A DNA stretch of 64,000 bases from Streptomyces sp. NBC_00513 (lineage in GTDB: Bacteria > Actinomycetota > Actinomycetes > Streptomycetales > Streptomycetaceae), in NCBI RefSeq assembly GCF_041431415.1, contig NZ_CP107845.1:4526001-4590000 (forward strand), written 5' to 3'. Positions 1 through 64,000 of this stretch are shown in pieces. The stretch's first letter is position 1. The number at the start of each line of letters is the position of its first letter. Made by a program: the position numbers and the translations under genes. The notes below the pieces were generated by a model. That model searched no databases, was not told the DNA's origin, and was given only the letters and a program-made list of their open reading frames with translations.

Positions 1-48
1 GGAGGAGAGGGCCTGTACGGCCAGTTCGCGAAGGCTTGGTCCCTGTGA
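1..48 (+). CDS. Possible 3' end of an upstream gene (partial)
   Basis: Reading from base 1, an open frame encodes GGEGLYGQFAKAWSL and ends at a TGA at 46-48. Its codon choice (mostly G/C in third position) fits a real coding end, but only 15 codons are visible. A short Leu-Tyr-rich tail like this is common at the end of ABC exporter ATPases; that is a guess, and no family can be assigned from this fragment. Confidence 0.3.
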   Translation, partial: GGEGLYGQFAKAWSL

Positions 49-138
49 GGTGAACACGCCCTCAGCCTAATCACCGACGGCGTCGGGCCGCCGTCGCCCG
101 CCCGCGGGGTGGCCCCGACGAGTCCGGACGCGCACGTG

Positions 139-178
139 CGGCGGCCGCGGTGGTCCCCCCGGGCCACCGCGGCCGCCG
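139..178. terminator. Strong stem-loop downstream of afsS
   Basis: Positions 139-153 (CGGCGGCCGCGGTGG) and 164-178 (CCACCGCGGCCGCCG) form a perfect 15-bp inverted repeat around a 10-base loop. It lies about 100 bases beyond the afsS stop on the minus strand and 90 bases beyond the partial gene on the plus strand. It could terminate both converging transcripts. There is no clear U tract, as is usual in Streptomyces. Confidence 0.6.
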
Positions 179-180
179 TC

Positions 181-266
181 CCCCGTACGTTCCCCCGAGT
201 CGTTCCCCGTGGGTCCCCCGTACGTTTCCCCCGTGCTGTCCCCGTACGTTTCCCCCGTACGTGTCG
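181..266. repeat. Irregular repeats around GTACGT
   Basis: The stretch is C-rich and carries four copies of GTACGT inside CCCCCGTACGTTTCCCCC-like units (at 185, 220, 244 and 257), spaced 35, 24 and 13 bases apart. It lies between the afsS stop and the stem-loop at 139-178. The units are of unequal length, so this is a degenerate simple repeat and not a phased array. No coding frame here looks genuine. Confidence 0.5.
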
Positions 267-278
267 TGCTCGCCTCCG

Positions 279-470
279 CTACGGACGCGGACCGGACGCG
301 TGGTTGTCCAGCGTCACGATCTCCTCGTCCGCGGCCTTGTCTTCCTGCCCGAGCAGCGGCGTACCGCCCGAGGCATGGTTGTCCAGCGGTTTGATCTCGA
401 TGCCCGACGCGTGGTTGTCGAGCGGCTTGATGTCGCCTTCCTTGGGAAGAGCGTTCTCGTTCGTCGTCAT
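279..470 (-). CDS. afsS: AfsS (AfsR2), small repeat-containing activator of secondary metabolism
   Basis: The gene encodes 63 residues with three near-identical DNH repeats: IKPLDNHASG, IKPLDNHASG and VTLDNHASG. The length, the DNH repeats and the position just after an afsR gene match the small 'sigma-like' AfsS protein. In S. coelicolor AfsS is the main target of AfsR and raises antibiotic production by a mechanism that is still unclear. The ATG at 470 has a clear AGGAG six bases upstream. The protein is acidic, has no signal peptide or membrane segment, and is probably cytoplasmic. The repeats resemble the cores of a multi-core peptide precursor, but the afsR context makes AfsS the better reading. 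Confidence 0.8.
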   Translation of the reverse strand: MTTNENALPKEGDIKPLDNHASGIEIKPLDNHASGGTPLLGQEDKAADEEIVTLDNHASGPRP

Positions 471-495
471 CGGATCTCCTGATGGATGAGTCGGG

Positions 496-531
496 CCCGT
501 TCGGCGATTCCCCCGTGGACCGCCGAACGGG
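496..531 (-). promoter_or_regulatory. Hairpin between the AfsR box and afsS
   Basis: CCCGTTCGGCG (496-506) pairs perfectly with CGCCGAACGGG (521-531) around 14 bases. It sits in the probable afsS leader, 26 bases upstream of the ATG. It could be an attenuator, an mRNA stabiliser or the terminator of afsR; the sequence alone does not decide. Confidence 0.45.
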
Positions 532-596
532 TAGTCCTCCAGTCGACCCGCGAGTCCCCCCGACGCGTCGAGTCGATGTACCCATCATGGCCCGCG

Positions 597-628
597 GCGA
601 TAAACGAACGATGAACGTCCCGTTCATC
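597..628 (-). promoter_or_regulatory. Candidate AfsR (SARP) binding site upstream of afsS
   Basis: Read on the minus strand, 618-608 is ACGTTCATCGT and 607-597 is TCGTTTATCGC: two adjacent 11-bp direct repeats agreeing at 8 positions. Eleven-base direct repeats are the usual layout of SARP sites. The first unit also forms a perfect palindrome, GATGAACG-TCC-CGTTCATC, over 610-628. The site is about 130 bases before afsS and 16 bases after the afsR stop. This matches the known AfsR-to-afsS control in S. coelicolor, but binding here is inferred. Confidence 0.5.
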
Positions 629-643
629 CGGCGAAAGCGCTGG

Positions 644-3600
644 TCAGGCCGCTACCTGCGAGGCCAGCAGGGTGCGTACTTCGGCCAGTTCCGAGGAACC
701 GAGCCGCTCGAAGACCGTTTCGGCGTCCCGCCAGCACACCCGCGCCCGGTCCGTCTGCCCCAACCGCACCAGCGCCTTGCCCAGCACCGTCAGCACCGTG
801 GCCCGCCGCCACTCGCCGCCGATCCCGCGCAGGGCGATGGCCTGCTCGGCGTGCGAGGCCGCCAACGTGGGCCGGCGGGCGGCGAGATGGGCCTCGGCGA
901 GCCGGAAGTGCGTCACGCCCTCCCACAGCGGTTGCCGGTTGTCGTGGAAGAGCGTCAACGCCTCCGCGAGCTGCGCCAGGGCTTCTCCCAGCCGGCCCGC
1001 CTGGGTGAGCGCGATGCCCAGCGCGTACCGGCCGTTGGCCAGCCGCAGGGTCAGGCCCATCCGGTCGTAGATGTCGATGCCCTGTTGTGCGAGCTCTATG
1101 GCGCTGGTGAGCCGGCCCAGCATCACATGGATCCGGGACAGGTTGCACAGGGCGCTGGCCTCGCCGACGAAGTTCCCGTCGGCCCGGAAGTTCTCGATGG
1201 CCTCCAACAGGAACCGTTCGCCGTCCGCGTGCCGGCCCTCGTACAGGGCGATGATGCCGCGGTCGTTGGGAGCCCAGCAGTTCGGCAGCGGGTCCTCGGC
1301 CTCGCGGGCCAGCGCCGTGGCCCGGCTGGCCTCGCCGTCGGCCTCGGCGAACCGGCCCGCGACCAGGTGCACGATGGTGAGCGTGATCCGCGCCCGCCCC
1401 TCGGCGTGCGGGTCACCGGCGGCGTGCGCGGCCTCGCACAGGGCGACGGCGGCCGACTCGTACTGCTTGGAGTTGGCCCCCGACTCGGTGAGGTCCTTGG
1501 CCGCCCACAGCAGGTCCACGGAGCGGCGCAGCACGTCGACCAGGCCGCCGCGCCCGGTGGTGCGCACGGAGGCCTGTCGGACGCACGCCAACAGCGGGTC
1601 CGCCTCGGCGAACAGCCAGTCCAGTGCGGCGCGCGGCTCGGTGAAGACCAGGCCGGGGTGGTGGGTGGCGGCCATGTGGGCGGGCAGCCGGTCGCCGGGC
1701 CGCTCCAGGGCGTACACCCCGGCGGCGGTGGCCAGGTAGAAGTCCAGGAGTCGGTCGAGGGCGGCGTCGCGCCCGCTCGGCGGCTGCTCGTCGCGCTCCG
1801 CGCAGGCACGTGCGTAGAGACGGACCAGGTCGTGGAAGCGGTAGCGGCCGGGTGCGGCGGATTCGAGGAGGGAGCAGTCGACTAAAGCCTCCAGGAGGTC
1901 CTCGGTGTCGTGCTCGGGCAGGTCGAGCACGGCCGCCGCCGCGGCGAGGGAGATGTCGGGCCCGTCGGCGAGCCCGAGGAGCCGGAACGCCCGCTGCTGG
2001 GCCGGCTCCAACTGTCCGTATCCCAGCTCGAAGGTGGCCTTCACGGCGAGGTCCCCGGCCTGGAGTTCGTCGAGGCGGCGACGCTCGTCGGCGAGCTTGG
2101 CGGCGAGGACGGACACCGTCCAGGTGCGGCGGGCGGCGAGCCGGGACGCGGCGATGCGGATGGCCAGCGGCAGGAAGCCGCAGGCCCCGACCACGTCGAG
2201 GGCGGCCTGCCGTTCGGCGCCGACCCGTTCGGCGCCGACGATTCGGGTGAAGAGCTGGAGCGCCTCCTCCGGGCTCATCACGTCGAGGTCGACGAGGTGG
2301 GCGCCGGCGAGGCCCGACATCCGGACCCGGCTGGTGACGAGCGCGGCGCAGCCCGCGGTGCCCGGCAGCAGCGGGCGGACCTGGGCGGCGTCGCGGGCGT
2401 TGTCGAGCAGGACCAGGACGCGGCGGCCGTCGAGGGTGGACCGGTACAGCGCGGCCCGTTCGGCGGGGGAGTCGGGGATGGCGGTGTCGGGGGTGCCCAG
2501 GGCCCGCAGGAAGGAGCCGAGCACGGCGACGGGCTCGGCCGGTCGCGGTTCGGTGCCCTGGAGGTCCACGTACAACTGGCCGTCGGGGAAGTGCGGGCGG
2601 GCGGCGTGCGCGACGTGCACGGCCAGGGTGGTCTTGCCGACGCCGCCGATGCCGGCGAGCGCGGACACGGCCATGACCTGGCCCTCCGCTCCGGACAGGA
2701 TCTTGCCGAGTTCGGTGACGAACGGGGCGCGGCCGGTGAAGTCCGGTACGGTCGCGGGCAATTGGGCCGGCCTCACAAGGACGGGTGCGGCGGCCGGCGT
2801 GGGGTCCTCCGCGAGGGCGAGTTCGGCGTCCGCGGACAGGATCCGGCTCTGGAGGGCGGAGAGTTCGGGCCGGGGGTCGACGCCGAGCTCGTCCGCCAGG
2901 AGCCGGCGGGTGTCGGCGTACACGGCGAGGGCCTCGGCCTGCCGGCCGCTGCGGTAGAGGGCGAGCATCAGCAGCTCGCGCAGCCGCTCCCGCAGGGGGT
3001 GGGCGGCGGTGAGGGCGGTGAGCTCGGAGACGGCCTCGGCGTGCTGGCCGACCTCCAGATCGAGGTCCAGGCGCGTCTCCAGCAGCTGGAGGCGCCACTC
3101 GGCGAGCCGGGTGCGCTCGGTGTCGGCGTGCGGGCCCGGCACCCCGGCGAGGGGTTCCCCGTCCCACAGGTCCAGGGCGCGGGCCAGGAGCGTACGGGCG
3201 AGGGCGCGGTCCCCGCCGGCGCGGGCCTTCTCGGCGTCGCCGGCCAGGGCGCGGGCGATGCCCAGGTCCAGGGCTCCGGCGGGGGTGCGGATGGCGTAGC
3301 CGCCGGCGTCGGTGACGAGCAACCCGGGGTCGAGGACCTTGCGCAGGCGGGAGGCGTACGTGCGGATGGTGGCGAGGGCCTGCTGCGGGGGGTCCTCGCC
3401 CCAGATGGCGTCGATGAGCTCGGGCGCGGTGGCGGTGCGGCCGTCGCGGAGCAGGAGGACGGCGAGCAGGGCCCGCTGCTGGGGGCTGCCGGAGGGCAGC
3501 AACTCGGGGCCGCGCCAGGCCCGGATGGGGCCGAGGACGGCGAAGCGGTTCCCGCAGGGGGTGGGTCGGGGCCGGTCGGTGTCCCCTGTGGCGGCCCTCG

Positions 3601-3766
3601 GGGCGGTGGCGCTCCCGGCGGGCGAGGTCTTCCGGGGGGCGGTCGCGGCGGTGCTCCCGGCGACGGTTCGGGAGGGGGTTTCGGGCGGGGCGTCGACCGC
3701 GTCCGTGGTGGTCCGGGCTGCCTCGGGGTGGTTCCGCTGGTGCGGGATGGCCGGTACGCCGTCCAT
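644..3766 (-). CDS. afsR: AfsR-type global regulator (SARP, NB-ARC ATPase, TPR)
   Basis: The 1040-residue protein has the order of AfsR. A Thr/Ala/Pro-rich N-terminus (about 1-72) is followed by an OmpR-like winged helix (about 74-165), a bacterial activation domain (about 170-315), an NB-ARC ATPase with P-loop GIGGVGKTT near residue 372 and Walker B VLVLLDN near 455, then TPR repeats from about 700 to the end. S. coelicolor AfsR has 993 residues; it is phosphorylated by AfsK-type kinases and activates afsS, and the small gene downstream fits afsS. The long variable N-terminus means the true start could be internal. An afsK gene is not visible in the window. Confidence 0.85.
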   Translation of the reverse strand: MDGVPAIPHQRNHPEAARTTTDAVDAPPETPSRTVAGSTAATAPRKTSPAGSATAPRAATGDTDRPRPTPCGNRFAVLGPIRAWRGPELLPSGSPQQRALLAVLLLRDGRTATAPELIDAIWGEDPPQQALATIRTYASRLRKVLDPGLLVTDAGGYAIRTPAGALDLGIARALAGDAEKARAGGDRALARTLLARALDLWDGEPLAGVPGPHADTERTRLAEWRLQLLETRLDLDLEVGQHAEAVSELTALTAAHPLRERLRELLMLALYRSGRQAEALAVYADTRRLLADELGVDPRPELSALQSRILSADAELALAEDPTPAAAPVLVRPAQLPATVPDFTGRAPFVTELGKILSGAEGQVMAVSALAGIGGVGKTTLAVHVAHAARPHFPDGQLYVDLQGTEPRPAEPVAVLGSFLRALGTPDTAIPDSPAERAALYRSTLDGRRVLVLLDNARDAAQVRPLLPGTAGCAALVTSRVRMSGLAGAHLVDLDVMSPEEALQLFTRIVGAERVGAERQAALDVVGACGFLPLAIRIAASRLAARRTWTVSVLAAKLADERRRLDELQAGDLAVKATFELGYGQLEPAQQRAFRLLGLADGPDISLAAAAAVLDLPEHDTEDLLEALVDCSLLESAAPGRYRFHDLVRLYARACAERDEQPPSGRDAALDRLLDFYLATAAGVYALERPGDRLPAHMAATHHPGLVFTEPRAALDWLFAEADPLLACVRQASVRTTGRGGLVDVLRRSVDLLWAAKDLTESGANSKQYESAAVALCEAAHAAGDPHAEGRARITLTIVHLVAGRFAEADGEASRATALAREAEDPLPNCWAPNDRGIIALYEGRHADGERFLLEAIENFRADGNFVGEASALCNLSRIHVMLGRLTSAIELAQQGIDIYDRMGLTLRLANGRYALGIALTQAGRLGEALAQLAEALTLFHDNRQPLWEGVTHFRLAEAHLAARRPTLAASHAEQAIALRGIGGEWRRATVLTVLGKALVRLGQTDRARVCWRDAETVFERLGSSELAEVRTLLASQVAA

Positions 3767-3873
3767 CTGTCGTCCCCCCTGCCTTCCGTCGTTGTAAGGG
3801 TCAGTCTGCCCTGTCTTGCACGTACACGTCAGCCCGCGGCGGACTGATCGCTTCCCCGGTGCCGTCCAACTAG

Positions 3874-3888
3874 CTGACGGTTCGTCAG
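3874..3888. promoter_or_regulatory. Operator copy 1: CTGACG-GTT-CGTCAG
   Basis: This is a perfect 6+3+6 palindrome 12 bases before the amidohydrolase. Its left arm can also serve as a -35 (CTGACG), followed after 16 bases by TACCGT at 3896-3901 as a -10. A bound repressor would then block the promoter directly. The same palindrome occurs at 15894, 17794 and 38499, with a near copy at 17733. Confidence 0.7.
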
Positions 3889-3900
3889 ATCGACGCTACC

Positions 3901-5130
3901 GTGGTTCACATGGAGACCTTCCCGAAGATCATCTCGGTGGACGACCACACGGTGGAGCCCCCTCATGTCTGGCGGGACCGGCTCCCGTCCAAGTACCACG
4001 ACGTCGGCCCGCGCGTCGTCCGCGCCCCCCTGAAGGAAATGACCTTCCTGGGCGGCAAGTTCGCCCCCGTCATGGGGGCGAAGGGCGACGACGGCCCGGT
4101 GGGCGACTGGTGGGTCTACGAAGACCTGCACCGCCCGCTCACCCGCCTCGACACCGCGGTCGGGTACGACCGCGACGAGATCAAACTGGAAGTCATCACC
4201 TACGAGCAGATGCGCCCGGGGTCCTTCGCGGTTCCCGACCGGCTCGCGGACATGGACGTCAACCACGTCCAGTCGGCCCTGTGTTTCCCCACTTTCCCGC
4301 GCTTTTGCGGGCAGACCTTCACCGAGGCCAAGGACCGGGAGCTCGGACTGCTCGGCGTCCGCGCCTACAACGACTGGATGGTGGAGGAGTGGTGCGGCCC
4401 CGACGCGGCGGGCCGGCTCATCCCCCTCACCCTCGTCCCCCTGTGGGACGCCCGACTCGCCGCGGCCGAGGTCCGCCGCAACGCGGCCCGGGGCGTGCGG
4501 GCCGTCGCCTTCTCGGAGATACCGCCCCACCTCGGGCTGCCGTCCATCCACACCGACGACTGGGACCCGTTCCTCCAGGCGTGCGACGAGACGGGCACGG
4601 TCATCGCCATGCACATCGGTTCCTCCTCGCGCATGCCCTCCACCTCCGCCGACGCCCCGCCGGCGGTCGGTTCGACCATCACCTTCGCCAACTGCTGCTT
4701 CTCGATGGTGGACTGGCTGATGAGCGGCAAGTTCGAACGCTTCCCCAACCTCAAGATCATGTACGCCGAGGGGCAGATCGGCTGGATCCCCTACATCCTG
4801 GAGCGCGCGAACGTGGTGTGGGAGGAGAACCGCGGCTGGGGCGGGGTCGCCGACAAGGTGCTGCGCCCGCCGTCGGAACTCTTCGCCGAGCACGTCTTCG
4901 GCTGCTTCTTCGACGACGCCTTCGGGCTGCGGAACCTGGACTCCATCGGTGTGGCCAACGTCCTCTATGAGACGGACTACCCGCACTCCGACTCCACCTG
5001 GCCCAAGTCCCGGGAGGTCGGCGAGGCCCAGATGGGACACCTCGCCCCCGACGTGGTCGACCGCATCGTCCGCGGCAACGCCATCGACCTGCTGGGCCTC
5101 ACCCCGGAGGGTCTCTGGCCGGGCGCGTAG
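3901..5130 (+). CDS. Amidohydrolase 2 family metal-dependent hydrolase
   Basis: The protein has 409 residues and looks like an amidohydrolase-2 TIM-barrel enzyme (PF04909). It opens with IISVDDHTVEPP, a form of the family's N-terminal metal motif, has MHIGSSS mid-protein (about 239) and YETDYPHSDS near the C-terminus (about 358), where the family carries its last metal-binding Asp. The substrate is unknown; relatives hydrolyse or decarboxylate small aromatic or acyl compounds. GTG 3901 and ATG 3910 are both possible starts and neither has a Shine-Dalgarno. With the promoter inferred upstream the transcript may begin near 3908, giving a leaderless ATG. The operator upstream links it to the LLM and SDR genes further on. 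Confidence 0.8.
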   Translation: MVHMETFPKIISVDDHTVEPPHVWRDRLPSKYHDVGPRVVRAPLKEMTFLGGKFAPVMGAKGDDGPVGDWWVYEDLHRPLTRLDTAVGYDRDEIKLEVITYEQMRPGSFAVPDRLADMDVNHVQSALCFPTFPRFCGQTFTEAKDRELGLLGVRAYNDWMVEEWCGPDAAGRLIPLTLVPLWDARLAAAEVRRNAARGVRAVAFSEIPPHLGLPSIHTDDWDPFLQACDETGTVIAMHIGSSSRMPSTSADAPPAVGSTITFANCCFSMVDWLMSGKFERFPNLKIMYAEGQIGWIPYILERANVVWEENRGWGGVADKVLRPPSELFAEHVFGCFFDDAFGLRNLDSIGVANVLYETDYPHSDSTWPKSREVGEAQMGHLAPDVVDRIVRGNAIDLLGLTPEGLWPGA

Positions 5131-5189
5131 ACCCGGGCGCCGAAGCCTCACCCGGCCCGCGGCGGCCGGCGGGACGCGACCCCCGGCAC

Positions 5190-5231
5190 GGCGCTCGGCC
5201 CCGGACGGAACGCGTCCGGGGGCCGAGCGCC
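5190..5231. terminator. Long stem-loop after the amidohydrolase gene
   Basis: GGCGCTCGGCCCCGGACG (5190-5207) pairs with 5213-5231 with one bulged G and a five-base loop. The 18-bp GC stem lies 60 bases past the amidohydrolase stop and is a convincing intrinsic terminator. Confidence 0.75.
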
Positions 5232-5355
5232 GCGGCGTTCGACGGGTCGGGGCGGGCAAGGGGCTTGATCCGGCGCGACCTTGGCGCACCCCCGCCTTGC
5301 GGGCGGGAGCGACGCCAGGGCATGATTCGCCAGAGCAAACCGGGGGAGGACAGCT

Positions 5356-6255
5356 GTGGTGGACAAGCGGACCGTGGTGACCGTGGTGTTGTGCGCGGTG
5401 GCCGCACTGGGGGCATCCGCCGCCATGACAAAGGTGGTGCCGGCCGCAGACCAGGCGGCGGCCACACGGGCGGAGGGTGCTCCCTCGGGGCCGGCGTCAC
5501 CCAGCCCGTCATCGCGATCGCAATCGCCGAAGCAACCGCAACTGTCCACGTCTCCGGCGCCCCGACCGACCGCCGTGACCCCCGGCCCGGGCGGTCCCGT
5601 GAAGTTCGCCGGGGCGCTGTTCGAAGGCAACCCGGAAGGCCGTGTGGACGGCGACCACTTCTGCACGGCGACCGTCGTGCACAGCCCCGGACGGAACCTG
5701 ATCGTCACCGCCGGGCACTGCCTGGCCCCCGGCAAACAGGGCGCGAACGGCCCGATATTCGCACCCGCGTACGCCGGCACCACGGCCCCGCTCGGTGCCT
5801 GGCGGCTCGAAGAGGTCTACGAGGACGAGCGCTGGACGGATGACGCGAACGACGACTACGACCTCGCCTTCGCCCGTCTCGCCCCCGACTCCTCCGGCCG
5901 CAACATCGAGGACGTCACCGGCGCGGCCGTCCTGGACACCACGGGCCGCACGGGCGAGCAGGTCACGGTGACCGGCTACCCGGCCGACCGCGGCGTGCCG
6001 CGCACCTGCACGGCGGTGGCGGTACGCGAGAAGGCGGCGGAGCAGCGGTTCGACTGCGCCGACTTCCCCGGGGGCACCAGCGGCAGCGCGTGGATCGCCC
6101 GCGACGGCAAGATCGTCGGCGTGCTGACGGGCGGCGACACGGACGACGTCTCGACGAGCACCGTCCTCGGGGAGTACGCGGCCACCCTCTACCGCCGCGC
6201 GACCGGGACCGCGCCCGGGACCGCGAGTACGCCCGGGAGCGCCGCGGCGCGGTGA
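5356..6255 (+). CDS. Secreted trypsin-like serine protease (S1 fold)
   Basis: The protein has 299 residues: an N-terminal hydrophobic signal or anchor (about 8-25), a Ser/Pro/Thr-rich linker (about 38-75), and a chymotrypsin-fold domain. The triad is visible as His121 in TAGHC, Asp169 in YDLAF and Ser242 in GGTSGSA. The Ser-Gly-Ser form of the last motif is typical of glutamyl-endopeptidase-like V8 relatives. Four cysteines could form disulphides. The GTG start at 5356 follows a GGGGGAGG ribosome site. The gene stands alone after a terminator. The stop codon falls in the first unit of a 15-bp tandem repeat. Confidence 0.85.
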   Translation: MVDKRTVVTVVLCAVAALGASAAMTKVVPAADQAAATRAEGAPSGPASPSPSSRSQSPKQPQLSTSPAPRPTAVTPGPGGPVKFAGALFEGNPEGRVDGDHFCTATVVHSPGRNLIVTAGHCLAPGKQGANGPIFAPAYAGTTAPLGAWRLEEVYEDERWTDDANDDYDLAFARLAPDSSGRNIEDVTGAAVLDTTGRTGEQVTVTGYPADRGVPRTCTAVAVREKAAEQRFDCADFPGGTSGSAWIARDGKIVGVLTGGDTDDVSTSTVLGEYAATLYRRATGTAPGTASTPGSAAAR

Positions 6256-6386
6256 GTCGCGCCGCGGTGATCCGCGCCGCGGTGAGTCACGGCGGGGTGA
6301 TCCGCGGCGCGGTGAGCCACACCGCAGTGGGCCGTGCCGAGCTGATCCGCGCTGCGGTGGGTCGTGCCGCGGTGGGTCGTGCCGCG
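6252..6386. repeat. Nine-unit 15-bp tandem repeat
   Basis: Nine consecutive 15-base units follow the pattern GTGAKYCRCGCCGCG without insertions or deletions; the last two are identical. A further unit from 6387 is degenerate. The array starts at the last codon of the protease gene and runs towards the NUDIX gene stop at 6471. In one plus-strand frame it would encode five-residue Ala-Val-x-x-x repeats, but no start or ribosome site supports a gene. It is probably a minisatellite that grew between convergent genes. Confidence 0.8.
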
Positions 6387-6470
6387 CCGTGGCGTCCCGT
6401 GCCGCGTCGGTACGCCGGCGCGGTCGTCCCGCGCCGCGTCCCGACGGGCCGGAGCCGGGCCGGCCCCGGC

Positions 6471-6911
6471 TCACACCATCAGGCCGAGGTGCACCGGCTC
6501 GGCGGACACGTCCGCCAGCAGGTCCGCCAACCGCGGCGGCCACAGCGGCTCCCCGAGCGCCGCCAGCGCGTCCCGCGAGAGCCAACTCCACTGGGCGTCG
6601 GGCGACTCCGGGACGGGATCGCGCAGCGGGCCCGAGGTGACGTAGATGTGCTCGTGCTGCCGGACGGGGATGCCCTGGTGGGTGAAGTCGTGCTCCCAGG
6701 TGCAGAGCAGCCGGCGAGGTTCGAGATCGGTCCACCCGGTCTCCTCGCGCAACTCGCGCCGCACACATTCCTCGGGGCTTTCCCCGGGGTCGATTCCCCC
6801 GCCGGGGGGAAGCCAGTGGATGCCCACTTCCACGTTGTTCTCCCGAAAGAGAAATACCGATCCCGTGGGCGACAGGACCACAATGCGCGCTGCCTGACGT
6901 GGAGTTCTCAT
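6471..6911 (-). CDS. NUDIX hydrolase
   Basis: From the ATG at 6911 the protein has 146 residues and carries a complete NUDIX box, G-x5-E-x7-REL-x-EETGW, at about residues 43-65. The family cleaves nucleoside diphosphates linked to another group, using Mg2+ bound by the Glu residues of the box. The upstream frame stays open for 71 more codons but is low-complexity and lacks family similarity, so I chose the internal ATG of MRTPRQAARIVVLS. It converges on the protease gene across the tandem repeat. The substrate cannot be told from sequence. Confidence 0.85.
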   Translation of the reverse strand: MRTPRQAARIVVLSPTGSVFLFRENNVEVGIHWLPPGGGIDPGESPEECVRRELREETGWTDLEPRRLLCTWEHDFTHQGIPVRQHEHIYVTSGPLRDPVPESPDAQWSWLSRDALAALGEPLWPPRLADLLADVSAEPVHLGLMV

Positions 6912-7179
6912 CAGATCAGGGTACGACTGAAAAGGCCGGACGGTAACTGTCCTGCAGTCGGGCGCATTTCCCGAATTCCCCGGAGCGCAGACGATTGAAC
7001 ACGCCGAAATCGGGGGAGTCGGCCGTTTCCGCGGGGCCGTTGACGAAATCGGGATCGGCGGTGGGCGGTGCCCGCCCGGCGGTGGGCGGTACCCGCGCCC
7101 CCGAAGGGCGCGGGCCCGGTTCACACGGCGCGGGCCGGGGTGACCCCGCGCGGGCCCGGTCGATCCGTGCGGGGTCGGT

Positions 7180-7791
7180 TCACCGCGCGCGGGACCGGAT
7201 CGGAGCGTCGTCGTCGCGCTCGACGCACCAGTCGAGGAGCGAGGGCCAGGGGCCGTATCCCGCGTCCTCGCCCAGGTGCCCCTGGCCGGCCAGGACGTCC
7301 ACCGGCAGGCCGAGCGGCTCGGCGAAGACGGCGGCGGCGCCCTCCGGGCAGCACGGGTCGTCGTCGCCGCCGACCATCCGGACGTACCCGGCCGTGGCGT
7401 ACAGCTGCGCGGACGAAACCCGGGGCGGCGCGAACGCGGCGACCTCCGGGTACCGGCCCAGGTAGCCCGCCGACGGCGGGGCGACGAGGAGCACCCGGTC
7501 GACCGGGACCGCCACGTCGCCCCGGGCCGCCGCGTGGAGCCACAGCACGCAGGCCAGGCTGTGGCAGACGACGGTGCGCCGCCGACCGGGCAGCGCGCCG
7601 AGCCGCTCGCGCAGCTCGGCCAGCCACACCTCCAGGTCCGGATGGTCCGGGTCGGGAAGGGCCGGGTAGTCCACGGCGTGCCCCGAGGCCGTGAGCCGGT
7701 CGGCCAGCCAGTGTTCCCAGTGGCCGGCGGGCCGTTGGTTCTGCCAACCGTGGAGTATCAGGAAGCCGTCCTCGACCAAGGCGTCGGTCAT
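7180..7791 (-). CDS. RBBP9/YdeN-type alpha/beta serine hydrolase
   Basis: This 203-residue protein has the compact RBBP9/YdeN layout: ILHGWQNQ at the first strand (about 12-19), the nucleophile elbow CHSLA with Ser near 77, an Asp in the GGDDDP stretch near 144 and His in GQGHLG near 172. The elbow has Cys in place of the usual first Gly, which is allowed in this family. The natural substrate is unknown. It appears to be a single-gene unit. Confidence 0.75.
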   Translation of the reverse strand: MTDALVEDGFLILHGWQNQRPAGHWEHWLADRLTASGHAVDYPALPDPDHPDLEVWLAELRERLGALPGRRRTVVCHSLACVLWLHAAARGDVAVPVDRVLLVAPPSAGYLGRYPEVAAFAPPRVSSAQLYATAGYVRMVGGDDDPCCPEGAAAVFAEPLGLPVDVLAGQGHLGEDAGYGPWPSLLDWCVERDDDAPIRSRAR

Positions 7792-7887
7792 CGTTCTCGC
7801 AATCGTGGGAAGACACCGGGAAGTTCGAAGCGATCATGGCCGCGCCCGTCCCCCCGGGTCCAGTCCCTCCGTTCCGCCCTGCCCCTC

Positions 7888-9168
7888 CTACCCCGCCTGC
7901 AACGCCAGCGTCGGGGAGAGGCGGGCGGCGCGGACCGCCGGGTAGAGGCCGGCGAACGTCCCGATGGCCAGGGTGGAGGCGAAGCCGCCGGTGACGGCCC
8001 AGAGGGGGACGACCCAGGGCAGGTCGCCGACCCGGGCGTAGACGGCCGTGGCCGCGCCGCCGAGGACGATGCCCGCCGCGCCGCCGAGTCCGGACAGCAG
8101 CAGGGACTCCGTGACGAACTGGATCCGGACCTGCCCCTTGGTCGCACCCAGCGACCTGCGCAGGCCGATCTCGTGGCGGCGCTCCAACACCGAGATGATC
8201 ATCGTGTTGGCCACCCCGACCCCGCCCACGAGCAGGGCGATGCCGCCCAGGCCGAGCAGGAGGGTGCTGAAGGCCCCTTCCGTGGCGGCCTTGGCCTGGA
8301 GCGCCGCGGAGGGATCGGTGACGGAAACGGTGCTGGGACTCGACGGGTTGGCCGTCCGGCCGACGAGGTCGCGGACGGCGGTGACCCGGTCGTCCGCCGA
8401 GCGTTCGTAGACGGCCGTCGGGTGGCCGTCGAAGCCGAGCAGCCGCTCCGCCGCCTCCCAGCCGACCAGCGCGGAGCGTTCGATCTCGGGGGCCAGCGGG
8501 ATCGGCTCCAGGATGCCGATCACCGTGAAGTACCGCCCGCCGATGAAGACCTGCCGGCCCGGCTCCGTGATGCCGAGCCGGCGCGCCGAGACGTCGCCGA
8601 GCACGACGGAGGGATAGCGGCCGGTGGCCTCGTTGAGCCAGGTCCCCTTCGCCATCCGGGCGCGCAGCGTGTCGAGCAGCCGATCGCGGGCCGCCTTCAC
8701 GGCAATGGCTCCCGTCTCCTCCTTCGGGATGTTCTCCGACCGGCGTACGGACTCCTTCACGTCACCCGTCGTACCGACCGACTCGACCCCCTCGATGCGG
8801 CCGATCATGCCCGGGGCGTCCTTCGGCAGTTTCGTGTCCTGCCCGCTGAACATGGACTGCCCCGGCGTCACGACCAGCATGTTCGTACCCAGCTTGTCGA
8901 GTTCCCGCAGCAGCTTGGCCTGGCTGGACGAGGAGATCCCGACGACCGCGATCATCGTCGCGATCCCGATGGCGATCCCGAGCGCAGAGAGGAACACGCG
9001 CACGGGCCGCGACCGCAGCCCCGCCGAACCTACGTGGAACACGTCGCGGGGGCTCAGCCGCGGCGGGACGAGCCGTCGCGCGCGCATCCTCGTACCGGTC
9101 CTCGCACCGGTCCTCGTACGGCCCCTCGTGCGGCCCTTCGTACGGGCCCTCGTGGGGGTGTCGCTCAT
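7888..9168 (-). CDS. ABC transporter permease, MacB/FtsX type (cassette A)
   Basis: This 426-residue permease has one N-terminal membrane helix (about 55-75), a large extracytoplasmic MacB-like domain, and three C-terminal helices with the family motif LERRHEIGLRRSLGAT. The ATG at 9168 overlaps the ATPase stop as ATGA, so I prefer it to a start 22 codons upstream. It works with the ATPase and adaptor encoded before it. MacB-like pumps move substrates from the outer membrane face by mechanotransmission, and no substrate is evident. The N-terminus is an unusual Arg/Thr-rich tract (about 4-30) unlike normal permease starts. Confidence 0.85.
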   Translation of the reverse strand: MSDTPTRARTKGRTRGRTRTGARTGTRMRARRLVPPRLSPRDVFHVGSAGLRSRPVRVFLSALGIAIGIATMIAVVGISSSSQAKLLRELDKLGTNMLVVTPGQSMFSGQDTKLPKDAPGMIGRIEGVESVGTTGDVKESVRRSENIPKEETGAIAVKAARDRLLDTLRARMAKGTWLNEATGRYPSVVLGDVSARRLGITEPGRQVFIGGRYFTVIGILEPIPLAPEIERSALVGWEAAERLLGFDGHPTAVYERSADDRVTAVRDLVGRTANPSSPSTVSVTDPSAALQAKAATEGAFSTLLLGLGGIALLVGGVGVANTMIISVLERRHEIGLRRSLGATKGQVRIQFVTESLLLSGLGGAAGIVLGGAATAVYARVGDLPWVVPLWAVTGGFASTLAIGTFAGLYPAVRAARLSPTLALQAG

Positions 9169-10067
9169 GTGACCGCCCCCGACCGGTTCCGGTCCGCGCC
9201 CTGTCCCGCGCCCTGTCCCGGGCCGGGGTTCCACACGTCCGCGACGATCTCGCCGTCGCGGATCCGCACCTGCCGGGGCAGGCTCGCGGCGATCTCCTGA
9301 TCGTGGGTGATCACGGCGATGGTGGCACCGTCCCGGTTCAGTTCGCGCAACAGCTCCATCACCGACTCCCCGGACGCCGTGTCCAGCGCCCCGGTCGGCT
9401 CGTCCGCCAGCAGCAGATCCGGTTCGCCCGCCACCGCGCGGGCGATGGCGACGCGTTGCTTCTGCCCGCCGGACAGTTCGTGGGGCCGGTGGTCCATCCG
9501 GTCCCCGAGGCCGACCCGCTCCAGGGCCGCAGCCGCCCGCCGGCCGCGCTCGGCCCGCGAGAAGCCGCAGTACAGCAGCCCCTCGGCGACGTTCGCCCGG
9601 GCGCTGATGCCCGGTACCAGGTGGAAGGACTGGAAGACGAAGCCGACATGACGCGAGCGCAGCGCGGACAGGGCCCGGTCGGACAGGGTCGCGACGTCGT
9701 ACCCGGCGATGGAGACCGAGCCGGCGGTCGGCCGGTCCAGGGTCCCGACGATGTGCAGCAGGGTGGACTTGCCGGAGCCCGACGGGCCGACGATGGCGAG
9801 GAGTTCGCCGCTCGCGACGGTCAGGTCGACCCCGCGCAGGGCCGCGACGCCGCCCGGGTACTCCTTGGTGACGCCGGTGAGCTCCACGACGGTCGTGGCG
9901 GGCCGGTCCGCGAGCAGGTCCGCGGGCGGGTCCGCGGGCGGGGCTGCGCGTCGGTCCGCGGACGGAGCCCCGGGCCGGTCCCAGGGGCGTGTCGTCGTGT
10001 CGTGCGTGGGTGTGGGTGTGGCCGGGGGCGTGTCGTGCGGGGTGTCGGGCGTGTCGTGCGCGGTCAT
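9165..10067 (-). CDS. ABC transporter ATP-binding protein, MacB/LolD type (cassette A)
   Basis: The 300-residue protein has Walker A GPSGSGKST, Q-loop FVFQSFHLVPG, signature LSGGQKQRVAIARA, Walker B LLLADEPTGALD and switch His in ITHD. The first 65 residues are a disordered Thr/Pro/Asp/His-rich tail, which is rare for this family. The ATG at 10067 overlaps the adaptor's stop as ATGA, supporting this start and translational coupling. It powers the permease encoded next. Confidence 0.9.
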   Translation of the reverse strand: MTAHDTPDTPHDTPPATPTPTHDTTTRPWDRPGAPSADRRAAPPADPPADLLADRPATTVVELTGVTKEYPGGVAALRGVDLTVASGELLAIVGPSGSGKSTLLHIVGTLDRPTAGSVSIAGYDVATLSDRALSALRSRHVGFVFQSFHLVPGISARANVAEGLLYCGFSRAERGRRAAAALERVGLGDRMDHRPHELSGGQKQRVAIARAVAGEPDLLLADEPTGALDTASGESVMELLRELNRDGATIAVITHDQEIAASLPRQVRIRDGEIVADVWNPGPGQGAGQGADRNRSGAVT

Positions 10068-11176
10068 GTGGTGGGCACCCCCACGCGCATGCCCTCCTTG
10101 AGGGAGTCGCCCGTGACCTCCACCCGGCCCTGCCCGAACATGCCCAGGTCGACCCGTACGTCGCGCGCCGCGCCGCCCTCGACCACCTGCACGCCGAAGC
10201 CGCCGCCGGCCAGCGCCAGCAGCGAGTTGACCGGTACGGACAGCACCCCCTTCCGGGTCTCGCCGGTCAGCCGCACGGTCACCGGGGACCGGTCCGGTCC
10301 CTTGGCCCCGGCGGCGTCGTCGAGGGCCACCGTCACCTCCACCTTCGGCTTGTCGCCTCCGCCGGAGCCGCCGCCCGCACCCCCGCCCCCGCCGCCCGGG
10401 GGATCGTCGGGATTGGCGGTGCTGCCCACCGACTCGACGGTCCCGCCGGCCGTGCCGCCGCCCGGCAGGTCGACGGTGACCTTGTCCCCGGTCTTCACCG
10501 AGCCCGCCTTCGCCACGTCCAACGCGAAGCGGACCGAGCGCCGCGTCCCGGTCAGCGTCAGCACCGGTTTGCCCGGAGCCGCCTCGTCGCCGACCGCCGC
10601 GTCGTTCTTCTGCACCCGCTGCGGGCCGGAGGCGAAGGCGACGGCCTCCTTGGCGAGCTCGCCCGTCTCCTTCTCCTTGTGGGCCTTCTGCCACCGCTTG
10701 ACCGCCGCCGTCGTGCCCGCCGTGAAGGTGCCGTCCGACGCGTCCAGGCCCGTCCCGTACCCGAGGGCCAGCAGGTTCTGCTTGAGCTGCTTGACGTCCT
10801 CGCCCTTGTCCCCGCCCTTCAGCGGGCGGTACATCGGCGTGGCCCCGTACATGAGGCGCACCGCCCTGCCGTCGACCTCGTACAGCCTGTCGTCCCGCTC
10901 GACCACCGAGCCCTCCGCCGCCGTCCAGGTCAGCACCCCGGGCCCGGCGGCGTTCTGCTTGCGCTCCTTCGCGTAGCCGAGGGTCCCCTCGACCTGGAGG
11001 CCGGAGTCGAGGTCGCCGCGCTTGACGGGGGCGGTGGCCGGCGGGAGGCCATCGGCGCGGCGGTCACCGGACCGGCCGGAGTCCTCCTGTGGTCCGGCCA
11101 GCACCACGTAGCCACCGCCGGACGCGGCGAGCAGCACGGCCAGGGAAGCGAGCAGCCACCCGCGCCGCCTCCTCAC
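10064..11176 (-). CDS. Membrane-fusion adaptor with peptidoglycan-binding domain (cassette A)
   Basis: The protein has 370 residues: an N-terminal membrane anchor (about 7-27), a segment matching a peptidoglycan-binding-like domain (DKGEDVKQLKQNLLALGYG, about 124-142), and beta-rich HlyD/MacA-like barrel regions to the C-terminus. A Gly-rich loop lies near 265-282. In Gram-positive bacteria such adaptors link MacB-like permeases to the wall. The GTG start at 11176 overlaps the preceding lipoprotein stop (GTGA). A longer relative at 55205-56989 occupies the same place in the second cassette. Confidence 0.8.
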   Translation of the reverse strand: MRRRRGWLLASLAVLLAASGGGYVVLAGPQEDSGRSGDRRADGLPPATAPVKRGDLDSGLQVEGTLGYAKERKQNAAGPGVLTWTAAEGSVVERDDRLYEVDGRAVRLMYGATPMYRPLKGGDKGEDVKQLKQNLLALGYGTGLDASDGTFTAGTTAAVKRWQKAHKEKETGELAKEAVAFASGPQRVQKNDAAVGDEAAPGKPVLTLTGTRRSVRFALDVAKAGSVKTGDKVTVDLPGGGTAGGTVESVGSTANPDDPPGGGGGGAGGGSGGGDKPKVEVTVALDDAAGAKGPDRSPVTVRLTGETRKGVLSVPVNSLLALAGGGFGVQVVEGGAARDVRVDLGMFGQGRVEVTGDSLKEGMRVGVPTT

Positions 11177-11760
11177 GCCGCTTCACACTTCTTCTGGGCC
11201 TCCTCGAAGGCCTTCTCCTGGCCCTTGGGGATCTCCGTGGCGCTCTTCATGCCGCCCGTGTACTCGGGGTCCTTGAGGTTGACGCCGTGCTCGCGCATGC
11301 ACCGGACCCACTTGAGTTCCTTGTCCTTCTCCTCCTGCGTGGGACCGGCGCCGGAGCCGGGGCCCTTCATCCCGCACGCCTCCATCGCCTTCCGCATCGT
11401 CTCCGGATCGGCGCCGCCGCCGAGCGTCATGCCGCGCGGATCCTGGCCGGGTTCCGGATCGGGCGCGTCGATGCCGTGTTCGCGCAGGCACGTGCGCATC
11501 TTGAGCGCGTCGTCGGCGATCTTCCCGCTGTCGCCGCCGCCTCCGCTCCCGCTCGACGCGTTGCCGCCGGCCGCGCCGTCCTTCTTGCCGCCCGATCCGC
11601 CCGATCCGCCCGAACCGTCGGACCCGCCCGAACCGCCCGAACCGTCGGAGGCACCTGTTCCGCCCGTGCACGCGGTCACGAAGAGGGTCAGACCGGTGAG
11701 CACCGCGGCCGTGCCGAGGGTCATGGATCGCTGCGAGGGTCGCCGTATGTGTCGCTTCAT
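11173..11760 (-). CDS. Lipoprotein with paired C-x(n)-EHG motifs (cassette A)
   Basis: Starting at the ATG at 11760, the 195-residue protein has a lipoprotein signal (LFVTAC, Cys near 27), a Gly/Ser linker, and two related segments, CLREHGIDAPDP and CMREHGVNLKDP, each followed by another Cys. Four cysteines could make two disulphides or bind a ligand. It begins the four-gene operon and is divergent from the response regulator, 89 bases away. It may be the substrate-binding or sensing part of the exporter. The function of this lipoprotein group is unknown to me. Confidence 0.75.
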   Translation of the reverse strand: MKRHIRRPSQRSMTLGTAAVLTGLTLFVTACTGGTGASDGSGGSGGSDGSGGSGGSGGKKDGAAGGNASSGSGGGGDSGKIADDALKMRTCLREHGIDAPDPEPGQDPRGMTLGGGADPETMRKAMEACGMKGPGSGAGPTQEEKDKELKWVRCMREHGVNLKDPEYTGGMKSATEIPKGQEKAFEEAQKKCEAA

Positions 11761-11849
11761 GGGCCCGACCCTGGGGCAAGGCGGGGTTTCGCTTCCCTCT
11801 CCCACCGGCCTTACGACGAGGAAATGTCCTTCTCGGGTAAAGAGGACGA

Positions 11850-12515
11850 ATGCGAGTTCTGGTGGTGGAGGACGAGGAGTTCCTCCGGGAGATGATCGCC
11901 GAGGGGCTGCGCGGCGACGCGCTGGCCGTCGACGAGGCGGGCGACGGCCTGGAGGCACTGCACCGGCTGCGCCTCGGCGAGTACGACGTCCTCGTGCTCG
12001 ACCGCGACCTGCCCGGCCTGCACGGCGACGAGGTCTGCCGCCAGGTGGTGCGCGAGCGGCTGCTGACCCGGGTGCTGATGCTGACCGCGTTCGGGAGCGT
12101 CCGGGACCGGGTGGAGGGCCTCGGTCTCGGCGCGGACGACTACCTCACCAAGCCGTTCGCCTACGACGAGCTGCTCGCCCGGGTCCTGGCACTGGGCCGG
12201 CGCGCCCATCCGGCGCTGCCTCCCGTGCTGGAGCGTTCGGGCATCGCCGTGGACACCGCCCGGCGGTCCGCCACCCGCGACGGCCACCGGCTGGCGCTGT
12301 CCCGCAAGGAGTTCGCGGTGCTGGAGGCGCTGTTGCGCGCCGAGGGAGCGGTCCTCAGCAGCGACGACCTGATCGAGCGCGTGTGGGAGGAGGACACCTC
12401 CTACCGCACCAACGCCGTACGGGTGACCTTGAGCAAACTGCGCGCGAAGCTGGGCGAGCCGCCGCTGATCGAGACGGTGCCGGGCGCCGGCTACCGGATC
12501 GGTGGTCCGCGATGA
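11850..12515 (+). CDS. OmpR-family response regulator
   Basis: The 221-residue protein has a receiver domain (1-115) with acidic pocket VEDEE, phosphoacceptor Asp51 in VLDRDLPG, conserved Thr in MLTAFG and Lys in YLTKPFAY, then a winged-helix DNA-binding domain (about 130-218). It is co-transcribed with the kinase through an ATGA overlap. It is divergent from the ABC cassette and is likely to regulate it, as for antibiotic-responsive exporter/two-component pairs. Confidence 0.9.
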   Translation: MRVLVVEDEEFLREMIAEGLRGDALAVDEAGDGLEALHRLRLGEYDVLVLDRDLPGLHGDEVCRQVVRERLLTRVLMLTAFGSVRDRVEGLGLGADDYLTKPFAYDELLARVLALGRRAHPALPPVLERSGIAVDTARRSATRDGHRLALSRKEFAVLEALLRAEGAVLSSDDLIERVWEEDTSYRTNAVRVTLSKLRAKLGEPPLIETVPGAGYRIGGPR

Positions 12516-14035
12516 GAGCGGTGCTCCGCTCCGAGCGCGCCCGCCTCACCACCCTCTACGGCGCGCTGCTCCTGCTCGCCGGCGGCGGCCTGGTCGCCCT
12601 GGTGAACGTACTCGTCCGCAACGGGCTCCCCTCCCGCATCAACGGCGCCGTGACCACCACCATCCCCGCCTTCCGGCAGGGCGCGGGCCCGGTGCCCGGC
12701 GAGAAGGTCTGGGTGCCCGCCGAGCGTCTCCCGGCCGAGGCCGTGCCGACCGCCGAGCAACTGGAGTCGTACCGGGTCACCCGCAACGTCTCCGCCGCCG
12801 TCGAACAGGCCACCCTCCACGAGCTCCTCGTCGTGTCCCTCGTCGCCCTCGCCGTCTTCGCCGCCGTGTCCATGTGGCTGGCCTGGTGGATGGCCGGCCG
12901 CGTGCTGCGCCCCGTCGGCGTGATCACGGAGACGGCCCGCCGGCTGTCCGGCGCCAACCTGCACGAACGGATCGACCTCCAGGCGCCGCCCGGCGAACTG
13001 AAGCGGCTCGCCGACACCTTCGACGGGATGCTGGACCGCATGGAGGGCCTGGTCGGGGCGCAGCGCCGGTTCGCCGCGAACGCCGCCCACGAGCTGCGGA
13101 CCCCGCTGGCCGTACAGCGGGCGGCGGCCGAGATCGGGTTGGCGGGAGAGCCGACACCGCAGAAGGTGGCCCGGATCCGCCACAAGCTGATCGGCGTCGC
13201 GGAGTCGAGCGAGCACCTCATCGAGTCGCTGCTGCTCCTCGCCGTCTCGGAGGAGGGGTTGGAGAAGACGGCACCGGTGGACCTGGCGGCCCTCACGGCG
13301 ACGGTGGCGGACGCGATGGCGGACGCGGCGGCCGGGTCCGCGGACGGGTCGGTGGGGGCGGCCGGGACGGCGAAGGTCGCGACGGTGGGGGCGGCGACGG
13401 TCGGAACGGCCGCTGTGGTCGGGGCGGCGGGGGTCGGGACCGTGGCGGACGGGGCGGCCGCGCACGGGACCACGGTGCACGCGGTGGTCGTGGGCGGCGG
13501 CCGCGCGCCGGCGGGCGGGGACGGGGTCGCGGGCGGGGCGGCGGGGGTCGGGGACCTGGCCGCCGAGATCTCGGCGCGCGGGACGCCGGTACCCTCCGGG
13601 TCGACGCCGACCGTCGTACGGGAGCTCGGGCCGTTGACGGTCACAGGTGACCGGGCGTTGCTCGGCCACCTGGTGCGGAACCTGCTGGCCAACGCGGTCC
13701 GGCACAACCGGGCGGGCGGCCGGGTGAGCGTCACGACCTGCGCCGACGGCTCGTTGACGGTGTCGAACACCGGGCCGGTGATAGAGCCGGGCGACGTGCC
13801 GCGCCTGCTGGAGCCGTTCCGGCGCCGCGCCGAACGGCTGCACACGGCCGGCGAGGGCGCCGGGCTGGGGTTGTCGATCGTCGCCTCGATCGCGCGGGCC
13901 CACGGGGCGGAGCTGAGGGCCCGGGCCAACCCGGCGCCGGAGGGCGGTCTCACGGTCCGCGTCGAGTTCCCCACCCCCACCCCCGGCCCGCCTCCAGGCC
14001 CCGCGCCCGGCGCCGCCCCGGACCCTCGTCCCTGA
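12512..14035 (+). CDS. Sensor histidine kinase with a low-complexity insertion
   Basis: The protein has 507 residues: a first membrane helix (about 12-33), an extracellular loop, a second helix (about 110-130), HAMP (about 130-183), HisKA with His193 in NAAHELRTPL, and a HATPase domain with N box HLVRNLLANAVRHN (near 385) and G box GEGAGLGLSI (near 447). About 95 residues of Ala/Gly/Val-rich sequence (about 270-366) split the dimerisation domain from the ATPase domain; kinases of this type normally have a short linker there. The C-terminus ends in a Pro-rich tail that runs into a C-rich region. Its ligand is not evident. Confidence 0.88.
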   Translation: MRAVLRSERARLTTLYGALLLLAGGGLVALVNVLVRNGLPSRINGAVTTTIPAFRQGAGPVPGEKVWVPAERLPAEAVPTAEQLESYRVTRNVSAAVEQATLHELLVVSLVALAVFAAVSMWLAWWMAGRVLRPVGVITETARRLSGANLHERIDLQAPPGELKRLADTFDGMLDRMEGLVGAQRRFAANAAHELRTPLAVQRAAAEIGLAGEPTPQKVARIRHKLIGVAESSEHLIESLLLLAVSEEGLEKTAPVDLAALTATVADAMADAAAGSADGSVGAAGTAKVATVGAATVGTAAVVGAAGVGTVADGAAAHGTTVHAVVVGGGRAPAGGDGVAGGAAGVGDLAAEISARGTPVPSGSTPTVVRELGPLTVTGDRALLGHLVRNLLANAVRHNRAGGRVSVTTCADGSLTVSNTGPVIEPGDVPRLLEPFRRRAERLHTAGEGAGLGLSIVASIARAHGAELRARANPAPEGGLTVRVEFPTPTPGPPPGPAPGAAPDPRP

Positions 14036-14235
14036 CCCGCGCCCGGCCGCACTCCCGGCGTCCGCCGCCCGCGCCCCGCCCCCCGGCCCGCCCGCGCCCC
14101 GGCGCCCCGTCCACCCGGCCCCGGCCCCGCGCCCACCCCGGCCCCCGCGCCCCGGGTCCGCCCGCGCCCCGCACCCCGGCCCCGCGCCCACCCGACCCTG
14201 GCGCCCCGCGCCCCCGCGCCCCCCCACCCTGCCGC
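14036..14235. repeat. C-rich low-complexity intergenic tract
   Basis: About 200 bases are strongly biased to C on the plus strand, made of CCCGCGCCC, CCCCGGCCC and CCCGCGCCCACCC-like units. No gene is supported. The minus strand carries many closely spaced runs of three or more G and could form G-quadruplexes. It separates the kinase from the transpeptidase and may slow or terminate transcription. Confidence 0.6.
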
Positions 14236-14291
14236 GCCGAAGAGGTCCCCCCTTCGGTGAATTGGAAGATCCGCTGTGTACGGTCGATTGA

Positions 14292-15125
14292 ATGAGCAAG
14301 TTCGTCCGAGCCCGTCCCGGTCGCCCCGTCCGCACCCGAGCCCCCCGGCAGCGCAACCTCCGGGCCCTCGCCGTCGCGGCGGGTCTCGGCCTGCTCCTCT
14401 TCACCGCCGGTTGGGTCCACGTCGCCCGCGACACCCCGGGGGCCGACCCCGGCTCGGCCCACCCGGACTCCCGCCCGAGGACCGCGGCGGACCGCGCGGC
14501 ACTCGCCGAGGACCGGGCCCGCCCGCGGGGCAACGACGTCCTCCCGGGGCTCGGCAAGGCGACCCGGGCCAGGATCCCGAAGGACTCCCGGCAGTTGATC
14601 GTGGTCACGGGCAAGTCCGCGGTCTCCTCCGAGTCCGTCGTGACCCTCTGGTCGCGCTCCGCGCCCGGCGGCGACTGGATCCGGGCGGACACCTGGCCGG
14701 CCCGCAACGGGGCGAAGGGCTGGTCCGCGCCCGAGGAGCGCACCTACGGGGACCTGACCTCCCCGCAGGGCGTCTACTCCCTGACCGACGCGGGCGGTCT
14801 GCTGCCGAAGCCGCCGGGCACGAAGTTCTCGTACGACGAGGACGACGGCTTCGTCGCCACGGGCACCGGAGTGAACGGCGAGCCCCTGACCGGCGCCTTC
14901 GACTACGTCGTGGCGATCGACTTCAACCGGGAACGGGGGGTGTCGCCGCTCGACCCGCGCAAGCCGCAGGGCGAGGAGCGGGGCGGCAACATCTGGCTGC
15001 ACGTGGACCACGACGGGCCCTCGCAGGGCTGCGTCGGCATCCCCAAGGAGGCGATGAAGAAGCTCCTGCAGACCCTGGACCCGGCGGCGAAGCCCGTCGT
15101 CGTCATGGGGCCGCGGGGATTCTGA
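14292..15125 (+). CDS. L,D-transpeptidase family protein (YkuD)
   Basis: The 277-residue protein has an N-terminal membrane anchor (about 25-43) and a C-terminal YkuD domain. The catalytic motif is visible as LHVDHDGPSQGC: His237, His240, Ser244 and nucleophile Cys247. Such enzymes make 3-3 peptidoglycan cross-links or attach proteins to the wall, acting outside the membrane. Its 3' end overlaps the next, convergent gene by 23 bases. The N-terminal half (about 45-130) matches no domain I recognise. Confidence 0.8.
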   Translation: MSKFVRARPGRPVRTRAPRQRNLRALAVAAGLGLLLFTAGWVHVARDTPGADPGSAHPDSRPRTAADRAALAEDRARPRGNDVLPGLGKATRARIPKDSRQLIVVTGKSAVSSESVVTLWSRSAPGGDWIRADTWPARNGAKGWSAPEERTYGDLTSPQGVYSLTDAGGLLPKPPGTKFSYDEDDGFVATGTGVNGEPLTGAFDYVVAIDFNRERGVSPLDPRKPQGEERGGNIWLHVDHDGPSQGCVGIPKEAMKKLLQTLDPAAKPVVVMGPRGF

Positions 15126-15750
15126 CCGTGGTCTCCCGGCGGCCGGCGCGGCCTTCCCGCGCGAGCAGCGCGATGTACGCGAGGTCGAACACCGAGCACA
15201 GCACCCCGAGCCCGAGGATGAACGGGGCGTCCTCGATCACCCCGAAGAGCAGGGTCGGCGCCAGCGTCCCGAGCCACTTCGCGACGGCGATGACGAGGGA
15301 CTGCCCGCGCGGCCCGCGCCGGCCCGCGTACAGGGCGATGAAGAGGCCGGACATCAGCAGGTTCTGCAGGAACGCGGAGTAGCGCGACGCGTCGTGCGTC
15401 CCGAACTGCGCCAGGAACAGCCACTGCACGGCGAAGGCGCCGGCGAAGACGAGCGCGCTCCACCCGGCGAACAGGGGCCGGGTCACGAACTCCGGCAGCT
15501 CCGCCCGCCCGAACCGCAGGTAGGTGCCGATGATGACGACGTCGGCGGCGGCCCACACCACGTTGACCACGCCCTGCGGGGACACCCCGGCGAGGAAGTC
15601 GGTCGTGGCGTACGTCGCTTCCCAGGCGAAGTTCAACGCGAGGGCGGCGACCGGCATGGCGTAGGTGCGGTCCCGCAGCCCGACCCGGATCGCCTCCGCG
15701 TACACGAGCGTCCACGCCACCGCGCTGAACAGGGTCAGGAACAGTTCCAC
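15103..15750 (-). CDS. Probable transmembrane terpene cyclase (Pyr4/PaxB-like)
   Basis: The 215-residue protein is predicted to have about seven membrane helices and little else. It carries N-F-A-W-E with Glu44 in the second helix and an acidic residue in the last helix (VFDLAYIALL, near 189). Fungal Pyr4/PaxB cyclases and bacterial DmtA-like enzymes use an equivalent Glu and Asp pair to protonate terpene substrates. The size fits (Pyr4 about 240 residues). I see no prenyltransferase or indole gene next to it, so the product is unknown. It could also be an uncharacterised membrane protein that shares only the fold. Confidence 0.5.
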   Translation of the reverse strand: MELFLTLFSAVAWTLVYAEAIRVGLRDRTYAMPVAALALNFAWEATYATTDFLAGVSPQGVVNVVWAAADVVIIGTYLRFGRAELPEFVTRPLFAGWSALVFAGAFAVQWLFLAQFGTHDASRYSAFLQNLLMSGLFIALYAGRRGPRGQSLVIAVAKWLGTLAPTLLFGVIEDAPFILGLGVLCSVFDLAYIALLAREGRAGRRETTVRIPAAP

Positions 15751-15893
15751 CCGCGTCTCCCGCGCTCGCGACTCCTCGGTCGCCGCACCCTAGGCGCCGG
15801 CCACCCGATCCCGCCAGGCCCGATCCCGCCAGGGCCACACCCGCCGGGCCCGATCCAGCCCGGCCCCGCACCAGGTCCGGTCGCACCTCTTGC

Positions 15894-15908
15894 CTGACGG
15901 ACCGTCAG
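15894..15908. promoter_or_regulatory. Operator copy 2: CTGACG-GAC-CGTCAG
   Basis: This perfect 6+3+6 palindrome lies 67 bases before the LLM oxidoreductase start. It overlaps a possible promoter, TTGCCT (15890-15895), 17 bases, GACGAT (15913-15918). It matches the copies at 3874, 17794 and 38499 in all 12 arm positions. Confidence 0.7.
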
Positions 15909-15975
15909 CTATGACGATGGCCCCCGGTGTCGGCCTCCCGAACAGGTCGAAGTCGAAGGCGAGGTGGGGACGGTC

Positions 15976-16923
15976 ATGGCGCGCGTGTTTCCCGAAGGCC
16001 GGCTGGTGTACGGGATGCAACTCCCGATCCAGTCGCAGAGCACCATCTACGCCGAGCCCTGGGAGGCGACGGCCGGCGCCGCCGAACTCGCCGCGGTGGC
16101 CCGGGCCGCCGACCGGGCCGGTTTCGGTTACGTGGCCACCTGCGACCACGTGGCCATCCCGCGCGCGATGGCCGGGCCCATGAGCACCGTCTGGTACGAC
16201 CCGGTGGCCACCCTGTCCTTCCTCGCGGGGATCACCGAACACGTCCGGTTGCTGAGCCACGTCGCGATCGTCGGCCTGCGGCATCCGTTGATCACCGCAA
16301 AGCAGTACGCCACGCTCGACCACCTCTGCGGCGGCCGGCTGATCCTCGGGGTCGGCGCGGGGCACGTGCGGGAGGAGTTCGAGGCCCTCGGCGTCGACTT
16401 CGAGCGGCGCGGGGCCGTGCTCGACGAGACGCTGGACGCGTTGCGGGTGGCGCTCGGGCCGGAGGAGTACCCGGAGTTCGAGGGCGGGTCGTTCTCGTTC
16501 CGGGACCTGGGCCAGTTGCCCCGGCCCACGCAGACCCGCATCCCCTTCTGGGTCGGCGGCTCCTCGCCCGCCGCCGTGCGCCGCGCGGCGGTGCGCGGTG
16601 ACGGCTGGCTCCCGCAGGGGGATCCGCGCGACCGGCTTCCGGAGCGGATCGCCCGGATCAGGGAGCTGCGCGAGGCGGCGGGGGTCACCCGCCCCATCGA
16701 GATCGGTGCCATCACCGAGCCCCTGTACGTGGGCGAGCCCGGCTGGGACACCGGCCGGCGGGCCCTCACCGGAAAGGCCGAGGCGCTCGCGGAGTCCCTG
16801 CGGGAGTACCGGGCGCTGGGCGTGGACCAGATCCAGGTCCGGTTCCGCAATCGGGACGTCGCCGAACTGACCGACCAGATCGCCGCCTTCGGGGCCGAGG
16901 TGGCCCCCCTCCTCAACGACTAG
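15976..16923 (+). CDS. LLM-class F420-dependent oxidoreductase
   Basis: The 315-residue enzyme is a luciferase-like TIM barrel. YATLDHLCGGRLILGVGAG is the hallmark segment of the actinobacterial F420-dependent subgroup (TIGR03619-like), and WVGGSSPAAVRRA is the phosphate-binding part. It probably carries out hydride transfer with reduced F420; the substrate is unknown. I chose the ATG at 15976 because AGGTGGGG precedes it; a GTG at 15964 is in frame. The SDR gene follows after 16 bases, so the two are likely co-transcribed under the operator at 15894. Confidence 0.82.
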   Translation: MARVFPEGRLVYGMQLPIQSQSTIYAEPWEATAGAAELAAVARAADRAGFGYVATCDHVAIPRAMAGPMSTVWYDPVATLSFLAGITEHVRLLSHVAIVGLRHPLITAKQYATLDHLCGGRLILGVGAGHVREEFEALGVDFERRGAVLDETLDALRVALGPEEYPEFEGGSFSFRDLGQLPRPTQTRIPFWVGGSSPAAVRRAAVRGDGWLPQGDPRDRLPERIARIRELREAAGVTRPIEIGAITEPLYVGEPGWDTGRRALTGKAEALAESLREYRALGVDQIQVRFRNRDVAELTDQIAAFGAEVAPLLND

Positions 16924-16939
16924 GGCAGGAGTACCCGCC

Positions 16940-17725
16940 ATGGGCAAGTTGGACGGACGCGTCGTCGTCATCACCGGTGCGGCGCGCGGTCAGGGCGAGC
17001 AGGAGGCCCGGCTCTTCGCGGCGGAGGGCGCCAAGGTGCTCCTGGGCGACGTGTTGGACGAGCAGGGCGCCGCGGTCGCCAAGGAGATCGGCGAGGACCG
17101 GGCCCGGTACGTACGGATGGACGTGAGCCGCGAGGAGGACTGGGCCGCCGCCGTCGAGGCGGCGAAGGAGGCCTTCGGCCGGATCGACGGGCTGGTCAAC
17201 AACGCGGGCATCCTGCGCTTCAACGAGCTGACCGCGACCCCGCTGGAGGAGTTCCAGCAGGTGATCCGGGTCAACCAGGTCGGCGCGTTCCTCGGCATCA
17301 AGGCCGTCGCGCCCGAGATCGCGGCGGCCGGCGGGGGCACGATCGTCAACACCTCCTCGTACACCGGTCTGACGGGCATGGCGTACGTCGGCGCGTACGC
17401 GGCGACCAAGGCCGCGATCCTGGGTCTGACCAGGGTGGCGGCGCTGGAACTGGCGGGAAGGAACATCCGGGTCAACGCCATGTGCCCGGGCGCCGTGGAC
17501 ACGCCGATGGCCAACCCGGCGCTGCTGGACCCGGCGGGGGTGAGCGACGAGGCCAGGGACGCGATGGCCGAGTTGTACAAGCGGGTCGTGCCGATGGGGC
17601 GGGTCGGCCGGCCGGACGAGATCGCGCGCCTGGCGCTCTTCCTGACCGGCGAGGACTCCTCGTACATCACCGGGCAGCCGTTCGTCATCGACGGGGGCTG
17701 GATGGCCGGCGTGAGCATCCTCTGA
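16940..17725 (+). CDS. Short-chain dehydrogenase/reductase
   Basis: The 261-residue classical SDR has cofactor motif GAARGQGEQEA (about 13-23), NNAG near 89, catalytic Ser in NTSSYTG, and Y-x3-K as YAATK near 155. Asp38 after the second strand (LLGDV) favours NAD+. Such enzymes oxidise secondary alcohols, including steroid-like substrates. It follows the LLM gene by 16 bases. A near-perfect operator begins eight bases after the stop, marking the next unit. Confidence 0.88.
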   Translation: MGKLDGRVVVITGAARGQGEQEARLFAAEGAKVLLGDVLDEQGAAVAKEIGEDRARYVRMDVSREEDWAAAVEAAKEAFGRIDGLVNNAGILRFNELTATPLEEFQQVIRVNQVGAFLGIKAVAPEIAAAGGGTIVNTSSYTGLTGMAYVGAYAATKAAILGLTRVAALELAGRNIRVNAMCPGAVDTPMANPALLDPAGVSDEARDAMAELYKRVVPMGRVGRPDEIARLALFLTGEDSSYITGQPFVIDGGWMAGVSIL

Positions 17726-17732
17726 CCGGCAT

Positions 17733-17747
17733 CTGATGGGGCGTCAG
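17733..17747. promoter_or_regulatory. Operator copy 3a (imperfect): CTGATG-GGG-CGTCAG
   Basis: This matches the palindrome in 11 of 12 arm positions. It lies just upstream of TTGACG (17751-17756), a good -35, so with copy 3b downstream it brackets the promoter of the next LLM gene. Confidence 0.55.
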
Positions 17748-17793
17748 GTATTGACGCTCCCGCCCCGGCGGTGGAACAGTCGGGACATCGAAT

Positions 17794-17808
17794 CTGACGC
17801 AACGTCAG
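17794..17808. promoter_or_regulatory. Operator copy 3b: CTGACG-CAA-CGTCAG
   Basis: This perfect palindrome extends to TCTGACG-CAA-CGTCAGA (17793-17809). It lies 23 bases before the TTG start of the LLM gene and probably just downstream of the transcription start, where a repressor would block elongation. Confidence 0.72.
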
Positions 17809-17831
17809 AAATCAAAGGACGGTGAACCCCC

Positions 17832-18959
17832 TTGGAATTCGGGCTCTTCGTGCAGGGATACGTGCCTGAGGCGCGGTCCAAGGTCGACCCCGAGGCGGAG
17901 CACAAGGCGCTGATCGAGGAGACCGAGTACGTCATCCAGGCCGACAAGTCCGGCTTCAAGTACGCCTGGGCCTCCGAGCACCACTTCCTGGAGGAGTACT
18001 CGCACCTCTCCGCGAACGAGGTGTTCCTCGGCTATCTCGCCCACGCCACCGAGCGCATCCACCTCGGCTCCGGCATCTTCAACCCGCTGGCCCCCGTGAA
18101 CCACCCGGTCAAGGTCGCGGAGAAGGTCGCCATGCTCGACCACCTCTCCAAGGGGCGCTTCGAGTTCGGCACCGGCCGCGGCGCCGGCAGCCACGAGATC
18201 CTCGGCTTCCTCCCGGGCATCGAGGACATGAACGGCACCAAGGAGATCTGGGAGGAGACCATCGCGGAGTTCCCCAAGATGTTCCTCCAGGAGGAGTACG
18301 AGGGGTTCAGCGGCAAGCACTGGTCGCTGCCGCCGCGGAAGATCTTCCCCAAGCCGTACGGCAAGGCCCACCCGGCCATGTGGTACGCCGCGGGATCCCC
18401 CACCTCGTACGCCATGGCCGCCAAGAAGGGCCTCGGCGTCCTCGGCTTCAGCGTCCAGAAGGTCTCCGACATGGAGTGGGTGCTGGAGCAGTACAAGACG
18501 GCCATCCAGGAGGCGAAGGCCATCGGCGCCTTCGTCAACGACAACGTCATGGTCACCTCGACCGCGATCTGCGCCGAGACCCACGACAAGGCCGTCGAGA
18601 TCGCCGTCAACGCCAACATGAACCGCTTCCAGTCGCTGGTCTTCCGCTACCACGACACCTTCCCGCGGCCCGAGGCGATCCCGCAGTGGCCCGAGACGCT
18701 CCCCGAGTACAACGCGGAGATCATCGAGCTGCTGATCGCCGAGGAACTGCTGATCTGCGGAGACCCGTCCGAGGTGCTCCGGCAGTGCAAGCGCTGGGAG
18801 CAGGCGGGCGCCGACCAACTGTCCTTCGGCCTGCCGACCGGGGTGTCCTACGAGGACACCATGACCACCGTGAAACTCATCGGGGAGCACGTCATCCCGA
18901 AGATCGACACGGACCCGGTACACCGCACCACCCGCTTCCGTGAGGCCTCCGGGTCCTGA
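17832..18959 (+). CDS. LLM-class flavin-dependent oxidoreductase
   Basis: The 375-residue protein resembles bacterial-luciferase/alkanal monooxygenase-like enzymes: SEHHFLEEYSHLSANEVFLGYLA lies at the position of the luciferase EHH motif (about 56-58), and AMLDHLSKGRFEFGTGRG is the second hallmark. It lacks the F420-subgroup signature seen in the 15976 protein, so FMN is the more likely cofactor. The start is an uncommon TTG at 17832, preceded by AAAGGACGG. Two operators bracket the inferred promoter. It may act with the deacylase and aldehyde dehydrogenase downstream. Confidence 0.82.
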   Translation: MEFGLFVQGYVPEARSKVDPEAEHKALIEETEYVIQADKSGFKYAWASEHHFLEEYSHLSANEVFLGYLAHATERIHLGSGIFNPLAPVNHPVKVAEKVAMLDHLSKGRFEFGTGRGAGSHEILGFLPGIEDMNGTKEIWEETIAEFPKMFLQEEYEGFSGKHWSLPPRKIFPKPYGKAHPAMWYAAGSPTSYAMAAKKGLGVLGFSVQKVSDMEWVLEQYKTAIQEAKAIGAFVNDNVMVTSTAICAETHDKAVEIAVNANMNRFQSLVFRYHDTFPRPEAIPQWPETLPEYNAEIIELLIAEELLICGDPSEVLRQCKRWEQAGADQLSFGLPTGVSYEDTMTTVKLIGEHVIPKIDTDPVHRTTRFREASGS

Positions 18960-19111
18960 ACGGACACCCGACCCGGGCGGCGTCTTCCCGGACCGCCGCC
19001 CCGGAAAACGGGCTTCGGGGGCCGTGCGGTCCCGGGGGCCCGCGCGGAACCGGCCGGGGGACGCACGGGCCGCGGCCGACCCCTGCGCCCTCCGGCCGCC
19101 CCGGCCGATCC

Positions 19112-19221
19112 AGCCCCGCCGGCGTTCGAGGCGCGGGTCCGGGCGGAGCCCGGTGCCCGGCGGAACCGGGGTCACCTGGGGCTCCGCCCCAGACCCCGCG
19201 CCTCAAACGCCGGCGAGGCTG
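19112..19221. repeat. Large inverted repeat, common Streptomyces intergenic type
   Basis: Left arm 19112-19152 and right arm 19177-19221 are about 85% complementary. Both carry GCCGGCGTTYGAGGCGCGGG and a CGGAGCCC end. Many Streptomyces genomes have this 'GCCGGCGTTTGAGGCGCGGGG' element between genes. A third partial arm (GGCCGGCGAGGCTGAA) starts at 19240. It fills much of the 347-base gap 18960-19306 and probably serves as a terminator for the LLM gene. Confidence 0.75.
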
Positions 19222-19306
19222 AAATGGCCCGACCCACCCGGCCGGCGAGGCTGAACCGCCCCCCGTAAGACCGCGTCAGCGAACCCGTCAGGGACGAAGG
19301 GACGTC

Positions 19307-21046
19307 ATGCTCGACCACCTGATCAAGGGAGCCACCGTCGTGGACGGGACCGGCGCCCCCGCGTTCATCGCCGACGTCGGGACGAGGGACGGCCGGATCG
19401 CCGTCATCGCCCCGCCGGGAACCGTCACCGAGGAGGCCCGGACCGGCGAGGATGCCACCGGGCTCGTCCTGACCCCCGGGTTCATCGACCCGCACACGCA
19501 CTACGACGCCCAATTGTTCTGGGACCCGTACGCCACGCCTTCCATGAACCACGGCGTCACCACCGTGGCCGGCGGCAACTGTGGTTTCACGCTCGCCCCG
19601 CTCCATCCCGACCGGCCCGAGGACGCCGACTACACCCGGCGCATGATGAGCAAGGTCGAGGGGATGGCCCTCAAGGCCCTCGAGGAGGGCGTCGACTGGA
19701 CCTGGTCCTCGTTCGGCGAGTACCTCGACGCCCTGGAGGGCCGGATAGCCGTCAACGCCGGTTTCATGGTGGGGCATTGCGCGCTGCGCCGGTACGTGAT
19801 GGGCGAGGACGCCGTCGGCGGACAGCCCACGCCGGAGCAGATGCATCAGATGCTCGACTTGTTCCACGACGCGATGAACGCCGGTGCCTGGGGCCTGTCC
19901 ACCACTCAGTCCTCCACGCATTCCGACGGCGCCGGCTCCCCGGTGGCCTCCCGTCACGCGAAGCCGGAGGAGCTGCTCGCGCTCTCCCGCGCGGTCTCCG
20001 AACACGAGGGCACCCAGCTCGAAGCGATCGTCGCGGGCTGCCTCGACCAGTTCTCCGACGAGGAGATCGACCTGTTCGTCGAGATGAGTGCCGCCGCCGG
20101 CCGGCCCCTGAACTGGAACGTCCTCACCGTCGACGCGTCCGTCCCCGAGCGCGTCCCGCGCCAGCTGATCCCCAGCGAGCGGGCCCGCAAGGCCGGCGGC
20201 CGGATCGTCGCGCTCACCATGCCGATCCTGACCCCCATGAACATGTCGCTCGGCACGTTCTGCGCGCTGAACCTCATCCCCGGCTGGGGCGAGGTCCTCG
20301 GCCTGCCCGTCCCCGAGCGGATCGCGAGGCTGCGCGACACCGACGTGCGCGCCGAGATGCTGCGCCGCGCGGACAGCAGGGAGGCCGGTGTCTTCCGGCG
20401 GCTCGCCGACTTCGGGCGCTACGTCATCGGCGACACGTACAGCGAGGAGAACGAGGGCCTCTCGGGCCGGGTCGTCGGCGACATCGCCGCCGAACGGGGC
20501 CAGGACGCCTTCCACTGTCTGGTGGAGATCTGCGCCAACGACGACCTGCGCACCGTCCTGTGGCCGATGCCCACCGACAACGACCCGGCGAGCTGGGCCC
20601 TGCGCCAGGAGACCTGGCAGCACGAGGACGTCATGTTGGGCGGCTCCGACGCGGGCGCCCACCTGGACCGGATGTGCGGCGCCCCGTACACGACCCGCTT
20701 CCTCGGGGACTGTCTGCGCGGACGCCGGCTCCTGCCGCTGGAACAGGCCGTACGGATGCTCACCGACGACCCGGCCCGGCTGTTCGGGCTGCGCGAACGC
20801 GGCCGGATCACCGAGGGGTTCCACGCGGACCTGGTTCTCTTCGACCCGGAGCGGATCGAGGCCGGGCCGGCGACGCTCGTGCACGATCTGCCCGGGGACA
20901 GTCCGCGGTTGGACGCGCGGGCGATCGGGATCGTGTCCGTGCGCGTCAACGGCGTGGAGACGATCCGCGACGACGAGGTGACCGGCGCGATCCCCGGCAT
21001 CGTGCTGCGCTCCGGCCGCGACACGAGGACGGTGAGCACCCGATGA
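19307..21046 (+). CDS. N-acyl-D-amino-acid deacylase / D-aminoacylase-like amidohydrolase
   Basis: This 579-residue enzyme has the N-terminal beta segment and metal motif FIDPHTHYD (about 63-71), a GNCGF motif (about 91) and a C-terminal return to the beta domain (ADLVLFDPERI), the layout of D-aminoacylases. The family hydrolyses N-acyl-D-amino acids or related amides with one or two Zn2+. Several actinobacterial paralogues act on other amides, so the substrate is open. ATG 19307 follows GGGACGAAGGG. It is coupled to the aldehyde dehydrogenase by an ATGA overlap. Two direct half-sites CGTCAG lie at 19274 and 19286. Confidence 0.82.
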   Translation: MLDHLIKGATVVDGTGAPAFIADVGTRDGRIAVIAPPGTVTEEARTGEDATGLVLTPGFIDPHTHYDAQLFWDPYATPSMNHGVTTVAGGNCGFTLAPLHPDRPEDADYTRRMMSKVEGMALKALEEGVDWTWSSFGEYLDALEGRIAVNAGFMVGHCALRRYVMGEDAVGGQPTPEQMHQMLDLFHDAMNAGAWGLSTTQSSTHSDGAGSPVASRHAKPEELLALSRAVSEHEGTQLEAIVAGCLDQFSDEEIDLFVEMSAAAGRPLNWNVLTVDASVPERVPRQLIPSERARKAGGRIVALTMPILTPMNMSLGTFCALNLIPGWGEVLGLPVPERIARLRDTDVRAEMLRRADSREAGVFRRLADFGRYVIGDTYSEENEGLSGRVVGDIAAERGQDAFHCLVEICANDDLRTVLWPMPTDNDPASWALRQETWQHEDVMLGGSDAGAHLDRMCGAPYTTRFLGDCLRGRRLLPLEQAVRMLTDDPARLFGLRERGRITEGFHADLVLFDPERIEAGPATLVHDLPGDSPRLDARAIGIVSVRVNGVETIRDDEVTGAIPGIVLRSGRDTRTVSTR

Positions 21047-22515
21047 CCTCCGTCGGACCGCAGCGGCTGTACATCGGAGGCGAGTGGGTCGAACCGGCCG
21101 CCGGTCACTACGAGGTGGTCAACCCGGCCGACGAGTCCGTCGTCGGACTCGCCCCGGAGGCCACCCGCGGCCAGGTCGAGGAGGCGGCGCGCGCGGCGGC
21201 GGAGGCCTTCGAGGGCTGGTCGCGGACGACGCCCGAGGCGCGGGCCTCGATCCTCGACCGGGCCGCCGACGTCATGCGGCGCGAGTACGAGCCGTGGGCG
21301 GAGCTGGCCCGCGCCGAGACGGGCGCGCCCACCGGCATCGCGCGCGGCATGCAGGTCGGCGTGGGCGTGGCCCGCTTCCGGCGGTACGCGAAGGGCGCAC
21401 TGGAGCCGGTGGAACGCGGTCTGCCGCCGCAGGTCACCGACGCCGGCCCGATGGGGAGGGCGGGCATCCTGGGCGCGCTGGAGGTGCGCCAGCCGGTCGG
21501 TGTGGTCACCTGCGTCACCTCGTACAACAACCCGTGGGCGAACCCGGCGGGCAAGGTGGCCCCGGCGCTCGCCATGGGCAACACGGTCGTGGTCAAACCG
21601 GCCCCGCAGGACCCGTTGTCGGTGTTCCGGATGGCCGAGGCCCTGCACGAGGCCGGGGTCCCGGCGGGCGTGGTGAACGTGGTGTGCGGCACCTCGGTCG
21701 AGGTCGGCGAGGCGGCCGTCGACTCGCGCCACGTCGACATGGTGTCCTTCACCGGTTCCACGGCCGTCGGGCAGCGCATCGCGGAGGTGTGCGGCCGGAC
21801 GATGAAGCGGCAGTTGATGGAACTGGGTGGCAAGGGCGCGGCGATCGTGCTGGAGGACGCCGACCTCGACGCGGCCGTGGCGGGCATCGGCACCACCTTC
21901 TCCTTCTACTCCGGTCAGATCTGCACCGCCCCGACCCGGGTGATCGTCCACCGGTCGGTGTACGAGCCGCTGGTGGAGAAGCTGACCGGCTACCTGGCGT
22001 TCATGAAGGTCGGCGACCCGGGCGAGCGCGGCACCGTGGTCGGCCCGGTGATCTCGGCGGCGCACCGCGACCGCGTGGAGTCGTACGTCGAGCTGGGGAG
22101 GAAGGAGGGCGCGCGGATCGCGTACGGCGGCGAACGCCCGGTCGTCGGGGCGGGCCGCGGCTTCTACGTCGCGCCGACCCTCCTGGTGGACTGCACCCAC
22201 GACATGCGGGTGGTCCGGGAGGAGATCTTCGGGCCGGTCGTGGTCGTCGTGCCCTTCGACGGCGGCGAGGACGAGGCCGTGGCCCTGGCCAACGACAGCG
22301 ACTTCGGGCTGCTCTCCTACGTGTGGTCCGGGGACTCGGCGCGGGCCTTCCGGATCGCGCGGCGGCTGCGCGCCGGCGGCGTCGGCATCAACACCATCGG
22401 CCGGAACATGGAGGCCCCGTTCGGCGGCTTCAAACGGTCGGGGGTGGGCCGGGACGTCGGCTCGTACGCCCTGCACGCCTACAGCGAGATCCAGTCGATC
22501 GTCTGGCCGGGCTGA
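21043..22515 (+). CDS. Aldehyde dehydrogenase family protein
   Basis: The 490-residue enzyme shows the family residues: the Asn of TSYNNPWAN (near 166), the NAD-binding FTGSTAVGQ, general base Glu in MELGGKG (near 264), nucleophile Cys in SGQICTAP (near 298) and EEIFGPVV (near 395). It oxidises an aldehyde to the acid with NAD(P)+. Its ATG overlaps the deacylase stop, so both work in one pathway, possibly on the product made by the LLM and SDR enzymes upstream. Confidence 0.9.
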   Translation: MTSVGPQRLYIGGEWVEPAAGHYEVVNPADESVVGLAPEATRGQVEEAARAAAEAFEGWSRTTPEARASILDRAADVMRREYEPWAELARAETGAPTGIARGMQVGVGVARFRRYAKGALEPVERGLPPQVTDAGPMGRAGILGALEVRQPVGVVTCVTSYNNPWANPAGKVAPALAMGNTVVVKPAPQDPLSVFRMAEALHEAGVPAGVVNVVCGTSVEVGEAAVDSRHVDMVSFTGSTAVGQRIAEVCGRTMKRQLMELGGKGAAIVLEDADLDAAVAGIGTTFSFYSGQICTAPTRVIVHRSVYEPLVEKLTGYLAFMKVGDPGERGTVVGPVISAAHRDRVESYVELGRKEGARIAYGGERPVVGAGRGFYVAPTLLVDCTHDMRVVREEIFGPVVVVVPFDGGEDEAVALANDSDFGLLSYVWSGDSARAFRIARRLRAGGVGINTIGRNMEAPFGGFKRSGVGRDVGSYALHAYSEIQSIVWPG

Positions 22516-22537
22516 GGCACGGGCCCGAGCCGCCGGT

Positions 22538-22570
22538 CGGGTTCACCGCTCGGGTTCACCGCTCGGGTTC
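22538..22570. repeat. Short 13-bp tandem repeat at a gene end
   Basis: CGGGTTCACCGCT occurs twice in a row (22538-22550, 22551-22563) and a third partial copy (CGGGTTCA) includes the stop codon of the AlkC-like gene. It lies in the gap between convergent genes. Confidence 0.6.
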
Positions 22571-23657
22571 AGGGGACGTCCAGCGAGAACGCGGCCTCGC
22601 CGCGGACCCGGCCGTTGACCTGGAGCTGCACCAGGTGCTCCCCGGGGTGGTAGCGGCGGGTGGTGATCGGCTTGAAGGAGTGCCGCTTCGTCCCGGTGAG
22701 GGTCTCGCCGGGGGCGAGGCGGCGGGTGGTGAGCTTGAAGACCTTGGGGGTGCGGGTCCCGTTGGCCTTGACGTGGTGGATCACGTAGTCGACGACCAGC
22801 TCGGCGGGCAGTTCGCCGGTGTGGGTGAGCGCGTACGAGAAGACGAGGTGCTCGCCGACGACGACGCGCGGGGTGCCCACCAGCGGCCCGTCGACGGTGA
22901 CCGGGACGTCGGGGGAGTGGCCCAACAGGGTCAGCGTCTCGGGGTGGCCGGCCTTGATCAGGGTGCGCAGGCCGTGCCGGACGACGCGATCCGTCGTGGT
23001 GTCGGCGTCGGCGCGCCACTTCGCGGCGATCTCCACGGCGAGCCCGGGGTGGTCCCGGCTGATGTCGTTGAGGTGGTTGGACACGGAACGGCGTACGTAC
23101 TCGGACGGGTCGCGGTGGAGGGCGTCGAGCACGGGCACGGCGGGCCGCGGGTCGGCGATGAAGGCGGGCAGCCGGGACGCCCACGGCAGCCGGGGCCGGG
23201 TGCCCTCGCTCGCGAGGCGTCTGACGTGCGGATCCGGGTCGGCGGTCCAGTCGCGGATCACCGTCAGGGCGCGGTCGGGATCGGCTCGCAGGAAGGGGCG
23301 TACGGCGGATTCGGCGGTCAGCCGGGGGGTGAGGTCGCGCAGCAGCGCGAGCCCCGGTTCGAACGCGGTCAGCCCGCGGACGGCGATGGCCTCGTTGACG
23401 GGGAAGGTCATCCAGCCGGCGAAGGCGGGGTCCTCCATCGCGGTGCGCAGTACGGCCTCGAAGGCGGGCCAGTCCTCGGGCAGGTCGGCGAGGACGGCGT
23501 CGCGGACGGCGGCGACGCGTGCGCTGAAGCCGAGTCCGTCGAGGGATGCGGCGCGGGCGGTGAGGGCTCGGGAGCGGGGTGTGCGGGCCGCGCGGGCCAG
23601 CAGACCGGCCAGGTTACTGACGGTATCCGCGCTGAGGAGCTCGTCGGCTGTGGGCAT
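22569..23657 (-). CDS. AlkC-like DNA alkylation repair glycosylase
   Basis: The 362-residue protein has an N-terminal HEAT-repeat solenoid (about 1-245) and a C-terminal beta domain (about 250-362) with KVFKLTTRRLAPGE and TTRRYHPGEHLVQLQVNG. The HEAT-plus-Ig-like layout is the mark of AlkC, a glycosylase that excises N3-methyl bases without flipping them; AlkD has only HEAT repeats. The start at 23657 gives the typical N-terminus; a 38-codon extension is open but not conserved in character. It stands alone. Confidence 0.72.
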   Translation of the reverse strand: MPTADELLSADTVSNLAGLLARAARTPRSRALTARAASLDGLGFSARVAAVRDAVLADLPEDWPAFEAVLRTAMEDPAFAGWMTFPVNEAIAVRGLTAFEPGLALLRDLTPRLTAESAVRPFLRADPDRALTVIRDWTADPDPHVRRLASEGTRPRLPWASRLPAFIADPRPAVPVLDALHRDPSEYVRRSVSNHLNDISRDHPGLAVEIAAKWRADADTTTDRVVRHGLRTLIKAGHPETLTLLGHSPDVPVTVDGPLVGTPRVVVGEHLVFSYALTHTGELPAELVVDYVIHHVKANGTRTPKVFKLTTRRLAPGETLTGTKRHSFKPITTRRYHPGEHLVQLQVNGRVRGEAAFSLDVP

Positions 23658-23928
23658 GGGGCCAGTCTGGCGGACGGCGCCCCGGTATTGGGGGCCCGAA
23701 AATTTGCGCGGGAAAGTTTTGAAAGGGGCAAAACGGGCAAGGCTGCGGTTTCCGCATTCCGGAAGGTCCACCCCCGTGCCTTCCGAAACGTGAATAGATG
23801 CCTGAGTGAACCTTGTATTGCCAGAGTGTGAACTGTCTCGGCCTCAAGATTCCAAGGAATTTAGCCCCGCGCGGTAACGGACCTTGGTCCTCCGGATGAG
23901 GAAACCGCAGCATCTAACGTCCCTACCC

Positions 23929-25488
23929 ATGACACAGCTGGACGTTCGGCCTCGGGTCGGAGACACGGTAAGCGGCGTCGCCGAGGGCGACGTTCGTGGC
24001 AAGGGCCTCGGAAAAGGGTCCGTCGGACTGGTGGGAAGCGCCGTCATCGGCATCTCCACCGTCGCCCCCGTCTACTGCCTGACCTCGACCCTCGGCTCCA
24101 CCGCCGGGGAAGTCGGCGTCCAGATGCCGGCGGTGTTCCTGGCCGGCTTCCTCCCGATGCTCCTGGTCGCCTTCGCGTACCGCGAGCTGAACAAGGCCAT
24201 GCCGGACTGCGGCACCTCGTTCACCTGGACCGTGAAGGCCTTCGGCCCGCGGATCGGCTGGATGTGCGGCTGGGGCCTGGTGATCGCCACGATCATCGTC
24301 CTGTCCAACCTGGCCGGCGTCGCCACCTCCTACTTCTGGCTGCTGGCCGGCGAGATCACGAACAACCCGTCGATCTCCGCCCTGGACGACAACAAACTCG
24401 TCCACATCGCCACCTGCCTCACCCTCATCGCCGCCGCGACCGCCATCAGCTACCGCGGCATGACGGCCACCAAGGGCGTCCAGTACGCGCTGGTCGGCCT
24501 CCAGCTCGCCGTCCTCGCCATCTTCGTCGCCATGGCCTTCCAGAAGGCGTCCGCCGGCTCCTTCGACACCGGCCTCGACTTCTCCTGGCAGTGGATGAAC
24601 CCCTTCGCGGTCGAGTCCATGGCCGCCTTCACCGCCGGACTCTCGCTCTCGATCTTCATGTACTGGGGCTGGGACGCCTGTCTCGCCACCAACGAGGAGA
24701 CCACCGGCTCCGCCAAGACCCCCGGCCGCGCCTCGCTCATCGCGATGATCGTCCTCGTCGGCTCGTACCTGGCCACCGGCATCGCCGCCCAGATGGCCGT
24801 CGGCTCCGGCACCTCCGGCCTCGGCCTCGGCAACCCGGACACCTCCGACAACGTCTTCGCCGCCCTCGCCGGCCCCGTCATGGGCCCGATGCTCGGCATC
24901 CTGCTCTTCGTAGCCGTCCTGGCCTCCGCCACCGCGTCCCTCCAGACCACCTTCATCCCGGTGGCACGCACGGTCCTCGCGATGTCCACGTACGAGGCGC
25001 TGCCGCCCTCCTACGCCAAGGTCCACCCCCGGTTCAAGACCCCCGGCCGCGCCACCGTCATGGCGGGCGTCGCCACCGGCGTCTTCTACACCGTGATGAC
25101 GCTCGTCAGCGAGAACGTCCTGACCGACACGATCTTCGCGCTCGGCCTGATGATCTGCTTCTACTACTCGCTGACGGCCTTCGCCTGCGCCTGGTACTTC
25201 CGCAAGGAACTGCGGCACTCGGCCCGCGACCTCTTCTTCAAGGGCGTCTTCCCGGTCCTCGGCGGCCTGCTCCTCGCCACCGTCTTCCTCAAGACCCTCA
25301 TCGACATGTGGAACCCGTCCTACGGCTCCGGCTCCACGGTCCTCGGCGTCGGAAGCGTGTTCATCATCGGCGTCGGCCTGCTGGCCCTCGGCCTGGTCGT
25401 CATGTTCGTCACCGAACGCCGCAGCCCCGCCTTCTTCCGCGGCCAGGTCCTCACGAAGTCCACGCCGGCCCTGGTGGTCGAGGACTGA
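23929..25488 (+). CDS. APC-family amino acid/amine permease
   Basis: The 519-residue protein has about 12 to 14 hydrophobic helices. The glycine-rich first helix GLVGSAVIGISTVAP (about 33-48) and the MYWGWDACLATNEET segment in helix 6 are typical of amino acid/polyamine/organocation transporters. ATG 23929 gives the standard cytoplasmic N-terminus. It is followed by a strong terminator, so it is a single-gene unit. The substrate cannot be read from sequence. The 270-base region upstream is A+T-richer than its surroundings. Confidence 0.85.
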   Translation: MTQLDVRPRVGDTVSGVAEGDVRGKGLGKGSVGLVGSAVIGISTVAPVYCLTSTLGSTAGEVGVQMPAVFLAGFLPMLLVAFAYRELNKAMPDCGTSFTWTVKAFGPRIGWMCGWGLVIATIIVLSNLAGVATSYFWLLAGEITNNPSISALDDNKLVHIATCLTLIAAATAISYRGMTATKGVQYALVGLQLAVLAIFVAMAFQKASAGSFDTGLDFSWQWMNPFAVESMAAFTAGLSLSIFMYWGWDACLATNEETTGSAKTPGRASLIAMIVLVGSYLATGIAAQMAVGSGTSGLGLGNPDTSDNVFAALAGPVMGPMLGILLFVAVLASATASLQTTFIPVARTVLAMSTYEALPPSYAKVHPRFKTPGRATVMAGVATGVFYTVMTLVSENVLTDTIFALGLMICFYYSLTAFACAWYFRKELRHSARDLFFKGVFPVLGGLLLATVFLKTLIDMWNPSYGSGSTVLGVGSVFIIGVGLLALGLVVMFVTERRSPAFFRGQVLTKSTPALVVED

Positions 25489-25539
25489 CCCCGGCGGGCC
25501 CCGCGGCCCGCCCCCGCCACGCCGCCGTGTCATCCCCCG

Positions 25540-25572
25540 GGGCCCCGGATCGTTCCCCACGATCCGGGGCCC
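25540..25572. terminator. Stem-loop after the APC permease
   Basis: GGGCCCCGGATCG (25540-25552) pairs perfectly with CGATCCGGGGCCC (25560-25572) around a seven-base loop, 52 bases past the permease stop. Confidence 0.8.
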
Positions 25573-25644
25573 TCGGCGTCGGCCGGCCCGCCGGAAGCGG
25601 CGAGCCGGCTGTGACCCCGGCCGAGCGGCGTCGTTGTTCCGGCC

Positions 25645-25941
25645 ATGAAGAAGACCATGAAGCGCAACCTCGCCGCCCTGGTTCTTTCCGGCGGCGCCGC
25701 CCTCGCCCTCACCCCGGCCGTCGCGCACGCCGACGGACCGGTCGTCCAGGGGGACACCCCGATCACCAAGCGGGTGGTGGAGATCGCCGACCACCCCGCG
25801 CAGACCGTCACCGACGCAAAGACGGCGGTCAACGCCACCGCCTCGGCGGCCGGCAGCGCCACCAAGGCCACCGACGCCTCCCTCTCCGGCGCCGGCACGG
25901 CCCTGACCGCCGGCCTGCCGAAGGCCCCCGGCATCGGCTGA
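25645..25941 (+). CDS. Small secreted protein of unknown function
   Basis: The 98-residue product has a clear signal peptide (KRNLAALVLSGGAALALTP, cleavage after AHA near 28) and a mature part of about 70 residues rich in Ala, Thr and Val. It has no cysteines and no domain I recognise. The Ala/Thr-rich middle (about 55-85) could form an amphipathic helix. It lies between a terminator and a convergent gene, so it is transcribed alone. Confidence 0.65.
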   Translation: MKKTMKRNLAALVLSGGAALALTPAVAHADGPVVQGDTPITKRVVEIADHPAQTVTDAKTAVNATASAAGSATKATDASLSGAGTALTAGLPKAPGIG

Positions 25942-25956
25942 CCCTCGGGGCGTGCC

Positions 25957-26355
25957 TCAGCCCCAGGTGCGGGAGCAGAGGACCAGGCGGTATCCGTCGG
26001 GGTCGGCGACCGTGACGCCGTAGTCGTCCCAGTAGGGGTTGTGGGAGGAGACGCGGGTGCCGCCGTGCTCGATCAGGCGCTGGACGAGGGCCGGATCGGG
26101 CTCCCGGCCGAGGTAGACGACGAACAGGTCGTCGACCGTCGGGGACGGCGGGATCGGGTTCTCCGGGTCGTGCGTCAGCTCGAAGTGCCAGCCGCCCCCG
26201 GTCGGTCCGACCATCACCAGATCGTGCTCACCCGACACGTGACCGCTGGTGCGCCACAGGACGTCCAGACCGAGCCCGTCCACGTAGAACCGCTCGGCGG
26301 CCTCCAGGTCGAGCGAGGGGCGGGCGACGCGAACGTGGGTACGTGAATCGATCAT
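25957..26355 (-). CDS. VOC-family (glyoxalase/bleomycin-resistance fold) protein
   Basis: The 132-residue protein has the two beta-alpha-beta-beta-beta halves of the fold: VRVARPSLDLEAAERFYVDGLGLDVLW at the start, and WDDYGVTVADPDGYRLVL at the end. Candidate metal ligands are His7, a Glu in HFELTH (near 59) and Asp/Glu in the last strands. Members are isomerases, dioxygenases or drug-binding proteins. The sequence does not choose between them. Confidence 0.8.
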   Translation of the reverse strand: MIDSRTHVRVARPSLDLEAAERFYVDGLGLDVLWRTSGHVSGEHDLVMVGPTGGGWHFELTHDPENPIPPSPTVDDLFVVYLGREPDPALVQRLIEHGGTRVSSHNPYWDDYGVTVADPDGYRLVLCSRTWG

Positions 26356-26466
26356 GCGGGGCAGGGTACGCCGCCGTGCGCCGGGGAGCCGGGTCGCGCG
26401 GGACGATCCGTCAGATGGGGCGGATGGGTGGACGGGCGGGGTGCCGTCAGGCCCGGCCCGGGGCGG

Positions 26467-26985
26467 TCAGGCGCCCACGCGCGCGCCGGTGACCTTCGCC
26501 GTGAACCCGTCGAGGTTCCCGAGCGCCCGCTCGATCCGCTCCTCCAGGCTCAGGGTCTCCACGTAGGCCCCCGTCGCCCGCTTGGACCGACGCTTGCCCC
26601 GCAGGTACAGCGAGCAGGCCAGATCGGCGCAGAGGTAGATGCCGACGGTGTTGCCCTCCCGGCCGCGGGCCCCGGCGAGGGGAGCGGACAGCAGCGCCAC
26701 GTCGGACGAGGCGTGCCCGGTCAGGCAGATCATGCAGATGCTGGACTTCAGGGCACTGGCGCCGTTCGACGCGGGCACGCGCAGGGTGATGCCCACGGGC
26801 ACGCCGTCGGGGCCGGTCCGCACGAGGTGGGCGCGCAGCGGGGCGCCCGGGTCCACCCAGCCGAGGAAGTCCAGGTCCTCCCAGGGCAGGTCGCCGAAGT
26901 CCAGCGGCAGCCGGAGGCGGGAGGCCTCGCCCTTCGTGCAGTTCACGAAGGAGCCACGGATCTGTTTCTCGGAGAGCGGGTCCAT
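26467..26985 (-). CDS. FBP-domain protein (EF-G-binding treble-clef zinc finger)
   Basis: The 172-residue protein has a C-terminal segment with four cysteines, CMIC (near 85-88) and CADLAC (near 120-125), spaced like the zinc-binding treble clef of FusB-type proteins. FusB binds EF-G and frees it from fusidic-acid-stalled ribosomes; actinobacterial FBP proteins share this C-terminal domain. The N-terminal half (IRGSFVNCTKGEASRLRLP) also fits the family. I start it at MDPLSEKQ (26985). Confidence 0.7.
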   Translation of the reverse strand: MDPLSEKQIRGSFVNCTKGEASRLRLPLDFGDLPWEDLDFLGWVDPGAPLRAHLVRTGPDGVPVGITLRVPASNGASALKSSICMICLTGHASSDVALLSAPLAGARGREGNTVGIYLCADLACSLYLRGKRRSKRATGAYVETLSLEERIERALGNLDGFTAKVTGARVGA

Positions 26986-27133
26986 GCGGGGGACGATACG
27001 CCGATATGCGTGCCCGCTGCACGTGCTTTGTCCGGCGCCACCGGCCTCCGCGGGACGCCCCCGCCGGACGATCACGTGAAGTGGCAGTGAAAAGCAGGTG
27101 CGGTCGGTCGGGGGCCCGCCCTAGCGTGAGGCG

Positions 27134-27469
27134 GTGAGCAGCGACTATCCATTCGCCGACGGGCACAATCTCGTCTGGGACCTGACCGGCTTCGGGCCGG
27201 ACGAGGAGATGGTCGAGTCCTGCTCGCTCTCGCGCGAACAGTTCCTGGTGGTCCGGCACCTGTTCGTGCTGGGCGACGATCCGTGGATGGTGACGGGGGA
27301 GTACCGGGTGGTGCCCGGCATCTGGCCCCACCTGCGGCGCATCGTCCCGGGTCTCGGTTTCCAGCGCGACGCGGACTACTTCCTCGGCGCCCGTCAGGCC
27401 CTGCCTGACGGGCGCTTCTGGCGTCCGGCGATCGGCGTGACCGCGCCGGGACCGATACCCCCGCCGTGA
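27134..27469 (+). CDS. Small hypothetical protein
   Basis: The 111-residue acidic protein starts at a GTG with a GAGG just upstream. It has no signal peptide, no membrane helix and no motif I recognise. Trp- and Phe-rich segments (NLVWDLTGFG, DPWMVTGEYR) suggest a small folded domain. It is convergent with the DUF397 gene; a 15-base palindrome (27467-27481) spans both stops. Confidence 0.6.
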   Translation: MSSDYPFADGHNLVWDLTGFGPDEEMVESCSLSREQFLVVRHLFVLGDDPWMVTGEYRVVPGIWPHLRRIVPGLGFQRDADYFLGARQALPDGRFWRPAIGVTAPGPIPPP

Positions 27470-27478
27470 CGGGTTCCG

Positions 27479-27721
27479 TCAGCCGGTGACGCCGCCGAGG
27501 AACGCCGTCCACACGGCGGGCGCGACGGCGAGCTCGGGACCGGCGGCGACCTTGGAGTCCCGGACGTGCACGGTGTCGGCGCAGGCGGCGACCTCGACGC
27601 AGTCGTCGCCCTGGCTGCCGCTGTAGGTGGACTTGTGCCAGGAGAGGGCGACCTCGACGCAGCTGTCGCCCTGGCTGCCGCTGTAGCTGCTCTTGAACCA
27701 CCGCAACTCGGAGTCGTTCAC
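27479..27721 (-). CDS. DUF397 protein with a duplicated first half
   Basis: DUF397 proteins usually have about 60 residues with one W-x-KS-x-YS-G motif. This one has 80 and repeats it: W-F-KSSYSGSQGDSCVEVA (about 8-25) then W-H-KSTYSGSQGDDCVEVA (about 28-45), before the usual C-terminal VRDSK...W-x-AFL part. The two copies are also nearly identical in DNA, so the duplication is recent. Its GTG start overlaps the stop of the XRE gene (GTGA). DUF397/XRE pairs are widespread in Streptomyces (WhiJ-like) and influence development; a toxin-antitoxin-like mode has been proposed. Confidence 0.82.
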   Translation of the reverse strand: MNDSELRWFKSSYSGSQGDSCVEVALSWHKSTYSGSQGDDCVEVAACADTVHVRDSKVAAGPELAVAPAVWTAFLGGVTG

Positions 27722-28554
27722 AGAGAACCTCGCATTCGCATCAACAGGTCCGCGCTGTCAGCCGGATTGAGGGCCTGGATGCGAAGTTTGGCATACCGCC
27801 GATGAAGGATGCTGACGTCTTTCGGGTCCGTGATCACGAGACCTGACTGCTGTCCCTCGCTGTACCCCAGCCACTCGTGTTCCCAGGTTTCGAGTAGCCG
27901 GAAGGGCCCGTCGGCGCCCGCGTGCACCGGCTGGACGAGCGGCATGATCTGGATGTCCACGTTCGGCAGCAGCGAGCACTCCAGCAGGTGGTCGATCAGC
28001 TCGCGGGTGACCTCCTTCCCACCCGTCCGCCGTTCGATCAGACTCTGCTCGACGATGAAGCTGAACATGATGTACGGGGTGCGCAGCAGCAGCTTCTGCC
28101 GTTCCGACCGCGCCACCATCCGCGCCTCCAGGTCCCCCGCGGTGGGCAGTGGCGGGACGGTCTCGAAGAGGGCCCGCGCGTACGGCTCGGGTTGCAACAG
28201 GCCGGGGATGGCCCGGCATTCGTACGTGTTGAGCGCGATCGCACTGTCCTCGTGCTCCGCCCACCGCCTGAACCACGACGCCAGCCCCCGCCTGCGCTGC
28301 AACTGCTTCGCCGCGAGCCGGATCACGCCGAAGGCGTCCAGCGCCTCCTCCGCCTTCTCCACGAACTTCGTGGACGGGTGGCGGCGGCCCTGTTCCACCG
28401 AGCCGATGTACTGCACCGAGTAGCGGATCAGGGGGTGCAGTTGTTCCTGCGTCAGTCCGGCGCGTTTGCGGAAGGCCTTGACCGTCTCGCCGAAGTGGCG
28501 CAGGTCGCCGTCCGGCTCGGGACCGCTTTCACCGTTGTCGTCGACACTCGCCAT
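27718..28554 (-). CDS. XRE-family helix-turn-helix regulator with DUF5753 (WhiJ-like)
   Basis: The 278-residue protein has an N-terminal XRE domain (about 20-75; LTQEQLHPLIRYSVQYIGSVEQG) and a DUF5753 domain (about 95-275; AIPGLLQPEPYARALF). The pair with DUF397 downstream and a divergent HATPase gene is the standard WhiJ-type set. DNA binding and control by the DUF397 partner are inferred. I begin it at the ATG at 28554, which has AGGAGG upstream; a longer frame to 28728 would overlap the divergent gene. Confidence 0.85.
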   Translation of the reverse strand: MASVDDNGESGPEPDGDLRHFGETVKAFRKRAGLTQEQLHPLIRYSVQYIGSVEQGRRHPSTKFVEKAEEALDAFGVIRLAAKQLQRRRGLASWFRRWAEHEDSAIALNTYECRAIPGLLQPEPYARALFETVPPLPTAGDLEARMVARSERQKLLLRTPYIMFSFIVEQSLIERRTGGKEVTRELIDHLLECSLLPNVDIQIMPLVQPVHAGADGPFRLLETWEHEWLGYSEGQQSGLVITDPKDVSILHRRYAKLRIQALNPADSADLLMRMRGSL

Positions 28555-28567
28555 GGAGGTCACCTCC
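28555..28567. promoter_or_regulatory. Palindromic ribosome-binding site GGAGGT-C-ACCTCC
   Basis: The bases just upstream of the XRE start form a perfect odd palindrome containing the Shine-Dalgarno sequence. The mRNA could fold the SD into a small hairpin, or the site could be a protein operator. Confidence 0.4.
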
Positions 28568-28681
28568 TGACGATCAGGTTCACGGTATGTGACCGCTCCT
28601 GTCCAGCGCGTGGACTCGTACAGATGAAAAGTAGCGGTCGGATTGCTGTGAACCACCTTGTCCAAACGGGACGTTGATTCC

Positions 28682-29161
28682 ATGACCGCACCCGCCGGAC
28701 CCGCCGGCCACCTCGTACGTGTGTTCACTCAGCGTTTCAGCTCGACCCCTCGCGGCGCCCGCCTCGGCCGCCGGTTCGCCCTGCTGGCGCTGCACGACTG
28801 GGGCATCCCCCACCGCTCCGAACTGTCCGACGACGCCGCGCTGCTCGTCGCCGAGCTCGCCGCGAACGCGATCGTCCACGGCCGGGTCCCCGGGCGGGAC
28901 TTCGAGCTGCGGATGGTGATGTCGGAAGGGGTGCTCCGCATCGAGGTGTCCGACGCGAGGGCCGGCGCCCGGCCCGCCGTGAGCCCGTACGTGCACCATG
29001 CGGAGGGCGGTCACGGTCTGCGGCTCGTCGCGGCCGTCGCGCGCGACTGGGGGGTCGTGTCGAGGACGGTCGGCAAGACGGTGTGGGCGGAACTCGTCAC
29101 GCCCGGCCGCTTCCCCCGCCCTGATCCGGATCCGGGCCCGGGTCCGCGACGAACACGCTGA
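28682..29161 (+). CDS. Anti-sigma-type ATP-binding protein (HATPase_c_2)
   Basis: The 159-residue protein has an N box LVAELAANAIVHG (about 60-72) and G1 box EVSDARAGARP (about 89) with a C-terminal GGHGLRLVAAVARDWGV G2 box (about 112). This is the RsbW-like stand-alone kinase/ATPase fold common beside XRE/DUF397 genes. Such proteins bind sigma factors or partners in an ATP-dependent way. It is divergent from the XRE gene. The Pro/Arg tail overlaps the next convergent gene by 65 bases. Confidence 0.8.
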   Translation: MTAPAGPAGHLVRVFTQRFSSTPRGARLGRRFALLALHDWGIPHRSELSDDAALLVAELAANAIVHGRVPGRDFELRMVMSEGVLRIEVSDARAGARPAVSPYVHHAEGGHGLRLVAAVARDWGVVSRTVGKTVWAELVTPGRFPRPDPDPGPGPRRTR

Positions 29162-29411
29162 GCACGTACGTCGTCGGGTGGGTCAGGCGGCCACAGAGCA
29201 TGTCGATCCTGATGTCCTCGTCCGCGAAGCCCTGGTGTCGCAGCGCTTCGGCCTCCTCCCGGAACCGCGTCCGGTCGTCCGTGACGAACCGCCGCTCCCA
29301 GTGACCCGCCCGCTCCGCCCGCCGGCGGCGCGCCGCCGCCTCCCGCTCCCGTCGTGCGCGCTGCCCCGGCATCCGCCACCCCCTGATCCGTTCGACTAAT
29401 TCGTTCGACAC
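29097..29411 (-). CDS. Hypothetical basic protein
   Basis: A 104-residue reading starts at a GTG at 29411 (VSNELVERIRGW); ATG 29372 is an alternative. The N-terminus is very Arg-rich (REREAAARRRRAERAGHWERRF). The rest (EAEALRHQGFADEDIRIDMLCGRLTHPTTYVLSVFVADPG) looks like a real domain, though I do not recognise it. It is divergent from the DinB gene by 30 bases and overlaps the ATPase gene end by 65. Confidence 0.5.
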   Translation of the reverse strand: MSNELVERIRGWRMPGQRARREREAAARRRRAERAGHWERRFVTDDRTRFREEAEALRHQGFADEDIRIDMLCGRLTHPTTYVLSVFVADPGPDPDQGGGSGRA

Positions 29412-29440
29412 GGGTTTCCCGCCGTACGACACTGCCCGCG

Positions 29441-29956
29441 ATGACACGACGAACCGATACGCCCCCCGCCTGGGACGAGCGTACGCAGCTGACCACATTC
29501 CTCGACTACGCCCGTGACACGGCCCGCGCCAAGTGCGAGGGGCTCTCCGCGGAGGACGCCCGCAAGGCGCCGCTCCCCGGTTCGCCCCTGATGACGGTGT
29601 GCGGACTGATCGGCCACATTCGGTGGGTCGAATACCACTGGATCCAGGTCGTGTTCCTCGGCGAGGAGGTCGTCGGGCCCTTCGCCGAGGTGACCGAGGA
29701 GGACCCCGACCCCGAGATGCGGCAGTCGCTCGACGTCCCGCTGCCCCGCCTCCTCGCCGAGTACGAGGAGCAGAGCGCCCGCTACCGCGCCCTGCTCGCC
29801 GAGCACGACCTGAACGCGAAGGCGGTCCGCACCATCCGGGACGGCCGCCACGTGGACCTTCGCTGGATCCTCCTCCACCTCGTCGAGGAGACCTCCCGCC
29901 ACAACGGCCACCTCGACATCATCCGCGAACTCCTCGACGGCCAGACCGGAGTCTGA
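29441..29956 (+). CDS. DinB-family (DUF664) protein
   Basis: The 171-residue four-helix protein has the family's histidines: His60 in GLIGHIRWVEYHW, and HLVEETSRHNGHLD near 145-158. These bind one divalent metal. Actinobacterial DinB proteins include mycothiol- and bacillithiol-dependent transferases involved in detoxification. The particular reaction is unknown. It is the last gene before a convergent lipoprotein gene. Confidence 0.85.
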   Translation: MTRRTDTPPAWDERTQLTTFLDYARDTARAKCEGLSAEDARKAPLPGSPLMTVCGLIGHIRWVEYHWIQVVFLGEEVVGPFAEVTEEDPDPEMRQSLDVPLPRLLAEYEEQSARYRALLAEHDLNAKAVRTIRDGRHVDLRWILLHLVEETSRHNGHLDIIRELLDGQTGV

Positions 29957-29989
29957 GCCGGGCGGGCGGAGCCCGAGCCGCGGGCTCCG

Positions 29990-30529
29990 CTACGGCTTCG
30001 GCGGAAGCTTCGGCAGGTCGGTCGGGAGGGCCGTCGGGAAGCGGTCCGCCGCGTACCGGTCGAAGGTCTCCGTCGCGCCGCCGGCCCAGGCGACCTTCAG
30101 CTTCTTGGCGTCCACGGACTCCACCCGGCCCTTCGTCCGCCTGCTGCCGGCCGGGCACGCCAGGTCGATGGTCGCGCCGCCGGCGGAGCCCTCGCAGACG
30201 ATGCCGGTCGCGGACTCCGACAGGAAGGCCGACTTGCCGTTGACGGTGAGGACGACGCCCATGCCCGGGGTGGCCGACGCGATCCAGGCGCCGTCCAGGC
30301 TGCCGGCCGCCGAGTCCTTGCCCGTGCCCCCGGCGGCGGATCCGGCCGCCGGGCCCGAGGGCGAGGGCGAGCCCGTCGGCGAGCCGGATGCGGACGCCGG
30401 GGGCTTCGCCTGCTCCCGCTTCGCGTCGTCGCCCTTGTCCGTACCGCCGCCGCCACAGCCGGCGAGCGTGAGCGCGAGGGCGGCCGTCGCGCCGACGGCG
30501 ACGAGGCGGACGCGCTGGTTCGTGTGCAT
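29990..30529 (-). CDS. Lipoprotein of unknown function
   Basis: The 179-residue product has a signal with lipobox LTLAGC (Cys near 25) followed by a Gly/Asp/Lys and Ser/Pro linker to about 80. The C-terminal part (about 85-175) contains two cysteines, beta-rich stretches such as GMGVVLTVNGKSAFLSES and a Pro-rich end. It is exported and membrane anchored. I see no known family. The ATG at 30529 fits the signal better than the upstream ATG at 30574. Confidence 0.7.
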   Translation of the reverse strand: MHTNQRVRLVAVGATAALALTLAGCGGGGTDKGDDAKREQAKPPASASGSPTGSPSPSGPAAGSAAGGTGKDSAAGSLDGAWIASATPGMGVVLTVNGKSAFLSESATGIVCEGSAGGATIDLACPAGSRRTKGRVESVDAKKLKVAWAGGATETFDRYAADRFPTALPTDLPKLPPKP

Positions 30530-30637
30530 GAGTGATCCCCCGGTGGACGCGACCCGATCGGTCGAACGCGTCAACGTACCAGGGGTCCCCCGCCCCCTCG
30601 CCGGGACGGCGGGCCGATCCCGGTCACGGTGGGCCGG

Positions 30638-31498
30638 TCAGAGGTACGGGGCGAACTCGTCCAGGGTGCGCAGCACTTCGGCCTCGCCCGCCGACGGGAG
30701 TTGCAGCACCACCTCCTCGATCACGAGGCTCTCGTAGTACGCGAGCTTGCCCGCGTTCGGGCGGACCGCGTACGGGACCACCTGGAGGTCCTTCGGGTCG
30801 CGCCCCGCGTCCTCCCACACCTGCCGCAGCACCGGCACGGACTCGCCCAGGCCGCCGCCGCCGATCGGGAGCCAGCCGTCCGAGTGGTCGGCGATGGCCG
30901 CGAACAGCTTCGGGCCGGCCGCGCCGCCGATCAGGGTGCGGGGGCCGTGGAGCGTGCGCCCGGAACCGAGGTCACGCGCGGGCCGCACCGGCTTCGGGTA
31001 CGCCCGGCTGGCCTGGACGGAGCCGTACGCGCCCTCGTACGCGGTGGGTTCCGGAGCCCAGAGGGCCCGCATCAGCGCCATCCGGTCCCGGACCAGTTCG
31101 CGCCGGCCCGACCACTCGACGCCGTGGTCGGCGGCCTCCTCGACGTTCCAGCCGTAGCCGATCCCGAGCGTGAACCGGCCGCCGCACAGGTGGTCCAACG
31201 TCGCGACCTGCTTCGCGAGGGCGATCGGGTCGTGCTGGGTCACCAGGGTGATGCCGGTGCCGAGGTCGAGGCGCTCCGTCACGGCCGACGCCTGACCGAG
31301 GGCCACGAACGGGTCGAGGGTGCGCCCGTACTCCTCCGGGAGGTCCCCGCCCATGGGTGCGGGCGTGGTCCGACTCACCGGGATGTGGGTGTGTTCGGGC
31401 AGGTAGAGCCCGGAGAACCCACGCTGCTCCAAGGCGCGGGCGAGGCCGGTGGGGGAGACGGTGAGGTCGGTGAGGAAAATGGTGGCGGCGATCCGCAT
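30638..31498 (-). CDS. LLM-class F420-dependent oxidoreductase
   Basis: The 286-residue protein has the TIGR03619-like hallmark QVATLDHLCGGRFTLGIGYG (about 95-115) and LYLPEHTHIPVSRTTP near 32-47. It probably uses F420H2. It is divergent from a thioesterase-like gene over a 111-base gap. It lacks the CTGACG operator seen before the other LLM genes, so it is under separate control. The substrate is unknown. Confidence 0.82.
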   Translation of the reverse strand: MRIAATIFLTDLTVSPTGLARALEQRGFSGLYLPEHTHIPVSRTTPAPMGGDLPEEYGRTLDPFVALGQASAVTERLDLGTGITLVTQHDPIALAKQVATLDHLCGGRFTLGIGYGWNVEEAADHGVEWSGRRELVRDRMALMRALWAPEPTAYEGAYGSVQASRAYPKPVRPARDLGSGRTLHGPRTLIGGAAGPKLFAAIADHSDGWLPIGGGGLGESVPVLRQVWEDAGRDPKDLQVVPYAVRPNAGKLAYYESLVIEEVVLQLPSAGEAEVLRTLDEFAPYL

Positions 31499-31560
31499 GG
31501 CCGAGGCACCTCCGAGACGTGGGGCGGCCAACGTACGGGGTTCGGCGTGCGGACGGCAGA

Positions 31561-31597
31561 GGTTCGACACGGGTTCGACACGGTGGGTTCGACACGG
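31561..31597. repeat. Three copies of GGTTCGACACG between divergent genes
   Basis: GGTTCGACACG occurs at 31561, 31572 and (as GGGTTCGACACGG) 31585, in the shared promoter of the LLM and thioesterase genes. Tandem direct repeats at this place could bind a regulator of either gene, or be a simple slippage product. Confidence 0.5.
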
Positions 31598-31609
31598 CGG
31601 GGTGACGAC

Positions 31610-32362
31610 ATGGGCGACATGAACGGCACGGGGACGATCACGGTCCCGGAGCAACTGCACGGCTATCCGGGCGTGGCCTTCGGCGGCTACGTGGCAGGGC
31701 TGCTGGCCGGCCGGACGGCGCCCGAGGGGACGGCCGTACGCGTGGACTTCCGCAGGCCCGTGCCGACCGGGGCGCCGGCCTGGCCGACCCCGGACCCGGA
31801 CGGCGGCACGGCCCTGCTGGACGCCGACGGGGTGCTGCTGGCCCGCGCGACCCGGGCCGCCCTGCCGCCGACCGGGGACGTGCCGCGGGCACCCTCGCGG
31901 GAGGAGGCCGAGAAGGCCGCCGACGCCTTCCGGGCACACCCGCCGGAAGGACAGGCCGACTGCTTCGGCTGCGGTCTGGGCCGCACCCCCGCCACCGGAC
32001 TGCGCCTGCACTGCGGGCGGGTGACCGGCCGGGACCTGGTCGCCGCCGCGTGGACCCCGGGGGACGAACTCGCCGGACCGGACGGGACGTTGCCGCCCGA
32101 ACTGGTGTGGGGCGCACTGGACTGCCCCGGCAACGCGGCGGGCCGCCTCCTCGCCCACCGGCCGGCGGGCGCGGTCACGGCGGCCCTGACGGCCCGCCTG
32201 CTGCGTCCCGTACCGGTCGGGGGCGCGGGCCTGATCTCGTACGCCTGGCTGCTCGGCGGCGAGGGCCGCAAGTACACGGCGGGCACCGCGCTGACCACGG
32301 CCGACGGTGAACTGTGCGCGGTGGCCGAGGCCCTGTGGATCGAGCCGCGCCCCCGGACCTGA
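31610..32362 (+). CDS. Hotdog-fold thioesterase-like protein
   Basis: The 250-residue protein contains A-D-CFGCG-L (about 118-125), the Cys-rich signature of PaaI-like hotdog proteins, followed by GLRLHCGRV and a central helix segment (ELVWGALDCPGNAA). The size suggests two hotdog units. A CoA-thioester is the likely substrate class; no catalytic acid can be assigned with certainty. ATG 31610 has GGGGTG upstream; ATG 31619 is also possible. Confidence 0.65.
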   Translation: MGDMNGTGTITVPEQLHGYPGVAFGGYVAGLLAGRTAPEGTAVRVDFRRPVPTGAPAWPTPDPDGGTALLDADGVLLARATRAALPPTGDVPRAPSREEAEKAADAFRAHPPEGQADCFGCGLGRTPATGLRLHCGRVTGRDLVAAAWTPGDELAGPDGTLPPELVWGALDCPGNAAGRLLAHRPAGAVTAALTARLLRPVPVGGAGLISYAWLLGGEGRKYTAGTALTTADGELCAVAEALWIEPRPRT

Positions 32363-32457
32363 CGGGGCGCGGGCGGGGCGGGGACCCGGTCGGGCCCGGC
32401 CCCCGGGTTCGCGCGTTCGGGTTCGGGTCCGCGCGCCCGGTTCCGCCAGCGGTCCGG

Positions 32458-33786
32458 TCAGCCGCGCGGGTAGCGGGCCAGCCAGCCGGGAGCCGAGACC
32501 GAGGGCCCGTGCAGGGCGGGCCCCTGGGTCATCTCCAGGGCGAAGTCGTCGGAGAGTTCCAGCATCGTGGACCGCCCCTCCAGATCGGCCAACCAGGCCG
32601 CCGGCAGGGCGGTCTCCCCGTGCAGGGCGCCCAACAGCGCGCCGCACAGGGCGCCGGTGGCGGTGGAGTCCCCGCCGTGGTTGACGGCGAGCCGCAGCCC
32701 GTGCGGGACGTCCTCGGCCACCAGGGCGCAGTACACGGCCACGGCCAACGCGTCCTCCGCGTCGCGGCCGTCGCCCGGGGACAGCGACTCGACCACCTTG
32801 GGGCTGGGTTCACCCTGGGCGGCGGCCGAGACGGCCCGCCGGAGGGCGTCCGTGACCGGCTGATGCTGGGCGCGGGCGCCCAGCAGGCCCAGGGCCCGCC
32901 GGATCGCGGCGTCGAGGGACTCGCCCCGGGTCAACCCGTGGACGATCACCGCGAGGGCCCCGGCCGACAGGAACGCGGTGGGGTGCCCGTGGCTCTGCGT
33001 CGCGCACTCCACGGCGAGTTGCAGCACGAGCGCCGGCTCCCAGCCGACCAGCAGCCCGAAGGGCGCCGAGCGGACGGTGGCCGCCGCGTCCCGGGCGGTG
33101 GGGTTCTTCGGCTGTTCCAGGGTGCCGAGCGTCTCGTCGGCGAAGCCCGTCATGCAGGCCCGGTCCGGGCCCCGCCGGGCGTACAGCCACTCCTCCTGGG
33201 CGAGCCAGCCGTTGTCCTTGCGCCGCTCGTCGGGGCCCCAGTCGTGCTGGGTCGCCGCCCAGCGCAGGTAGGCCCGGTGGACGTCGGTCGGCGGGTGCCA
33301 GCCGCCGGTGTCCCGGCGCACGTGGGCCCGTATCAGGCCGTCCACGGTGAACAGGGTGAGCTGGGTGGACGCGGTGACCGTGCCCCGCCGGCCGTGGGCG
33401 GGGGCGAGTTCGGTCAGCCCCGCCAGGCCGTACGCCTCGCGGATGCCGTCGAGGGAGAGACCGGCGACGGGCGCGCCGAGCGCGTCCCCGATGGCGGCGC
33501 CGAGCAGGGTGCCGCGCACCCGACTGCGGAAGTCCTGCTGCTCGACCCGACCCCAGAGGGCGGGGCGCACGTTCGCGGGCACCTGGTCCGGGAGCTGTGC
33601 CTGCGCCTGCGGGGTTTGCGTCCGGGCCTCCCGCGCCTCCTGTGTGGCGGGAGCGTCCGTGGTGGCGGACGTGGGCGTGGTCGGCGCCGGTTCCTCCACC
33701 TCCACCGATGTCGCCACCGACGTCGCCACCCCGTTCGTACCGGCTGTTCCCGTGCCGGCCGCGGTCGCGGTCGTCATCGTGTCCAT
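32458..33786 (-). CDS. ADP-ribosylglycohydrolase family protein
   Basis: The 442-residue protein has an N-terminal Thr/Ala/Gln-rich tail (1 to about 70) and a DraG/ARH domain with GTLLGAAIGDALGAP (about 90-105) and the C-terminal metal motif NHGGDSTATGALCGALLGA (about 370). These bind two Mg2+ and hydrolyse ADP-ribose from proteins or small molecules. I start it at ATG 33786. No ADP-ribosyltransferase lies next to it. The thioesterase-like gene converges on it. Confidence 0.82.
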   Translation of the reverse strand: MDTMTTATAAGTGTAGTNGVATSVATSVEVEEPAPTTPTSATTDAPATQEAREARTQTPQAQAQLPDQVPANVRPALWGRVEQQDFRSRVRGTLLGAAIGDALGAPVAGLSLDGIREAYGLAGLTELAPAHGRRGTVTASTQLTLFTVDGLIRAHVRRDTGGWHPPTDVHRAYLRWAATQHDWGPDERRKDNGWLAQEEWLYARRGPDRACMTGFADETLGTLEQPKNPTARDAAATVRSAPFGLLVGWEPALVLQLAVECATQSHGHPTAFLSAGALAVIVHGLTRGESLDAAIRRALGLLGARAQHQPVTDALRRAVSAAAQGEPSPKVVESLSPGDGRDAEDALAVAVYCALVAEDVPHGLRLAVNHGGDSTATGALCGALLGALHGETALPAAWLADLEGRSTMLELSDDFALEMTQGPALHGPSVSAPGWLARYPRG

Positions 33787-34019
33787 GTCGTCCCCCCAAG
33801 CTCTGGCGCGCACTGTAGTGGACAGGTTCGGTCGAATCCGGAAGGAGTAAGTCACGCCGCCCATAAGTGGCCGGAGAACGGCCGGAATATGAATGGTTCC
33901 GGACAGGATCTCGCCGGATGAGACAATCGTGGCACGTTTTGCCACTGACCTCGGACCCGGTTGTTTTCGGCCATACCGCGTTCACCCGGCGTTGTCCGCG
34001 GGCCCACGGCCTCGACGAC

Positions 34020-34929
34020 ATGAAGAAGGCACTCCTCGCCGCGACCGTCGTCGCCACCACCCTCGCCGCCTCCCTGGTCGCGGCCCCCGCCGCGACCGCC
34101 GCGGGCCGGGAATCCCCCCGGGACGGCCGGCACCAGAGCCGTTCCGCCATCCCCTTCACCGAGGCCTCGGTCACCGCCGGCGCCGACGGTGCGTTCACCC
34201 TCCGGTGGAACACCCGCGGCACCGAACGCGTCGAGATCCGGGCGAACGGCAAGGTCGTCGCCAAGGGCGGCTCCCGAGGCCGGGCCGTGGTCACGGGACT
34301 GCCCGCCGCCGACCGCCAGTGGTTCGACTTCAAGCCGCAGCGCGGCCAGGGCCTGCGCCTCGCCGACCGCCTCGTGCGACTGGAGGGAACGGCCAACTTC
34401 CGCGACGCCGGCGGCTACCGCACCACCGACGGCCGGTGGGTCAAGATGGGCGAGATCCACCGCTCCGACGCCCTGGCCAAGCTCACCGACAACGACCTCG
34501 CCAAGCTCCGCCGGCTGGGCGTGAAGACCGTCTTCGACCTGCGCACGACCGACGAGCGCACCAAGGACGTCGACCGCGTACCGGCCGGCGCGACGTACGT
34601 CGTGGCCGACGTCTTCGCCGGCTCCGGCTCCTTCCAGGCCCTGCCGAAGACCCCCGAGGAAGCCGCCGGAGGCGATGATCGACGCCGAGAAGAGCATGGT
34701 GTCCGGCGAGGGCGGCAGGAAGGCGTACGCCCGGGTCTTCCAGGGCATCGGGACCGACCGCGCCCGCGCCGTCCTCTTCCACTGCACCGCCGGCAAGGAC
34801 CGCACCGGCTGGTCGAACGCCACCCTGCTCACCGCCCTCGGCGTCCCGCGCGAGACCGTGCTGGCCGACTACCTGGCCGTCTCCCCGGCCGCCGCGCTGA
34901 CCAGGTGCTGCACCGTGTCCGGCGGCTGA
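34020..34929 (+). pseudogene. Secreted tyrosine-protein phosphatase, frameshifted and 3'-truncated
   Basis: A signal peptide (MKKALLAATVVATTLAASL...) leads into a Y_phosphatase3-type domain (NFRDAGGYRTTDGRWVKMGEIHRSD, about 125-150). The frame breaks near 34668: one extra G in GCCGCCGGAGGCG shifts it by +1. Removing that G joins TPEEAA to EAMIDAEKSM and the catalytic P-loop HCTAGKDRTGW at 34780-34815. The coding region then stops after DYLAVSPAAALTRCCTVSGG, about 80 residues sooner than such enzymes usually end. Both the shift and the missing tail point to decay; a base-calling error could explain the shift but not the tail. Confidence 0.8.
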
Positions 34930-34962
34930 ACCCGCGCCTCGTCCGGCAGCGCCGCGAGCAAC

Positions 34963-34996
34963 GGGGCCCGACCCGGATCGATCCCGGTCGGGCCCC
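34963..34996. terminator. Stem-loop between convergent genes
   Basis: GGGGCCCGAC (34963-34972) and GTCGGGCCCC (34987-34996) pair perfectly, with a partly self-complementary CCGGATCGATCCCG interior. It lies between the broken phosphatase and the FO synthase end and can serve both strands. Confidence 0.7.
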
Positions 34997-35045
34997 GCGC
35001 CACGTCGTCGTCCCTGCTCGATCCCTGCCGTCCCCGCTGCCGGCC

Positions 35046-37637
35046 CTACTCCGCGATCGGCAGCAGCTCCGGCAGGTGCCCGTCCGAGGCCGCGGCCGCC
35101 CGCTGCCGCTCCTCGGGCACCTCCCCGTACAGCGTCGTACGGGCCTTCGCCGGCCGCCCGGCCGCCTCCGCGACCGCGATCAGGTCCCGCACCGACTTGT
35201 ACGAGCCGTAACTCGACCCCGCCATGCGCGAGATGGTCTCCTCCATCAGCGTCCCGCCCAGGTCGTTCGCACCCGACCGGAGCATCTCCGCCGCACCCTC
35301 CGAGCCCAGCTTCACCCAGCTCGTCTGGATGTTGGTGATGTGCGGGTGCAGCAGCAACCGGGCCATCGCCGTCACCGCCCGGTTGTCGCGGACCGTCGGA
35401 CCCGGCCGGGCGATCCCCGCCAGGTACACCGGCGCGTTGGTGTGGATGAACGGGAGCGTCACGAACTCCGTGAACCCCTCCACGCCCTTGGCCACCGCGT
35501 CCCGCTGGATCCGGGCCAGCGTGCGGAAGTGCCCCAACCAGTGCCGCGGCTGGTCCACGTGCCCGTACATCATCGTCGACGAGGACCGGATGCCCAGCTC
35601 GTGCGCCGTGGAGACGACGTCGATCCAGTCCGCCGCCGGCAGCTTGCCCTTGGTGAGCACCCAGCGGACCTCGTCGTCCAGGATCTCCGCCGCCGTCCCC
35701 GGAATGGAGTCCAGCCCGGCCTCCTTGGCCGCCGTCAGCCAGTCCCGCACCGACATCCCGGTGCGGGTGGCACCGTTGACGACCTCCATCGGCGAGAAGG
35801 CGTGCACGTGCATGCCGGGCACCCGCTCCTTCACCGCCCGCGCGATGTCGAAGTACGCCGTCCCGGGCAGGTCCGGATGGATGCCGCCCTGCATGCACAC
35901 CTCGACCGCGCCCACGTCCCAGGCCTGCGCCGCCCGGTCGGCGACCTGGTCCAGCGAGAGCGTGTACGCGTCCGCGTCCGTACGGCGCTGCGCGAACGCG
36001 CAGAAGCGGCAGCCGGTGTAACAGACGTTGGTGAAGTTGATGTTCCGCGTGACGATGTACGTGACCTCGTCGCCCACCACCGACTTGCGCAGGTCGTCCG
36101 CGATCCGGCACAGCGCGTCCAACGCCGGGCCGTCCGCGTGCAACAGGGCGAGGGCCTGCTCGTCGGTCAGCGCCGTCGGATCGTCCGCCGCCCGGGCGAG
36201 GGCCGCCCGGACGTCCGTGTCGATCCGCTCCGGGACCATCCCGGGCGCCGCGGCCTCCCGCAGGGCGTCCCAGTCCCCGTAGACGTGATCGAAGTCCTCG
36301 CGCCGGTCGCCCGTCCGCCCCTCGGTGTCGATCGTGGTGTGCAGGTCGGTGCGCCCGTACGCGGTGAAACCCTCGTCGGGCTCCTGCCACGGCCGGCCCT
36401 CGACCGCGGCCGTCTCGTCCGCCAGCCCCGTCCGCGCGTCGGCCAACGCCCGCACGTGCGGCAGCAACCGGGGATCGAGCCACGGCTCCCCGCGCTCCAG
36501 GAACTCCGGATAGATCGTGAGGCGCTCGCGCAGCTCGAAGCCGGCGGCGGCCGTCCGCGCGGCCAGCTCCTCGATGTGCGGCCAGGGGCGCTCCGGGTTC
36601 ACGTGGTCGGGCGTCAGCGGCGACACCCCGCCCCAGTCGTCGATGCCCGCGCCGATCAGCAGCGCGTACTCCTCGTCGACCAGGTTCGGCGGAGCCTGGA
36701 TGCGGGCCGACGGACCGAGCAGGTGCCGGGCCACCGCGATGGCGGCCGCCAGCTCCTCCAACTCCGCGTCGGGCATGCCGCGCATGGCCGTGTCCGGCTT
36801 CGCCCGGAAGTTCTGGACGATCACTTCCTGGATGCCGTGGTAGCTGCGCTGGATCCGCCGCAGCTCGAAGAACGCGTCGGCGCGCTCCTCGTAGGTCTCC
36901 CCGATGCCGATCAGCACCCCGGTCGTGAACGGGACGTTGGAACGCCCCGCGTCCTCCAGCACCCGCAGCCGGACCGCCGGCTCCTTGTCCGGGGAACCGT
37001 GGTGCGGGCCGCCGGGCTCGGACCACAGACGGGTCGCGGTGGTCTCCAGCATCATCCCCATCGACGGCGCGACGGGCTTCAGCCGCTGGAGCTCGGACCA
37101 CGACAGGACACCCGGATTGAGGTGCGGGAGCAGACCCGTCTCCTCCAGAACCCGGATCGCCATCGCCCGCACGTAGGCCAGGGTGTCGTCGTAGCCGTGC
37201 GCGTCCAGCCACTCACGGGCCTCGGGCCAACGGTCCTCGGGACGGTCCCCGAGGGTGAACAGGGCCTCCTTGCAGCCCATCGCGGCACCCTTGCGCGCGA
37301 TGTCGAGGACCTCGTCCGGCGAGAGGTACATCCCGTGGCCGTCCCGGCGGAGCTTCCCGGGCACCGTGACGAACGTGCAGTAGTGGCACTTGTCGCGACA
37401 GAGACGGGTGAGGGGGATGAACACCTTGCGCGAGTACGTGATGACACCGGGCCGCCCGGCGGCGTCGAGCCCGGAGTCCCGCACCCGCGCGGCGGAGGCG
37501 GCGAGGTCCTTCAGGGACTCGCCGCGCGCCTGGAGGAGCACGGCCGCCTCGGTCGCGTCGAGCGCGACGCCGTCGCGGGCCCGCCGGAGCGCGCGGCGCA
37601 TCGCGTTGTCGGTCGGAGCGTCACTCGGAGTGGTCAT
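35046..37637 (-). CDS. fbiC: FO synthase, fused CofG/CofH radical SAM enzyme
   Basis: The 863-residue protein has two radical-SAM halves, as in actinobacterial FbiC. The first (CofG-like) has CRDKCHYC near 80, and the second (CofH-like) has CYTGCRFC near 540. Each C-x3-C-x2-C binds a [4Fe-4S] cluster and SAM. Together they make 7,8-didemethyl-8-hydroxy-5-deazariboflavin (FO), the chromophore of F420, from tyrosine and the flavin precursor. Length matches the family (about 860). It is monocistronic here. LLM proteins in the window are likely users of the cofactor. Confidence 0.95.
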
Positions 37638-37677
37638 GGCCCGAGCATACGATCCACCGATCCGGCGGTGGAGGGGG

Positions 37678-38460
37678 TCATCGCATCAGCTCACCGGCGT
37701 TGACCAGCAGAGACTGGCCGGTTATCGCCCGTGCCCGGTCCGATGCCAGGAACGCGGCGGCGTCCGCGACGTCCCCGTCCGTCGCGAGATCGGGCAGTGC
37801 CATCCGCTCGGTGAGCCGGGCCCGCACCTCCTCCTCGGGCACCCCCTCGCCGTGCGCGGTGAACGTCACGAACGCCTGCACCGGCGGCCCCCACATCCAG
37901 CCCGGCAGCACGGTGTTGACCCGGATCCGGTACGGCCCGAGCTCCCGGGCCATCGAGTACATGGCGGAGGTCAGCGCCCCCTTGGAGGCGGCGTACGCGG
38001 CCTGCCGCACCTGCGACGGACTCGCCACCGCCGACTGCGTCCCGATGATCACGACGGAGCCGCCGGCCCGCTTCAGCGCGGGCAGGGCGGCCCGCGTCAT
38101 GCGCAGGGTGCCCAACAGGTTCACGTCGAGGATCTGCTGCCAGGTCCCGAAGTCGGCGTCCTCCAGGCCGCCGAAGTACGAGTCCCAGGCCGCCACGTGC
38201 ACCACCGCGTCCACCCCGCCGAACCGCTCCTCGGCCAGGGCCACCAGGGCCTCGCAGCGTGCCTCGTCCGTGATGTCGGTCGGCAGGTACGCGGTGTGCG
38301 CCCCGTCCGGGTCGATCTCGGCGGCGGACTTGACCAGGTTCGCCTCGGTCCGCGCCCCCAGCACGGCGTTCCCGCCGTCCCGCACCACGGTGGCGGCCAC
38401 CTGGTGCCCCAGCCCGGCCCCGACCCCCGACACGATGACGGTCTTCCCTCGCAGCAGCAT
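37678..38460 (-). CDS. Short-chain dehydrogenase/reductase
   Basis: The 260-residue protein has cofactor motif GVGAGLG (about 12-18), VHVAAWDSY in the NNAG position (a changed motif), Ser in IGTQSAV, and Y-x3-K as YAASK near 154. Arg37 (LGAR) favours NADP(H). It is under a perfect copy of the CTGACG palindrome 39 bases upstream, which links it to the amidohydrolase and LLM genes far to the left. The substrate is unknown. Confidence 0.85.
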
Positions 38461-38498
38461 GGCGTGCCCTCCAGGCCGGTGATGCCCACTCAGCAGAT

Positions 38499-38513
38499 CT
38501 GACGGGGCGTCAG
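38499..38513. promoter_or_regulatory. Operator copy 4: CTGACG-GGG-CGTCAG
   Basis: This perfect 6+3+6 palindrome is 39 bases upstream of the SDR ATG (minus strand). It shares all arm bases with the copies at 3874, 15894 and 17794. Confidence 0.7.
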
Positions 38514-38863
38514 GGTAGGGCGTGGGGCCGGGGATGGGAAGGGTGGGAGGGCGCCCCGGTCGCGGGGCCGCGAGCCGCCCGGGAGCGGCCGGCGCCGGTG
38601 CCCGTGCTGCCGGCCGTCATCCGAACCGGGCCAAAGGGTGAAGAGAGCGCCCACATGGGGTCATTGGGGTGTTTCGGGCGGGATCGAACGGCCCGCGCCG
38701 ACCCCGCCGGCCGTCCCGACCGAACGAATGACGAAACCGAGACGAATGGTGTGTCATATCTGCCCGGCGCCCGGCGAGTCGCGTCCGAATACCTGATAGA
38801 CAGAAGATTCACGGCTCGACCAGCCGCACGTTCTGACGGCCGCCTCGGGGGGATCGCCGCACT
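38514..38863. other. 350-base divergent intergenic region
   Basis: The region between the SDR and the transglycosylase genes has no supported gene. It includes an A+T-richer stretch near 38725-38815 (GACGAAACCGAGACG to ATAGACAGAAGATTCACGG), likely to hold the transglycosylase promoter. I found no clear riboswitch fold. Confidence 0.5.
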
Positions 38864-40645
38864 GTGAAGCCGCTTCACCGTCATGTAGTCAACACCTCAC
38901 GCAAGGTCCTGTGCACGGCCGCGCTCGCGGCCAGCCTGACCACCGCCGCGGTCGTGACCAACCCGTCGACCGCCGGCGCGGGGGAATCCGAACCGACACC
39001 GGACAGTCCCCAGGCCGCCGACCGCGGCGACGCCCGGTTGGACCTGCCCGAAGACCTCGCGAACCCGCAGCCGCCCGCGACCGCGGGCGCCCCCGAGGGC
39101 GCGAGCGGCATACCGGGAACGGCCCTCGACGCCTACAAGCGCGCCGAAGTGGCCGTCGCCGCGGCGCTCCCCAACTGCAAGCTGCCCTGGCAGCTGGTGG
39201 CGGGCATAGGCCGGGTCGAGTCCGTGCACGCCTCCGGATACGGGCTCAAGTCCGACGGGTCCACCGACCGTCCGATCCGCGGGCCCCGCCTGGACGGCAA
39301 CGGCTACGCCCAGATCAAGGACACCGACAAGGGCCAGTGGGACGCGGACACCGAGTACGACCGCGCGATCGGCCCGATGCAGTTCATCCCCTCGACCTGG
39401 AAGGTCTACGGCGCCGACGGCAACGGCGACGGCCAACGCGACCCCAACAACATCTACGACGCGGCGCTGGGCACCGGCCTCTACCTGTGCGCGGGCGACA
39501 AGGACCTCTCGGACCCGGCCAAGCTCGACGCCGCGCTCCTGAGCTACAACAGCTCCCGCGAGTACGTGAACGCCGTCCTCGGGTACATGCGCCAGTACCA
39601 GGAAGGCGGCGTCGCCGGGGTCCCGAACCCGCCCGTCGGCACCTACCCGACACCGCCCCCCACGGGCACCCTGCCCGTCCCGCGGCCGCCGGTCATCAGG
39701 CCCCCGGCCACCAGGCCGCCGACGGGCGGCACCCCGCAGAAGCCGCCGACGAAGCCGACGACCCCGCCCACCAAGCCGACGACCCCGCCGACCAAGCCGC
39801 CCACCAAGCCGGAGCCGCCGGTCGTGCGCCTCGCGAAGCTGTCGCTGATCGGCGAGGCGGAGCTGAAGGCCGAGGTCGGGAGCGCCTTCACCCCGACCCC
39901 GAAGGTCAAGGCGCTGCTCGCCGACGGCAAGCCGGCCGTCGGACAGCAGGTCGTGTTCGCCGTGGAACAGGACGACACCACGGGCGGCACCGTCTTCCGG
40001 GCCGCCAAGAAGAACTCCGTGGTCGTCACCACCGACGCCCAGGGCATCGCGACCGTCCCCGAGCTGACGGCCGGTCCGAAGCCGGGCACGTTCTCCTTCC
40101 GGGCCACGGCGTACGACCTGACGAGCCAGTTCACGGTCATGCTGAAGGGCACCGTCCTCGCGAAGCCCGCGGCGGACCTGCTGGTGCGCGTGGACAGCGG
40201 CGCCGACAAGCCGCTCCAGGTCGTCACCGGCACCAGTTTCAAGGGCGTGGAGCTGCTGGCCACCGCCAAGGGCAAGCCGATCGCCGGCACCAAGACCGTC
40301 GCGGGCCTGGTCGTGAAGGACAAGGCCACGGACGCGTGGGTCCCGGTGGACCCGGCGACCGCCAAGGGCCCGTACTTCAAGGGCAAGGACGGCGAGAAGC
40401 TGACCACCTTGGAGCTGGCCGCGACGGGCGCCGACGGCAGGATCGCCCTGCCGGAACTGTTCACCGACGGCGTGGCCCCGGGCACCTACCAGCTGCGCGT
40501 GCTCACCCCGGAGAAGGTCGAACTGGTCCTGACGCTCAAGGTCGACGCCGCTCCGACGGTCCCGCCCACGACGCCGACGACACCCACGACGCCGACGACA
40601 CCCGCGAACCCGACGCCCACGACCCCGACGACGGCCAAGCCGTAA
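38864..40645 (+). CDS. Secreted lytic transglycosylase with Ig-like repeats
   Basis: The 593-residue protein has a signal peptide (about 15-40), an SLT/MltB-like domain (about 85-245) with catalytic Glu in GIGRVESVHASGYG (near 112) and GPMQFIPSTW (near 173), a Pro/Thr/Lys linker (PTKPTTPPTK repeats, about 265-320), two beta domains (about 325-435 and 440-560) and a Thr/Pro tail. It cleaves peptidoglycan glycan strands to anhydro-muramyl ends outside the cell. The beta domains and tail probably bind the wall. The GTG start at 38864 precedes the signal. A strong terminator follows. Confidence 0.8.
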   Translation: MKPLHRHVVNTSRKVLCTAALAASLTTAAVVTNPSTAGAGESEPTPDSPQAADRGDARLDLPEDLANPQPPATAGAPEGASGIPGTALDAYKRAEVAVAAALPNCKLPWQLVAGIGRVESVHASGYGLKSDGSTDRPIRGPRLDGNGYAQIKDTDKGQWDADTEYDRAIGPMQFIPSTWKVYGADGNGDGQRDPNNIYDAALGTGLYLCAGDKDLSDPAKLDAALLSYNSSREYVNAVLGYMRQYQEGGVAGVPNPPVGTYPTPPPTGTLPVPRPPVIRPPATRPPTGGTPQKPPTKPTTPPTKPTTPPTKPPTKPEPPVVRLAKLSLIGEAELKAEVGSAFTPTPKVKALLADGKPAVGQQVVFAVEQDDTTGGTVFRAAKKNSVVVTTDAQGIATVPELTAGPKPGTFSFRATAYDLTSQFTVMLKGTVLAKPAADLLVRVDSGADKPLQVVTGTSFKGVELLATAKGKPIAGTKTVAGLVVKDKATDAWVPVDPATAKGPYFKGKDGEKLTTLELAATGADGRIALPELFTDGVAPGTYQLRVLTPEKVELVLTLKVDAAPTVPPTTPTTPTTPTTPANPTPTTPTTAKP

Positions 40646-40682
40646 CGGCGGTCCGCCGGCCCGTCCGCTCCCGAACAACGCC

Positions 40683-40717
40683 CTGCCCCGGTCACCGTTC
40701 GACGGTGACCGGGGCAG
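40683..40717 (+). terminator. Terminator of the transglycosylase gene
   Basis: CTGCCCCGGTCACCG and CGGTGACCGGGGCAG pair perfectly over 15 bp, with a short TTCGA loop, 37 bases past the stop. Confidence 0.85.
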
Positions 40718-40750
40718 CGGCATTCCCCCACACCGGAGAGCGGGAAAGGC

Positions 40751-40794
40751 AGGAGCCCCGCCACCTCCGCTCGCACGGAGGAGGCAGGGCTCCT
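40751..40794 (-). terminator. Terminator of the cold-shock gene
   Basis: AGGAGCCC and GGGCTCCT, with an inner CCTCCG/CGGAGG stem, form a hairpin 43 bases past the cold-shock stop on the minus strand. It is distinct from the transglycosylase terminator. Confidence 0.75.
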
Positions 40795-40836
40795 TGGGTA
40801 CTGCTTAATCCAACCGCGATCCGGTCGGCCAGGCGA

Positions 40837-41040
40837 CTAGGCCGGGATGACGTTCTCCGCCTGCGGGCCCTTCGGACCCTGCGTGACGTCGAAGGTGACC
40901 TGCTGGTTCTCCTCGAGGGAGCGGAAGCCAGAGGCGTTGATCGCGGAGTAGTGGACGAAGACATCCGGGCCGCCGCCGTCCTGGGCGATGAAGCCGAAGC
41001 CCTTTTCAGCGTTGAACCACTTCACGGTTCCGGTAGCCAT
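40837..41040 (-). CDS. Cold-shock protein (CspA family)
   Basis: The 67-residue product is a complete cold-shock domain: [12 protein letters not shown] (RNP1, about 7-18) and DVFVHYSAI (RNP2, about 29-37). These bind single-stranded nucleic acid and act as RNA chaperones. The ATG at 41040 has AGGAGGG upstream. About 235 bases separate it from mqnA, enough for the long leader that cold-shock genes often carry. Confidence 0.95.
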
Positions 41041-41268
41041 GAGCCCTCCTATGGGCCAAAGGGTCGCCCTGCTCCAGAACCTGCTAAGAAGTCTGAAAAC
41101 TACAAAAGCCTGCGGGTCACATTCTCCGCAGGCCTCGTACTGCAAGGGAAACCAAACTGCAACTTGCGTCGAGCCTAGCATGCACCCTGCGGCCGAGACC
41201 AGAGGGAAAGATCACGTCACCCGGACGTTTGAGACCCGCCCGATCGCTGACGCGGAGCCGGGGGCTAG

Positions 41269-42141
<873 letters not shown>

Positions 42142-42469
42142 CGCGCCTTATGCCCCGGCGCGAGTTCCGCATCCCGGAAAGGGGAATGTTCCGTTTACCG
42201 GGAATTCGTTCCCCTTTCGCATTTCCGTCCGGCGGTGGAACGGCCCGAGGAACGCCCCACGGAACGGCCGACGGAACGCGCCGCGGAACGGCCGACGGAA
42301 CAAAGGGGCCGAGACCGGGTGCGCCGACGCATTCGGCCGGATCGAACCACCCCCCTTCGCCGTGGTGCGGTAGTACTCCGGACACGATGGAAGCTCCCCG
42401 GCCGGCGGCCGACACCCCTAAGGTGCTGGTTGACCGTCAGCGAGCCACGAACCTCGGGGAGGGGACGCG
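42142..42469. repeat. 328-base gap with an inverted repeat and a 12-bp tandem array
   Basis: Just past mqnA, a GGGGAA...TTCCCC hairpin (about 42175-42222) may terminate it. From 42238 to about 42300 five 12-base units of the form GAACGGCCGACG follow head to tail. Nothing else is supported until the kinase start. Confidence 0.6.
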
Positions 42470-44188
42470 ATGCAGCCGCTCGAAGCGGGCGAACCGCGGA
42501 CCATCGGCGCCTACCGGCTGCTCGGACGGCTCGGTGCGGGGGGCATGGGTCGGGTCTACCTGGGGCGCAGCGCGGGCGGCCGGACCGTCGCCGTGAAGAT
42601 CGTCCACCCCCACTTCGCCTCCGACGAGGAGTTCCGCGCCCGCTTCCGCCGCGAGGTCGCCGCCGCGCGTCGGGTGGGGGGCGAGTGGACCGCGCCGGTC
42701 CTGGACGCGGACCCGGAGGCCCCGGTGCCGTGGGTGGCCACCGGCTACGTCGCGGGCCCGTCGCTGGACCGGGCCGTGGCGGGGTACGGCCCGCTGCCCG
42801 AGCACTCGGTACGGGCCGTCGGGGAGGGGCTGGCCCGCGCGTTGGTGGCGGTGCACGGGCTGGGGCTCGTCCACCGGGACGTGAAGCCGTCGAACGTGAT
42901 GCTCACCCTCGCGGGCGGTCCGACGGGCGGACCACGCCTGATCGACTTCGGGATCGCCCGGGCCTCGGACGGCGCCGCCGCGCTGACCGTCACCGGCGTC
43001 TCCGTCGGTTCGCCCGGCTACATGTCGCCGGAACAGATCCTCGGCAACCCCGTGACCGGGGCGGCGGACGTGTTCTCGCTGGGTGCGGTCCTGGTCTTCG
43101 CCGCGACCGGCCGGGCCCCCTTCAGCGGGGACAACTCCGCGACCCTCCTCTACAAGGTGGTCCACGAAACGCCGGACCTCGGCGGGATCGGGCCCGGACC
43201 GCTGCGGGACCTGATCGCGGCCTGCCTGGCGAAGTCGCCGGCCGCCCGACCCTCGCCGGCGGTGATCGCGGCCGCGTTGGACGGGGCCCTGGGCGTGTCG
43301 GGCTGGTTGCCGACCCCGCTGGTCGAGGAGGCGAACCGGGCCGCGGTGGCCCTGCTGGACCTGGACGAGGCGGCGCCGGAGTACCCCTCGGGCCCGGTGC
43401 CGTTCACCTCCGCCTCCTCCTACGGGGAGCAGCGGGTAGCCGCCGGGGGCGTGGCACCGGACGGCTTCCCCGGCGGCACCACCCCGTACGGGCTGCTGTA
43501 CGGCGCGGAACCCGACGCGGGCGGGGCGGGGCACGGCGCCGACGGCGGCGTACCCGGGCCGCGCACCGCGCCGGACGCCGACGGGCGGCGGGTCTCCGTG
43601 CGCGCGGCCGGCCGGCGGTTCAGCTGCACCGTGGTCCTCGCCGCGGCGGCCGTGCTGGCGGTGCTGTCGGGCGGGCTGTACGGACTGGACCTGCTGCCCT
43701 GGCAGTCGGGCGCGAAGAGGGGCCTGGTGGCCGGCCCGCCGCCCTCCTCCCCGCGTACCGCGGATTCGGCCCCCGCCACGGGGCCCACCGCGAGCACGGG
43801 CGGTCCGTCCCCGTCCCCGGTAGCCCGGGACACCGTGCCGCAGGCGCTGGCCGGCACCTGGAAGGGCACGGTCACCACGGCCCGCCTGGGCGTGTCGAGC
43901 GAGTTCGAGATCACCATCAGCGGCGGCCGGATCGGGCAGGTCGTCGCCCGCGACAAGTCGGTGCTGCCCGTCCTCGGCACCGACTGCAGCGGGAACTGGA
44001 AGCTCGCCGCCGCCACCGACCGTTCGCTGGTCCTCGACACGACGGACGGCCCCAACCCGGCGCCCGGCGTGTGTTCCGACGGCTCCGCCGACGAACGCTT
44101 CACCCTCAACGCGAACGGGACCCTGCACTACCGGTCCGGCGACGCGGCGGCGGGCAACCCCGAAGGGGATCTGACCCGCCGGGGTTGA
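42470..44188 (+). CDS. Membrane Ser/Thr protein kinase (PknB type)
   Basis: The 572-residue protein has a kinase domain (about 12-275): Gly loop GRLGAGGMGRVYLG, Lys in VAVKIV (near 44), catalytic loop HRDVKPSN (near 135), DFG as IDFGIARA (near 160) and SPGYMSPEQ. A proline-poor linker leads to one membrane helix (about 383-405) and an extracellular C-terminal domain (about 460-570) with two cysteines, not PASTA repeats. It should phosphorylate cytoplasmic proteins in response to an outside signal. The outer domain resembles a small beta-barrel, which I cannot name. It lies between mqnA and mqnC, but a role in that pathway is not shown. Confidence 0.88.
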   Translation: MQPLEAGEPRTIGAYRLLGRLGAGGMGRVYLGRSAGGRTVAVKIVHPHFASDEEFRARFRREVAAARRVGGEWTAPVLDADPEAPVPWVATGYVAGPSLDRAVAGYGPLPEHSVRAVGEGLARALVAVHGLGLVHRDVKPSNVMLTLAGGPTGGPRLIDFGIARASDGAAALTVTGVSVGSPGYMSPEQILGNPVTGAADVFSLGAVLVFAATGRAPFSGDNSATLLYKVVHETPDLGGIGPGPLRDLIAACLAKSPAARPSPAVIAAALDGALGVSGWLPTPLVEEANRAAVALLDLDEAAPEYPSGPVPFTSASSYGEQRVAAGGVAPDGFPGGTTPYGLLYGAEPDAGGAGHGADGGVPGPRTAPDADGRRVSVRAAGRRFSCTVVLAAAAVLAVLSGGLYGLDLLPWQSGAKRGLVAGPPPSSPRTADSAPATGPTASTGGPSPSPVARDTVPQALAGTWKGTVTTARLGVSSEFEITISGGRIGQVVARDKSVLPVLGTDCSGNWKLAAATDRSLVLDTTDGPNPAPGVCSDGSADERFTLNANGTLHYRSGDAAAGNPEGDLTRRG

Positions 44189-44276
44189 CCCGCGCACCCC
44201 TGAACGGACCCGAGGACCGCCGGCGTACGCTGGATCGGTCCGGACCCTTGACACACCGCCGAAAGGTGACGCACCG

Positions 44277-45476
44277 GTGACCGACCAGGCCGCTCTCCAG
44301 TCTGTCCTCGACCGAGCCGCCGCAGGGGGCCGGATCACCCAGGACGAAGCGCTCGACCTCTACCGGCACGCCCCGCTGCACGCGCTCGGCCAGGCCGCCG
44401 ACGCCGCGCGCCGGCTGCGCTACGCGGGTACGGAGCACATCGCGACGTACATCATCGAGCGCAACATCAACTACACCAACGTGTGCGTCACGGCGTGCAA
44501 GTTCTGCGCCTTCTACGCGGCGCCGAAGGACACCAAGAAGGGCTGGTCCCGCGGCCTCGACGACATCCTGCGCCGCTGCGCGGAGACCGTTGAGCTCGGT
44601 GGCACGCAGATCATGTTCCAGGGCGGGCACCACCCGGACTACGGCGTCGAGTACTACGAGGAACACTTCTCCGCCATCAAGAAGGCGTACCCGCAGCTGG
44701 TCATCCACTCCCTCGGCGCGTCCGAGGTCGAGCACATGGCCCGCATCTCGGGCGTCTCGGCGGAGGAGGCCATCCAGCGCATCCACGCGGCCGGCCTCGA
44801 CTCCTTCGCGGGCGCCGGCGCCGAACTGTTGCCGGCCCGGCCGCGCAAGGCCATCGCCCCGCTCAAGGAGTCCGGCGAGCGCTGGCTGGAGATCATGGAG
44901 ATCGCCCACAAGCTGGGTGTCGAGTCCACCTCCACCATGCTGATGGGCACGGGCGAGACCAACGCCGAGCGCATCGAGCACATCGCGATGATCCGCGACA
45001 CGCAGGACCGCACCGGCGGCTTCCGCGCCTTCATCCCGTACACGTACCAGCCCGAGAACAACCACCTCAAGGGCCGGACCCAGGCGACCATCTTCGAGTA
45101 CCTGCGCATGATCGCCATCGCGCGGCTCTTCCTCGACAACATCGCCCACATCCAGGGCTCCTGGCTGACGGTCGGCAAGGAAGCGGGCCAACTGTCCCTG
45201 CACTACGGCGCGGACGACCTCGGCTCGATCATGCTGGAGGAGAACGTGGTCTCCTCGGCCGGTGCCAAGCACCGCTCGAACCGCATGGAGATCATCGAGC
45301 TGATCCGCAAGGCGGGCCGCACGCCGGCGCAGCGCGCGACGACGTACGAGCACCTCGTCGTGCACGACGACCCGGCGAACGACCCGGTCGACGACCGCGT
45401 CGTCTCCCACATCTCCTCCACCGCCATCGAGGGCGGCACCGCGCACCCCGAGCTGAAGCTCATCTCCTCGAACTGA
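44277..45476 (+). CDS. mqnC: Cyclic dehypoxanthinyl futalosine synthase
   Basis: The 399-residue radical SAM enzyme has C-x3-C-x2-C as CVTACKFC near 72-79, IIERNINYTN before it, and GGTQIMFQGGHHPDYGVE. These are typical of MqnC, which closes the ring of dehypoxanthine futalosine in the menaquinone route. The GTG start at 44277 follows GAAAGG. The next gene starts 13 bases after its stop, so they probably share a transcript. Confidence 0.93.
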   Translation: MTDQAALQSVLDRAAAGGRITQDEALDLYRHAPLHALGQAADAARRLRYAGTEHIATYIIERNINYTNVCVTACKFCAFYAAPKDTKKGWSRGLDDILRRCAETVELGGTQIMFQGGHHPDYGVEYYEEHFSAIKKAYPQLVIHSLGASEVEHMARISGVSAEEAIQRIHAAGLDSFAGAGAELLPARPRKAIAPLKESGERWLEIMEIAHKLGVESTSTMLMGTGETNAERIEHIAMIRDTQDRTGGFRAFIPYTYQPENNHLKGRTQATIFEYLRMIAIARLFLDNIAHIQGSWLTVGKEAGQLSLHYGADDLGSIMLEENVVSSAGAKHRSNRMEIIELIRKAGRTPAQRATTYEHLVVHDDPANDPVDDRVVSHISSTAIEGGTAHPELKLISSN

Positions 45477-45489
45477 CGCCGCCGAACCC

Positions 45490-46152
45490 ATGCTGACGCT
45501 GCACACCGCCGACCTCCTCGTCGCCGGACCGGGTTCGACCCCGCTCCCCGGCGGCGCGGTGCTCGTCGAGGGCGACCGGATCGCCGGGGTGGGCCCGTAC
45601 GAGGAGCTCGCCGCGGCGCATCCGCACGCCCGGGTCCGGCGCTGGCCCGGGGTGTTGACCCCGGGGCTGCTGGTGCGCGGCGCGGACGAGTTGCTGGAGC
45701 GCACGTACTACCCGGACGACCCGTACGAGGTCGCCGAACTCGGCGCCGACCCGATCGGCGGGCAGGCCCTGGCCGCTCTCACGATGACCGAGTCCCGGTG
45801 GGGCAACAGCGCCCGGCGCGGGACGCAGAGACTCCTGGCGCGCGGGGTGGTGGCGGTGACCGGCCGGTTCACGATCCCGTCGGTGCGGACCGCGGTGGTG
45901 CGGTCGGGTCTGGCGGTCCTGCCGCCGGCGGCGCGCGCCCAAGGGTCGCGGGGGGCGGAGCGGGAAGCCTCCCTGGACCCGTTCGCCGGGCGGGACGCGG
46001 CCGAACAGGCCTTCCACGGAGCCCTGGAGCCCGACGCCCCGGCCCGATTCGCGGTGTTCGCGGCGGCCGACCCGGCGGAACTGCTCACCCTGGGCGCGAC
46101 GAGCTGTGTGGCCACGGTCATCGGGGGACGGCTGCTGCACCGCCGTCGCTGA
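45490..46152 (+). CDS. Imidazolonepropionase-like protein of the mqn locus
   Basis: The 220-residue protein resembles the beta-sandwich edge of amidohydrolases: GAVLVEGDRIAGVGPYEEL (about 23-41), VLTPGLLVRGADELLE in the place of the metal motif, and VATVIGGRLLHRR at the end. The metal-binding H-x-H is missing, so it is unlikely to hydrolyse as such. It follows mqnC by 13 bases and may act in the futalosine pathway, possibly as a helper or a degenerate deaminase. The role is unproven. Confidence 0.65.
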   Translation: MLTLHTADLLVAGPGSTPLPGGAVLVEGDRIAGVGPYEELAAAHPHARVRRWPGVLTPGLLVRGADELLERTYYPDDPYEVAELGADPIGGQALAALTMTESRWGNSARRGTQRLLARGVVAVTGRFTIPSVRTAVVRSGLAVLPPAARAQGSRGAEREASLDPFAGRDAAEQAFHGALEPDAPARFAVFAAADPAELLTLGATSCVATVIGGRLLHRRR

Positions 46153-46462
46153 CGTCCCCGGACACGGTGTCGTCGGGCACGTCGTCGTCGAGCCGGCCGC
46201 CCTCGCGGGCGAGGGCGGCCAGCAGGCAGACCTGGAGGCGACTCACCCCGCCGAGCTTGTTCCGGATGTTCAGCACGTGGAACTTGACGGTGCTGACGGA
46301 CAGTTGCAGCGTCGCGGCCAGCTCCGCGTTCGAGGCGCCGGTGGCCAGCCACAGGAACACCGCCGACTCCTGGTCGGTGAGGTGGACCCGCGGCGGCGCC
46401 TGCGGGGCGTGGGAGGGGAACCACGACGGGACGCTGAAGCTGACGCTGCGCACGGTTTCCAC
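46118..46462 (-). CDS. LuxR-type helix-turn-helix regulator
   Basis: The 114-residue protein carries only the LuxR DNA-binding domain: LTDQESAVFLWLATGASNAELAATLQLSVSTVKFHVLNIRNKLG (about 29-73, split here by text only). No receiver domain is present. The start is GTG 46462, after a GGGGGG-like site. Its last codons overlap the 3' end of the previous, convergent gene by 35 bases. The target is unknown. Confidence 0.75.
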   Translation of the reverse strand: METVRSVSFSVPSWFPSHAPQAPPRVHLTDQESAVFLWLATGASNAELAATLQLSVSTVKFHVLNIRNKLGGVSRLQVCLLAALAREGGRLDDDVPDDTVSGDVSDGGAAAVPR

Positions 46463-46497
46463 CCCTTGCCCCCCGGCCGACGCGCTCGGCCCCCTGC

Positions 46498-47427
46498 CTA
46501 AGGGACGTTCGGGCCGGCCAGGTAGGTTCCGGCGGCGTCGAACGGCCAGGCGTTGGCCTTGCAGCCGAGCAGGCCCTTGATCTGTTGCATCATCGCGGGC
46601 GCCTGCTTGCCGGGGCCGGGGCAGGTCTCGTGCTCGCGGCCGAGTTCGTGGCCCACCTCGTGGTTGACGATCAGGGCCCGGTACTCCTCGACGGGGCCGT
46701 CGAACTGGGGCGACCCCTCCTGCCAGCGCTTGAGGTTCACCACGACGGTGTGACCGGCGCGACAGTTGGTCTCGCCGATCAGCTCGGGCGTGACGACCTC
46801 GCACAGCCGGTCGGTGGTGGTGGGGGTGGCGATCTTCACGGTGAAGTCCACCGGTTGCCCGGGGCCGACGAGCCGGAACCCGTACGCGGGATCACGGGTC
46901 CAGCCGCGCGGGTCCCCGAGGATCGCCTCGACGGACCTGGCCGCGGCCTCCGGGTCGACTCCGCTGCCCTGCTCGACCTCGGCCCGCCAGCGCAGCGCGC
47001 GCCCCTTGCCCTGGGGCGAGCCGGAGGCGGTGGACGCGGCGAAGACCCCGGGCCCGGTGGCCGGAACGGACGGGGACGGCTTCGCCGGGGGCGAGCCCTT
47101 CGGCGTGCCCTTGGCCTCGGGCTTCGGCGAGGCCGCCGGGGAGGAGGCCGGCGGCTTGGTCCGCCCGCCGTCCGGGGCCGGCTCGGAGCCGCCGTCGGGC
47201 GTGGGTCCGCCCGCTTCGGCCTCCCGGGTGGGGGCGGACGCGGCCGGTCGGTCGTCCGCGACCGCGGCGGTCCCGTCCTGCGGGCGCAGGGTGTAGGCGG
47301 TCACACAGGCGACGGCGATTGCCGCGGAGCCGATGAGGGTACGGTGCAGTCGTCGCCGCCGTTCGGCGGCCCGGCGCAGGGCGCGCACGTCACCGCGGGA
47401 ACGTCTGGTCGGATGGCCTTCCGGCAT
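46498..47427 (-). CDS. DUF3152 secreted protein with a metzincin-like zinc motif
   Basis: The 309-residue protein has an N-terminal Arg-rich segment, one membrane helix (about 28-46), a long Pro/Ala/Gly/Ser linker (about 55-130) and a C-terminal DUF3152 domain. The domain contains [11 protein letters not shown] (near 256-266), which matches the H-E-x-x-H-x-x-G-x-x-H zinc motif of metzincins, and four cysteines. A secreted or surface metallopeptidase is likely; the family is not characterised to my knowledge. It is divergent from menG. Confidence 0.75.
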
Positions 47428-47671
47428 GCAGGAGCTTTCTGTTCGCGTGGTCCACGTCGTCCACGAGCGGGCATTTCATGCGCTTCGTCGACGAACATGG
47501 CTTTTGTCCGACCCGTTTCGAGTCACACGCGCACCAGTCAAAGCCGATCCGGCCATCACGCGTAACTGTCCTTCGGGTCAGTTGTGCCCCCGGCGGGTGG
47601 CGCCGGGTCCGCCTGCGAGAATGGCAGCCAGACCCGCATCGCACCGCATCGCACCCGAGGGGCCCACGCCA

Positions 47672-48364
47672 GTGACCAGCGCTTCCCTGGACAAGCAGCC
47701 GCACGAAGTCGCCTCCATGTTCGACGGGCTGGCGGCGAACTACGACCTCGTCAACGACGTGCTCTCCCTCGGTCAGGCCCGCCTGTGGCGCAAGGAGGTC
47801 GCCAAGGCCGTCGGCGCCCGCCCCGGACACACGATCCTCGACCTGGCCGCCGGAACCGCGACCTCCTCGCTGCCCTTCGCCGCGACCGGCGCGTACGTCG
47901 TCCCCTGCGACTTCTCGCTCGGCATGCTCCAGGAGGGCAAGAAGCGGCACTCCTGGCTGCCGCTGACCGCCGGCGACGCGACGAAGCTGCCGTTCAAGGA
48001 CGACACCTTCGACACCGTGACGATCTCCTTCGGGCTGCGCAACGTCCAGGACACCGACACCGCCCTGCGCGAGCTGTACCGCGTCACGAAGCCCGGCGGC
48101 CAGGTCGTCATCTGCGAGTTCTCGCAGCCCACCTGGGCGCCGTTCCGGACGGTCTACACCGAGTACCTGATGCGCGCCCTCCCGCCGGTGGCCCGCGCCA
48201 TGTCACCCAACCCCGACGCGTACGTGTACCTCGCCGAGTCCATCCGCGCCTGGCCCGACCAGCCGGAACTCGCCGCGCTCCTGCAGAAGGCCGGCTGGTC
48301 CAAGGTCGCGTGGCGCAACCTCAGCGGCGGCATCGTGGCCCTGCACCGCGGCATCAAGGCGTAG
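47672..48364 (+). CDS. menG: Demethylmenaquinone methyltransferase
   Basis: The 230-residue SAM-dependent enzyme of the UbiE/MenG family shows [10 protein letters not shown] (SAM motif I, about 48-57), [14 protein letters not shown] and FGLRNVQD (about 113-120), and [19 protein letters not shown] (about 136-154). It methylates demethylmenaquinone, the final step of menaquinone synthesis. I start it at GTG 47672, since the longer upstream frame lacks family similarity. It follows the same direction as the glutaminase gene (six bases apart). Confidence 0.92.
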
Positions 48365-48370
48365 GACACG

Positions 48371-49372
48371 ATGCCCGCCGCGCCCGTCGACGACGCGCCC
48401 CCGGGCGCCGCGCCCTCCGGCCCCGCGTTCCTCGGCCCGGAACCCTCCGAGACCGTGCGCTTCGACTACCAGGGACTGCTGGAGCGGATCGCGGCCGACA
48501 TCGCGCCGGTGATCGGCCGCGGCACCCCGGCCGAGTACATCCCGGCGCTGGCGTCCGTGGACCCGGCACAGTTCGGGATGGCCGTCGTCGACCTCGAAGG
48601 CAACGCGTACGGGGTGGGGGACTGGCAGGTCCCCTTCTCCACCCAGTCCATCACCAAGGTCTTCGCGCTCGCCCTGGCCCTCGCGGAGGGCGGCGACAGC
48701 CTGTGGGAACGGGTCGGCCGGGAACCCTCCGGCAACCCGTTCAACTCGCTCGTACAGCTGGAGTACGAGAACGGCATCCCCCGCAACCCGTTCATCAACG
48801 CGGGCGCCCTCGTCGTCACCGACCGGCTCCAGACCCTGACGGGCGACGCGAGCAGCGAACTCCTGCAGTTCCTGCGGGACGAGAGCGAGAACCCGGCCAT
48901 AGGGTTCGACGCCGAAGTGGCCGCCTCCGAGCAGGCGCACGGCGACCGCAACGCGGCCGTCGCCCACTTCATGGCCTCCTACGGCAACATCGACAACCCC
49001 GTACCGGCCCTGCTGGAGCACTACTTCTGGCAGTGCTCCATCGAGATGACCTGCGCCGACCTGGCCCGCGCCGGACGCGTACTGGCCCGGCACGGGCTGC
49101 GCGCCGACGGCACGCGCCTGCTGACGCGCAGCGAGGCCAAGCAGATCAACGCGGTGATGCTGACCTGCGGCACCTACGACGCGGCAGGCGAGTTCGCCTA
49201 CCGCGTCGGCCTGCCCGGCAAGAGCGGGGTGGGCGGCGGGATCGTCGCCGTCGTCCCCGGCCGGTGCTCGATCGCGGTGTGGAGCCCGGGGCTCGACGCC
49301 CAGGGGAACTCGGTCGCGGGTGTGGCGGCCCTCGACCGCTTCACGACGCTGACCGGCCTGTCGGTCTTCTGA
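48371..49372 (+). CDS. glsA: Glutaminase A
   Basis: The 333-residue protein has the serine-dependent glutaminase motif STQSITK (S-x-x-K, near 92-98), VDLEGNAYGVGD before it, and GIPRNPFINAGAL (about 138-150), with GLPGKSGVGGGIVAVVPG at the C-terminal side. It converts glutamine to glutamate and ammonia. The first 30 residues are Pro/Ala-rich. It begins six bases after menG, so the two may be co-transcribed although the functions differ. Confidence 0.9.
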   Translation: MPAAPVDDAPPGAAPSGPAFLGPEPSETVRFDYQGLLERIAADIAPVIGRGTPAEYIPALASVDPAQFGMAVVDLEGNAYGVGDWQVPFSTQSITKVFALALALAEGGDSLWERVGREPSGNPFNSLVQLEYENGIPRNPFINAGALVVTDRLQTLTGDASSELLQFLRDESENPAIGFDAEVAASEQAHGDRNAAVAHFMASYGNIDNPVPALLEHYFWQCSIEMTCADLARAGRVLARHGLRADGTRLLTRSEAKQINAVMLTCGTYDAAGEFAYRVGLPGKSGVGGGIVAVVPGRCSIAVWSPGLDAQGNSVAGVAALDRFTTLTGLSVF

Positions 49373-49393
49373 CCGGCGGATCCGGGCCGGCGT

Positions 49394-49912
49394 CTACAGC
49401 GACAGCGCGTAGCGGCGGGCCGGGTTCCCGTCCGGCATCGTGGACTCCTCGTCCAGGTCCATCCCGAGCCGCTCCGCGACCGCCACCGAACGCACGTTCC
49501 GGGCGTCGATCATCGCCACCACGCGCGGCACGCCGGCCGCCCGTACCCGCTCCAGCGTGGCCAGCGCGGACGCGTACGCGTACCCACGGCCCCAGGCGGA
49601 GCGCCCCAGCCGCCAGCCGATCTCGATCTCCCCGACCGGCCCCCACTCCTTCTCGGCGGGCCACGGCTGCGCACCGGTGAAACCGATCACGGCGCCCTCC
49701 TCGTCCAGCAGGGTCCACAGGCAGTAGCCGAGCCGGGCGTCGTGCAACCGCTGGCGGGCGGTGAACTCCTCGTACATGGACAGCTCGGCGGGGCCACCGA
49801 GGAACTCCATCACCTCCGTGTCGGCGAAGACCTGGTGCCAGGCACGGGCGTCCTCGTCGATGGGCACGCGCAACTGCACGGTGGGAAGCGGCCGGGCGGG
49901 CGAGGTGGTCAT
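49394..49912 (-). CDS. GNAT-family N-acetyltransferase
   Basis: The 172-residue protein has the GNAT core: LWTLLDEEGAVIGFTGAQPW, EIEIGWRLGRSAWGRGYAYASALATLE (motif A with the acetyl-CoA loop, about 93-119) and DARNVRSVAVAERLGM (about 137-152). It matches the RimJ/RimL-like group. The acetylated substrate is unknown. It converges on glsA with 21 bases between. Confidence 0.82.
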   Translation of the reverse strand: MTTSPARPLPTVQLRVPIDEDARAWHQVFADTEVMEFLGGPAELSMYEEFTARQRLHDARLGYCLWTLLDEEGAVIGFTGAQPWPAEKEWGPVGEIEIGWRLGRSAWGRGYAYASALATLERVRAAGVPRVVAMIDARNVRSVAVAERLGMDLDEESTMPDGNPARRYALSL

Positions 49913-50009
49913 CGGAGGCACCCTTCGGATCGTGATCTCTCTCGCTGCATAGACTGCACGTGTCCGGTGCCGTTGGGCACCCTTTATCGAGCCTTCGGGA
50001 GACCCCGCA

Positions 50010-51293
50010 GTGACCGAGCCCCTCTCCGAACACTCCGCGGACGTGATCGTCGTCGGGGCCGGGCCCGCCGGCTCGACCACCGCGTACTACCTCGCCAAGG
50101 CCGGATTGGACGTCCTGCTCCTGGAGAAGACCTCCTTCCCCCGCGAGAAGGTCTGCGGCGACGGCCTGACCCCGCGCGCCACCAAGCAACTGGTCGCCAT
50201 GGGCATCGACGTCTCCGAGGAGGCCGGCTGGCTCCGCAACAAGGGCCTGCGGATCATCGGCGGCGGGCAGCGGCTCCAGCTGGACTGGCCGGAACTCGCC
50301 TCCTTCCCGGACTACGGACTCGTCCGCAAGCGCGACGACTTCGACGAGACCCTGGCCCGCCAGGCCCAGAAGGCGGGCGCCCGCCTCTACGAGCGCTGCA
50401 ACGTCGGCGAACCCGTCCGCGACCCGCGCACCGGCCACATCACCGGCGTGCAGGCGAAGCTCGGCGAGGAGAAGACCCCCGTCACCTTCAGCGCCCCGCT
50501 GGTCGTCGCGGCCGACGGAAACTCCTCGCGGATCTCCCTCGCGATGGGCCTGCACCGCCGCGAGGACCGCCCGATGGGTGTCGCCGTCCGTACGTACTTC
50601 ACCTCGCCCCGTCACGACGACGACTACCTGGAGTCCTGGCTGGAGCTGTGGGACCGGCGCGGCGCGCAGGACCGGCTGCTGCCCGGCTACGGCTGGATCT
50701 TCGGCATGGGCGACGGCACGTCCAACGTCGGCCTGGGCATCCTCAACTCCTCCTCCGCGTTCAAGGAGCTGGACTGGCGCGAGGTCCTCAAGGCCTGGTG
50801 CGCGTCCATGCCGGAGGACTGGGGCTACACCCCCGAGAACATGACGCAGCCGATCCGCGGCGCGGCCCTGCCGATGGCCTTCAACCGCCAACCCCACTAC
50901 ACCAAGGGCCTGCTGCTCGTCGGCGACGCCGGCGGTCTCGTCAACCCGTTCAACGGCGAGGGTATCGCCTACGCGATGGAGTCCGGCCAGATCGCCGCCG
51001 AGGTCATCGTCCAGGCACACGCCCGCGCCACCCCGGCCCAGCGCGAACTGGCCCTGCACAACTACCCGAAGGTCCTCAAGGAGACGTACGGCGGCTACTA
51101 CACGCTGGGCCGCGCCTTCGTGAAGCTGATCGGCAACCCGAAGGTCATGAAGATCGCCGCACAGCGCGGTCTGACCCACCCGGTGCTGATGCGCTTCACG
51201 CTCAAGATGCTGGCCAACCTGACCGACCCCACGGGCGGCGACGCGATGGACCGCGTCATCAACGGCCTCTCGAAGGTGGCGCCGAAGGCCTGA
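50010..51293 (+). CDS. Geranylgeranyl reductase family protein, MenJ-like
   Basis: The 427-residue flavoprotein has GAGPAGSTTAYYLAKAG (FAD motif, about 16-32), EKTSFPREKVCGDGL (the family's PxxYxWC-like region) and LLVGDAGGLVNPFNGEGIAYAMESG (about 304-330). In mycobacteria the related MenJ saturates one isoprene unit of menaquinone, giving MK-9(H2)-type quinones. The setting near menG and nuo supports that role here. The start is GTG 50010, and a strong terminator follows. Confidence 0.85.
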   Translation: MTEPLSEHSADVIVVGAGPAGSTTAYYLAKAGLDVLLLEKTSFPREKVCGDGLTPRATKQLVAMGIDVSEEAGWLRNKGLRIIGGGQRLQLDWPELASFPDYGLVRKRDDFDETLARQAQKAGARLYERCNVGEPVRDPRTGHITGVQAKLGEEKTPVTFSAPLVVAADGNSSRISLAMGLHRREDRPMGVAVRTYFTSPRHDDDYLESWLELWDRRGAQDRLLPGYGWIFGMGDGTSNVGLGILNSSSAFKELDWREVLKAWCASMPEDWGYTPENMTQPIRGAALPMAFNRQPHYTKGLLLVGDAGGLVNPFNGEGIAYAMESGQIAAEVIVQAHARATPAQRELALHNYPKVLKETYGGYYTLGRAFVKLIGNPKVMKIAAQRGLTHPVLMRFTLKMLANLTDPTGGDAMDRVINGLSKVAPKA

Positions 51294-51299
51294 TCGCGA

Positions 51300-51340
51300 C
51301 GGGCCGGGCCGCTCGTCGGGTAGTCGAGCGGCCCGGCCCG
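51300..51340. terminator. Strong terminator after the MenJ-like gene
   Basis: CGGGCCGGGCCGCTCG (51300-51315) pairs perfectly with CGAGCGGCCCGGCCCG (51325-51340) around nine bases. It also lies just after the antitoxin-like gene that reads the other way. Confidence 0.88.
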
Positions 51341-51363
51341 TGGAGTGATCTTGAGGTGCCTAC

Positions 51364-51609
51364 TCACCACTCCAGTTCCGCCTGCCGCCGCGCTTCCGCG
51401 GAGACGAGGCCGAACGCCATGCGGTCGGCAGCCACTACCTCACGGAGCCTCTGTGCGGCGAGCCGCTTCTCCAGGGCTTCGGCCACGACGGAGGGGGAGC
51501 CGCTCTTGCCGGTGCGCTCCTCGACTTCCTCGATCAACGGTTGCGCCGGCGACACGGATCTCCTGCCTGCCCGCCCGGCGGCCTGGTGGTGGGCTCCATG
51601 GCTGCTCAT
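51364..51609 (-). CDS. Antitoxin-like small protein
   Basis: The 81-residue protein (from MSSHGAHH) has a helical, charged core (PLIEEVEERTGKSGSPSVVAEALEKRLAAQRLREVV) and an E/A-rich C-terminus, a form common in type II antitoxins. No toxin gene is next to it; the gene downstream ends in a terminator and the upstream region is degraded. A palindrome TACCG-G-CGGTA and an inverted repeat CCACCTCGG...CCAAGGTGG (51653-51676) lie before the start and may be an operator. A start at 51657 is also possible. Confidence 0.5.
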   Translation of the reverse strand: MSSHGAHHQAAGRAGRRSVSPAQPLIEEVEERTGKSGSPSVVAEALEKRLAAQRLREVVAADRMAFGLVSAEARRQAELEW

Positions 51610-51760
51610 ACCTGAAACGTAATACCGCCGGTAGGGAATCTCCTGGTCGACCTCCACCTCGGTGGAACCAAGGTGGCCCCGAAGACCCGATCATTCAGCC
51701 GAGTTGGCGGGACAGCCGCTGAACCGCAGGCGGCGCGCGAGCGGGGCGTTGTCCACGGCG

Positions 51761-52330
51761 TCAGATGGGGAGCGTCCAGCTTGGCCCGTGCGGCAGGTCG
51801 AGCCAGACCTTCTGTGCGTCTGACGTGATCGTCATTCCGAAGGCGGACAGGTGTGGCGAGCCGTGGCTCCGCCACTGCATGAGCGCGTCCTCGATGGTGC
51901 TCCACAGGTCGAGCGGACCGCGCCGGACGACGGTCCAGCCCTTCCCGTCGGCCGCCGGTCGCGTTCGGGCCCGCGAACCAGTGGCCACGTCGAGCAGGAT
52001 CTGTTCGTTCCCCATGCCGAGGCGCTCGGCCGAGGGTGCGGCGAGCTGTCCGACGAATCGACCGGTCCAGTCGTCGAGCAGGGCGGGGTCGATCCGGCTC
52101 GGCCGCTCTTCCCCGGGCAGTAGCTCGAACGGTCCGTGCGGCGGCCGGTCATGGGGGCGAGCGATCATGAAGGAGGTGTATCCGGGCAGGAAGCGGCCTT
52201 CCGCGACTCCGTTCGCCTCGACCGTGAGGCGAACGAGCCCGTGCGCGACGCCCCAGCCGGACAGGGTGACGAGCAGCGTCCCCCCGGTGTCGATCTGCCG
52301 GAGCAGGCCGTAGGAGAGAAGGCGACGGGG
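51761..52330 (-). pseudogene. C-terminal remnant of a RiPP-type protein-isoaspartate methyltransferase
   Basis: Read on the minus strand, the fragment runs from about 52330 to the stop at 51761. It contains GGTLLVTLSGWGVAHGLVRL, then GRFLPGYTSFMIARPH, RIDPALLDDWTGRFVGQL and LDVATGSRARTRP. These match, from memory, the C-terminal part of the methyltransferase found with ATP-grasp peptide maturases (and related FxLD/lanthipeptide systems). The SAM-binding N-terminal half is missing. There is a usable ATG at 52168 (MIARPHDR), but that would lack any catalytic core. No ATP-grasp or precursor gene remains nearby. Confidence 0.6.
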
Positions 52331-52344
52331 ACCGGTGAGCAGCT

Positions 52345-52662
52345 GATCAGGCTTTGGTCCAGGCGCCAGTCGAGGTGATCGCCGTCGGTGTCGATCCGGC
52401 TCGCGAAGACCTCTTCCCCGACGGCGGCGAGCCGAATACCGAGGCCCGAGTGTTCGTGTGCGTCATGGATGACGAGGCCGGCAACCCGCTGCCCGCGGAA
52501 CTCCCCGAGATGTCGACCACCGGCCAGAGCCGGCGAGGGCTGCGGCTGATCGCCGAGTACGCCGAAGGCTGGGACGTGATCCAGGGGAACGGGCCGCACA
52601 AGACGGTGTGGTTCAGCCTGGCGGTCGAGAACCGGGTGGGAACGAGCGAGGCGAGCAGGTGA
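52345..52662 (+). pseudogene. 5'-truncated anti-sigma-type ATP-binding protein
   Basis: From a stop at 52336 the frame opens as ...QAPVEVIAVGVDPARE and ends with GQSRRGLRLIAEYAEGWDVIQGNGPHKTVWFSL, which is the G2 box and last strand of an RsbW-like HATPase. The N box and helix 1 are absent, so it begins in mid-domain. The only start is TTG 52354, with no good ribosome site. It is probably a remnant, cut at the same point as the methyltransferase fragment that faces away from it. Confidence 0.55.
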
Positions 52663-52670
52663 CCCTCGGG

Positions 52671-53036
52671 TCAGTCCGCGGGCGGGCGGGCGGGGGCGTG
52701 CGCCGAGCGGGCCGGTCCGTCGGGGGAGCCTCCGCTCCGGGCCGGGGTGGTCCGGTCGGGGTGGCCGTCCGCGCACCCGTCCTCGTACGGAGCGCCGTGC
52801 ACGGTCCGCACGCAGCGGGCCAACAGCACCACCCCGCACACCAGCAGGGCGACCGAGGCCGTCCAACCGAGCCCGAGCGTGACGGGGTGCCCCGGCTTCG
52901 CCCAGGGGCGGGCGGTGGTCAGCAACCAGCCACCGACCGCGAGCAGGGCCAGACCCGCGGCGGCGGGCAACGCGGTGGGGTCCCCGGTGCCGCGGTCGGC
53001 GACCTCGGCGTCCTCGGCGGGCCGTCGGGTGAGCAC
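52671..53036 (-). CDS. Small membrane protein
   Basis: The 121-residue protein has two hydrophobic helices, LPAAAGLALLAVGGWLL (about 23-39) and LGWTASVALLVCGVVLLAR (about 55-73), then a polar tail rich in Asp, Arg, Ser and Pro. It begins at GTG 53036. It lies just after the second ABC cassette on the same strand (47 bases past the permease stop) and might belong to that operon. No family is recognised. Confidence 0.55.
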   Translation of the reverse strand: MLTRRPAEDAEVADRGTGDPTALPAAAGLALLAVGGWLLTTARPWAKPGHPVTLGLGWTASVALLVCGVVLLARCVRTVHGAPYEDGCADGHPDRTTPARSGGSPDGPARSAHAPARPPAD

Positions 53037-53082
53037 GGGACCACCACCTCCAGGGTCGTTGACGGTCGGGCGAGCGCCCCGA

Positions 53083-54444
53083 CTATCTTCGCAGGGCCTC
53101 GGCCGGTTCGATACGGGCCGCCCGCCAGGCCGGGTAGAGCCCGGCCGACAAGCCGGTGAGGAGCCCGGTGAGCGGGGCGGCCGCGACGGTGGCGGGATGG
53201 ATCACCGGAGTCCAGTCGCGGGCCAGCGAGACGGCGACCACCGTCAGTTCGCCCAACGACGTGCCGACGAGCCCGCCGAGCGTGCCCAGGGTCGCGGACT
53301 CGGTGAGGAACTGGGCCGCTATGTGCCGCCCCCGGGCGCCCAGCGCACGGCGCAGCCCGATCTCCGACGTCCGCTCCAGCACCGCGACGAGCGTGGTGTT
53401 GGCGATGCCGACCGCGCCGATGACCAGACAGATCCCGGCGAGCAGCAGGAACAGGGCGCTCAGGTCGGAGGTCACGCCGGACCGCAGCAGCCGGGGGTCC
53501 GGGGGCGGTACCGCCTTCAGGTACTCGGGGTGGTCGGGCCGCAGCGCGAGCGGGGCGAGCTCCGCGGCCTGCCGGGCGGCGCCCAGCTCGGTGTCGAGGA
53601 GCATGGTGGCGCCGCCGGGCTCGGGCGGCCCCCACAACTCCCGGGCGGTGGCCCGGGGCACGAGGACGGAGAGCAGGTTCTCCGGCTTGCGTTCCACGTC
53701 GGCGATGACGCCCGCCACGGTGAACGGCTCCTCGCCGATGTAGAGCGCGGGGCGGGTCGTGAGGGTGGTGATGCCGAGGCGTTCGGCGACCCCGCTGCCG
53801 ATGAGCACGACGCGCTGCCGGCTCCGCTCGGCGAACTCGTCGTAGAGCCGGCCCTCCCGGAGGGTGGGCACCAGGGCGGCGACGGCCCCCGGGGAGGCGG
53901 CGACGACCGCGGTGCCGGTGGTGGTGCCCGTGGTGGTGCCGCCGCCGGCGGCGGGCAGGACGCCGATCGTCGTGCCCGGATCGAGCCGTACGGTCCACAG
54001 CGTTCCGGCGTTGCGGATGCCCGCGACGTCGCGCAGCCGCTCCTCCGCGTCGGCGGGGAAACCGGAGCCGGCGAACTCGTTCACCTCGGGGGCGACGTCC
54101 TCGATGGTCACCTCGGTGGCGGTGAGTACGTTGAACCGGCCGTCGATCTGCGAGGAGATGGTGGCGGTCAGGCCGAGGACGGCCACGAAACTGCCGACGC
54201 CGAGCACGGTTCCCAGCGCGGTGAGGACGGCCCGCCCGGGGCGGCGCAGCATGCCGGCGAGCGCTTCGGACAGGGCGTCCCGGGCGGCCAGCCCGGTCGG
54301 CTTGATGCGCGCACGGTCACCGATCTCCGCGCCGTTGTGCGTGCCTGTGCCTGTGCCGTGGTGCGTGTTCGCGCCGTCGTGCGTGTCCGCGCCGTGTCCC
54401 GTGGCCGCACCGCCGTGCGTGTTCGCGCCGTCGCGCCTGGTCAC
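53083..54444 (-). CDS. ABC transporter permease, MacB/FtsX type (cassette B)
   Basis: The 453-residue protein is the counterpart of the 7888-9168 permease: an N-terminal helix (about 67-90), a periplasmic-type domain, and three C-terminal helices with LERTSEIGLRRALGARG. The GTG start at 54444 overlaps the ATPase stop. Its first 45 residues are a His/Thr/Gly-rich tract with GANTH, GADTH, GANTH and GTGTH repeats, absent from normal permeases. The first cassette's permease has an Arg/Thr tract in the same place. Confidence 0.85.
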   Translation of the reverse strand: MTRRDGANTHGGAATGHGADTHDGANTHHGTGTGTHNGAEIGDRARIKPTGLAARDALSEALAGMLRRPGRAVLTALGTVLGVGSFVAVLGLTATISSQIDGRFNVLTATEVTIEDVAPEVNEFAGSGFPADAEERLRDVAGIRNAGTLWTVRLDPGTTIGVLPAAGGGTTTGTTTGTAVVAASPGAVAALVPTLREGRLYDEFAERSRQRVVLIGSGVAERLGITTLTTRPALYIGEEPFTVAGVIADVERKPENLLSVLVPRATARELWGPPEPGGATMLLDTELGAARQAAELAPLALRPDHPEYLKAVPPPDPRLLRSGVTSDLSALFLLLAGICLVIGAVGIANTTLVAVLERTSEIGLRRALGARGRHIAAQFLTESATLGTLGGLVGTSLGELTVVAVSLARDWTPVIHPATVAAAPLTGLLTGLSAGLYPAWRAARIEPAEALRR

Positions 54445-55208
54445 GGGCTCACCCGCTCGCGCAGCCGGCCGTCGCGGACGGTGACGGTCCGCCGGCCGCG
54501 TGCCGCGACCTCGGCGTCGTGCGTGATCACCATGACGGTCATCCCCGCCGCGTGCAGCTCGTCCAGCAGCGCCAGTACGGAGGCGGCGTTGGCGGAGTCG
54601 AGGTTGCCGGTGGGTTCGTCGCACAGCAGCAGCGAGGGCCGCCCGACGAGTGCCCGGGCGATGGCCACGCGCTGGCGCTCGCCGCCGGAGAGCCGACCGG
54701 GGACGGCCGCCGCCCGGTGGCCCAGGCCGACCTGGTCGAGCGCGGCGCGGGCCCGGGTGAGGCGCTGCGCGCGCGGGACGGAGGTGTAGAGCATGGCGAG
54801 GGAGACGTTCTCCAGGGCGCTGCGGTGGGGCAGCAGGTGGAAGGACTGGAACACGAACCCGATGCGGCGGCCGCGCAGGGCGGTGCGGGCGTGGTCGGGC
54901 AGCCGCCCGGTGTCGATCCCGTCGAGGAGGTAGCGGCCGGAGGTGGGGGAGTCCAGGAGTCCCGCCACGTTGAGGAAGGTGGACTTCCCCGAGCCGGAGG
55001 GGCCGACGATGGTGACGAACTCGCCGCGCCGCACCGTCAGGTCGCAGGACTTGAGCGCCTCGACGGGCGGCGGCCCCGGGTAGGTGAGGGCCACCGCGCG
55101 GAACTCGATGACGGGGGCGTCGGGGCGGTCGGCGACGTCGGGGGTACCCGGGACGGGATCGTCGGAGGCACCGCCGGACCGTCGGCGGGCGCGCGGGAGG
55201 AACCTCAC
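54441..55208 (-). CDS. ABC transporter ATP-binding protein, MacB/LolD type (cassette B)
   Basis: The 255-residue protein has Walker A GPSGSGKST, Q loop FVFQSFHLLPH, signature LSGGERQRVAIARA, Walker B LLLCDEPTGNLD and ITHD. It is translated from GTG 55208, overlapping the adaptor stop as GTGA, and powers the permease. It lacks the long Thr/Pro tail of its cassette-A partner. Confidence 0.9.
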   Translation of the reverse strand: MRFLPRARRRSGGASDDPVPGTPDVADRPDAPVIEFRAVALTYPGPPPVEALKSCDLTVRRGEFVTIVGPSGSGKSTFLNVAGLLDSPTSGRYLLDGIDTGRLPDHARTALRGRRIGFVFQSFHLLPHRSALENVSLAMLYTSVPRAQRLTRARAALDQVGLGHRAAAVPGRLSGGERQRVAIARALVGRPSLLLCDEPTGNLDSANAASVLALLDELHAAGMTVMVITHDAEVAARGRRTVTVRDGRLRERVSP

Positions 55209-56989
55209 TCGGCCGGCCTTCGCGGCGACCCGGTGCCCTTCGGGTCCCGACCGCCTTGGCCGTCCCGACCGCCCTGCCCGTCCCCGCCGTCCTGCCCGTT
55301 CCCGCCGTCCTTGGGGGCGGCCCCGATGACGACCTTGGCGCCGTCGGTGAGCGCGCCGGCCCGCACCGGGGTCACCGCCACGTAGCCGTCGCCGCTGGTG
55401 CCCACCCGGACCTCGATGCGCCGCGGCGTGCCGTCGCCGCCCACGGCGGTGACGACCGTGCCCCCGTCCGCGGTGGCGGAGACCGCGGTGACGGGAACCA
55501 CGAGGGCCTGCCCGTCGGTCGAGGCGGACTCGATGGTCAGTCGTACGTCCTGACCGGCCAGAGCGGGGGGCAGCGGTCGGTCCGCGCGGACGACCATGCG
55601 GAAGCCGAGATCGCCGCCCTTGCCCGCGGCGTCGCCCTGGCCGCCCTGCCCGGGCTGCTGCCCGCCCGCCGGCCGGCCGGTCGAGCGCTCGCCGGCGACC
55701 AGCGCGACCTTGCCCCGGGCGTCGAGCCCCGTGGCCTCGGAGGCGATCACCACGCTCATGCCGGCGCGCAGGAGCTGCTTCTTGTCGTCCTTCAGGTACG
55801 TCTCGACGACGAGTTCACCGGCGGACAGGGTGAGCACCGGCCCGGAGACGGGGCCGCCCACCCGGCCGGCGATCCCGCTGACCCGGGCGGGGAAGGAGTC
55901 GAGGATCACGGCCTCGGAGGCGGGGAGCATCGGCCCGTCGGCGGCCTCGACCGATGCCAGCTCGGCGCGGGCGTCGGCGAGGGCCTGCCGGGCGCGCGCG
56001 AGGGCCCGACCGGAGTCACCCTCGCCGCCGCCGCTCTTGCCGGCCGTCCTACCGACACCGGTCGTCTCGCCGTCACCGGCGCCGGAGGCGGGGCCGGCCG
56101 AGGGGCTGCCGGTGGCCGGCGTGCCGGAACGTCCCCCGGCCCCGGCCCCGTTCCCGGCCCCGGCCCCGTTCCCGGCGTCGGCCGAGGCGTCCTCGACGGC
56201 CCACTGCGCCGTCCGTACGGCCTGCCGCGCGGCCTTGACCGCCTCGCCGCCGTCCGCCACGGCGGGCAGCGGGTCGTACCCGATGGCCCGGTAGCGGGCG
56301 GTGAGCGCGGCCTTCGTACCGGCTCCGAACACGCCCTTCGCGTCGGCGCCGGTCCCGTGTCCGAGCGCGCGCAGCGCCTGCTGGAGCTGGGCGACGTCGT
56401 CGCCGGTGGAACCCGGCCTGAGGTCGCGGTAGACGGGCAGGGTCCCCTTCAGGGCGAACACCGGACGCCCGGAGACCTCCGCCAACAGTTGCCCGGCGGC
56501 GACCGCGTCCCCGGCCTTGAGCGGCAGCTTCGTGACGACGGCCGCTGCCGCGCCCTCGCCGGCGCGCGGCTGGGGGGCCACGTCGACGCTCTGGTCGGCC
56601 ACGACCGTCCCGCGCGTCACCACGGTCCGCGCGAGCACCCGCTGCTCGACCTCGGCGGTCAACAACCCCTGCGCGGGCGGCCCGGTCTCCGCCGCGACCT
56701 GCGCGGGCGATTTCACCAGCACGGTGGCCAACAGCCCACCGACCGCCACGAGCGCGGCTCCGGCGACGACGCCGAGGACCACCCGGCCCCCCCGACCGAG
56801 CGCCCCGGAGCCGAGCGCCCCGGAGCCGAGCGCCCCGGAGTCAGGTGCGTCCTGCGCGGCGTCGGCCGTGCCGGCCGACCCGTCCCCGCCCGGGTCCCGC
56901 GCGTGCCCGCCCGGATCCACCCCGTCCCCGTCGCCCGGTTCCACCCCGTCCCCGTCCGGCTCCACCGCGACGTCCCCCGGTTCGTTCAC
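55205..56989 (-). CDS. Membrane-fusion adaptor with peptidoglycan-binding domain (cassette B)
   Basis: The 594-residue protein has an acidic, Gly-rich start (about 1-55, with GALGSGALGSGALG), a membrane anchor (about 60-85), a peptidoglycan-binding-like segment (GSTGDDVAQLQQALRALGHG, near 193), a coiled-coil hairpin (RQAVRTAQWAVEDAS... RALARARQALADARAELA, about 250-345) broken by a Gly/Ala insert, and HlyD/MacA-like beta domains. It is longer than the cassette-A adaptor, mainly through the hairpin and tails. GTG 56989 overlaps the lipoprotein stop. Confidence 0.8.
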   Translation of the reverse strand: MNEPGDVAVEPDGDGVEPGDGDGVDPGGHARDPGGDGSAGTADAAQDAPDSGALGSGALGSGALGRGGRVVLGVVAGAALVAVGGLLATVLVKSPAQVAAETGPPAQGLLTAEVEQRVLARTVVTRGTVVADQSVDVAPQPRAGEGAAAAVVTKLPLKAGDAVAAGQLLAEVSGRPVFALKGTLPVYRDLRPGSTGDDVAQLQQALRALGHGTGADAKGVFGAGTKAALTARYRAIGYDPLPAVADGGEAVKAARQAVRTAQWAVEDASADAGNGAGAGNGAGAGGRSGTPATGSPSAGPASGAGDGETTGVGRTAGKSGGGEGDSGRALARARQALADARAELASVEAADGPMLPASEAVILDSFPARVSGIAGRVGGPVSGPVLTLSAGELVVETYLKDDKKQLLRAGMSVVIASEATGLDARGKVALVAGERSTGRPAGGQQPGQGGQGDAAGKGGDLGFRMVVRADRPLPPALAGQDVRLTIESASTDGQALVVPVTAVSATADGGTVVTAVGGDGTPRRIEVRVGTSGDGYVAVTPVRAGALTDGAKVVIGAAPKDGGNGQDGGDGQGGRDGQGGRDPKGTGSPRRPAE

Positions 56990-57471
56990 CCGCCGAGCAC
57001 GCCGTTGCCGCCGGAGCCCTTGTCGGGGCGGCACTTGCGGGTCGCCTCGGCGTGCTTCGTCCGCAGTTCGGCCGTCTGCTCCGGGGTCACGGCCCGAGGG
57101 TCGTACGTACCCGTCGCCGGGTCCGGGTCCGGGTACCAGGAGACGCCCTCGGCCCGCAGGCACCTGGCCTCCTCGCGGGCGGCGGCCAGCACCTCGGGGT
57201 CGACCTTCGTGACGGGCGTCTGCTTCGGGGCCTTGCTCTCGCAGGCCTTCTCGGCGGCGGCGAGGTTGTCGTGCGGCTTGTCCTTGTCCACCCGGGGTGT
57301 ACCGGAGTCGAGGAGGACGATCGGCACGCCGTGTTCCTTGAGGCAGTCGTAGTAGGCGACCTCCTCCCGGCTGGGCGGCGGGCTGTCGCTCGCGGAGGGT
57401 TCCTTCCCGCCGGAGCACGCACCGAGCACGAGAGCCAGGGCGAGGACGGTGACGGGCACGTACTTGCGCAT
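56986..57471 (-). CDS. Lipoprotein of cassette B
   Basis: The 161-residue protein has a lipoprotein signal (LALALVLGAC, Cys19) and CLKEHGVPIVL (near 43), CESKAP, CLRAEGVSWYPDP and CRPDKG. The C-x(2)-EHG/EG-x-x(n)-DP pattern, twice, matches the cassette-A lipoprotein although little else is alike. It opens the operon with GTGA coupling to the adaptor. It is probably the extracytoplasmic part of the exporter. Confidence 0.72.
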   Translation of the reverse strand: MRKYVPVTVLALALVLGACSGGKEPSASDSPPPSREEVAYYDCLKEHGVPIVLLDSGTPRVDKDKPHDNLAAAEKACESKAPKQTPVTKVDPEVLAAAREEARCLRAEGVSWYPDPDPATGTYDPRAVTPEQTAELRTKHAEATRKCRPDKGSGGNGVLGG

Positions 57472-57717
57472 ATGGGCGCTTCCCTCGGGGTGCGGACGTG
57501 GATGAGGGCGCCGCAGAGCGATATGACGTGCGAACGCAATTCGCGATCATAGAGAGGGGCCTGCGGACACACAAGTTCCGTTTGATGAACGCTTTTTGAC
57601 AGTCCGTTGGCTGGGATATCGGCTTGTGCCCGGAACCGCTCTGCACTTGAATCCCGCTGGGCGTCGCGCTGTTGGCGTCGAGATCATTTTGTTGTTCCCA
57701 CAGTGAGGAATGTGCAA

Positions 57718-58125
57718 ATGAACAAGAACAAGCGCGTCCTGCGTCTCGCGCTCGCCCCGGTGGCCGTCGCCGGCGCCCTGCTCGTGTCGACGGCCTCACC
57801 CGCTTCCGCGTGGGTGCACGACGGGTACCTGGAGCAGTTCGAGTTCGGGCTGTACTGGGACTCCGGCCAGAGAGGGTGCGTCTTCGACAGCAACAACGAC
57901 GACGACAACCTGAACAACGACACGTTCCACGGCCCCTCGGGCTGCGGCGGCCTCGGCAAGGGCGTGAACGACAACACGTACTCGTACAAGAGCCTGGACA
58001 TCAAGGGCCGCCACGTCTACACCAACAGCAACTACGGCGGGATCCAGGGCTCCGTCCCCGCCGGTCACACCGGCGACGCGTCCAGCAACTTCAAGAACTC
58101 GATCAGCTCCCTTCGCTGGTACTGA
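57718..58125 (+). CDS. Secreted I36-like (beta-gamma crystallin fold) protein
   Basis: The 135-residue product has a signal peptide (RLALAPVAVAGALLVSTASPASA, cleavage after ASA near 31) and a mature domain of about 100 residues rich in Asn, Gly and Tyr, with two cysteines. It ends SNFKNSISSLRWY, like the peptidase-inhibitor I36/Streptomyces inhibitor family that has a beta-gamma crystallin fold. Asp/Asn clusters (NNDDDNLNND) could bind Ca2+. It is divergent from cassette B over a 246-base gap; a link to the exporter is possible but unproved. The ATG at 57718 is preceded by GAGGAA. Confidence 0.65.
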   Translation: MNKNKRVLRLALAPVAVAGALLVSTASPASAWVHDGYLEQFEFGLYWDSGQRGCVFDSNNDDDNLNNDTFHGPSGCGGLGKGVNDNTYSYKSLDIKGRHVYTNSNYGGIQGSVPAGHTGDASSNFKNSISSLRWY

Positions 58126-58153
58126 GCCGCTCGCACCCCCGGAGGAACCGCTG

Positions 58154-59128
58154 ATGCACCACGCCCGGCGCCGCCGGACCCTCGCCGCCGCCCTCCTGAC
58201 GGCCACGGCCGTCCTGGTGGGCGGTTGCGCGGGCGACGACGGGGCGAAGGGCAAGGGCGCCCGCGAACCCGCGCTCGGCCCCGTCGCCGCGAACCCCGCC
58301 GGCTCCGCCCTCTCCCTCCCCCTGGACGCCTACACGGACTCGGACGCCGAAGCCCGGCGGATGGAGGCGGTGCAGAACCGGCTCATCGCCCTGTGCATGG
58401 CCCGGTACGGATTCACCTACGAGCCGCCGGCGAGCCGGGCCGACACCGGGGGAGGGGCCGAACAGGGCCGCCACGGCGCCCTGTTCGGGGTCGCCGATCC
58501 CGCGCAGGCGGCGGCCCGCGGCTATGCCGACGCCTCCGGGGCGGGGGACTCGGCCAAGCCGGCCCCGCCGCAACTCACCGAGAGCGCGACCGCGGTGCTG
58601 TTCGGTACCCGGCAGGGCGAGACGACCCCCTCCGGGCCGGACCCGAGGACCCAGGAGGAGGCCGAACGGACCGACAGCGGGATCGAGGCCGGCGGGCAGC
58701 GGGTGCCGGCCGGCGGCTGCCTGCGCGAGGGGTACCGCAAGCTGTACGCGCCCACCAAGGACAGCGTCGACCTGCTCTTCTCCTTCGGCCTCGCCTCCGA
58801 GGCGCACACCCGCTCCCAGAAGGACTCCCGGGTGGTCGCCGTCCTGAAGGACTGGTCCGCGTGCATGGAGGAGGCCGGATACGACGGTGTCGGCACTCCG
58901 TACGAGGTCGTCGAGAAGCTGGGCCTGGAGGCGGACAAGGCCGGCCCCAAGGCGGTCGCCGTCGCCGGCGAGGACGTCGCCTGCAAGCGCGAGGTGAACC
59001 TGGTGGGCGTGTGGGCGGCCGTCGAGACCGCCTACCAGCAAGGGCTCGTGGAGGAGAACGCGGAGACGCTCGCGCTCTACAGGAAACAGCGCGACGCCCG
59101 ATTCAAACTGGCGGCCTCACTGGCCTGA
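58154..59128 (+). CDS. Lipoprotein of unknown function
   Basis: The 324-residue protein has a lipobox VLVGGC (Cys near 25), then a helix-rich, charged domain with six more cysteines (for example CMARYGFTYEPP, GGCLREGY, SACMEEAGY, VACKREV). C-M-x-x-x-G-[YF] patterns echo the cassette-B lipoprotein's CLKEHG and CLRAEG. It follows the I36-like gene by 28 bases and may be co-transcribed. The function is unknown; a role with cassette B is an inference from position and Cys pattern. Confidence 0.65.
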   Translation: MHHARRRRTLAAALLTATAVLVGGCAGDDGAKGKGAREPALGPVAANPAGSALSLPLDAYTDSDAEARRMEAVQNRLIALCMARYGFTYEPPASRADTGGGAEQGRHGALFGVADPAQAAARGYADASGAGDSAKPAPPQLTESATAVLFGTRQGETTPSGPDPRTQEEAERTDSGIEAGGQRVPAGGCLREGYRKLYAPTKDSVDLLFSFGLASEAHTRSQKDSRVVAVLKDWSACMEEAGYDGVGTPYEVVEKLGLEADKAGPKAVAVAGEDVACKREVNLVGVWAAVETAYQQGLVEENAETLALYRKQRDARFKLAASLA

Positions 59129-59729
59129 CCCGCCACGCCACGACACGACCCGGGCCTTCTCGGCCGGGGCCGTGTGCGTCGTGACGGGTATTCCGCACGG
59201 AATCGCGCATTCCCGCGTCGGGAAGCGAGCACGGAAAAGCGGACGGGAAACCCGGCGGGAGTCGAGGGTGCCGTCCGCCGGCGCACCCGCATTTCGGCCA
59301 GGGGAACGTGAAATCGACCCGATGGCGGCGGTTTCTGTTCCCCGATCGGGCCCGGGCACGCGAAAAGACGGGCACGAAAAGGGACGCGGGCACGAAAAGG
59401 ACGCGGCATGCGAAACGTCGCGGACAGGCGAAGAGGCGCGGGCATCCCAAACGACGCGGGCATCCCAAACGACGCGGGCATGCGGAAGGGCCGGTACTCC
59501 ACCCCCGAGCGGGGGAGTACCGGCCCTTTCCGCGCACGCGCGGTCAGCCGCGGGGTGTCCGAGGGTGCCTGAAGGCTCCTCAGGGCGTCCGAGAGCGGTT
59601 CGGACGACCCGGAGGGTCCCACACAAGGCCCCAGGCAGCTCTGGACGCCCGGGAAGGCTTCAGAGACGGCGACGGCTCAAGAGGACGCGACGGCTCAAGC
59701 GGCAGCGACAACTCAAGAGACGCGACGAC
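59129..59729. repeat. 601-base gap with degenerate 17-18-bp repeats
   Basis: From about 59350 to 59480 the sequence repeats GGGCACGAAAAGGACGC, GGGCATCCCAAACGACGC (twice, identical) and related units of 17-18 bases. A second set, with GACGGCTCAAGAGGACGC-like units, runs from about 59660 into the last codons of the NlpC/P60 gene. A strong terminator lies between. I see no supported gene. Confidence 0.6.
59484..59530. terminator. Long stem-loop between convergent genes
   Basis: GGAAGGGCCGGTACTCC and GGAGTACCGGCCCTTTCC pair almost perfectly around CACCCCCGAGCGGGG, which is itself partly paired. It can end transcripts from both sides. Confidence 0.85.
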
Positions 59730-60599
59730 TCAGAGGACGCGGACGGCGCCCGTCGGCATGTCGTAGCTCAGGTTGCGCTCGACGACACCGGTGCTGGGGT
59801 TCTGCGCACCGACGAACTTGCCGCCGCCGACGTAGATGGCGACGTGGTACGCGCTGCCCTTGGCACCCCAGTACAGGATGTCGCCCGGCTGGAGGTTGCT
59901 CAGCGACACCGAGGTGCCGGCCGTGGACTGCGCCTGCGACACACGGTCGAGGGTGATCCCGGCCTGGCGGTACGCGGCCTGGACGAGACCGGAGCAGTCG
60001 TACGCGGAGGAGCCGGTGGCGCCACTGACGTACGCCTTGCCGACCTGCGCGCGGGCGAAGTCGACGATGGCCGCGGCGGAGCCGGTGGCCGGCCTCGACG
60101 TGCTGCCGCCCTCGTCGGAGTCGCCACCCGAGCTCTGTCCGGGGGAGAAGGAATCGTCGTCCGAGGCGGAGGCGTTCGCCAGCGAGGAGCGGGCGGAGCT
60201 GCGGTTGGCGCGGTCGGCCTCGGCCTTGCGCGCCTGCTCCTCCTTGGCCTTCTTCTCGGCGTCGGCCTTCTGCTGGGCGTCTTCCTTCGCCTGCTTCGCC
60301 TCGGCGGCGGCGCCCGTGCGGGCGTGCTCCTCCTGGACGTTCAGCTCGCCTTCGACGGCGGCGGCGCGGGTGTTCTCGGCGGCCGTGGTGACGGCCGTCG
60401 CGACATCGGCGCTCAGGTCCAGGTCGAGGACGGGCATTTCGAGCGTCGTCTCGGCCACGGGCTCTGACGGGGACGCGCTCGCGGTGCCGGCCATGGCGAG
60501 GGTGCTGAGGACGCCACCGGCGATGCCGGCGCGGACCGCGAGCTTGGAGGCGCTGCGGCGGGGCTTCCGGTGGCTGGGTGTGTGAGCGGTGTGGGACAT
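59730..60599 (-). CDS. Secreted NlpC/P60 endopeptidase
   Basis: The 289-residue protein has a signal peptide (about 15-43), a coiled-coil-like region rich in Glu, Ala, Lys (about 90-140), a Ser/Gly linker (about 145-175) and a C-terminal NlpC/P60 domain (about 180-289). Catalytic Cys in YDCSGL (near 202) and His in AYHVAIYVG (near 253) are present. It cuts peptide stems of peptidoglycan, probably between D-Glu and the diamino acid. I chose ATG 60599 (MSHTAHTPSH). A candidate Crp site is about 240 bases upstream. Confidence 0.88.
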   Translation of the reverse strand: MSHTAHTPSHRKPRRSASKLAVRAGIAGGVLSTLAMAGTASASPSEPVAETTLEMPVLDLDLSADVATAVTTAAENTRAAAVEGELNVQEEHARTGAAAEAKQAKEDAQQKADAEKKAKEEQARKAEADRANRSSARSSLANASASDDDSFSPGQSSGGDSDEGGSTSRPATGSAAAIVDFARAQVGKAYVSGATGSSAYDCSGLVQAAYRQAGITLDRVSQAQSTAGTSVSLSNLQPGDILYWGAKGSAYHVAIYVGGGKFVGAQNPSTGVVERNLSYDMPTGAVRVL

Positions 60600-60838
60600 G
60601 GGACTAACCGCTATCAGGGGGCGGCCGGTCGCTTCAAGAAACGTGGTGTGCGCCACAGTTGTGCGCGAAGGCCGCGAACCGGACGCGTCGCGGCCGTTAT
60701 TGACGCGGTAACGGGCGAAACGGACACACCCTCACAAGCCTGTGATCATGGGGTTTCCGCGATAAGTCCCAATTGATCCGGCGCCTACCATTCCGCCGGA
60801 CAGTTGGCCAAGCCCTCTTTCGGCGGCGCGGATTCCAC

Positions 60839-60852
60839 GTGACGCAGGTCAC
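60839..60852. promoter_or_regulatory. Candidate Crp site GTGACGCAGGTCAC
   Basis: This perfect palindrome matches GTG-N6-GNCAC, the pattern I recall for Streptomyces Crp, and GTGA-N6-TCAC of E. coli CRP. It is 240 bases upstream of the NlpC/P60 gene and 549 bases before nuoA. Cell-wall genes are known Crp targets in Streptomyces. Confidence 0.5.
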
Positions 60853-60918
60853 AGTTACCTACCGCTGTGCGGGCACTGTGGCCGCTCCGTGACCCGCCTG
60901 TGAGGTTCCCGTGCGGTT

Positions 60919-60934
60919 CGTGAACGGATGCACA
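60919..60934. promoter_or_regulatory. Candidate Rex operator CGTGAACGGATGCACA
   Basis: It matches TGTGAAC-N3-TTCACA in 11 of 13 defined positions. Rex senses NADH/NAD+ and represses nuo and cyd in S. coelicolor. Its distance to nuoA (468 bases) is large, so a distal nuo promoter or another target is implied. Confidence 0.5.
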
Positions 60935-61040
60935 CGATCCGCGTGCCCTTCACCCGGCCGCCCATCCCCCTTTACCCGGGCCGGCCCGACGTCCACTCGA
61001 CTCCTCCCGAACCCCTCGTTCGGGGGGTGTGGATCCCTTT

Positions 61041-61060
61041 ACCACTGCTGTGGCAGTGGT
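61041..61060. promoter_or_regulatory. Perfect dyad ACCACTGC-TGTG-GCAGTGGT
   Basis: An 8-bp stem with a four-base loop lies midway between the two genes. It may be a protein site or a leader hairpin in the nuo transcript. Confidence 0.4.
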
Positions 61061-61401
61061 GCCAATTTGCTTGCACTGACCAACGTTTGATATTGCGCAC
61101 CACCTTCCACCTGCAACGAAGGGGCCGGATGTCACCTTTGGTGATCATGTGGATGCCTTGCGTATGAAGATCACCACTCATCGGACTTCATGATCGTTCG
61201 TCAGGTGGTGGAGATCACAAACTCGGTGTTGTTACCCGTGTCGCAGATCACAGACCGGCAGGCATAAGATGCGCACCAGTCCGGCTTGTGAACTGCCTCA
61301 CATGCGATCCCCTTCTACTCGGGTGATCTTCGCGGGAGGCGGGTCACTCGGCGCCGGCACAGCGGTCCAACGGTCAAGGACGACTGGAAGGAGCGAGGAG
61401 C

Positions 61402-61761
61402 GTGAATGCGTACGCGCCCATCCTCGTGCTCGGCGCCCTCGGCGCAGGGTTTGCGATCTTCTCCGTGGTCATGGCCACGCTGATCGGCCCAAAGAGGTAC
61501 AACCGGGCAAAACTTGAAGCGTACGAGTGCGGCATCGAGCCCACTCCGGTGCCGGCCGGTGGCGGTCGCTTCCCCATCAAGTACTACCTGACGGCGATGC
61601 TCTTCATCGTCTTCGACATCGAGATCGTCTTCCTCTACCCCTGGGCGGTCACCTTCGACTCCCTGGGGATCTTCGGGCTCGTCGAGATGTTGCTCTTCGT
61701 GCTCACCGTCTTCGTCGCCTACGCCTACGTGTGGCGCCGCGGCGGCCTGGAATGGGACTGA
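61402..61761 (+). CDS. nuoA: NADH-quinone oxidoreductase subunit A
   Basis: The 119-residue membrane subunit has three helices (about 5-28, 62-82, 88-108) and the family's YECGIEP (about 41-47, loop of the quinone site) and FDIEIVFLYPWA. It is part of the membrane arm of complex I, which passes electrons from NADH to menaquinone and pumps protons. The GTG start at 61402 has AAGGAGCGAGGAG upstream. nuoB follows after 15 bases. Confidence 0.95.
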   Translation: MNAYAPILVLGALGAGFAIFSVVMATLIGPKRYNRAKLEAYECGIEPTPVPAGGGRFPIKYYLTAMLFIVFDIEIVFLYPWAVTFDSLGIFGLVEMLLFVLTVFVAYAYVWRRGGLEWD

Positions 61762-61776
61762 GGGGCTGAATTTTCC

Positions 61777-62331
61777 ATGGGACTGGAAGAGAAGCTGCCG
61801 AGCGGCTTTCTGCTGACGACCGTCGAACAGGCCGCGGGCTGGGTGCGCAAGTCATCCGTCTTCCCGGCCACCTTCGGTCTGGCGTGCTGCGCCATCGAGA
61901 TGATGACCACCGGAGCGGGCCGGTACGACCTGGCCCGCTTCGGCATGGAGGTCTTCCGCGGCTCACCGCGCCAGGCCGACCTGATGATCGTGGCCGGCCG
62001 GGTCAGCCAGAAGATGGCGCCGGTGCTGCGGCAGGTGTACGACCAGATGCCCGCTCCCAAGTGGGTCATCTCCATGGGCGTTTGCGCCTCGTCGGGCGGA
62101 ATGTTCAACAACTACGCGATCGTCCAGGGCGTCGACCACATCGTCCCCGTGGACATCTACCTGCCCGGTTGCCCGCCCCGCCCCGAGATGCTGATGGACG
62201 CGATCCTCAAGCTCCACCAGAAGATCCAGGGCGGAAAGCTCGGCGTGAACCAGGAAGAGGCGGCGCGCGAGGCGGAGGAGGCGGCCCTCAAGGCCCTCCC
62301 CACCATCGAGATGAAGGGGCTCCTTCGGTGA
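61777..62331 (+). CDS. nuoB: NADH-quinone oxidoreductase subunit B
   Basis: The 184-residue protein carries the four cysteines that hold cluster N2: Cys37 and Cys38 in [10 protein letters not shown], one in VCASSGG (near 102) and one in PGCPPRPE (near 132). It passes electrons to the quinone site. The C-terminal tail is Glu/Ala-rich. Its stop overlaps the GTG start of nuoC. Confidence 0.95.
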
Positions 62332-63068
62332 GCGACGACCCGGCCGTGCACAACGGCAACGGCAGCGGGGACGGGAACAACGTTCCCGCCCCCAGGGGCA
62401 CCACCGGCCCCGAGGTGATCGGCGTCCGCAAGGGCATGTTCGGCGCCGCGGCCGGCGGGGACACCAGCGGCTACGGCGGCCTCGTCCGCACCGTGGCCAT
62501 GCCCGGCGCGACGAGCCGCCCGTACGGTTCCTGGTTCGACGAGGTCGCCGACGAGTTCGAGGGCGCCCTGGAGGAACAGGGCCTGGTCCCCGGGCACGCC
62601 ATCGAGAAGACGGTCGTCGACCGGGGCGAGCTGACCTTCCACGTGGCCCGCGAGCACCTCGTGCGCGTCGCACGGACCCTGCGCGACGACCCGGCCCTGC
62701 GCTTCGAGCTCTGCACCGGCGTCAGCGGGGTCCACTTCCCCGGGGACAAGGGCCGCGAACTGCACGCCGTCTACCACCTGCGCTCGCTCACCCACGGGCG
62801 GATCCTGCGCCTGGAGGTGTCCGTCCCGGACGCCGACCGGCACCTGCCGTCGCTCGTCGAGGTCTATCCGACCAACGACTGGCACGAGCGCGAGGCGTAC
62901 GACTTCTTCGGCCTGATCTTCGACGGCCACCCGGCCCTCACCCGAATCATGATGCCGGACGACTGGCAGGGGTTCCCCCAGCGCAAGGACTACCCGCTCG
63001 GTGGCATCGCCATCGAGTACAAGGGCGCCCAGATCCCGGCTCCCGACCAGAGGAGGTCGTACAGCTGA
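62328..63068 (+). CDS. nuoC: NADH-quinone oxidoreductase subunit C
   Basis: The 246-residue protein has a 75-residue polar N-terminal extension and a core typical of NuoC, ending with [26 protein letters not shown] and [16 protein letters not shown]. It belongs to the peripheral arm and binds NuoD. GTG 62328 overlaps the nuoB stop (GTGA). Confidence 0.93.
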
Positions 63069-64000
63069 TGTCCACGTCCAACCACGCCTCCTCCAGGGAG
63101 ACCACCGAGGGCCTCGTCTACACCGTCACCGGTGGCGACTGGGACGAGATCGTCCAGTCGGCGGCCCGCGCGGACGACGAGCGGATCGTCGTCAACATGG
63201 GCCCCCAGCACCCCTCCACCCACGGCGTGCTCCGCCTGATCCTGGAGATCGACGGCGAGACCGTCACCGAGGCCCGCTGCGGCATCGGGTACCTCCACAC
63301 CGGCATCGAGAAGAACCTCGAATTCCGGAACTGGACGCAGGGCACCACCTTCGTGACGCGCATGGACTACCTGACGCCGTTCTTCAACGAGACCGCGTAC
63401 TGCCTGGGCGTCGAGAAGCTGCTCGGCATCACCGAGCAGATCCCGGACCGCGCCACCGTCATCCGCGTCCTGCTGATGGAACTCAACCGGCTCTCCTCCC
63501 ACCTGGTGTGCATCGCCACCGGCGGCATGGAGCTGGGCGCGACCACGATCATGATCTACGGGTTCCGCGACCGCGAGCTGATCCTCGACGTGTTCGAGCT
63601 GATCACCGGCCTGCGGATGAACCACGCGTTCATCCGCCCCGGCGGACTGGCCCAGGACCTGCCCCCGGGCGCCATGGACCAGCTGCGCGACTTCGTGAAG
63701 ACCATGAAGAAGAACCTGCCGGAGTACGACAAGCTCGCCACCGGCAACCCCATCTTCAAGGCCCGCATGCAGGACGTCGGCTACCTCGACCTGACCGGCT
63801 GCATGGCGCTCGGCGCCACCGGCCCGATCCTGCGCTCCGCCGGCCTCCCGCACGACCTGCGCAAGACGGACCCGTACTGCGGCTACGAGACCTACGAGTT
63901 CGACGTGCCGACCACCGAGTCCTGCGACTCCTACGGCCGGTTCCTGGTCCGCCTGGAGGAGATGCGCCAGTCGCTGCGGATCGTCGAGCAGTGCCTGGAA
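63068..64000 (+). CDS. nuoD: NADH-quinone oxidoreductase subunit D (partial, cut by window end)
   Basis: The first 311 residues are present; the family has about 440. Visible landmarks are [16 protein letters not shown] (about 42-57, quinone-site His), [24 protein letters not shown] and the [10 protein letters not shown] segment. It is the 49-kDa subunit that forms the quinone pocket with NuoB. The ATG overlaps the nuoC stop by one base (TGATG). The gene continues past the window. Confidence 0.95.

Follow-up and report, generated by a model that had tools for sequence, protein, structure and literature searches.

The palindrome CTGACG-N3-CGTCAG, found before several catabolic genes of Streptomyces sp. 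NBC_00513, is probably the operator of a TetR_C_38 repressor of the SCO4421 type that would control a dispersed regulon for the catabolism of sterol or isoprenoid side chains. From gene content and operator position, the best reading is that this repressor is KstR-like but is not KstR. The analysis began with a 64,000-nt stretch of DNA (the window), for which an earlier note had claimed a dispersed catabolic regulon. That claim holds in that the sites are conserved before orthologous genes, but the regulon extends beyond the window: it comprises a catabolic island of ~78 kb around afsK-afsR (contig C1, 4486-4564 kb), the right part of which falls in the window, as well as operons distant from the island such as CYP125/FadA5, assigned by operator position. 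Our proposal supplies a function for a near-universal, unexplained Streptomyces TetR protein together with its operator, and a candidate regulator for sterol use in Streptomyces, making the sensing and use of fungal sterols directly testable.

Operator sites and marked genes in the window

Perfect copies of the palindrome occur at window positions 3874, 15894, 17794 and 38499 and a one-mismatch copy at 17733, exactly as first described, and each precedes a gene (21, 67, 84/23 and 38 bp from the starts). Genes were called by a codon-usage script trained on this Streptomyces and applied to other families too, and the called start codons, hence the site-to-gene distances, are approximate. The features are:

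3874..3888, no strand: perfect operator CTGACGGTTCGTCAG; left arm doubles as the apparent -35 element for the amidohydrolase gene
3897..3902, plus strand: putative -10 TACCGT, 17 bp from the CTGACG arm
3910..5130, plus strand: amidohydrolase (Amidohydro_2; PF04909, 2.9e-41), predicted regulon member, operator 21 bp upstream
15894..15908, no strand: perfect operator CTGACGGACCGTCAG, from the motif scan
15976..16923, plus strand: F420-type LLM oxidoreductase (TIGR03619; 232.8 bits, cut-off 166.9), probable member, operator 67 bp upstream
16940..17725, plus strand: SDR, apparently the operon partner of the LLM gene after a 16-bp gap
17733..17747, no strand: one-mismatch operator CTGATGGGGCGTCAG, first of a tandem pair, 84 bp before the second LLM gene
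17794..17808, no strand: perfect operator CTGACGCAACGTCAG, second of the pair, 23 bp before the second LLM gene
17832..18959, plus strand: LLM (luciferase-like) oxidoreductase, predicted member from its domain match and ortholog sites
19307..21046, plus strand: possible member, without an NCBIfam match and named by eye as a deacylase-like amidohydrolase
21043..22515, plus strand: aldehyde dehydrogenase (domain match), possible member, overlapping the deacylase gene by 4 bp
37678..38460, minus strand: SDR of PRK07890 type (335.9 bits, cut-off 258), predicted member
38499..38513, no strand: perfect operator CTGACGGGGCGTCAG at the island's right edge, 38 bp before the minus-strand SDR gene

These numbers exceed chance, with four perfect operators against 0.05 expected and five with at most one mismatch against 0.59 expected; none of 100 dinucleotide shuffles held as many as four or five, respectively. 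At two mismatches the window shows no enrichment (9 observed, 7.0 expected over 100 dinucleotide shuffles), so the sites at 26400, 32186, 40064 and 59569, whose number is that of chance, were dropped. The genome scan that the earlier note had proposed gave 15 perfect operators and none for the reversed pattern, and 78 against 37 when one mismatch was allowed, one of the one-mismatch sites lying inside a further TetR-like gene; we put the number of candidate operator sites in this genome at ~25. Eight of the 15 perfect operators (8/14 of those on C1) fall within 65 kb of the afsK-afsR island; when 14 sites were placed at random 20,000 times, the biggest cluster held five. The wider form of the operator is atCTGACGnnnCGTCAGat. 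We found no published description of this operator (including TGACGNNNCGTCA) in a literature coverage from which subscription journals are mostly absent.

Orthologs of the window genes carry the perfect operator upstream in 6/6 cases for the amidohydrolase, 3/3 for the second LLM (17832..18959) and 2/2 for the SDR (37678..38460). For the F420-type LLM (15976..16923), a site lies within 250 bp upstream in only one of four Streptomyces orthologs, and the homolog in genome G576 is preceded by a one-mismatch site. We rejected afsR as a target, as only 1/13 of its orthologs have a site within 250 bp upstream; the site shared by afsR and the amidohydrolase gene therefore more likely serves the latter.

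Conservation and placement of the operator

Perfect sites occur in 195 of 199 Streptomyces genomes (median 13; 0-3 for the reversed control). We surveyed orthologs at 80 TetR loci and in 11 further genomes, with a single match counted in each region, the best one (>=45% identity, >=60% coverage, away from stretch ends). Sites with at most one mismatch precede the orthologs of g054 (45/45), g055 (44/45), g039 (76/77), g041 (76/80), g035 (38/39) and g033 (24/25), and of the window genes g059 (6/6), g073 (3/3) and g092 (2/2), and are missing before those of the neighbouring genes afsK (0/87), g044 (0/81) and g037 (0/67). The conservation before orthologues for which the earlier note had proposed to look is thus borne out. 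In five genomes the 40 kb around the TetR gene contain neither the catabolic genes of the island nor any site, which speaks for the regulon; genome G044, with no site in the 80 kb around its TetR gene and 31 elsewhere, speaks against it.

The earlier note had also stated that many copies inside coding regions or before unrelated housekeeping genes would count against a regulon. This applies only in part: of eight perfect sites remote from the TetR region in two other genomes (G013 and G093), a gene contains one, and at least three stand 65-258 bp ahead of genes with no catabolic link. Orthologous promoters keep their sites. In the Streptomyces regions read (the island itself, stretches of five other genomes and the 80 TetR loci) every perfect site, 102 of 102, has a gene beginning no more than 300 bp downstream.

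In several promoters the operator appears to overlap the -35 element. Of 344 site-gene pairs, 63 have the pattern TANNNT at a distance of 17 bp from the left arm, and each other offset past the site gives 0-4. In the window amidohydrolase family all seven pairs, own genome included, have it at this spacing. By this spacing, the left arm is the apparent -35 hexamer at amidohydrolase and many ltp2-type and fadD promoters; the overlap, with its fixed-spacing -10, is confined to three target families and absent in others. Together with the nearness of the sites to gene starts, this agrees with the original suggestion of a palindromic TetR-type operator placed as for repression. That the palindrome is no operator but a structural element (RNA hairpin, terminator or some other repeat) is extremely improbable given the 102 upstream sites and the fixed-spacing -10 elements. 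What speaks for a repeat is family f80, where five genomes hold the same 15-mer 109-218 times. The 17 copies in one of them, G495, lie at convergent gene junctions (5), inside called genes (7) or elsewhere (5), none of them closely before a gene start, a placement that implies another use there. We accordingly discarded the idea of a giant regulon in f80 and excluded this family from the co-occurrence argument below.

The candidate regulator

Having seen no TetR-type gene in the window, the earlier note had the regulator act in trans. No TetR domain was found in 20 further window proteins scanned (part of the window ORFs), which agrees with the first point, but the candidate is not remote: its gene (C1:4512051-4512698, minus strand) belongs to the island, at a distance of 13.3 kb to the left of the window, and seemed remote only because the window edge cut the island. 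The protein combines an N-terminal HTH with a helical ligand domain (PF00440, 4.5e-6; PF19352, TetR_C_38, 1.1e-72), is modelled as essentially all-helical (pLDDT 92.4) and is the only PF19352 protein of this genome. The order TetR, one gene, AfsK identifies it by synteny as SCO4421 of S. coelicolor (AfsK: NF053615, 1505.6 bits, cut-off 1300). SCO4421 lies close to afsK/SCO4423, is developmentally expressed and can be deleted without overt phenotype; the part of that account drawn on here mentions no operator, regulon or pathway (PMC3878966).

A TetR ortholog is present in 197/199 Streptomyces genomes. Twenty-one genomes with 0-3 perfect sites still keep it with a near-invariant HTH, therefore either the protein has another role there or the sites have degenerated; an HTH so constant left nothing to covary with the operator in these low-site genomes.

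Homologs outside the genus lie within catabolic clusters bearing the operator. Of 16 such loci, obtained from 25 matches and including four f80 TetR loci, 10 have an operator with at most one mismatch no more than 200 bp from the start of the TetR gene, compared with 30 of 288 other genes at those loci (targets included). In family f81, seven genomes with the TetR gene have 6-14 sites; of five without a TetR match, four have 0-1 sites and one, G609, whose assembly is 68% complete, has 10. At five f81 loci the TetR_C_38 gene adjoins genes for an SDR, an enoyl-CoA hydratase, a CoA-transferase and nitronate-monooxygenase/FabK-like proteins, with the operator between the SDR and enoyl-CoA hydratase genes, beside the TetR and CoA-transferase genes. 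The CoA-transferase resembles 6co6 (3e-95) and is IpdA-like, and we take the names ipdA, ipdF, ipdC and echA20 to apply to genes of this cluster.

These associations bear on a rival reading in which some other regulator, with its gene at a different place, binds the palindrome and the afsK-side TetR is just a neighbour of the targets. In some genomes this TetR outlasts both island and sites; the sole site in its own Streptomyces promoter, which may be leaderless, is a degenerate one with two mismatches over the start codon (90/90 loci); and 9-10 sites are present in two fragmented Streptomyces assemblies that give no TetR match. Against these stand the homologs outside the genus, which adjoin operator-bearing catabolic genes and are often themselves preceded by the operator, and the co-occurrence of sites and TetR in f81 except in one incomplete genome. 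We consider a different regulator very unlikely, and retain the SCO4421-type protein as the probable repressor.

Link to sterol side-chain catabolism

The earlier note regarded the degradation route as uncharacterised; several marked genes now point to a sterol or isoprenoid side chain. Genes for CYP125 (PDB 2xn8, 5e-154) and FadA5 (PDB 4ubv, 2e-151; NCBIfam steroid 3-ketoacyl-CoA thiolase, 692 against a cut-off of 515) have a common one-mismatch operator. Among the best 30 of 135 CYP125 loci, our own included, CTGAYGNNNCRTCAG is found within 63 bp in all 30 (background, 166 of 6000 random 150-bp windows) and the operator with at most one mismatch in 25. An Rv3520c-type F420 LLM, above its cut-off, has a perfect site 41 bp upstream, an Ltp2-like protein (g054; 6ok1, 2e-98) accompanies the ChsH2-like g053, and a FadD17-type gene is also operator-marked. 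Here we assume that CYP125 is Rv3545c, FadA5 is Rv3546 and Rv3520c is an F420 LLM, that the name Ltp2 fits the g054-type protein, and that PDB 4x28 is a steroid dehydrogenase. Genomes with CYP125 have a median of 14 sites and those without it 6 (135 and 64 genomes; p 7e-19, uncorrected for phylogeny, from per-genome site counts and CYP125 assignments transcribed by hand).

Ring opening lies outside the regulon: KshA_C is absent from the Streptomyces sp. NBC_00513 genome, and no operator lies within ~1.5 kb of KshA in 12/12 Streptomyces loci read (of 18 strong ones), so KshA was rejected as a member. Other steroid-named HMMs matched below their cut-offs (HsaB 185/230, CasI 633/900, IpdE2 165/450).

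The same TetR and operator might instead serve other substrates (branched, cyclic or terpenoid acids, aromatics or amides), with CYP125/FadA5 recruited in part of the genus. Such a role would suit the island, where most enzymes (amidohydrolases, LLMs, SDRs, a cyclase, a flavin reductase) are no specific markers of steroid metabolism, as well as the missing KshA and the 14 genomes that have at least 10 sites and no CYP125. It accounts poorly for the conserved operator common to CYP125/FadA5, for the marking of Ltp2-, ChsH2-, Rv3520c- and FadD17-type genes, and for the IpdA-like CoA transferase that accompanies TetR and operator in other families, and we judge it unlikely. On the sterol or isoprenoid reading, we infer binding, repression, inducer and substrate as follows. 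A TetR dimer would sit on the promoters of the afsK-afsR island and of distant operons (CYP125/FadA5) and exclude RNA polymerase until released by an intermediate of the pathway, for which an acyl-CoA or a sterol-derived acid is the likeliest candidate; the regulon would probably serve side-chain breakdown of sterols or related isoprenoids, for example from fungi.

Comparison with known repressors

KstR controls kshA, a ring-opening function unmatched here, where the genome has no KshA gene; KstR-like control of the side-chain genes cyp125 and fadA5 does have a counterpart, by operator position alone. KstR (Rv3574/MSMEG_6042) is likewise described as a TetR-family repressor with a short palindromic operator at many dispersed, often divergent promoters, and its motif in M. 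tuberculosis stands between Rv3545c/Rv3546 and Rv3520c/Rv3521 (PMC1995591). With the gene assignments assumed above, these are the promoters of CYP125/FadA5 and the F420 LLM, which the Streptomyces operator marks too. The operators differ, TnnAACnnGTTnnA for KstR against CTGACGnnnCGTCAG here, and the possible S. coelicolor ortholog of KstR named in the part of that work drawn on is SCO2319, not SCO4421 (PMC1995591). No KstR entry is among the 26 PDB sequence matches of our TetR (E <= 0.01) or the 50 fold matches listed. The nearest solved fold is EthR (TM 0.74-0.80, query-normalised; 18-19% identity), followed among other TetR proteins by the acyl-CoA-binding FadR and DesT with lower TM; all three have targets and operators different from those of the Streptomyces protein.

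In mycobacteria, KstR2 (Rv3557c) controls an SDR/enoyl-CoA hydratase/CoA-transferase/nitronate-monooxygenase set (ipdF/echA20/ipdAB-type) for HIP catabolism from the operator AnCAAGnnCTTGnT, which is different from the Streptomyces one. The operator-bearing TetR_C_38 clusters at the five f81 loci contain homologs of such genes, whereas the layout of the Streptomyces island is unlike an HIP cluster; we take KstR2 and the TetR_C_38 protein to belong to different TetR subfamilies. A broader proposal, whose chances we see as evenly balanced, is that TetR_C_38 proteins form an independent class of steroid-catabolism master repressor, acting on the side chain in Streptomyces and on HIP-type rings in other actinobacteria, through one conserved operator in which the left arm may double as the -35 box. 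The island would then have been built around the afsK-afsR antibiotic-control locus, and the protein would be the missing regulator of fungal-sterol assimilation in yeast predation. When Streptomyces prey on yeast, cyp125A13 and choD are up in co-culture and sterols are depleted, with large differences between strains (PMC13170338). The portion of a genome survey cited here gives the steroid pathway as missing in 55/57 Streptomyces genomes (PMC4810484).

Doubtful members

The two half-sites pointed out before the deacylase gene do exist (CGTCAG, starting at 19274 and 19286). We do not accept them as an additional operator, as they are absent from the promoters of all three Streptomyces orthologs inspected, none of which has a site even at two mismatches. 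The adjoining aldehyde dehydrogenase likewise has a site in 0/3 Streptomyces orthologs, and a perfect site stands 155 bp before its homolog in G576 (62% identity). The deacylase gene itself may still be a regulon member, judging by its own G576 homolog (65% identity), which has a full, perfect site 42 bp upstream.

Palindrome copies in the window and the genome

An earlier note had described four perfect copies (both arms intact) and one single-mismatch copy of the palindrome CTGACG-N3-CGTCAG in the window; all are present where it placed them, and they stand out against dinucleotide shuffling, by which 0.05 perfect copies and 0.59 at the one-mismatch level are expected. The 8.62 Mb genome carries 15 perfect copies and none of the reversed control pattern, and at up to one mismatch the counts are 78 versus 37. 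The perfect copies are clustered: 8 of the 14 on contig C1 fall inside 65 kb, compared with a maximum of 5 in 20,000 random placements of the C1 sites. A further copy is on C2, a contig of 167 kb:

G000:C2:152247-152261, perfect operator, 115 bp upstream of a small unknown gene

The island and its proposed repressor

The window contains the right-hand portion of a larger island of catabolic genes around afsK-afsR. To analyse it we took 140 kb of chromosome, comprising most of the window and its surroundings, and called genes with a codon-usage script. The 15 island sites (0-1 mismatch; C1:4486206 to 4564513) stand 17-106 bp from the closest downstream start codon, commonly in divergent promoters, and the two positions immediately outside each arm show A in 23/30 and T in 17/30 cases (both orientations), giving atCTGACGnnnCGTCAGat. 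The island encodes acyl-CoA dehydrogenases, CoA ligases, Ltp-type thiolases, ChsH2-type OB-fold proteins, enoyl-CoA hydratases, SDRs, LLM oxidoreductases, amidohydrolases and one flavin reductase. Three further genes of the window lie near sites or LLM genes:

644-3766, minus strand, AfsR-like SARP/NB-ARC regulator gene (identified by eye and by synteny with afsK)
15103-15750, minus strand, Pyr4-like transmembrane terpene cyclase gene (PF25129)
35046-37601, minus strand, FbiC-like long ORF of 851 aa (F420 precursor synthesis; by eye)

The AfsR-like gene shares a divergent promoter with the operator-bearing amidohydrolase, the site lying 107 bp upstream of the former. The cyclase gene is divergent from an LLM operon, has the operator 143 bp upstream and could be an additional target. 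The FbiC-like ORF lies near F420-type LLM genes, and no operator precedes any of seven orthologs.

Within the island lies the sole TetR_C_38 (PF19352) protein of the genome (C1:4512051-4512698; hereafter TetR), which we propose as the repressor acting at the palindrome. One gene separates it from AfsK (NF053615, 1505.6 bits, cut-off 1300), and synteny identifies it as SCO4421, whose expression is described as sporulation-linked and whose deletion as lacking an overt phenotype (PMC3878966).

Conservation of the sites

Perfect sites are present in 195 of 199 Streptomyces genomes (median 13; reversed pattern 0-3). All 102 found in our island, in stretches of five genomes (G013, G036, G093, G106, G128) and in 80 named TetR loci stand no more than 300 bp upstream of a gene. 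Regulon members keep the site and their neighbours are without it, as counted per island gene family (g numbers) at up to one mismatch over the 80 loci and stretches of 11 further genomes. The site precedes g054 (45/45), g055 (44/45), g039 (76/77), g041 (76/80), g035 (38/39), g033 (24/25) and g030 (7/7), and, among the window genes, the amidohydrolase g059 (6/6), the LLM g073 (3/3), the SDR g092 (2/2) and the F420-type LLM g071 (1/4); the deacylase-like g074 and aldehyde dehydrogenase g075 have none (0/3 each). It is likewise absent from the neighbours afsK (0/87), g037 (0/67) and g044 (0/81; 31/81 at two mismatches) and from the operon-internal g042 (0/74), g052 (0/56) and g053 (0/54). In five genomes (G118, G136, G027, G171, G010) catabolic genes and sites are both absent from 40 kb around TetR, and TetR, afsK and the afsR-like gene are still there; G044 shows this pattern over 80 kb, yet has 31 perfect sites elsewhere.

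Linking TetR to the operator

TetR is present in 197 of 199 Streptomyces genomes. Its start region, TAAGCTGACGNCATGACA, found in 80/80 named loci, places a two-mismatch site over the start codon (90/90 in the ortholog count). The strongest sequence evidence tying TetR to the operator comes from families outside Streptomyces. There, among 16 homolog loci taken from 25 found, 10 have a site no more than 200 bp from the TetR start at up to one mismatch and 14 at two mismatches, compared with 30/288 and 53/288 other genes at the same loci, likely targets included. Other TetR homologs have the site too (e.g., a perfect one 52 bp upstream in G329). Within family f81, perfect sites number 6-14 in each of the seven genomes with TetR; of the five without a match, four hold 0-1 and one incomplete genome 10.

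Family f80 was left out of this co-occurrence argument because its copies do not read as an operator map. Five genomes of 4.3-5.5 Mb (G495, G514, G529, G543, G556) each contain the 15-mer 109-218 times, and the 17 copies read, all in G495 (L279-L295), lie at convergent gene ends (5), inside called genes (7) or elsewhere (5). In some, two convergent genes have their stop codons in the TGA/TCA letters; the f80 palindrome may act as a terminator in both directions or as a repeat that organises the chromosome.

The ~60 bp preceding the TetR start (C1:4512698-4512760) are nearly invariant in the 80 named loci (L031-L110), reading CCCCATTTGCA...TCGGTAAGCTGACGGCATG with few changes, and TAAGCT lies six bases ahead of the start codon, which points to a leaderless transcript, strongly constrained even where the regulon is lost. 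In G180 (L198) the TetR match spans only residues 1-130 of 215, and 12 perfect sites are kept; this repressor may be truncated or disrupted.

Promoter architecture and probable mechanism

Among 344 site-gene pairs, TANNNT starts 17 bp past the left arm in 63, and other offsets beyond the site give 0-4; a second peak (74) falls within the operator itself, in which cores like GTACCGT match on their own. The 63 pairs belong to three target families, the window amidohydrolase (7/7), g054 (38/59) and g055 (18/60); the remaining families lack this spacing. At these three promoters CTGACG would serve as both half-operator and apparent -35 box, in which case a bound TetR dimer would have to compete with RNA polymerase. 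The TetR model (pLDDT 92.4) is closest in fold to EthR, then to mixed TetR proteins including acyl-CoA-binding FadR/DesT, neighbours with which an inferred CoA-ester inducer would fit.

Function of the regulon

Outside the island the site marks a divergent CYP125 (PDB 2xn8, 5e-154)/FadA5 pair (4ubv, 2e-151; NCBIfam steroid 3-ketoacyl-CoA thiolase, 692 bits, cut-off 515), an Rv3520c-family F420 oxidoreductase (449.8 bits, cut-off 335), a FadD17/CasI-like ligase (HMM score below cut-off), a MaoC-type hydratase operon, a fused acyl-CoA dehydrogenase, a ChsH2-like protein, an enoyl-CoA hydratase, another LLM protein and a ferredoxin reductase, several of these names being assigned by eye. CTGAYGNNNCRTCAG occurs within 63 bp at all of the best 30 of 135 CYP125 loci (our own included), 25 with at most one mismatch and five with symmetric changes in both arms; random 150-bp windows give 166/6000 at up to one mismatch. 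Within the island, g054, adjoining a ChsH2-like gene, is closest to a lipid-transfer protein (6ok1, 2e-98), which we take to be Ltp2, and g022 to 4x28, presumably a steroid acyl-CoA dehydrogenase. Genomes with CYP125 (n=135) have a median of 14 sites and those without (n=64) 6 (p 7e-19, uncorrected for phylogeny); 14 of the latter carry at least 10. In other families, operator and TetR stand alongside SDR, enoyl-CoA hydratase, CoA-transferase and FabK-like genes, presumably ipdF, echA20, ipdAB and ipdC (IpdA homolog: 6co6, 3e-95).

A full steroid pathway is argued against by KshA: KshA_C is absent from our genome, strong KshA (E below 1e-80) occurs in 18 of 199 Streptomyces genomes, and no operator lies near the 12 of these 18 loci that were read. 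On these results and the CYP125/FadA5-type marked genes, we consider breakdown of the side chains of sterols or similar isoprenoids the probable role.

Comparison with KstR and published work

The proposed system would resemble KstR in its mode of action; the KstR operator is TnnAACnnGTTnnA, and in M. tuberculosis its motif lies upstream of Rv3545c/Rv3546 and Rv3520c/Rv3521 (PMC1995591), counterparts of two promoters marked in Streptomyces. We rejected the identification of TetR with KstR, as operator and protein sequence differ and kshA lies outside the regulon; that SCO2319 is the candidate KstR ortholog of S. coelicolor (PMC1995591) also argues against it. Sterol use by Streptomyces, with induction of cyp125A13, was shown during yeast predation, in a study whose available portion names no TetR regulator (PMC13170338), and CYP125A13 hydroxylates cholesterol in vitro (PMC9728343); a survey places the pathway in few Streptomyces (PMC4810484). 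Our literature search found neither the operator nor SCO4421 as its regulator described.

Sites far from the island

Away from the island the sites form a heterogeneous set. In our genome each of the seven distant perfect sites stands 9-115 bp in front of a gene, in most cases a catabolic one, and one single-mismatch site falls within a TetR-like gene. Of eight distant perfect sites fetched from G013 and G093, one lies within a gene and two at Rv3520c-type LLM and CYP125/FadA5 genes; the remainder include some 65-258 bp upstream of genes without a visible catabolic link. The pattern CTGAYNNNNNRTCAG has 76 sites in our genome versus 5 for its reversal, and many of them differ in the inner bases (CTGACCnnnGGTCAG; CTGACTCTTAATCAG three times), a hint that other regulators use related operators.
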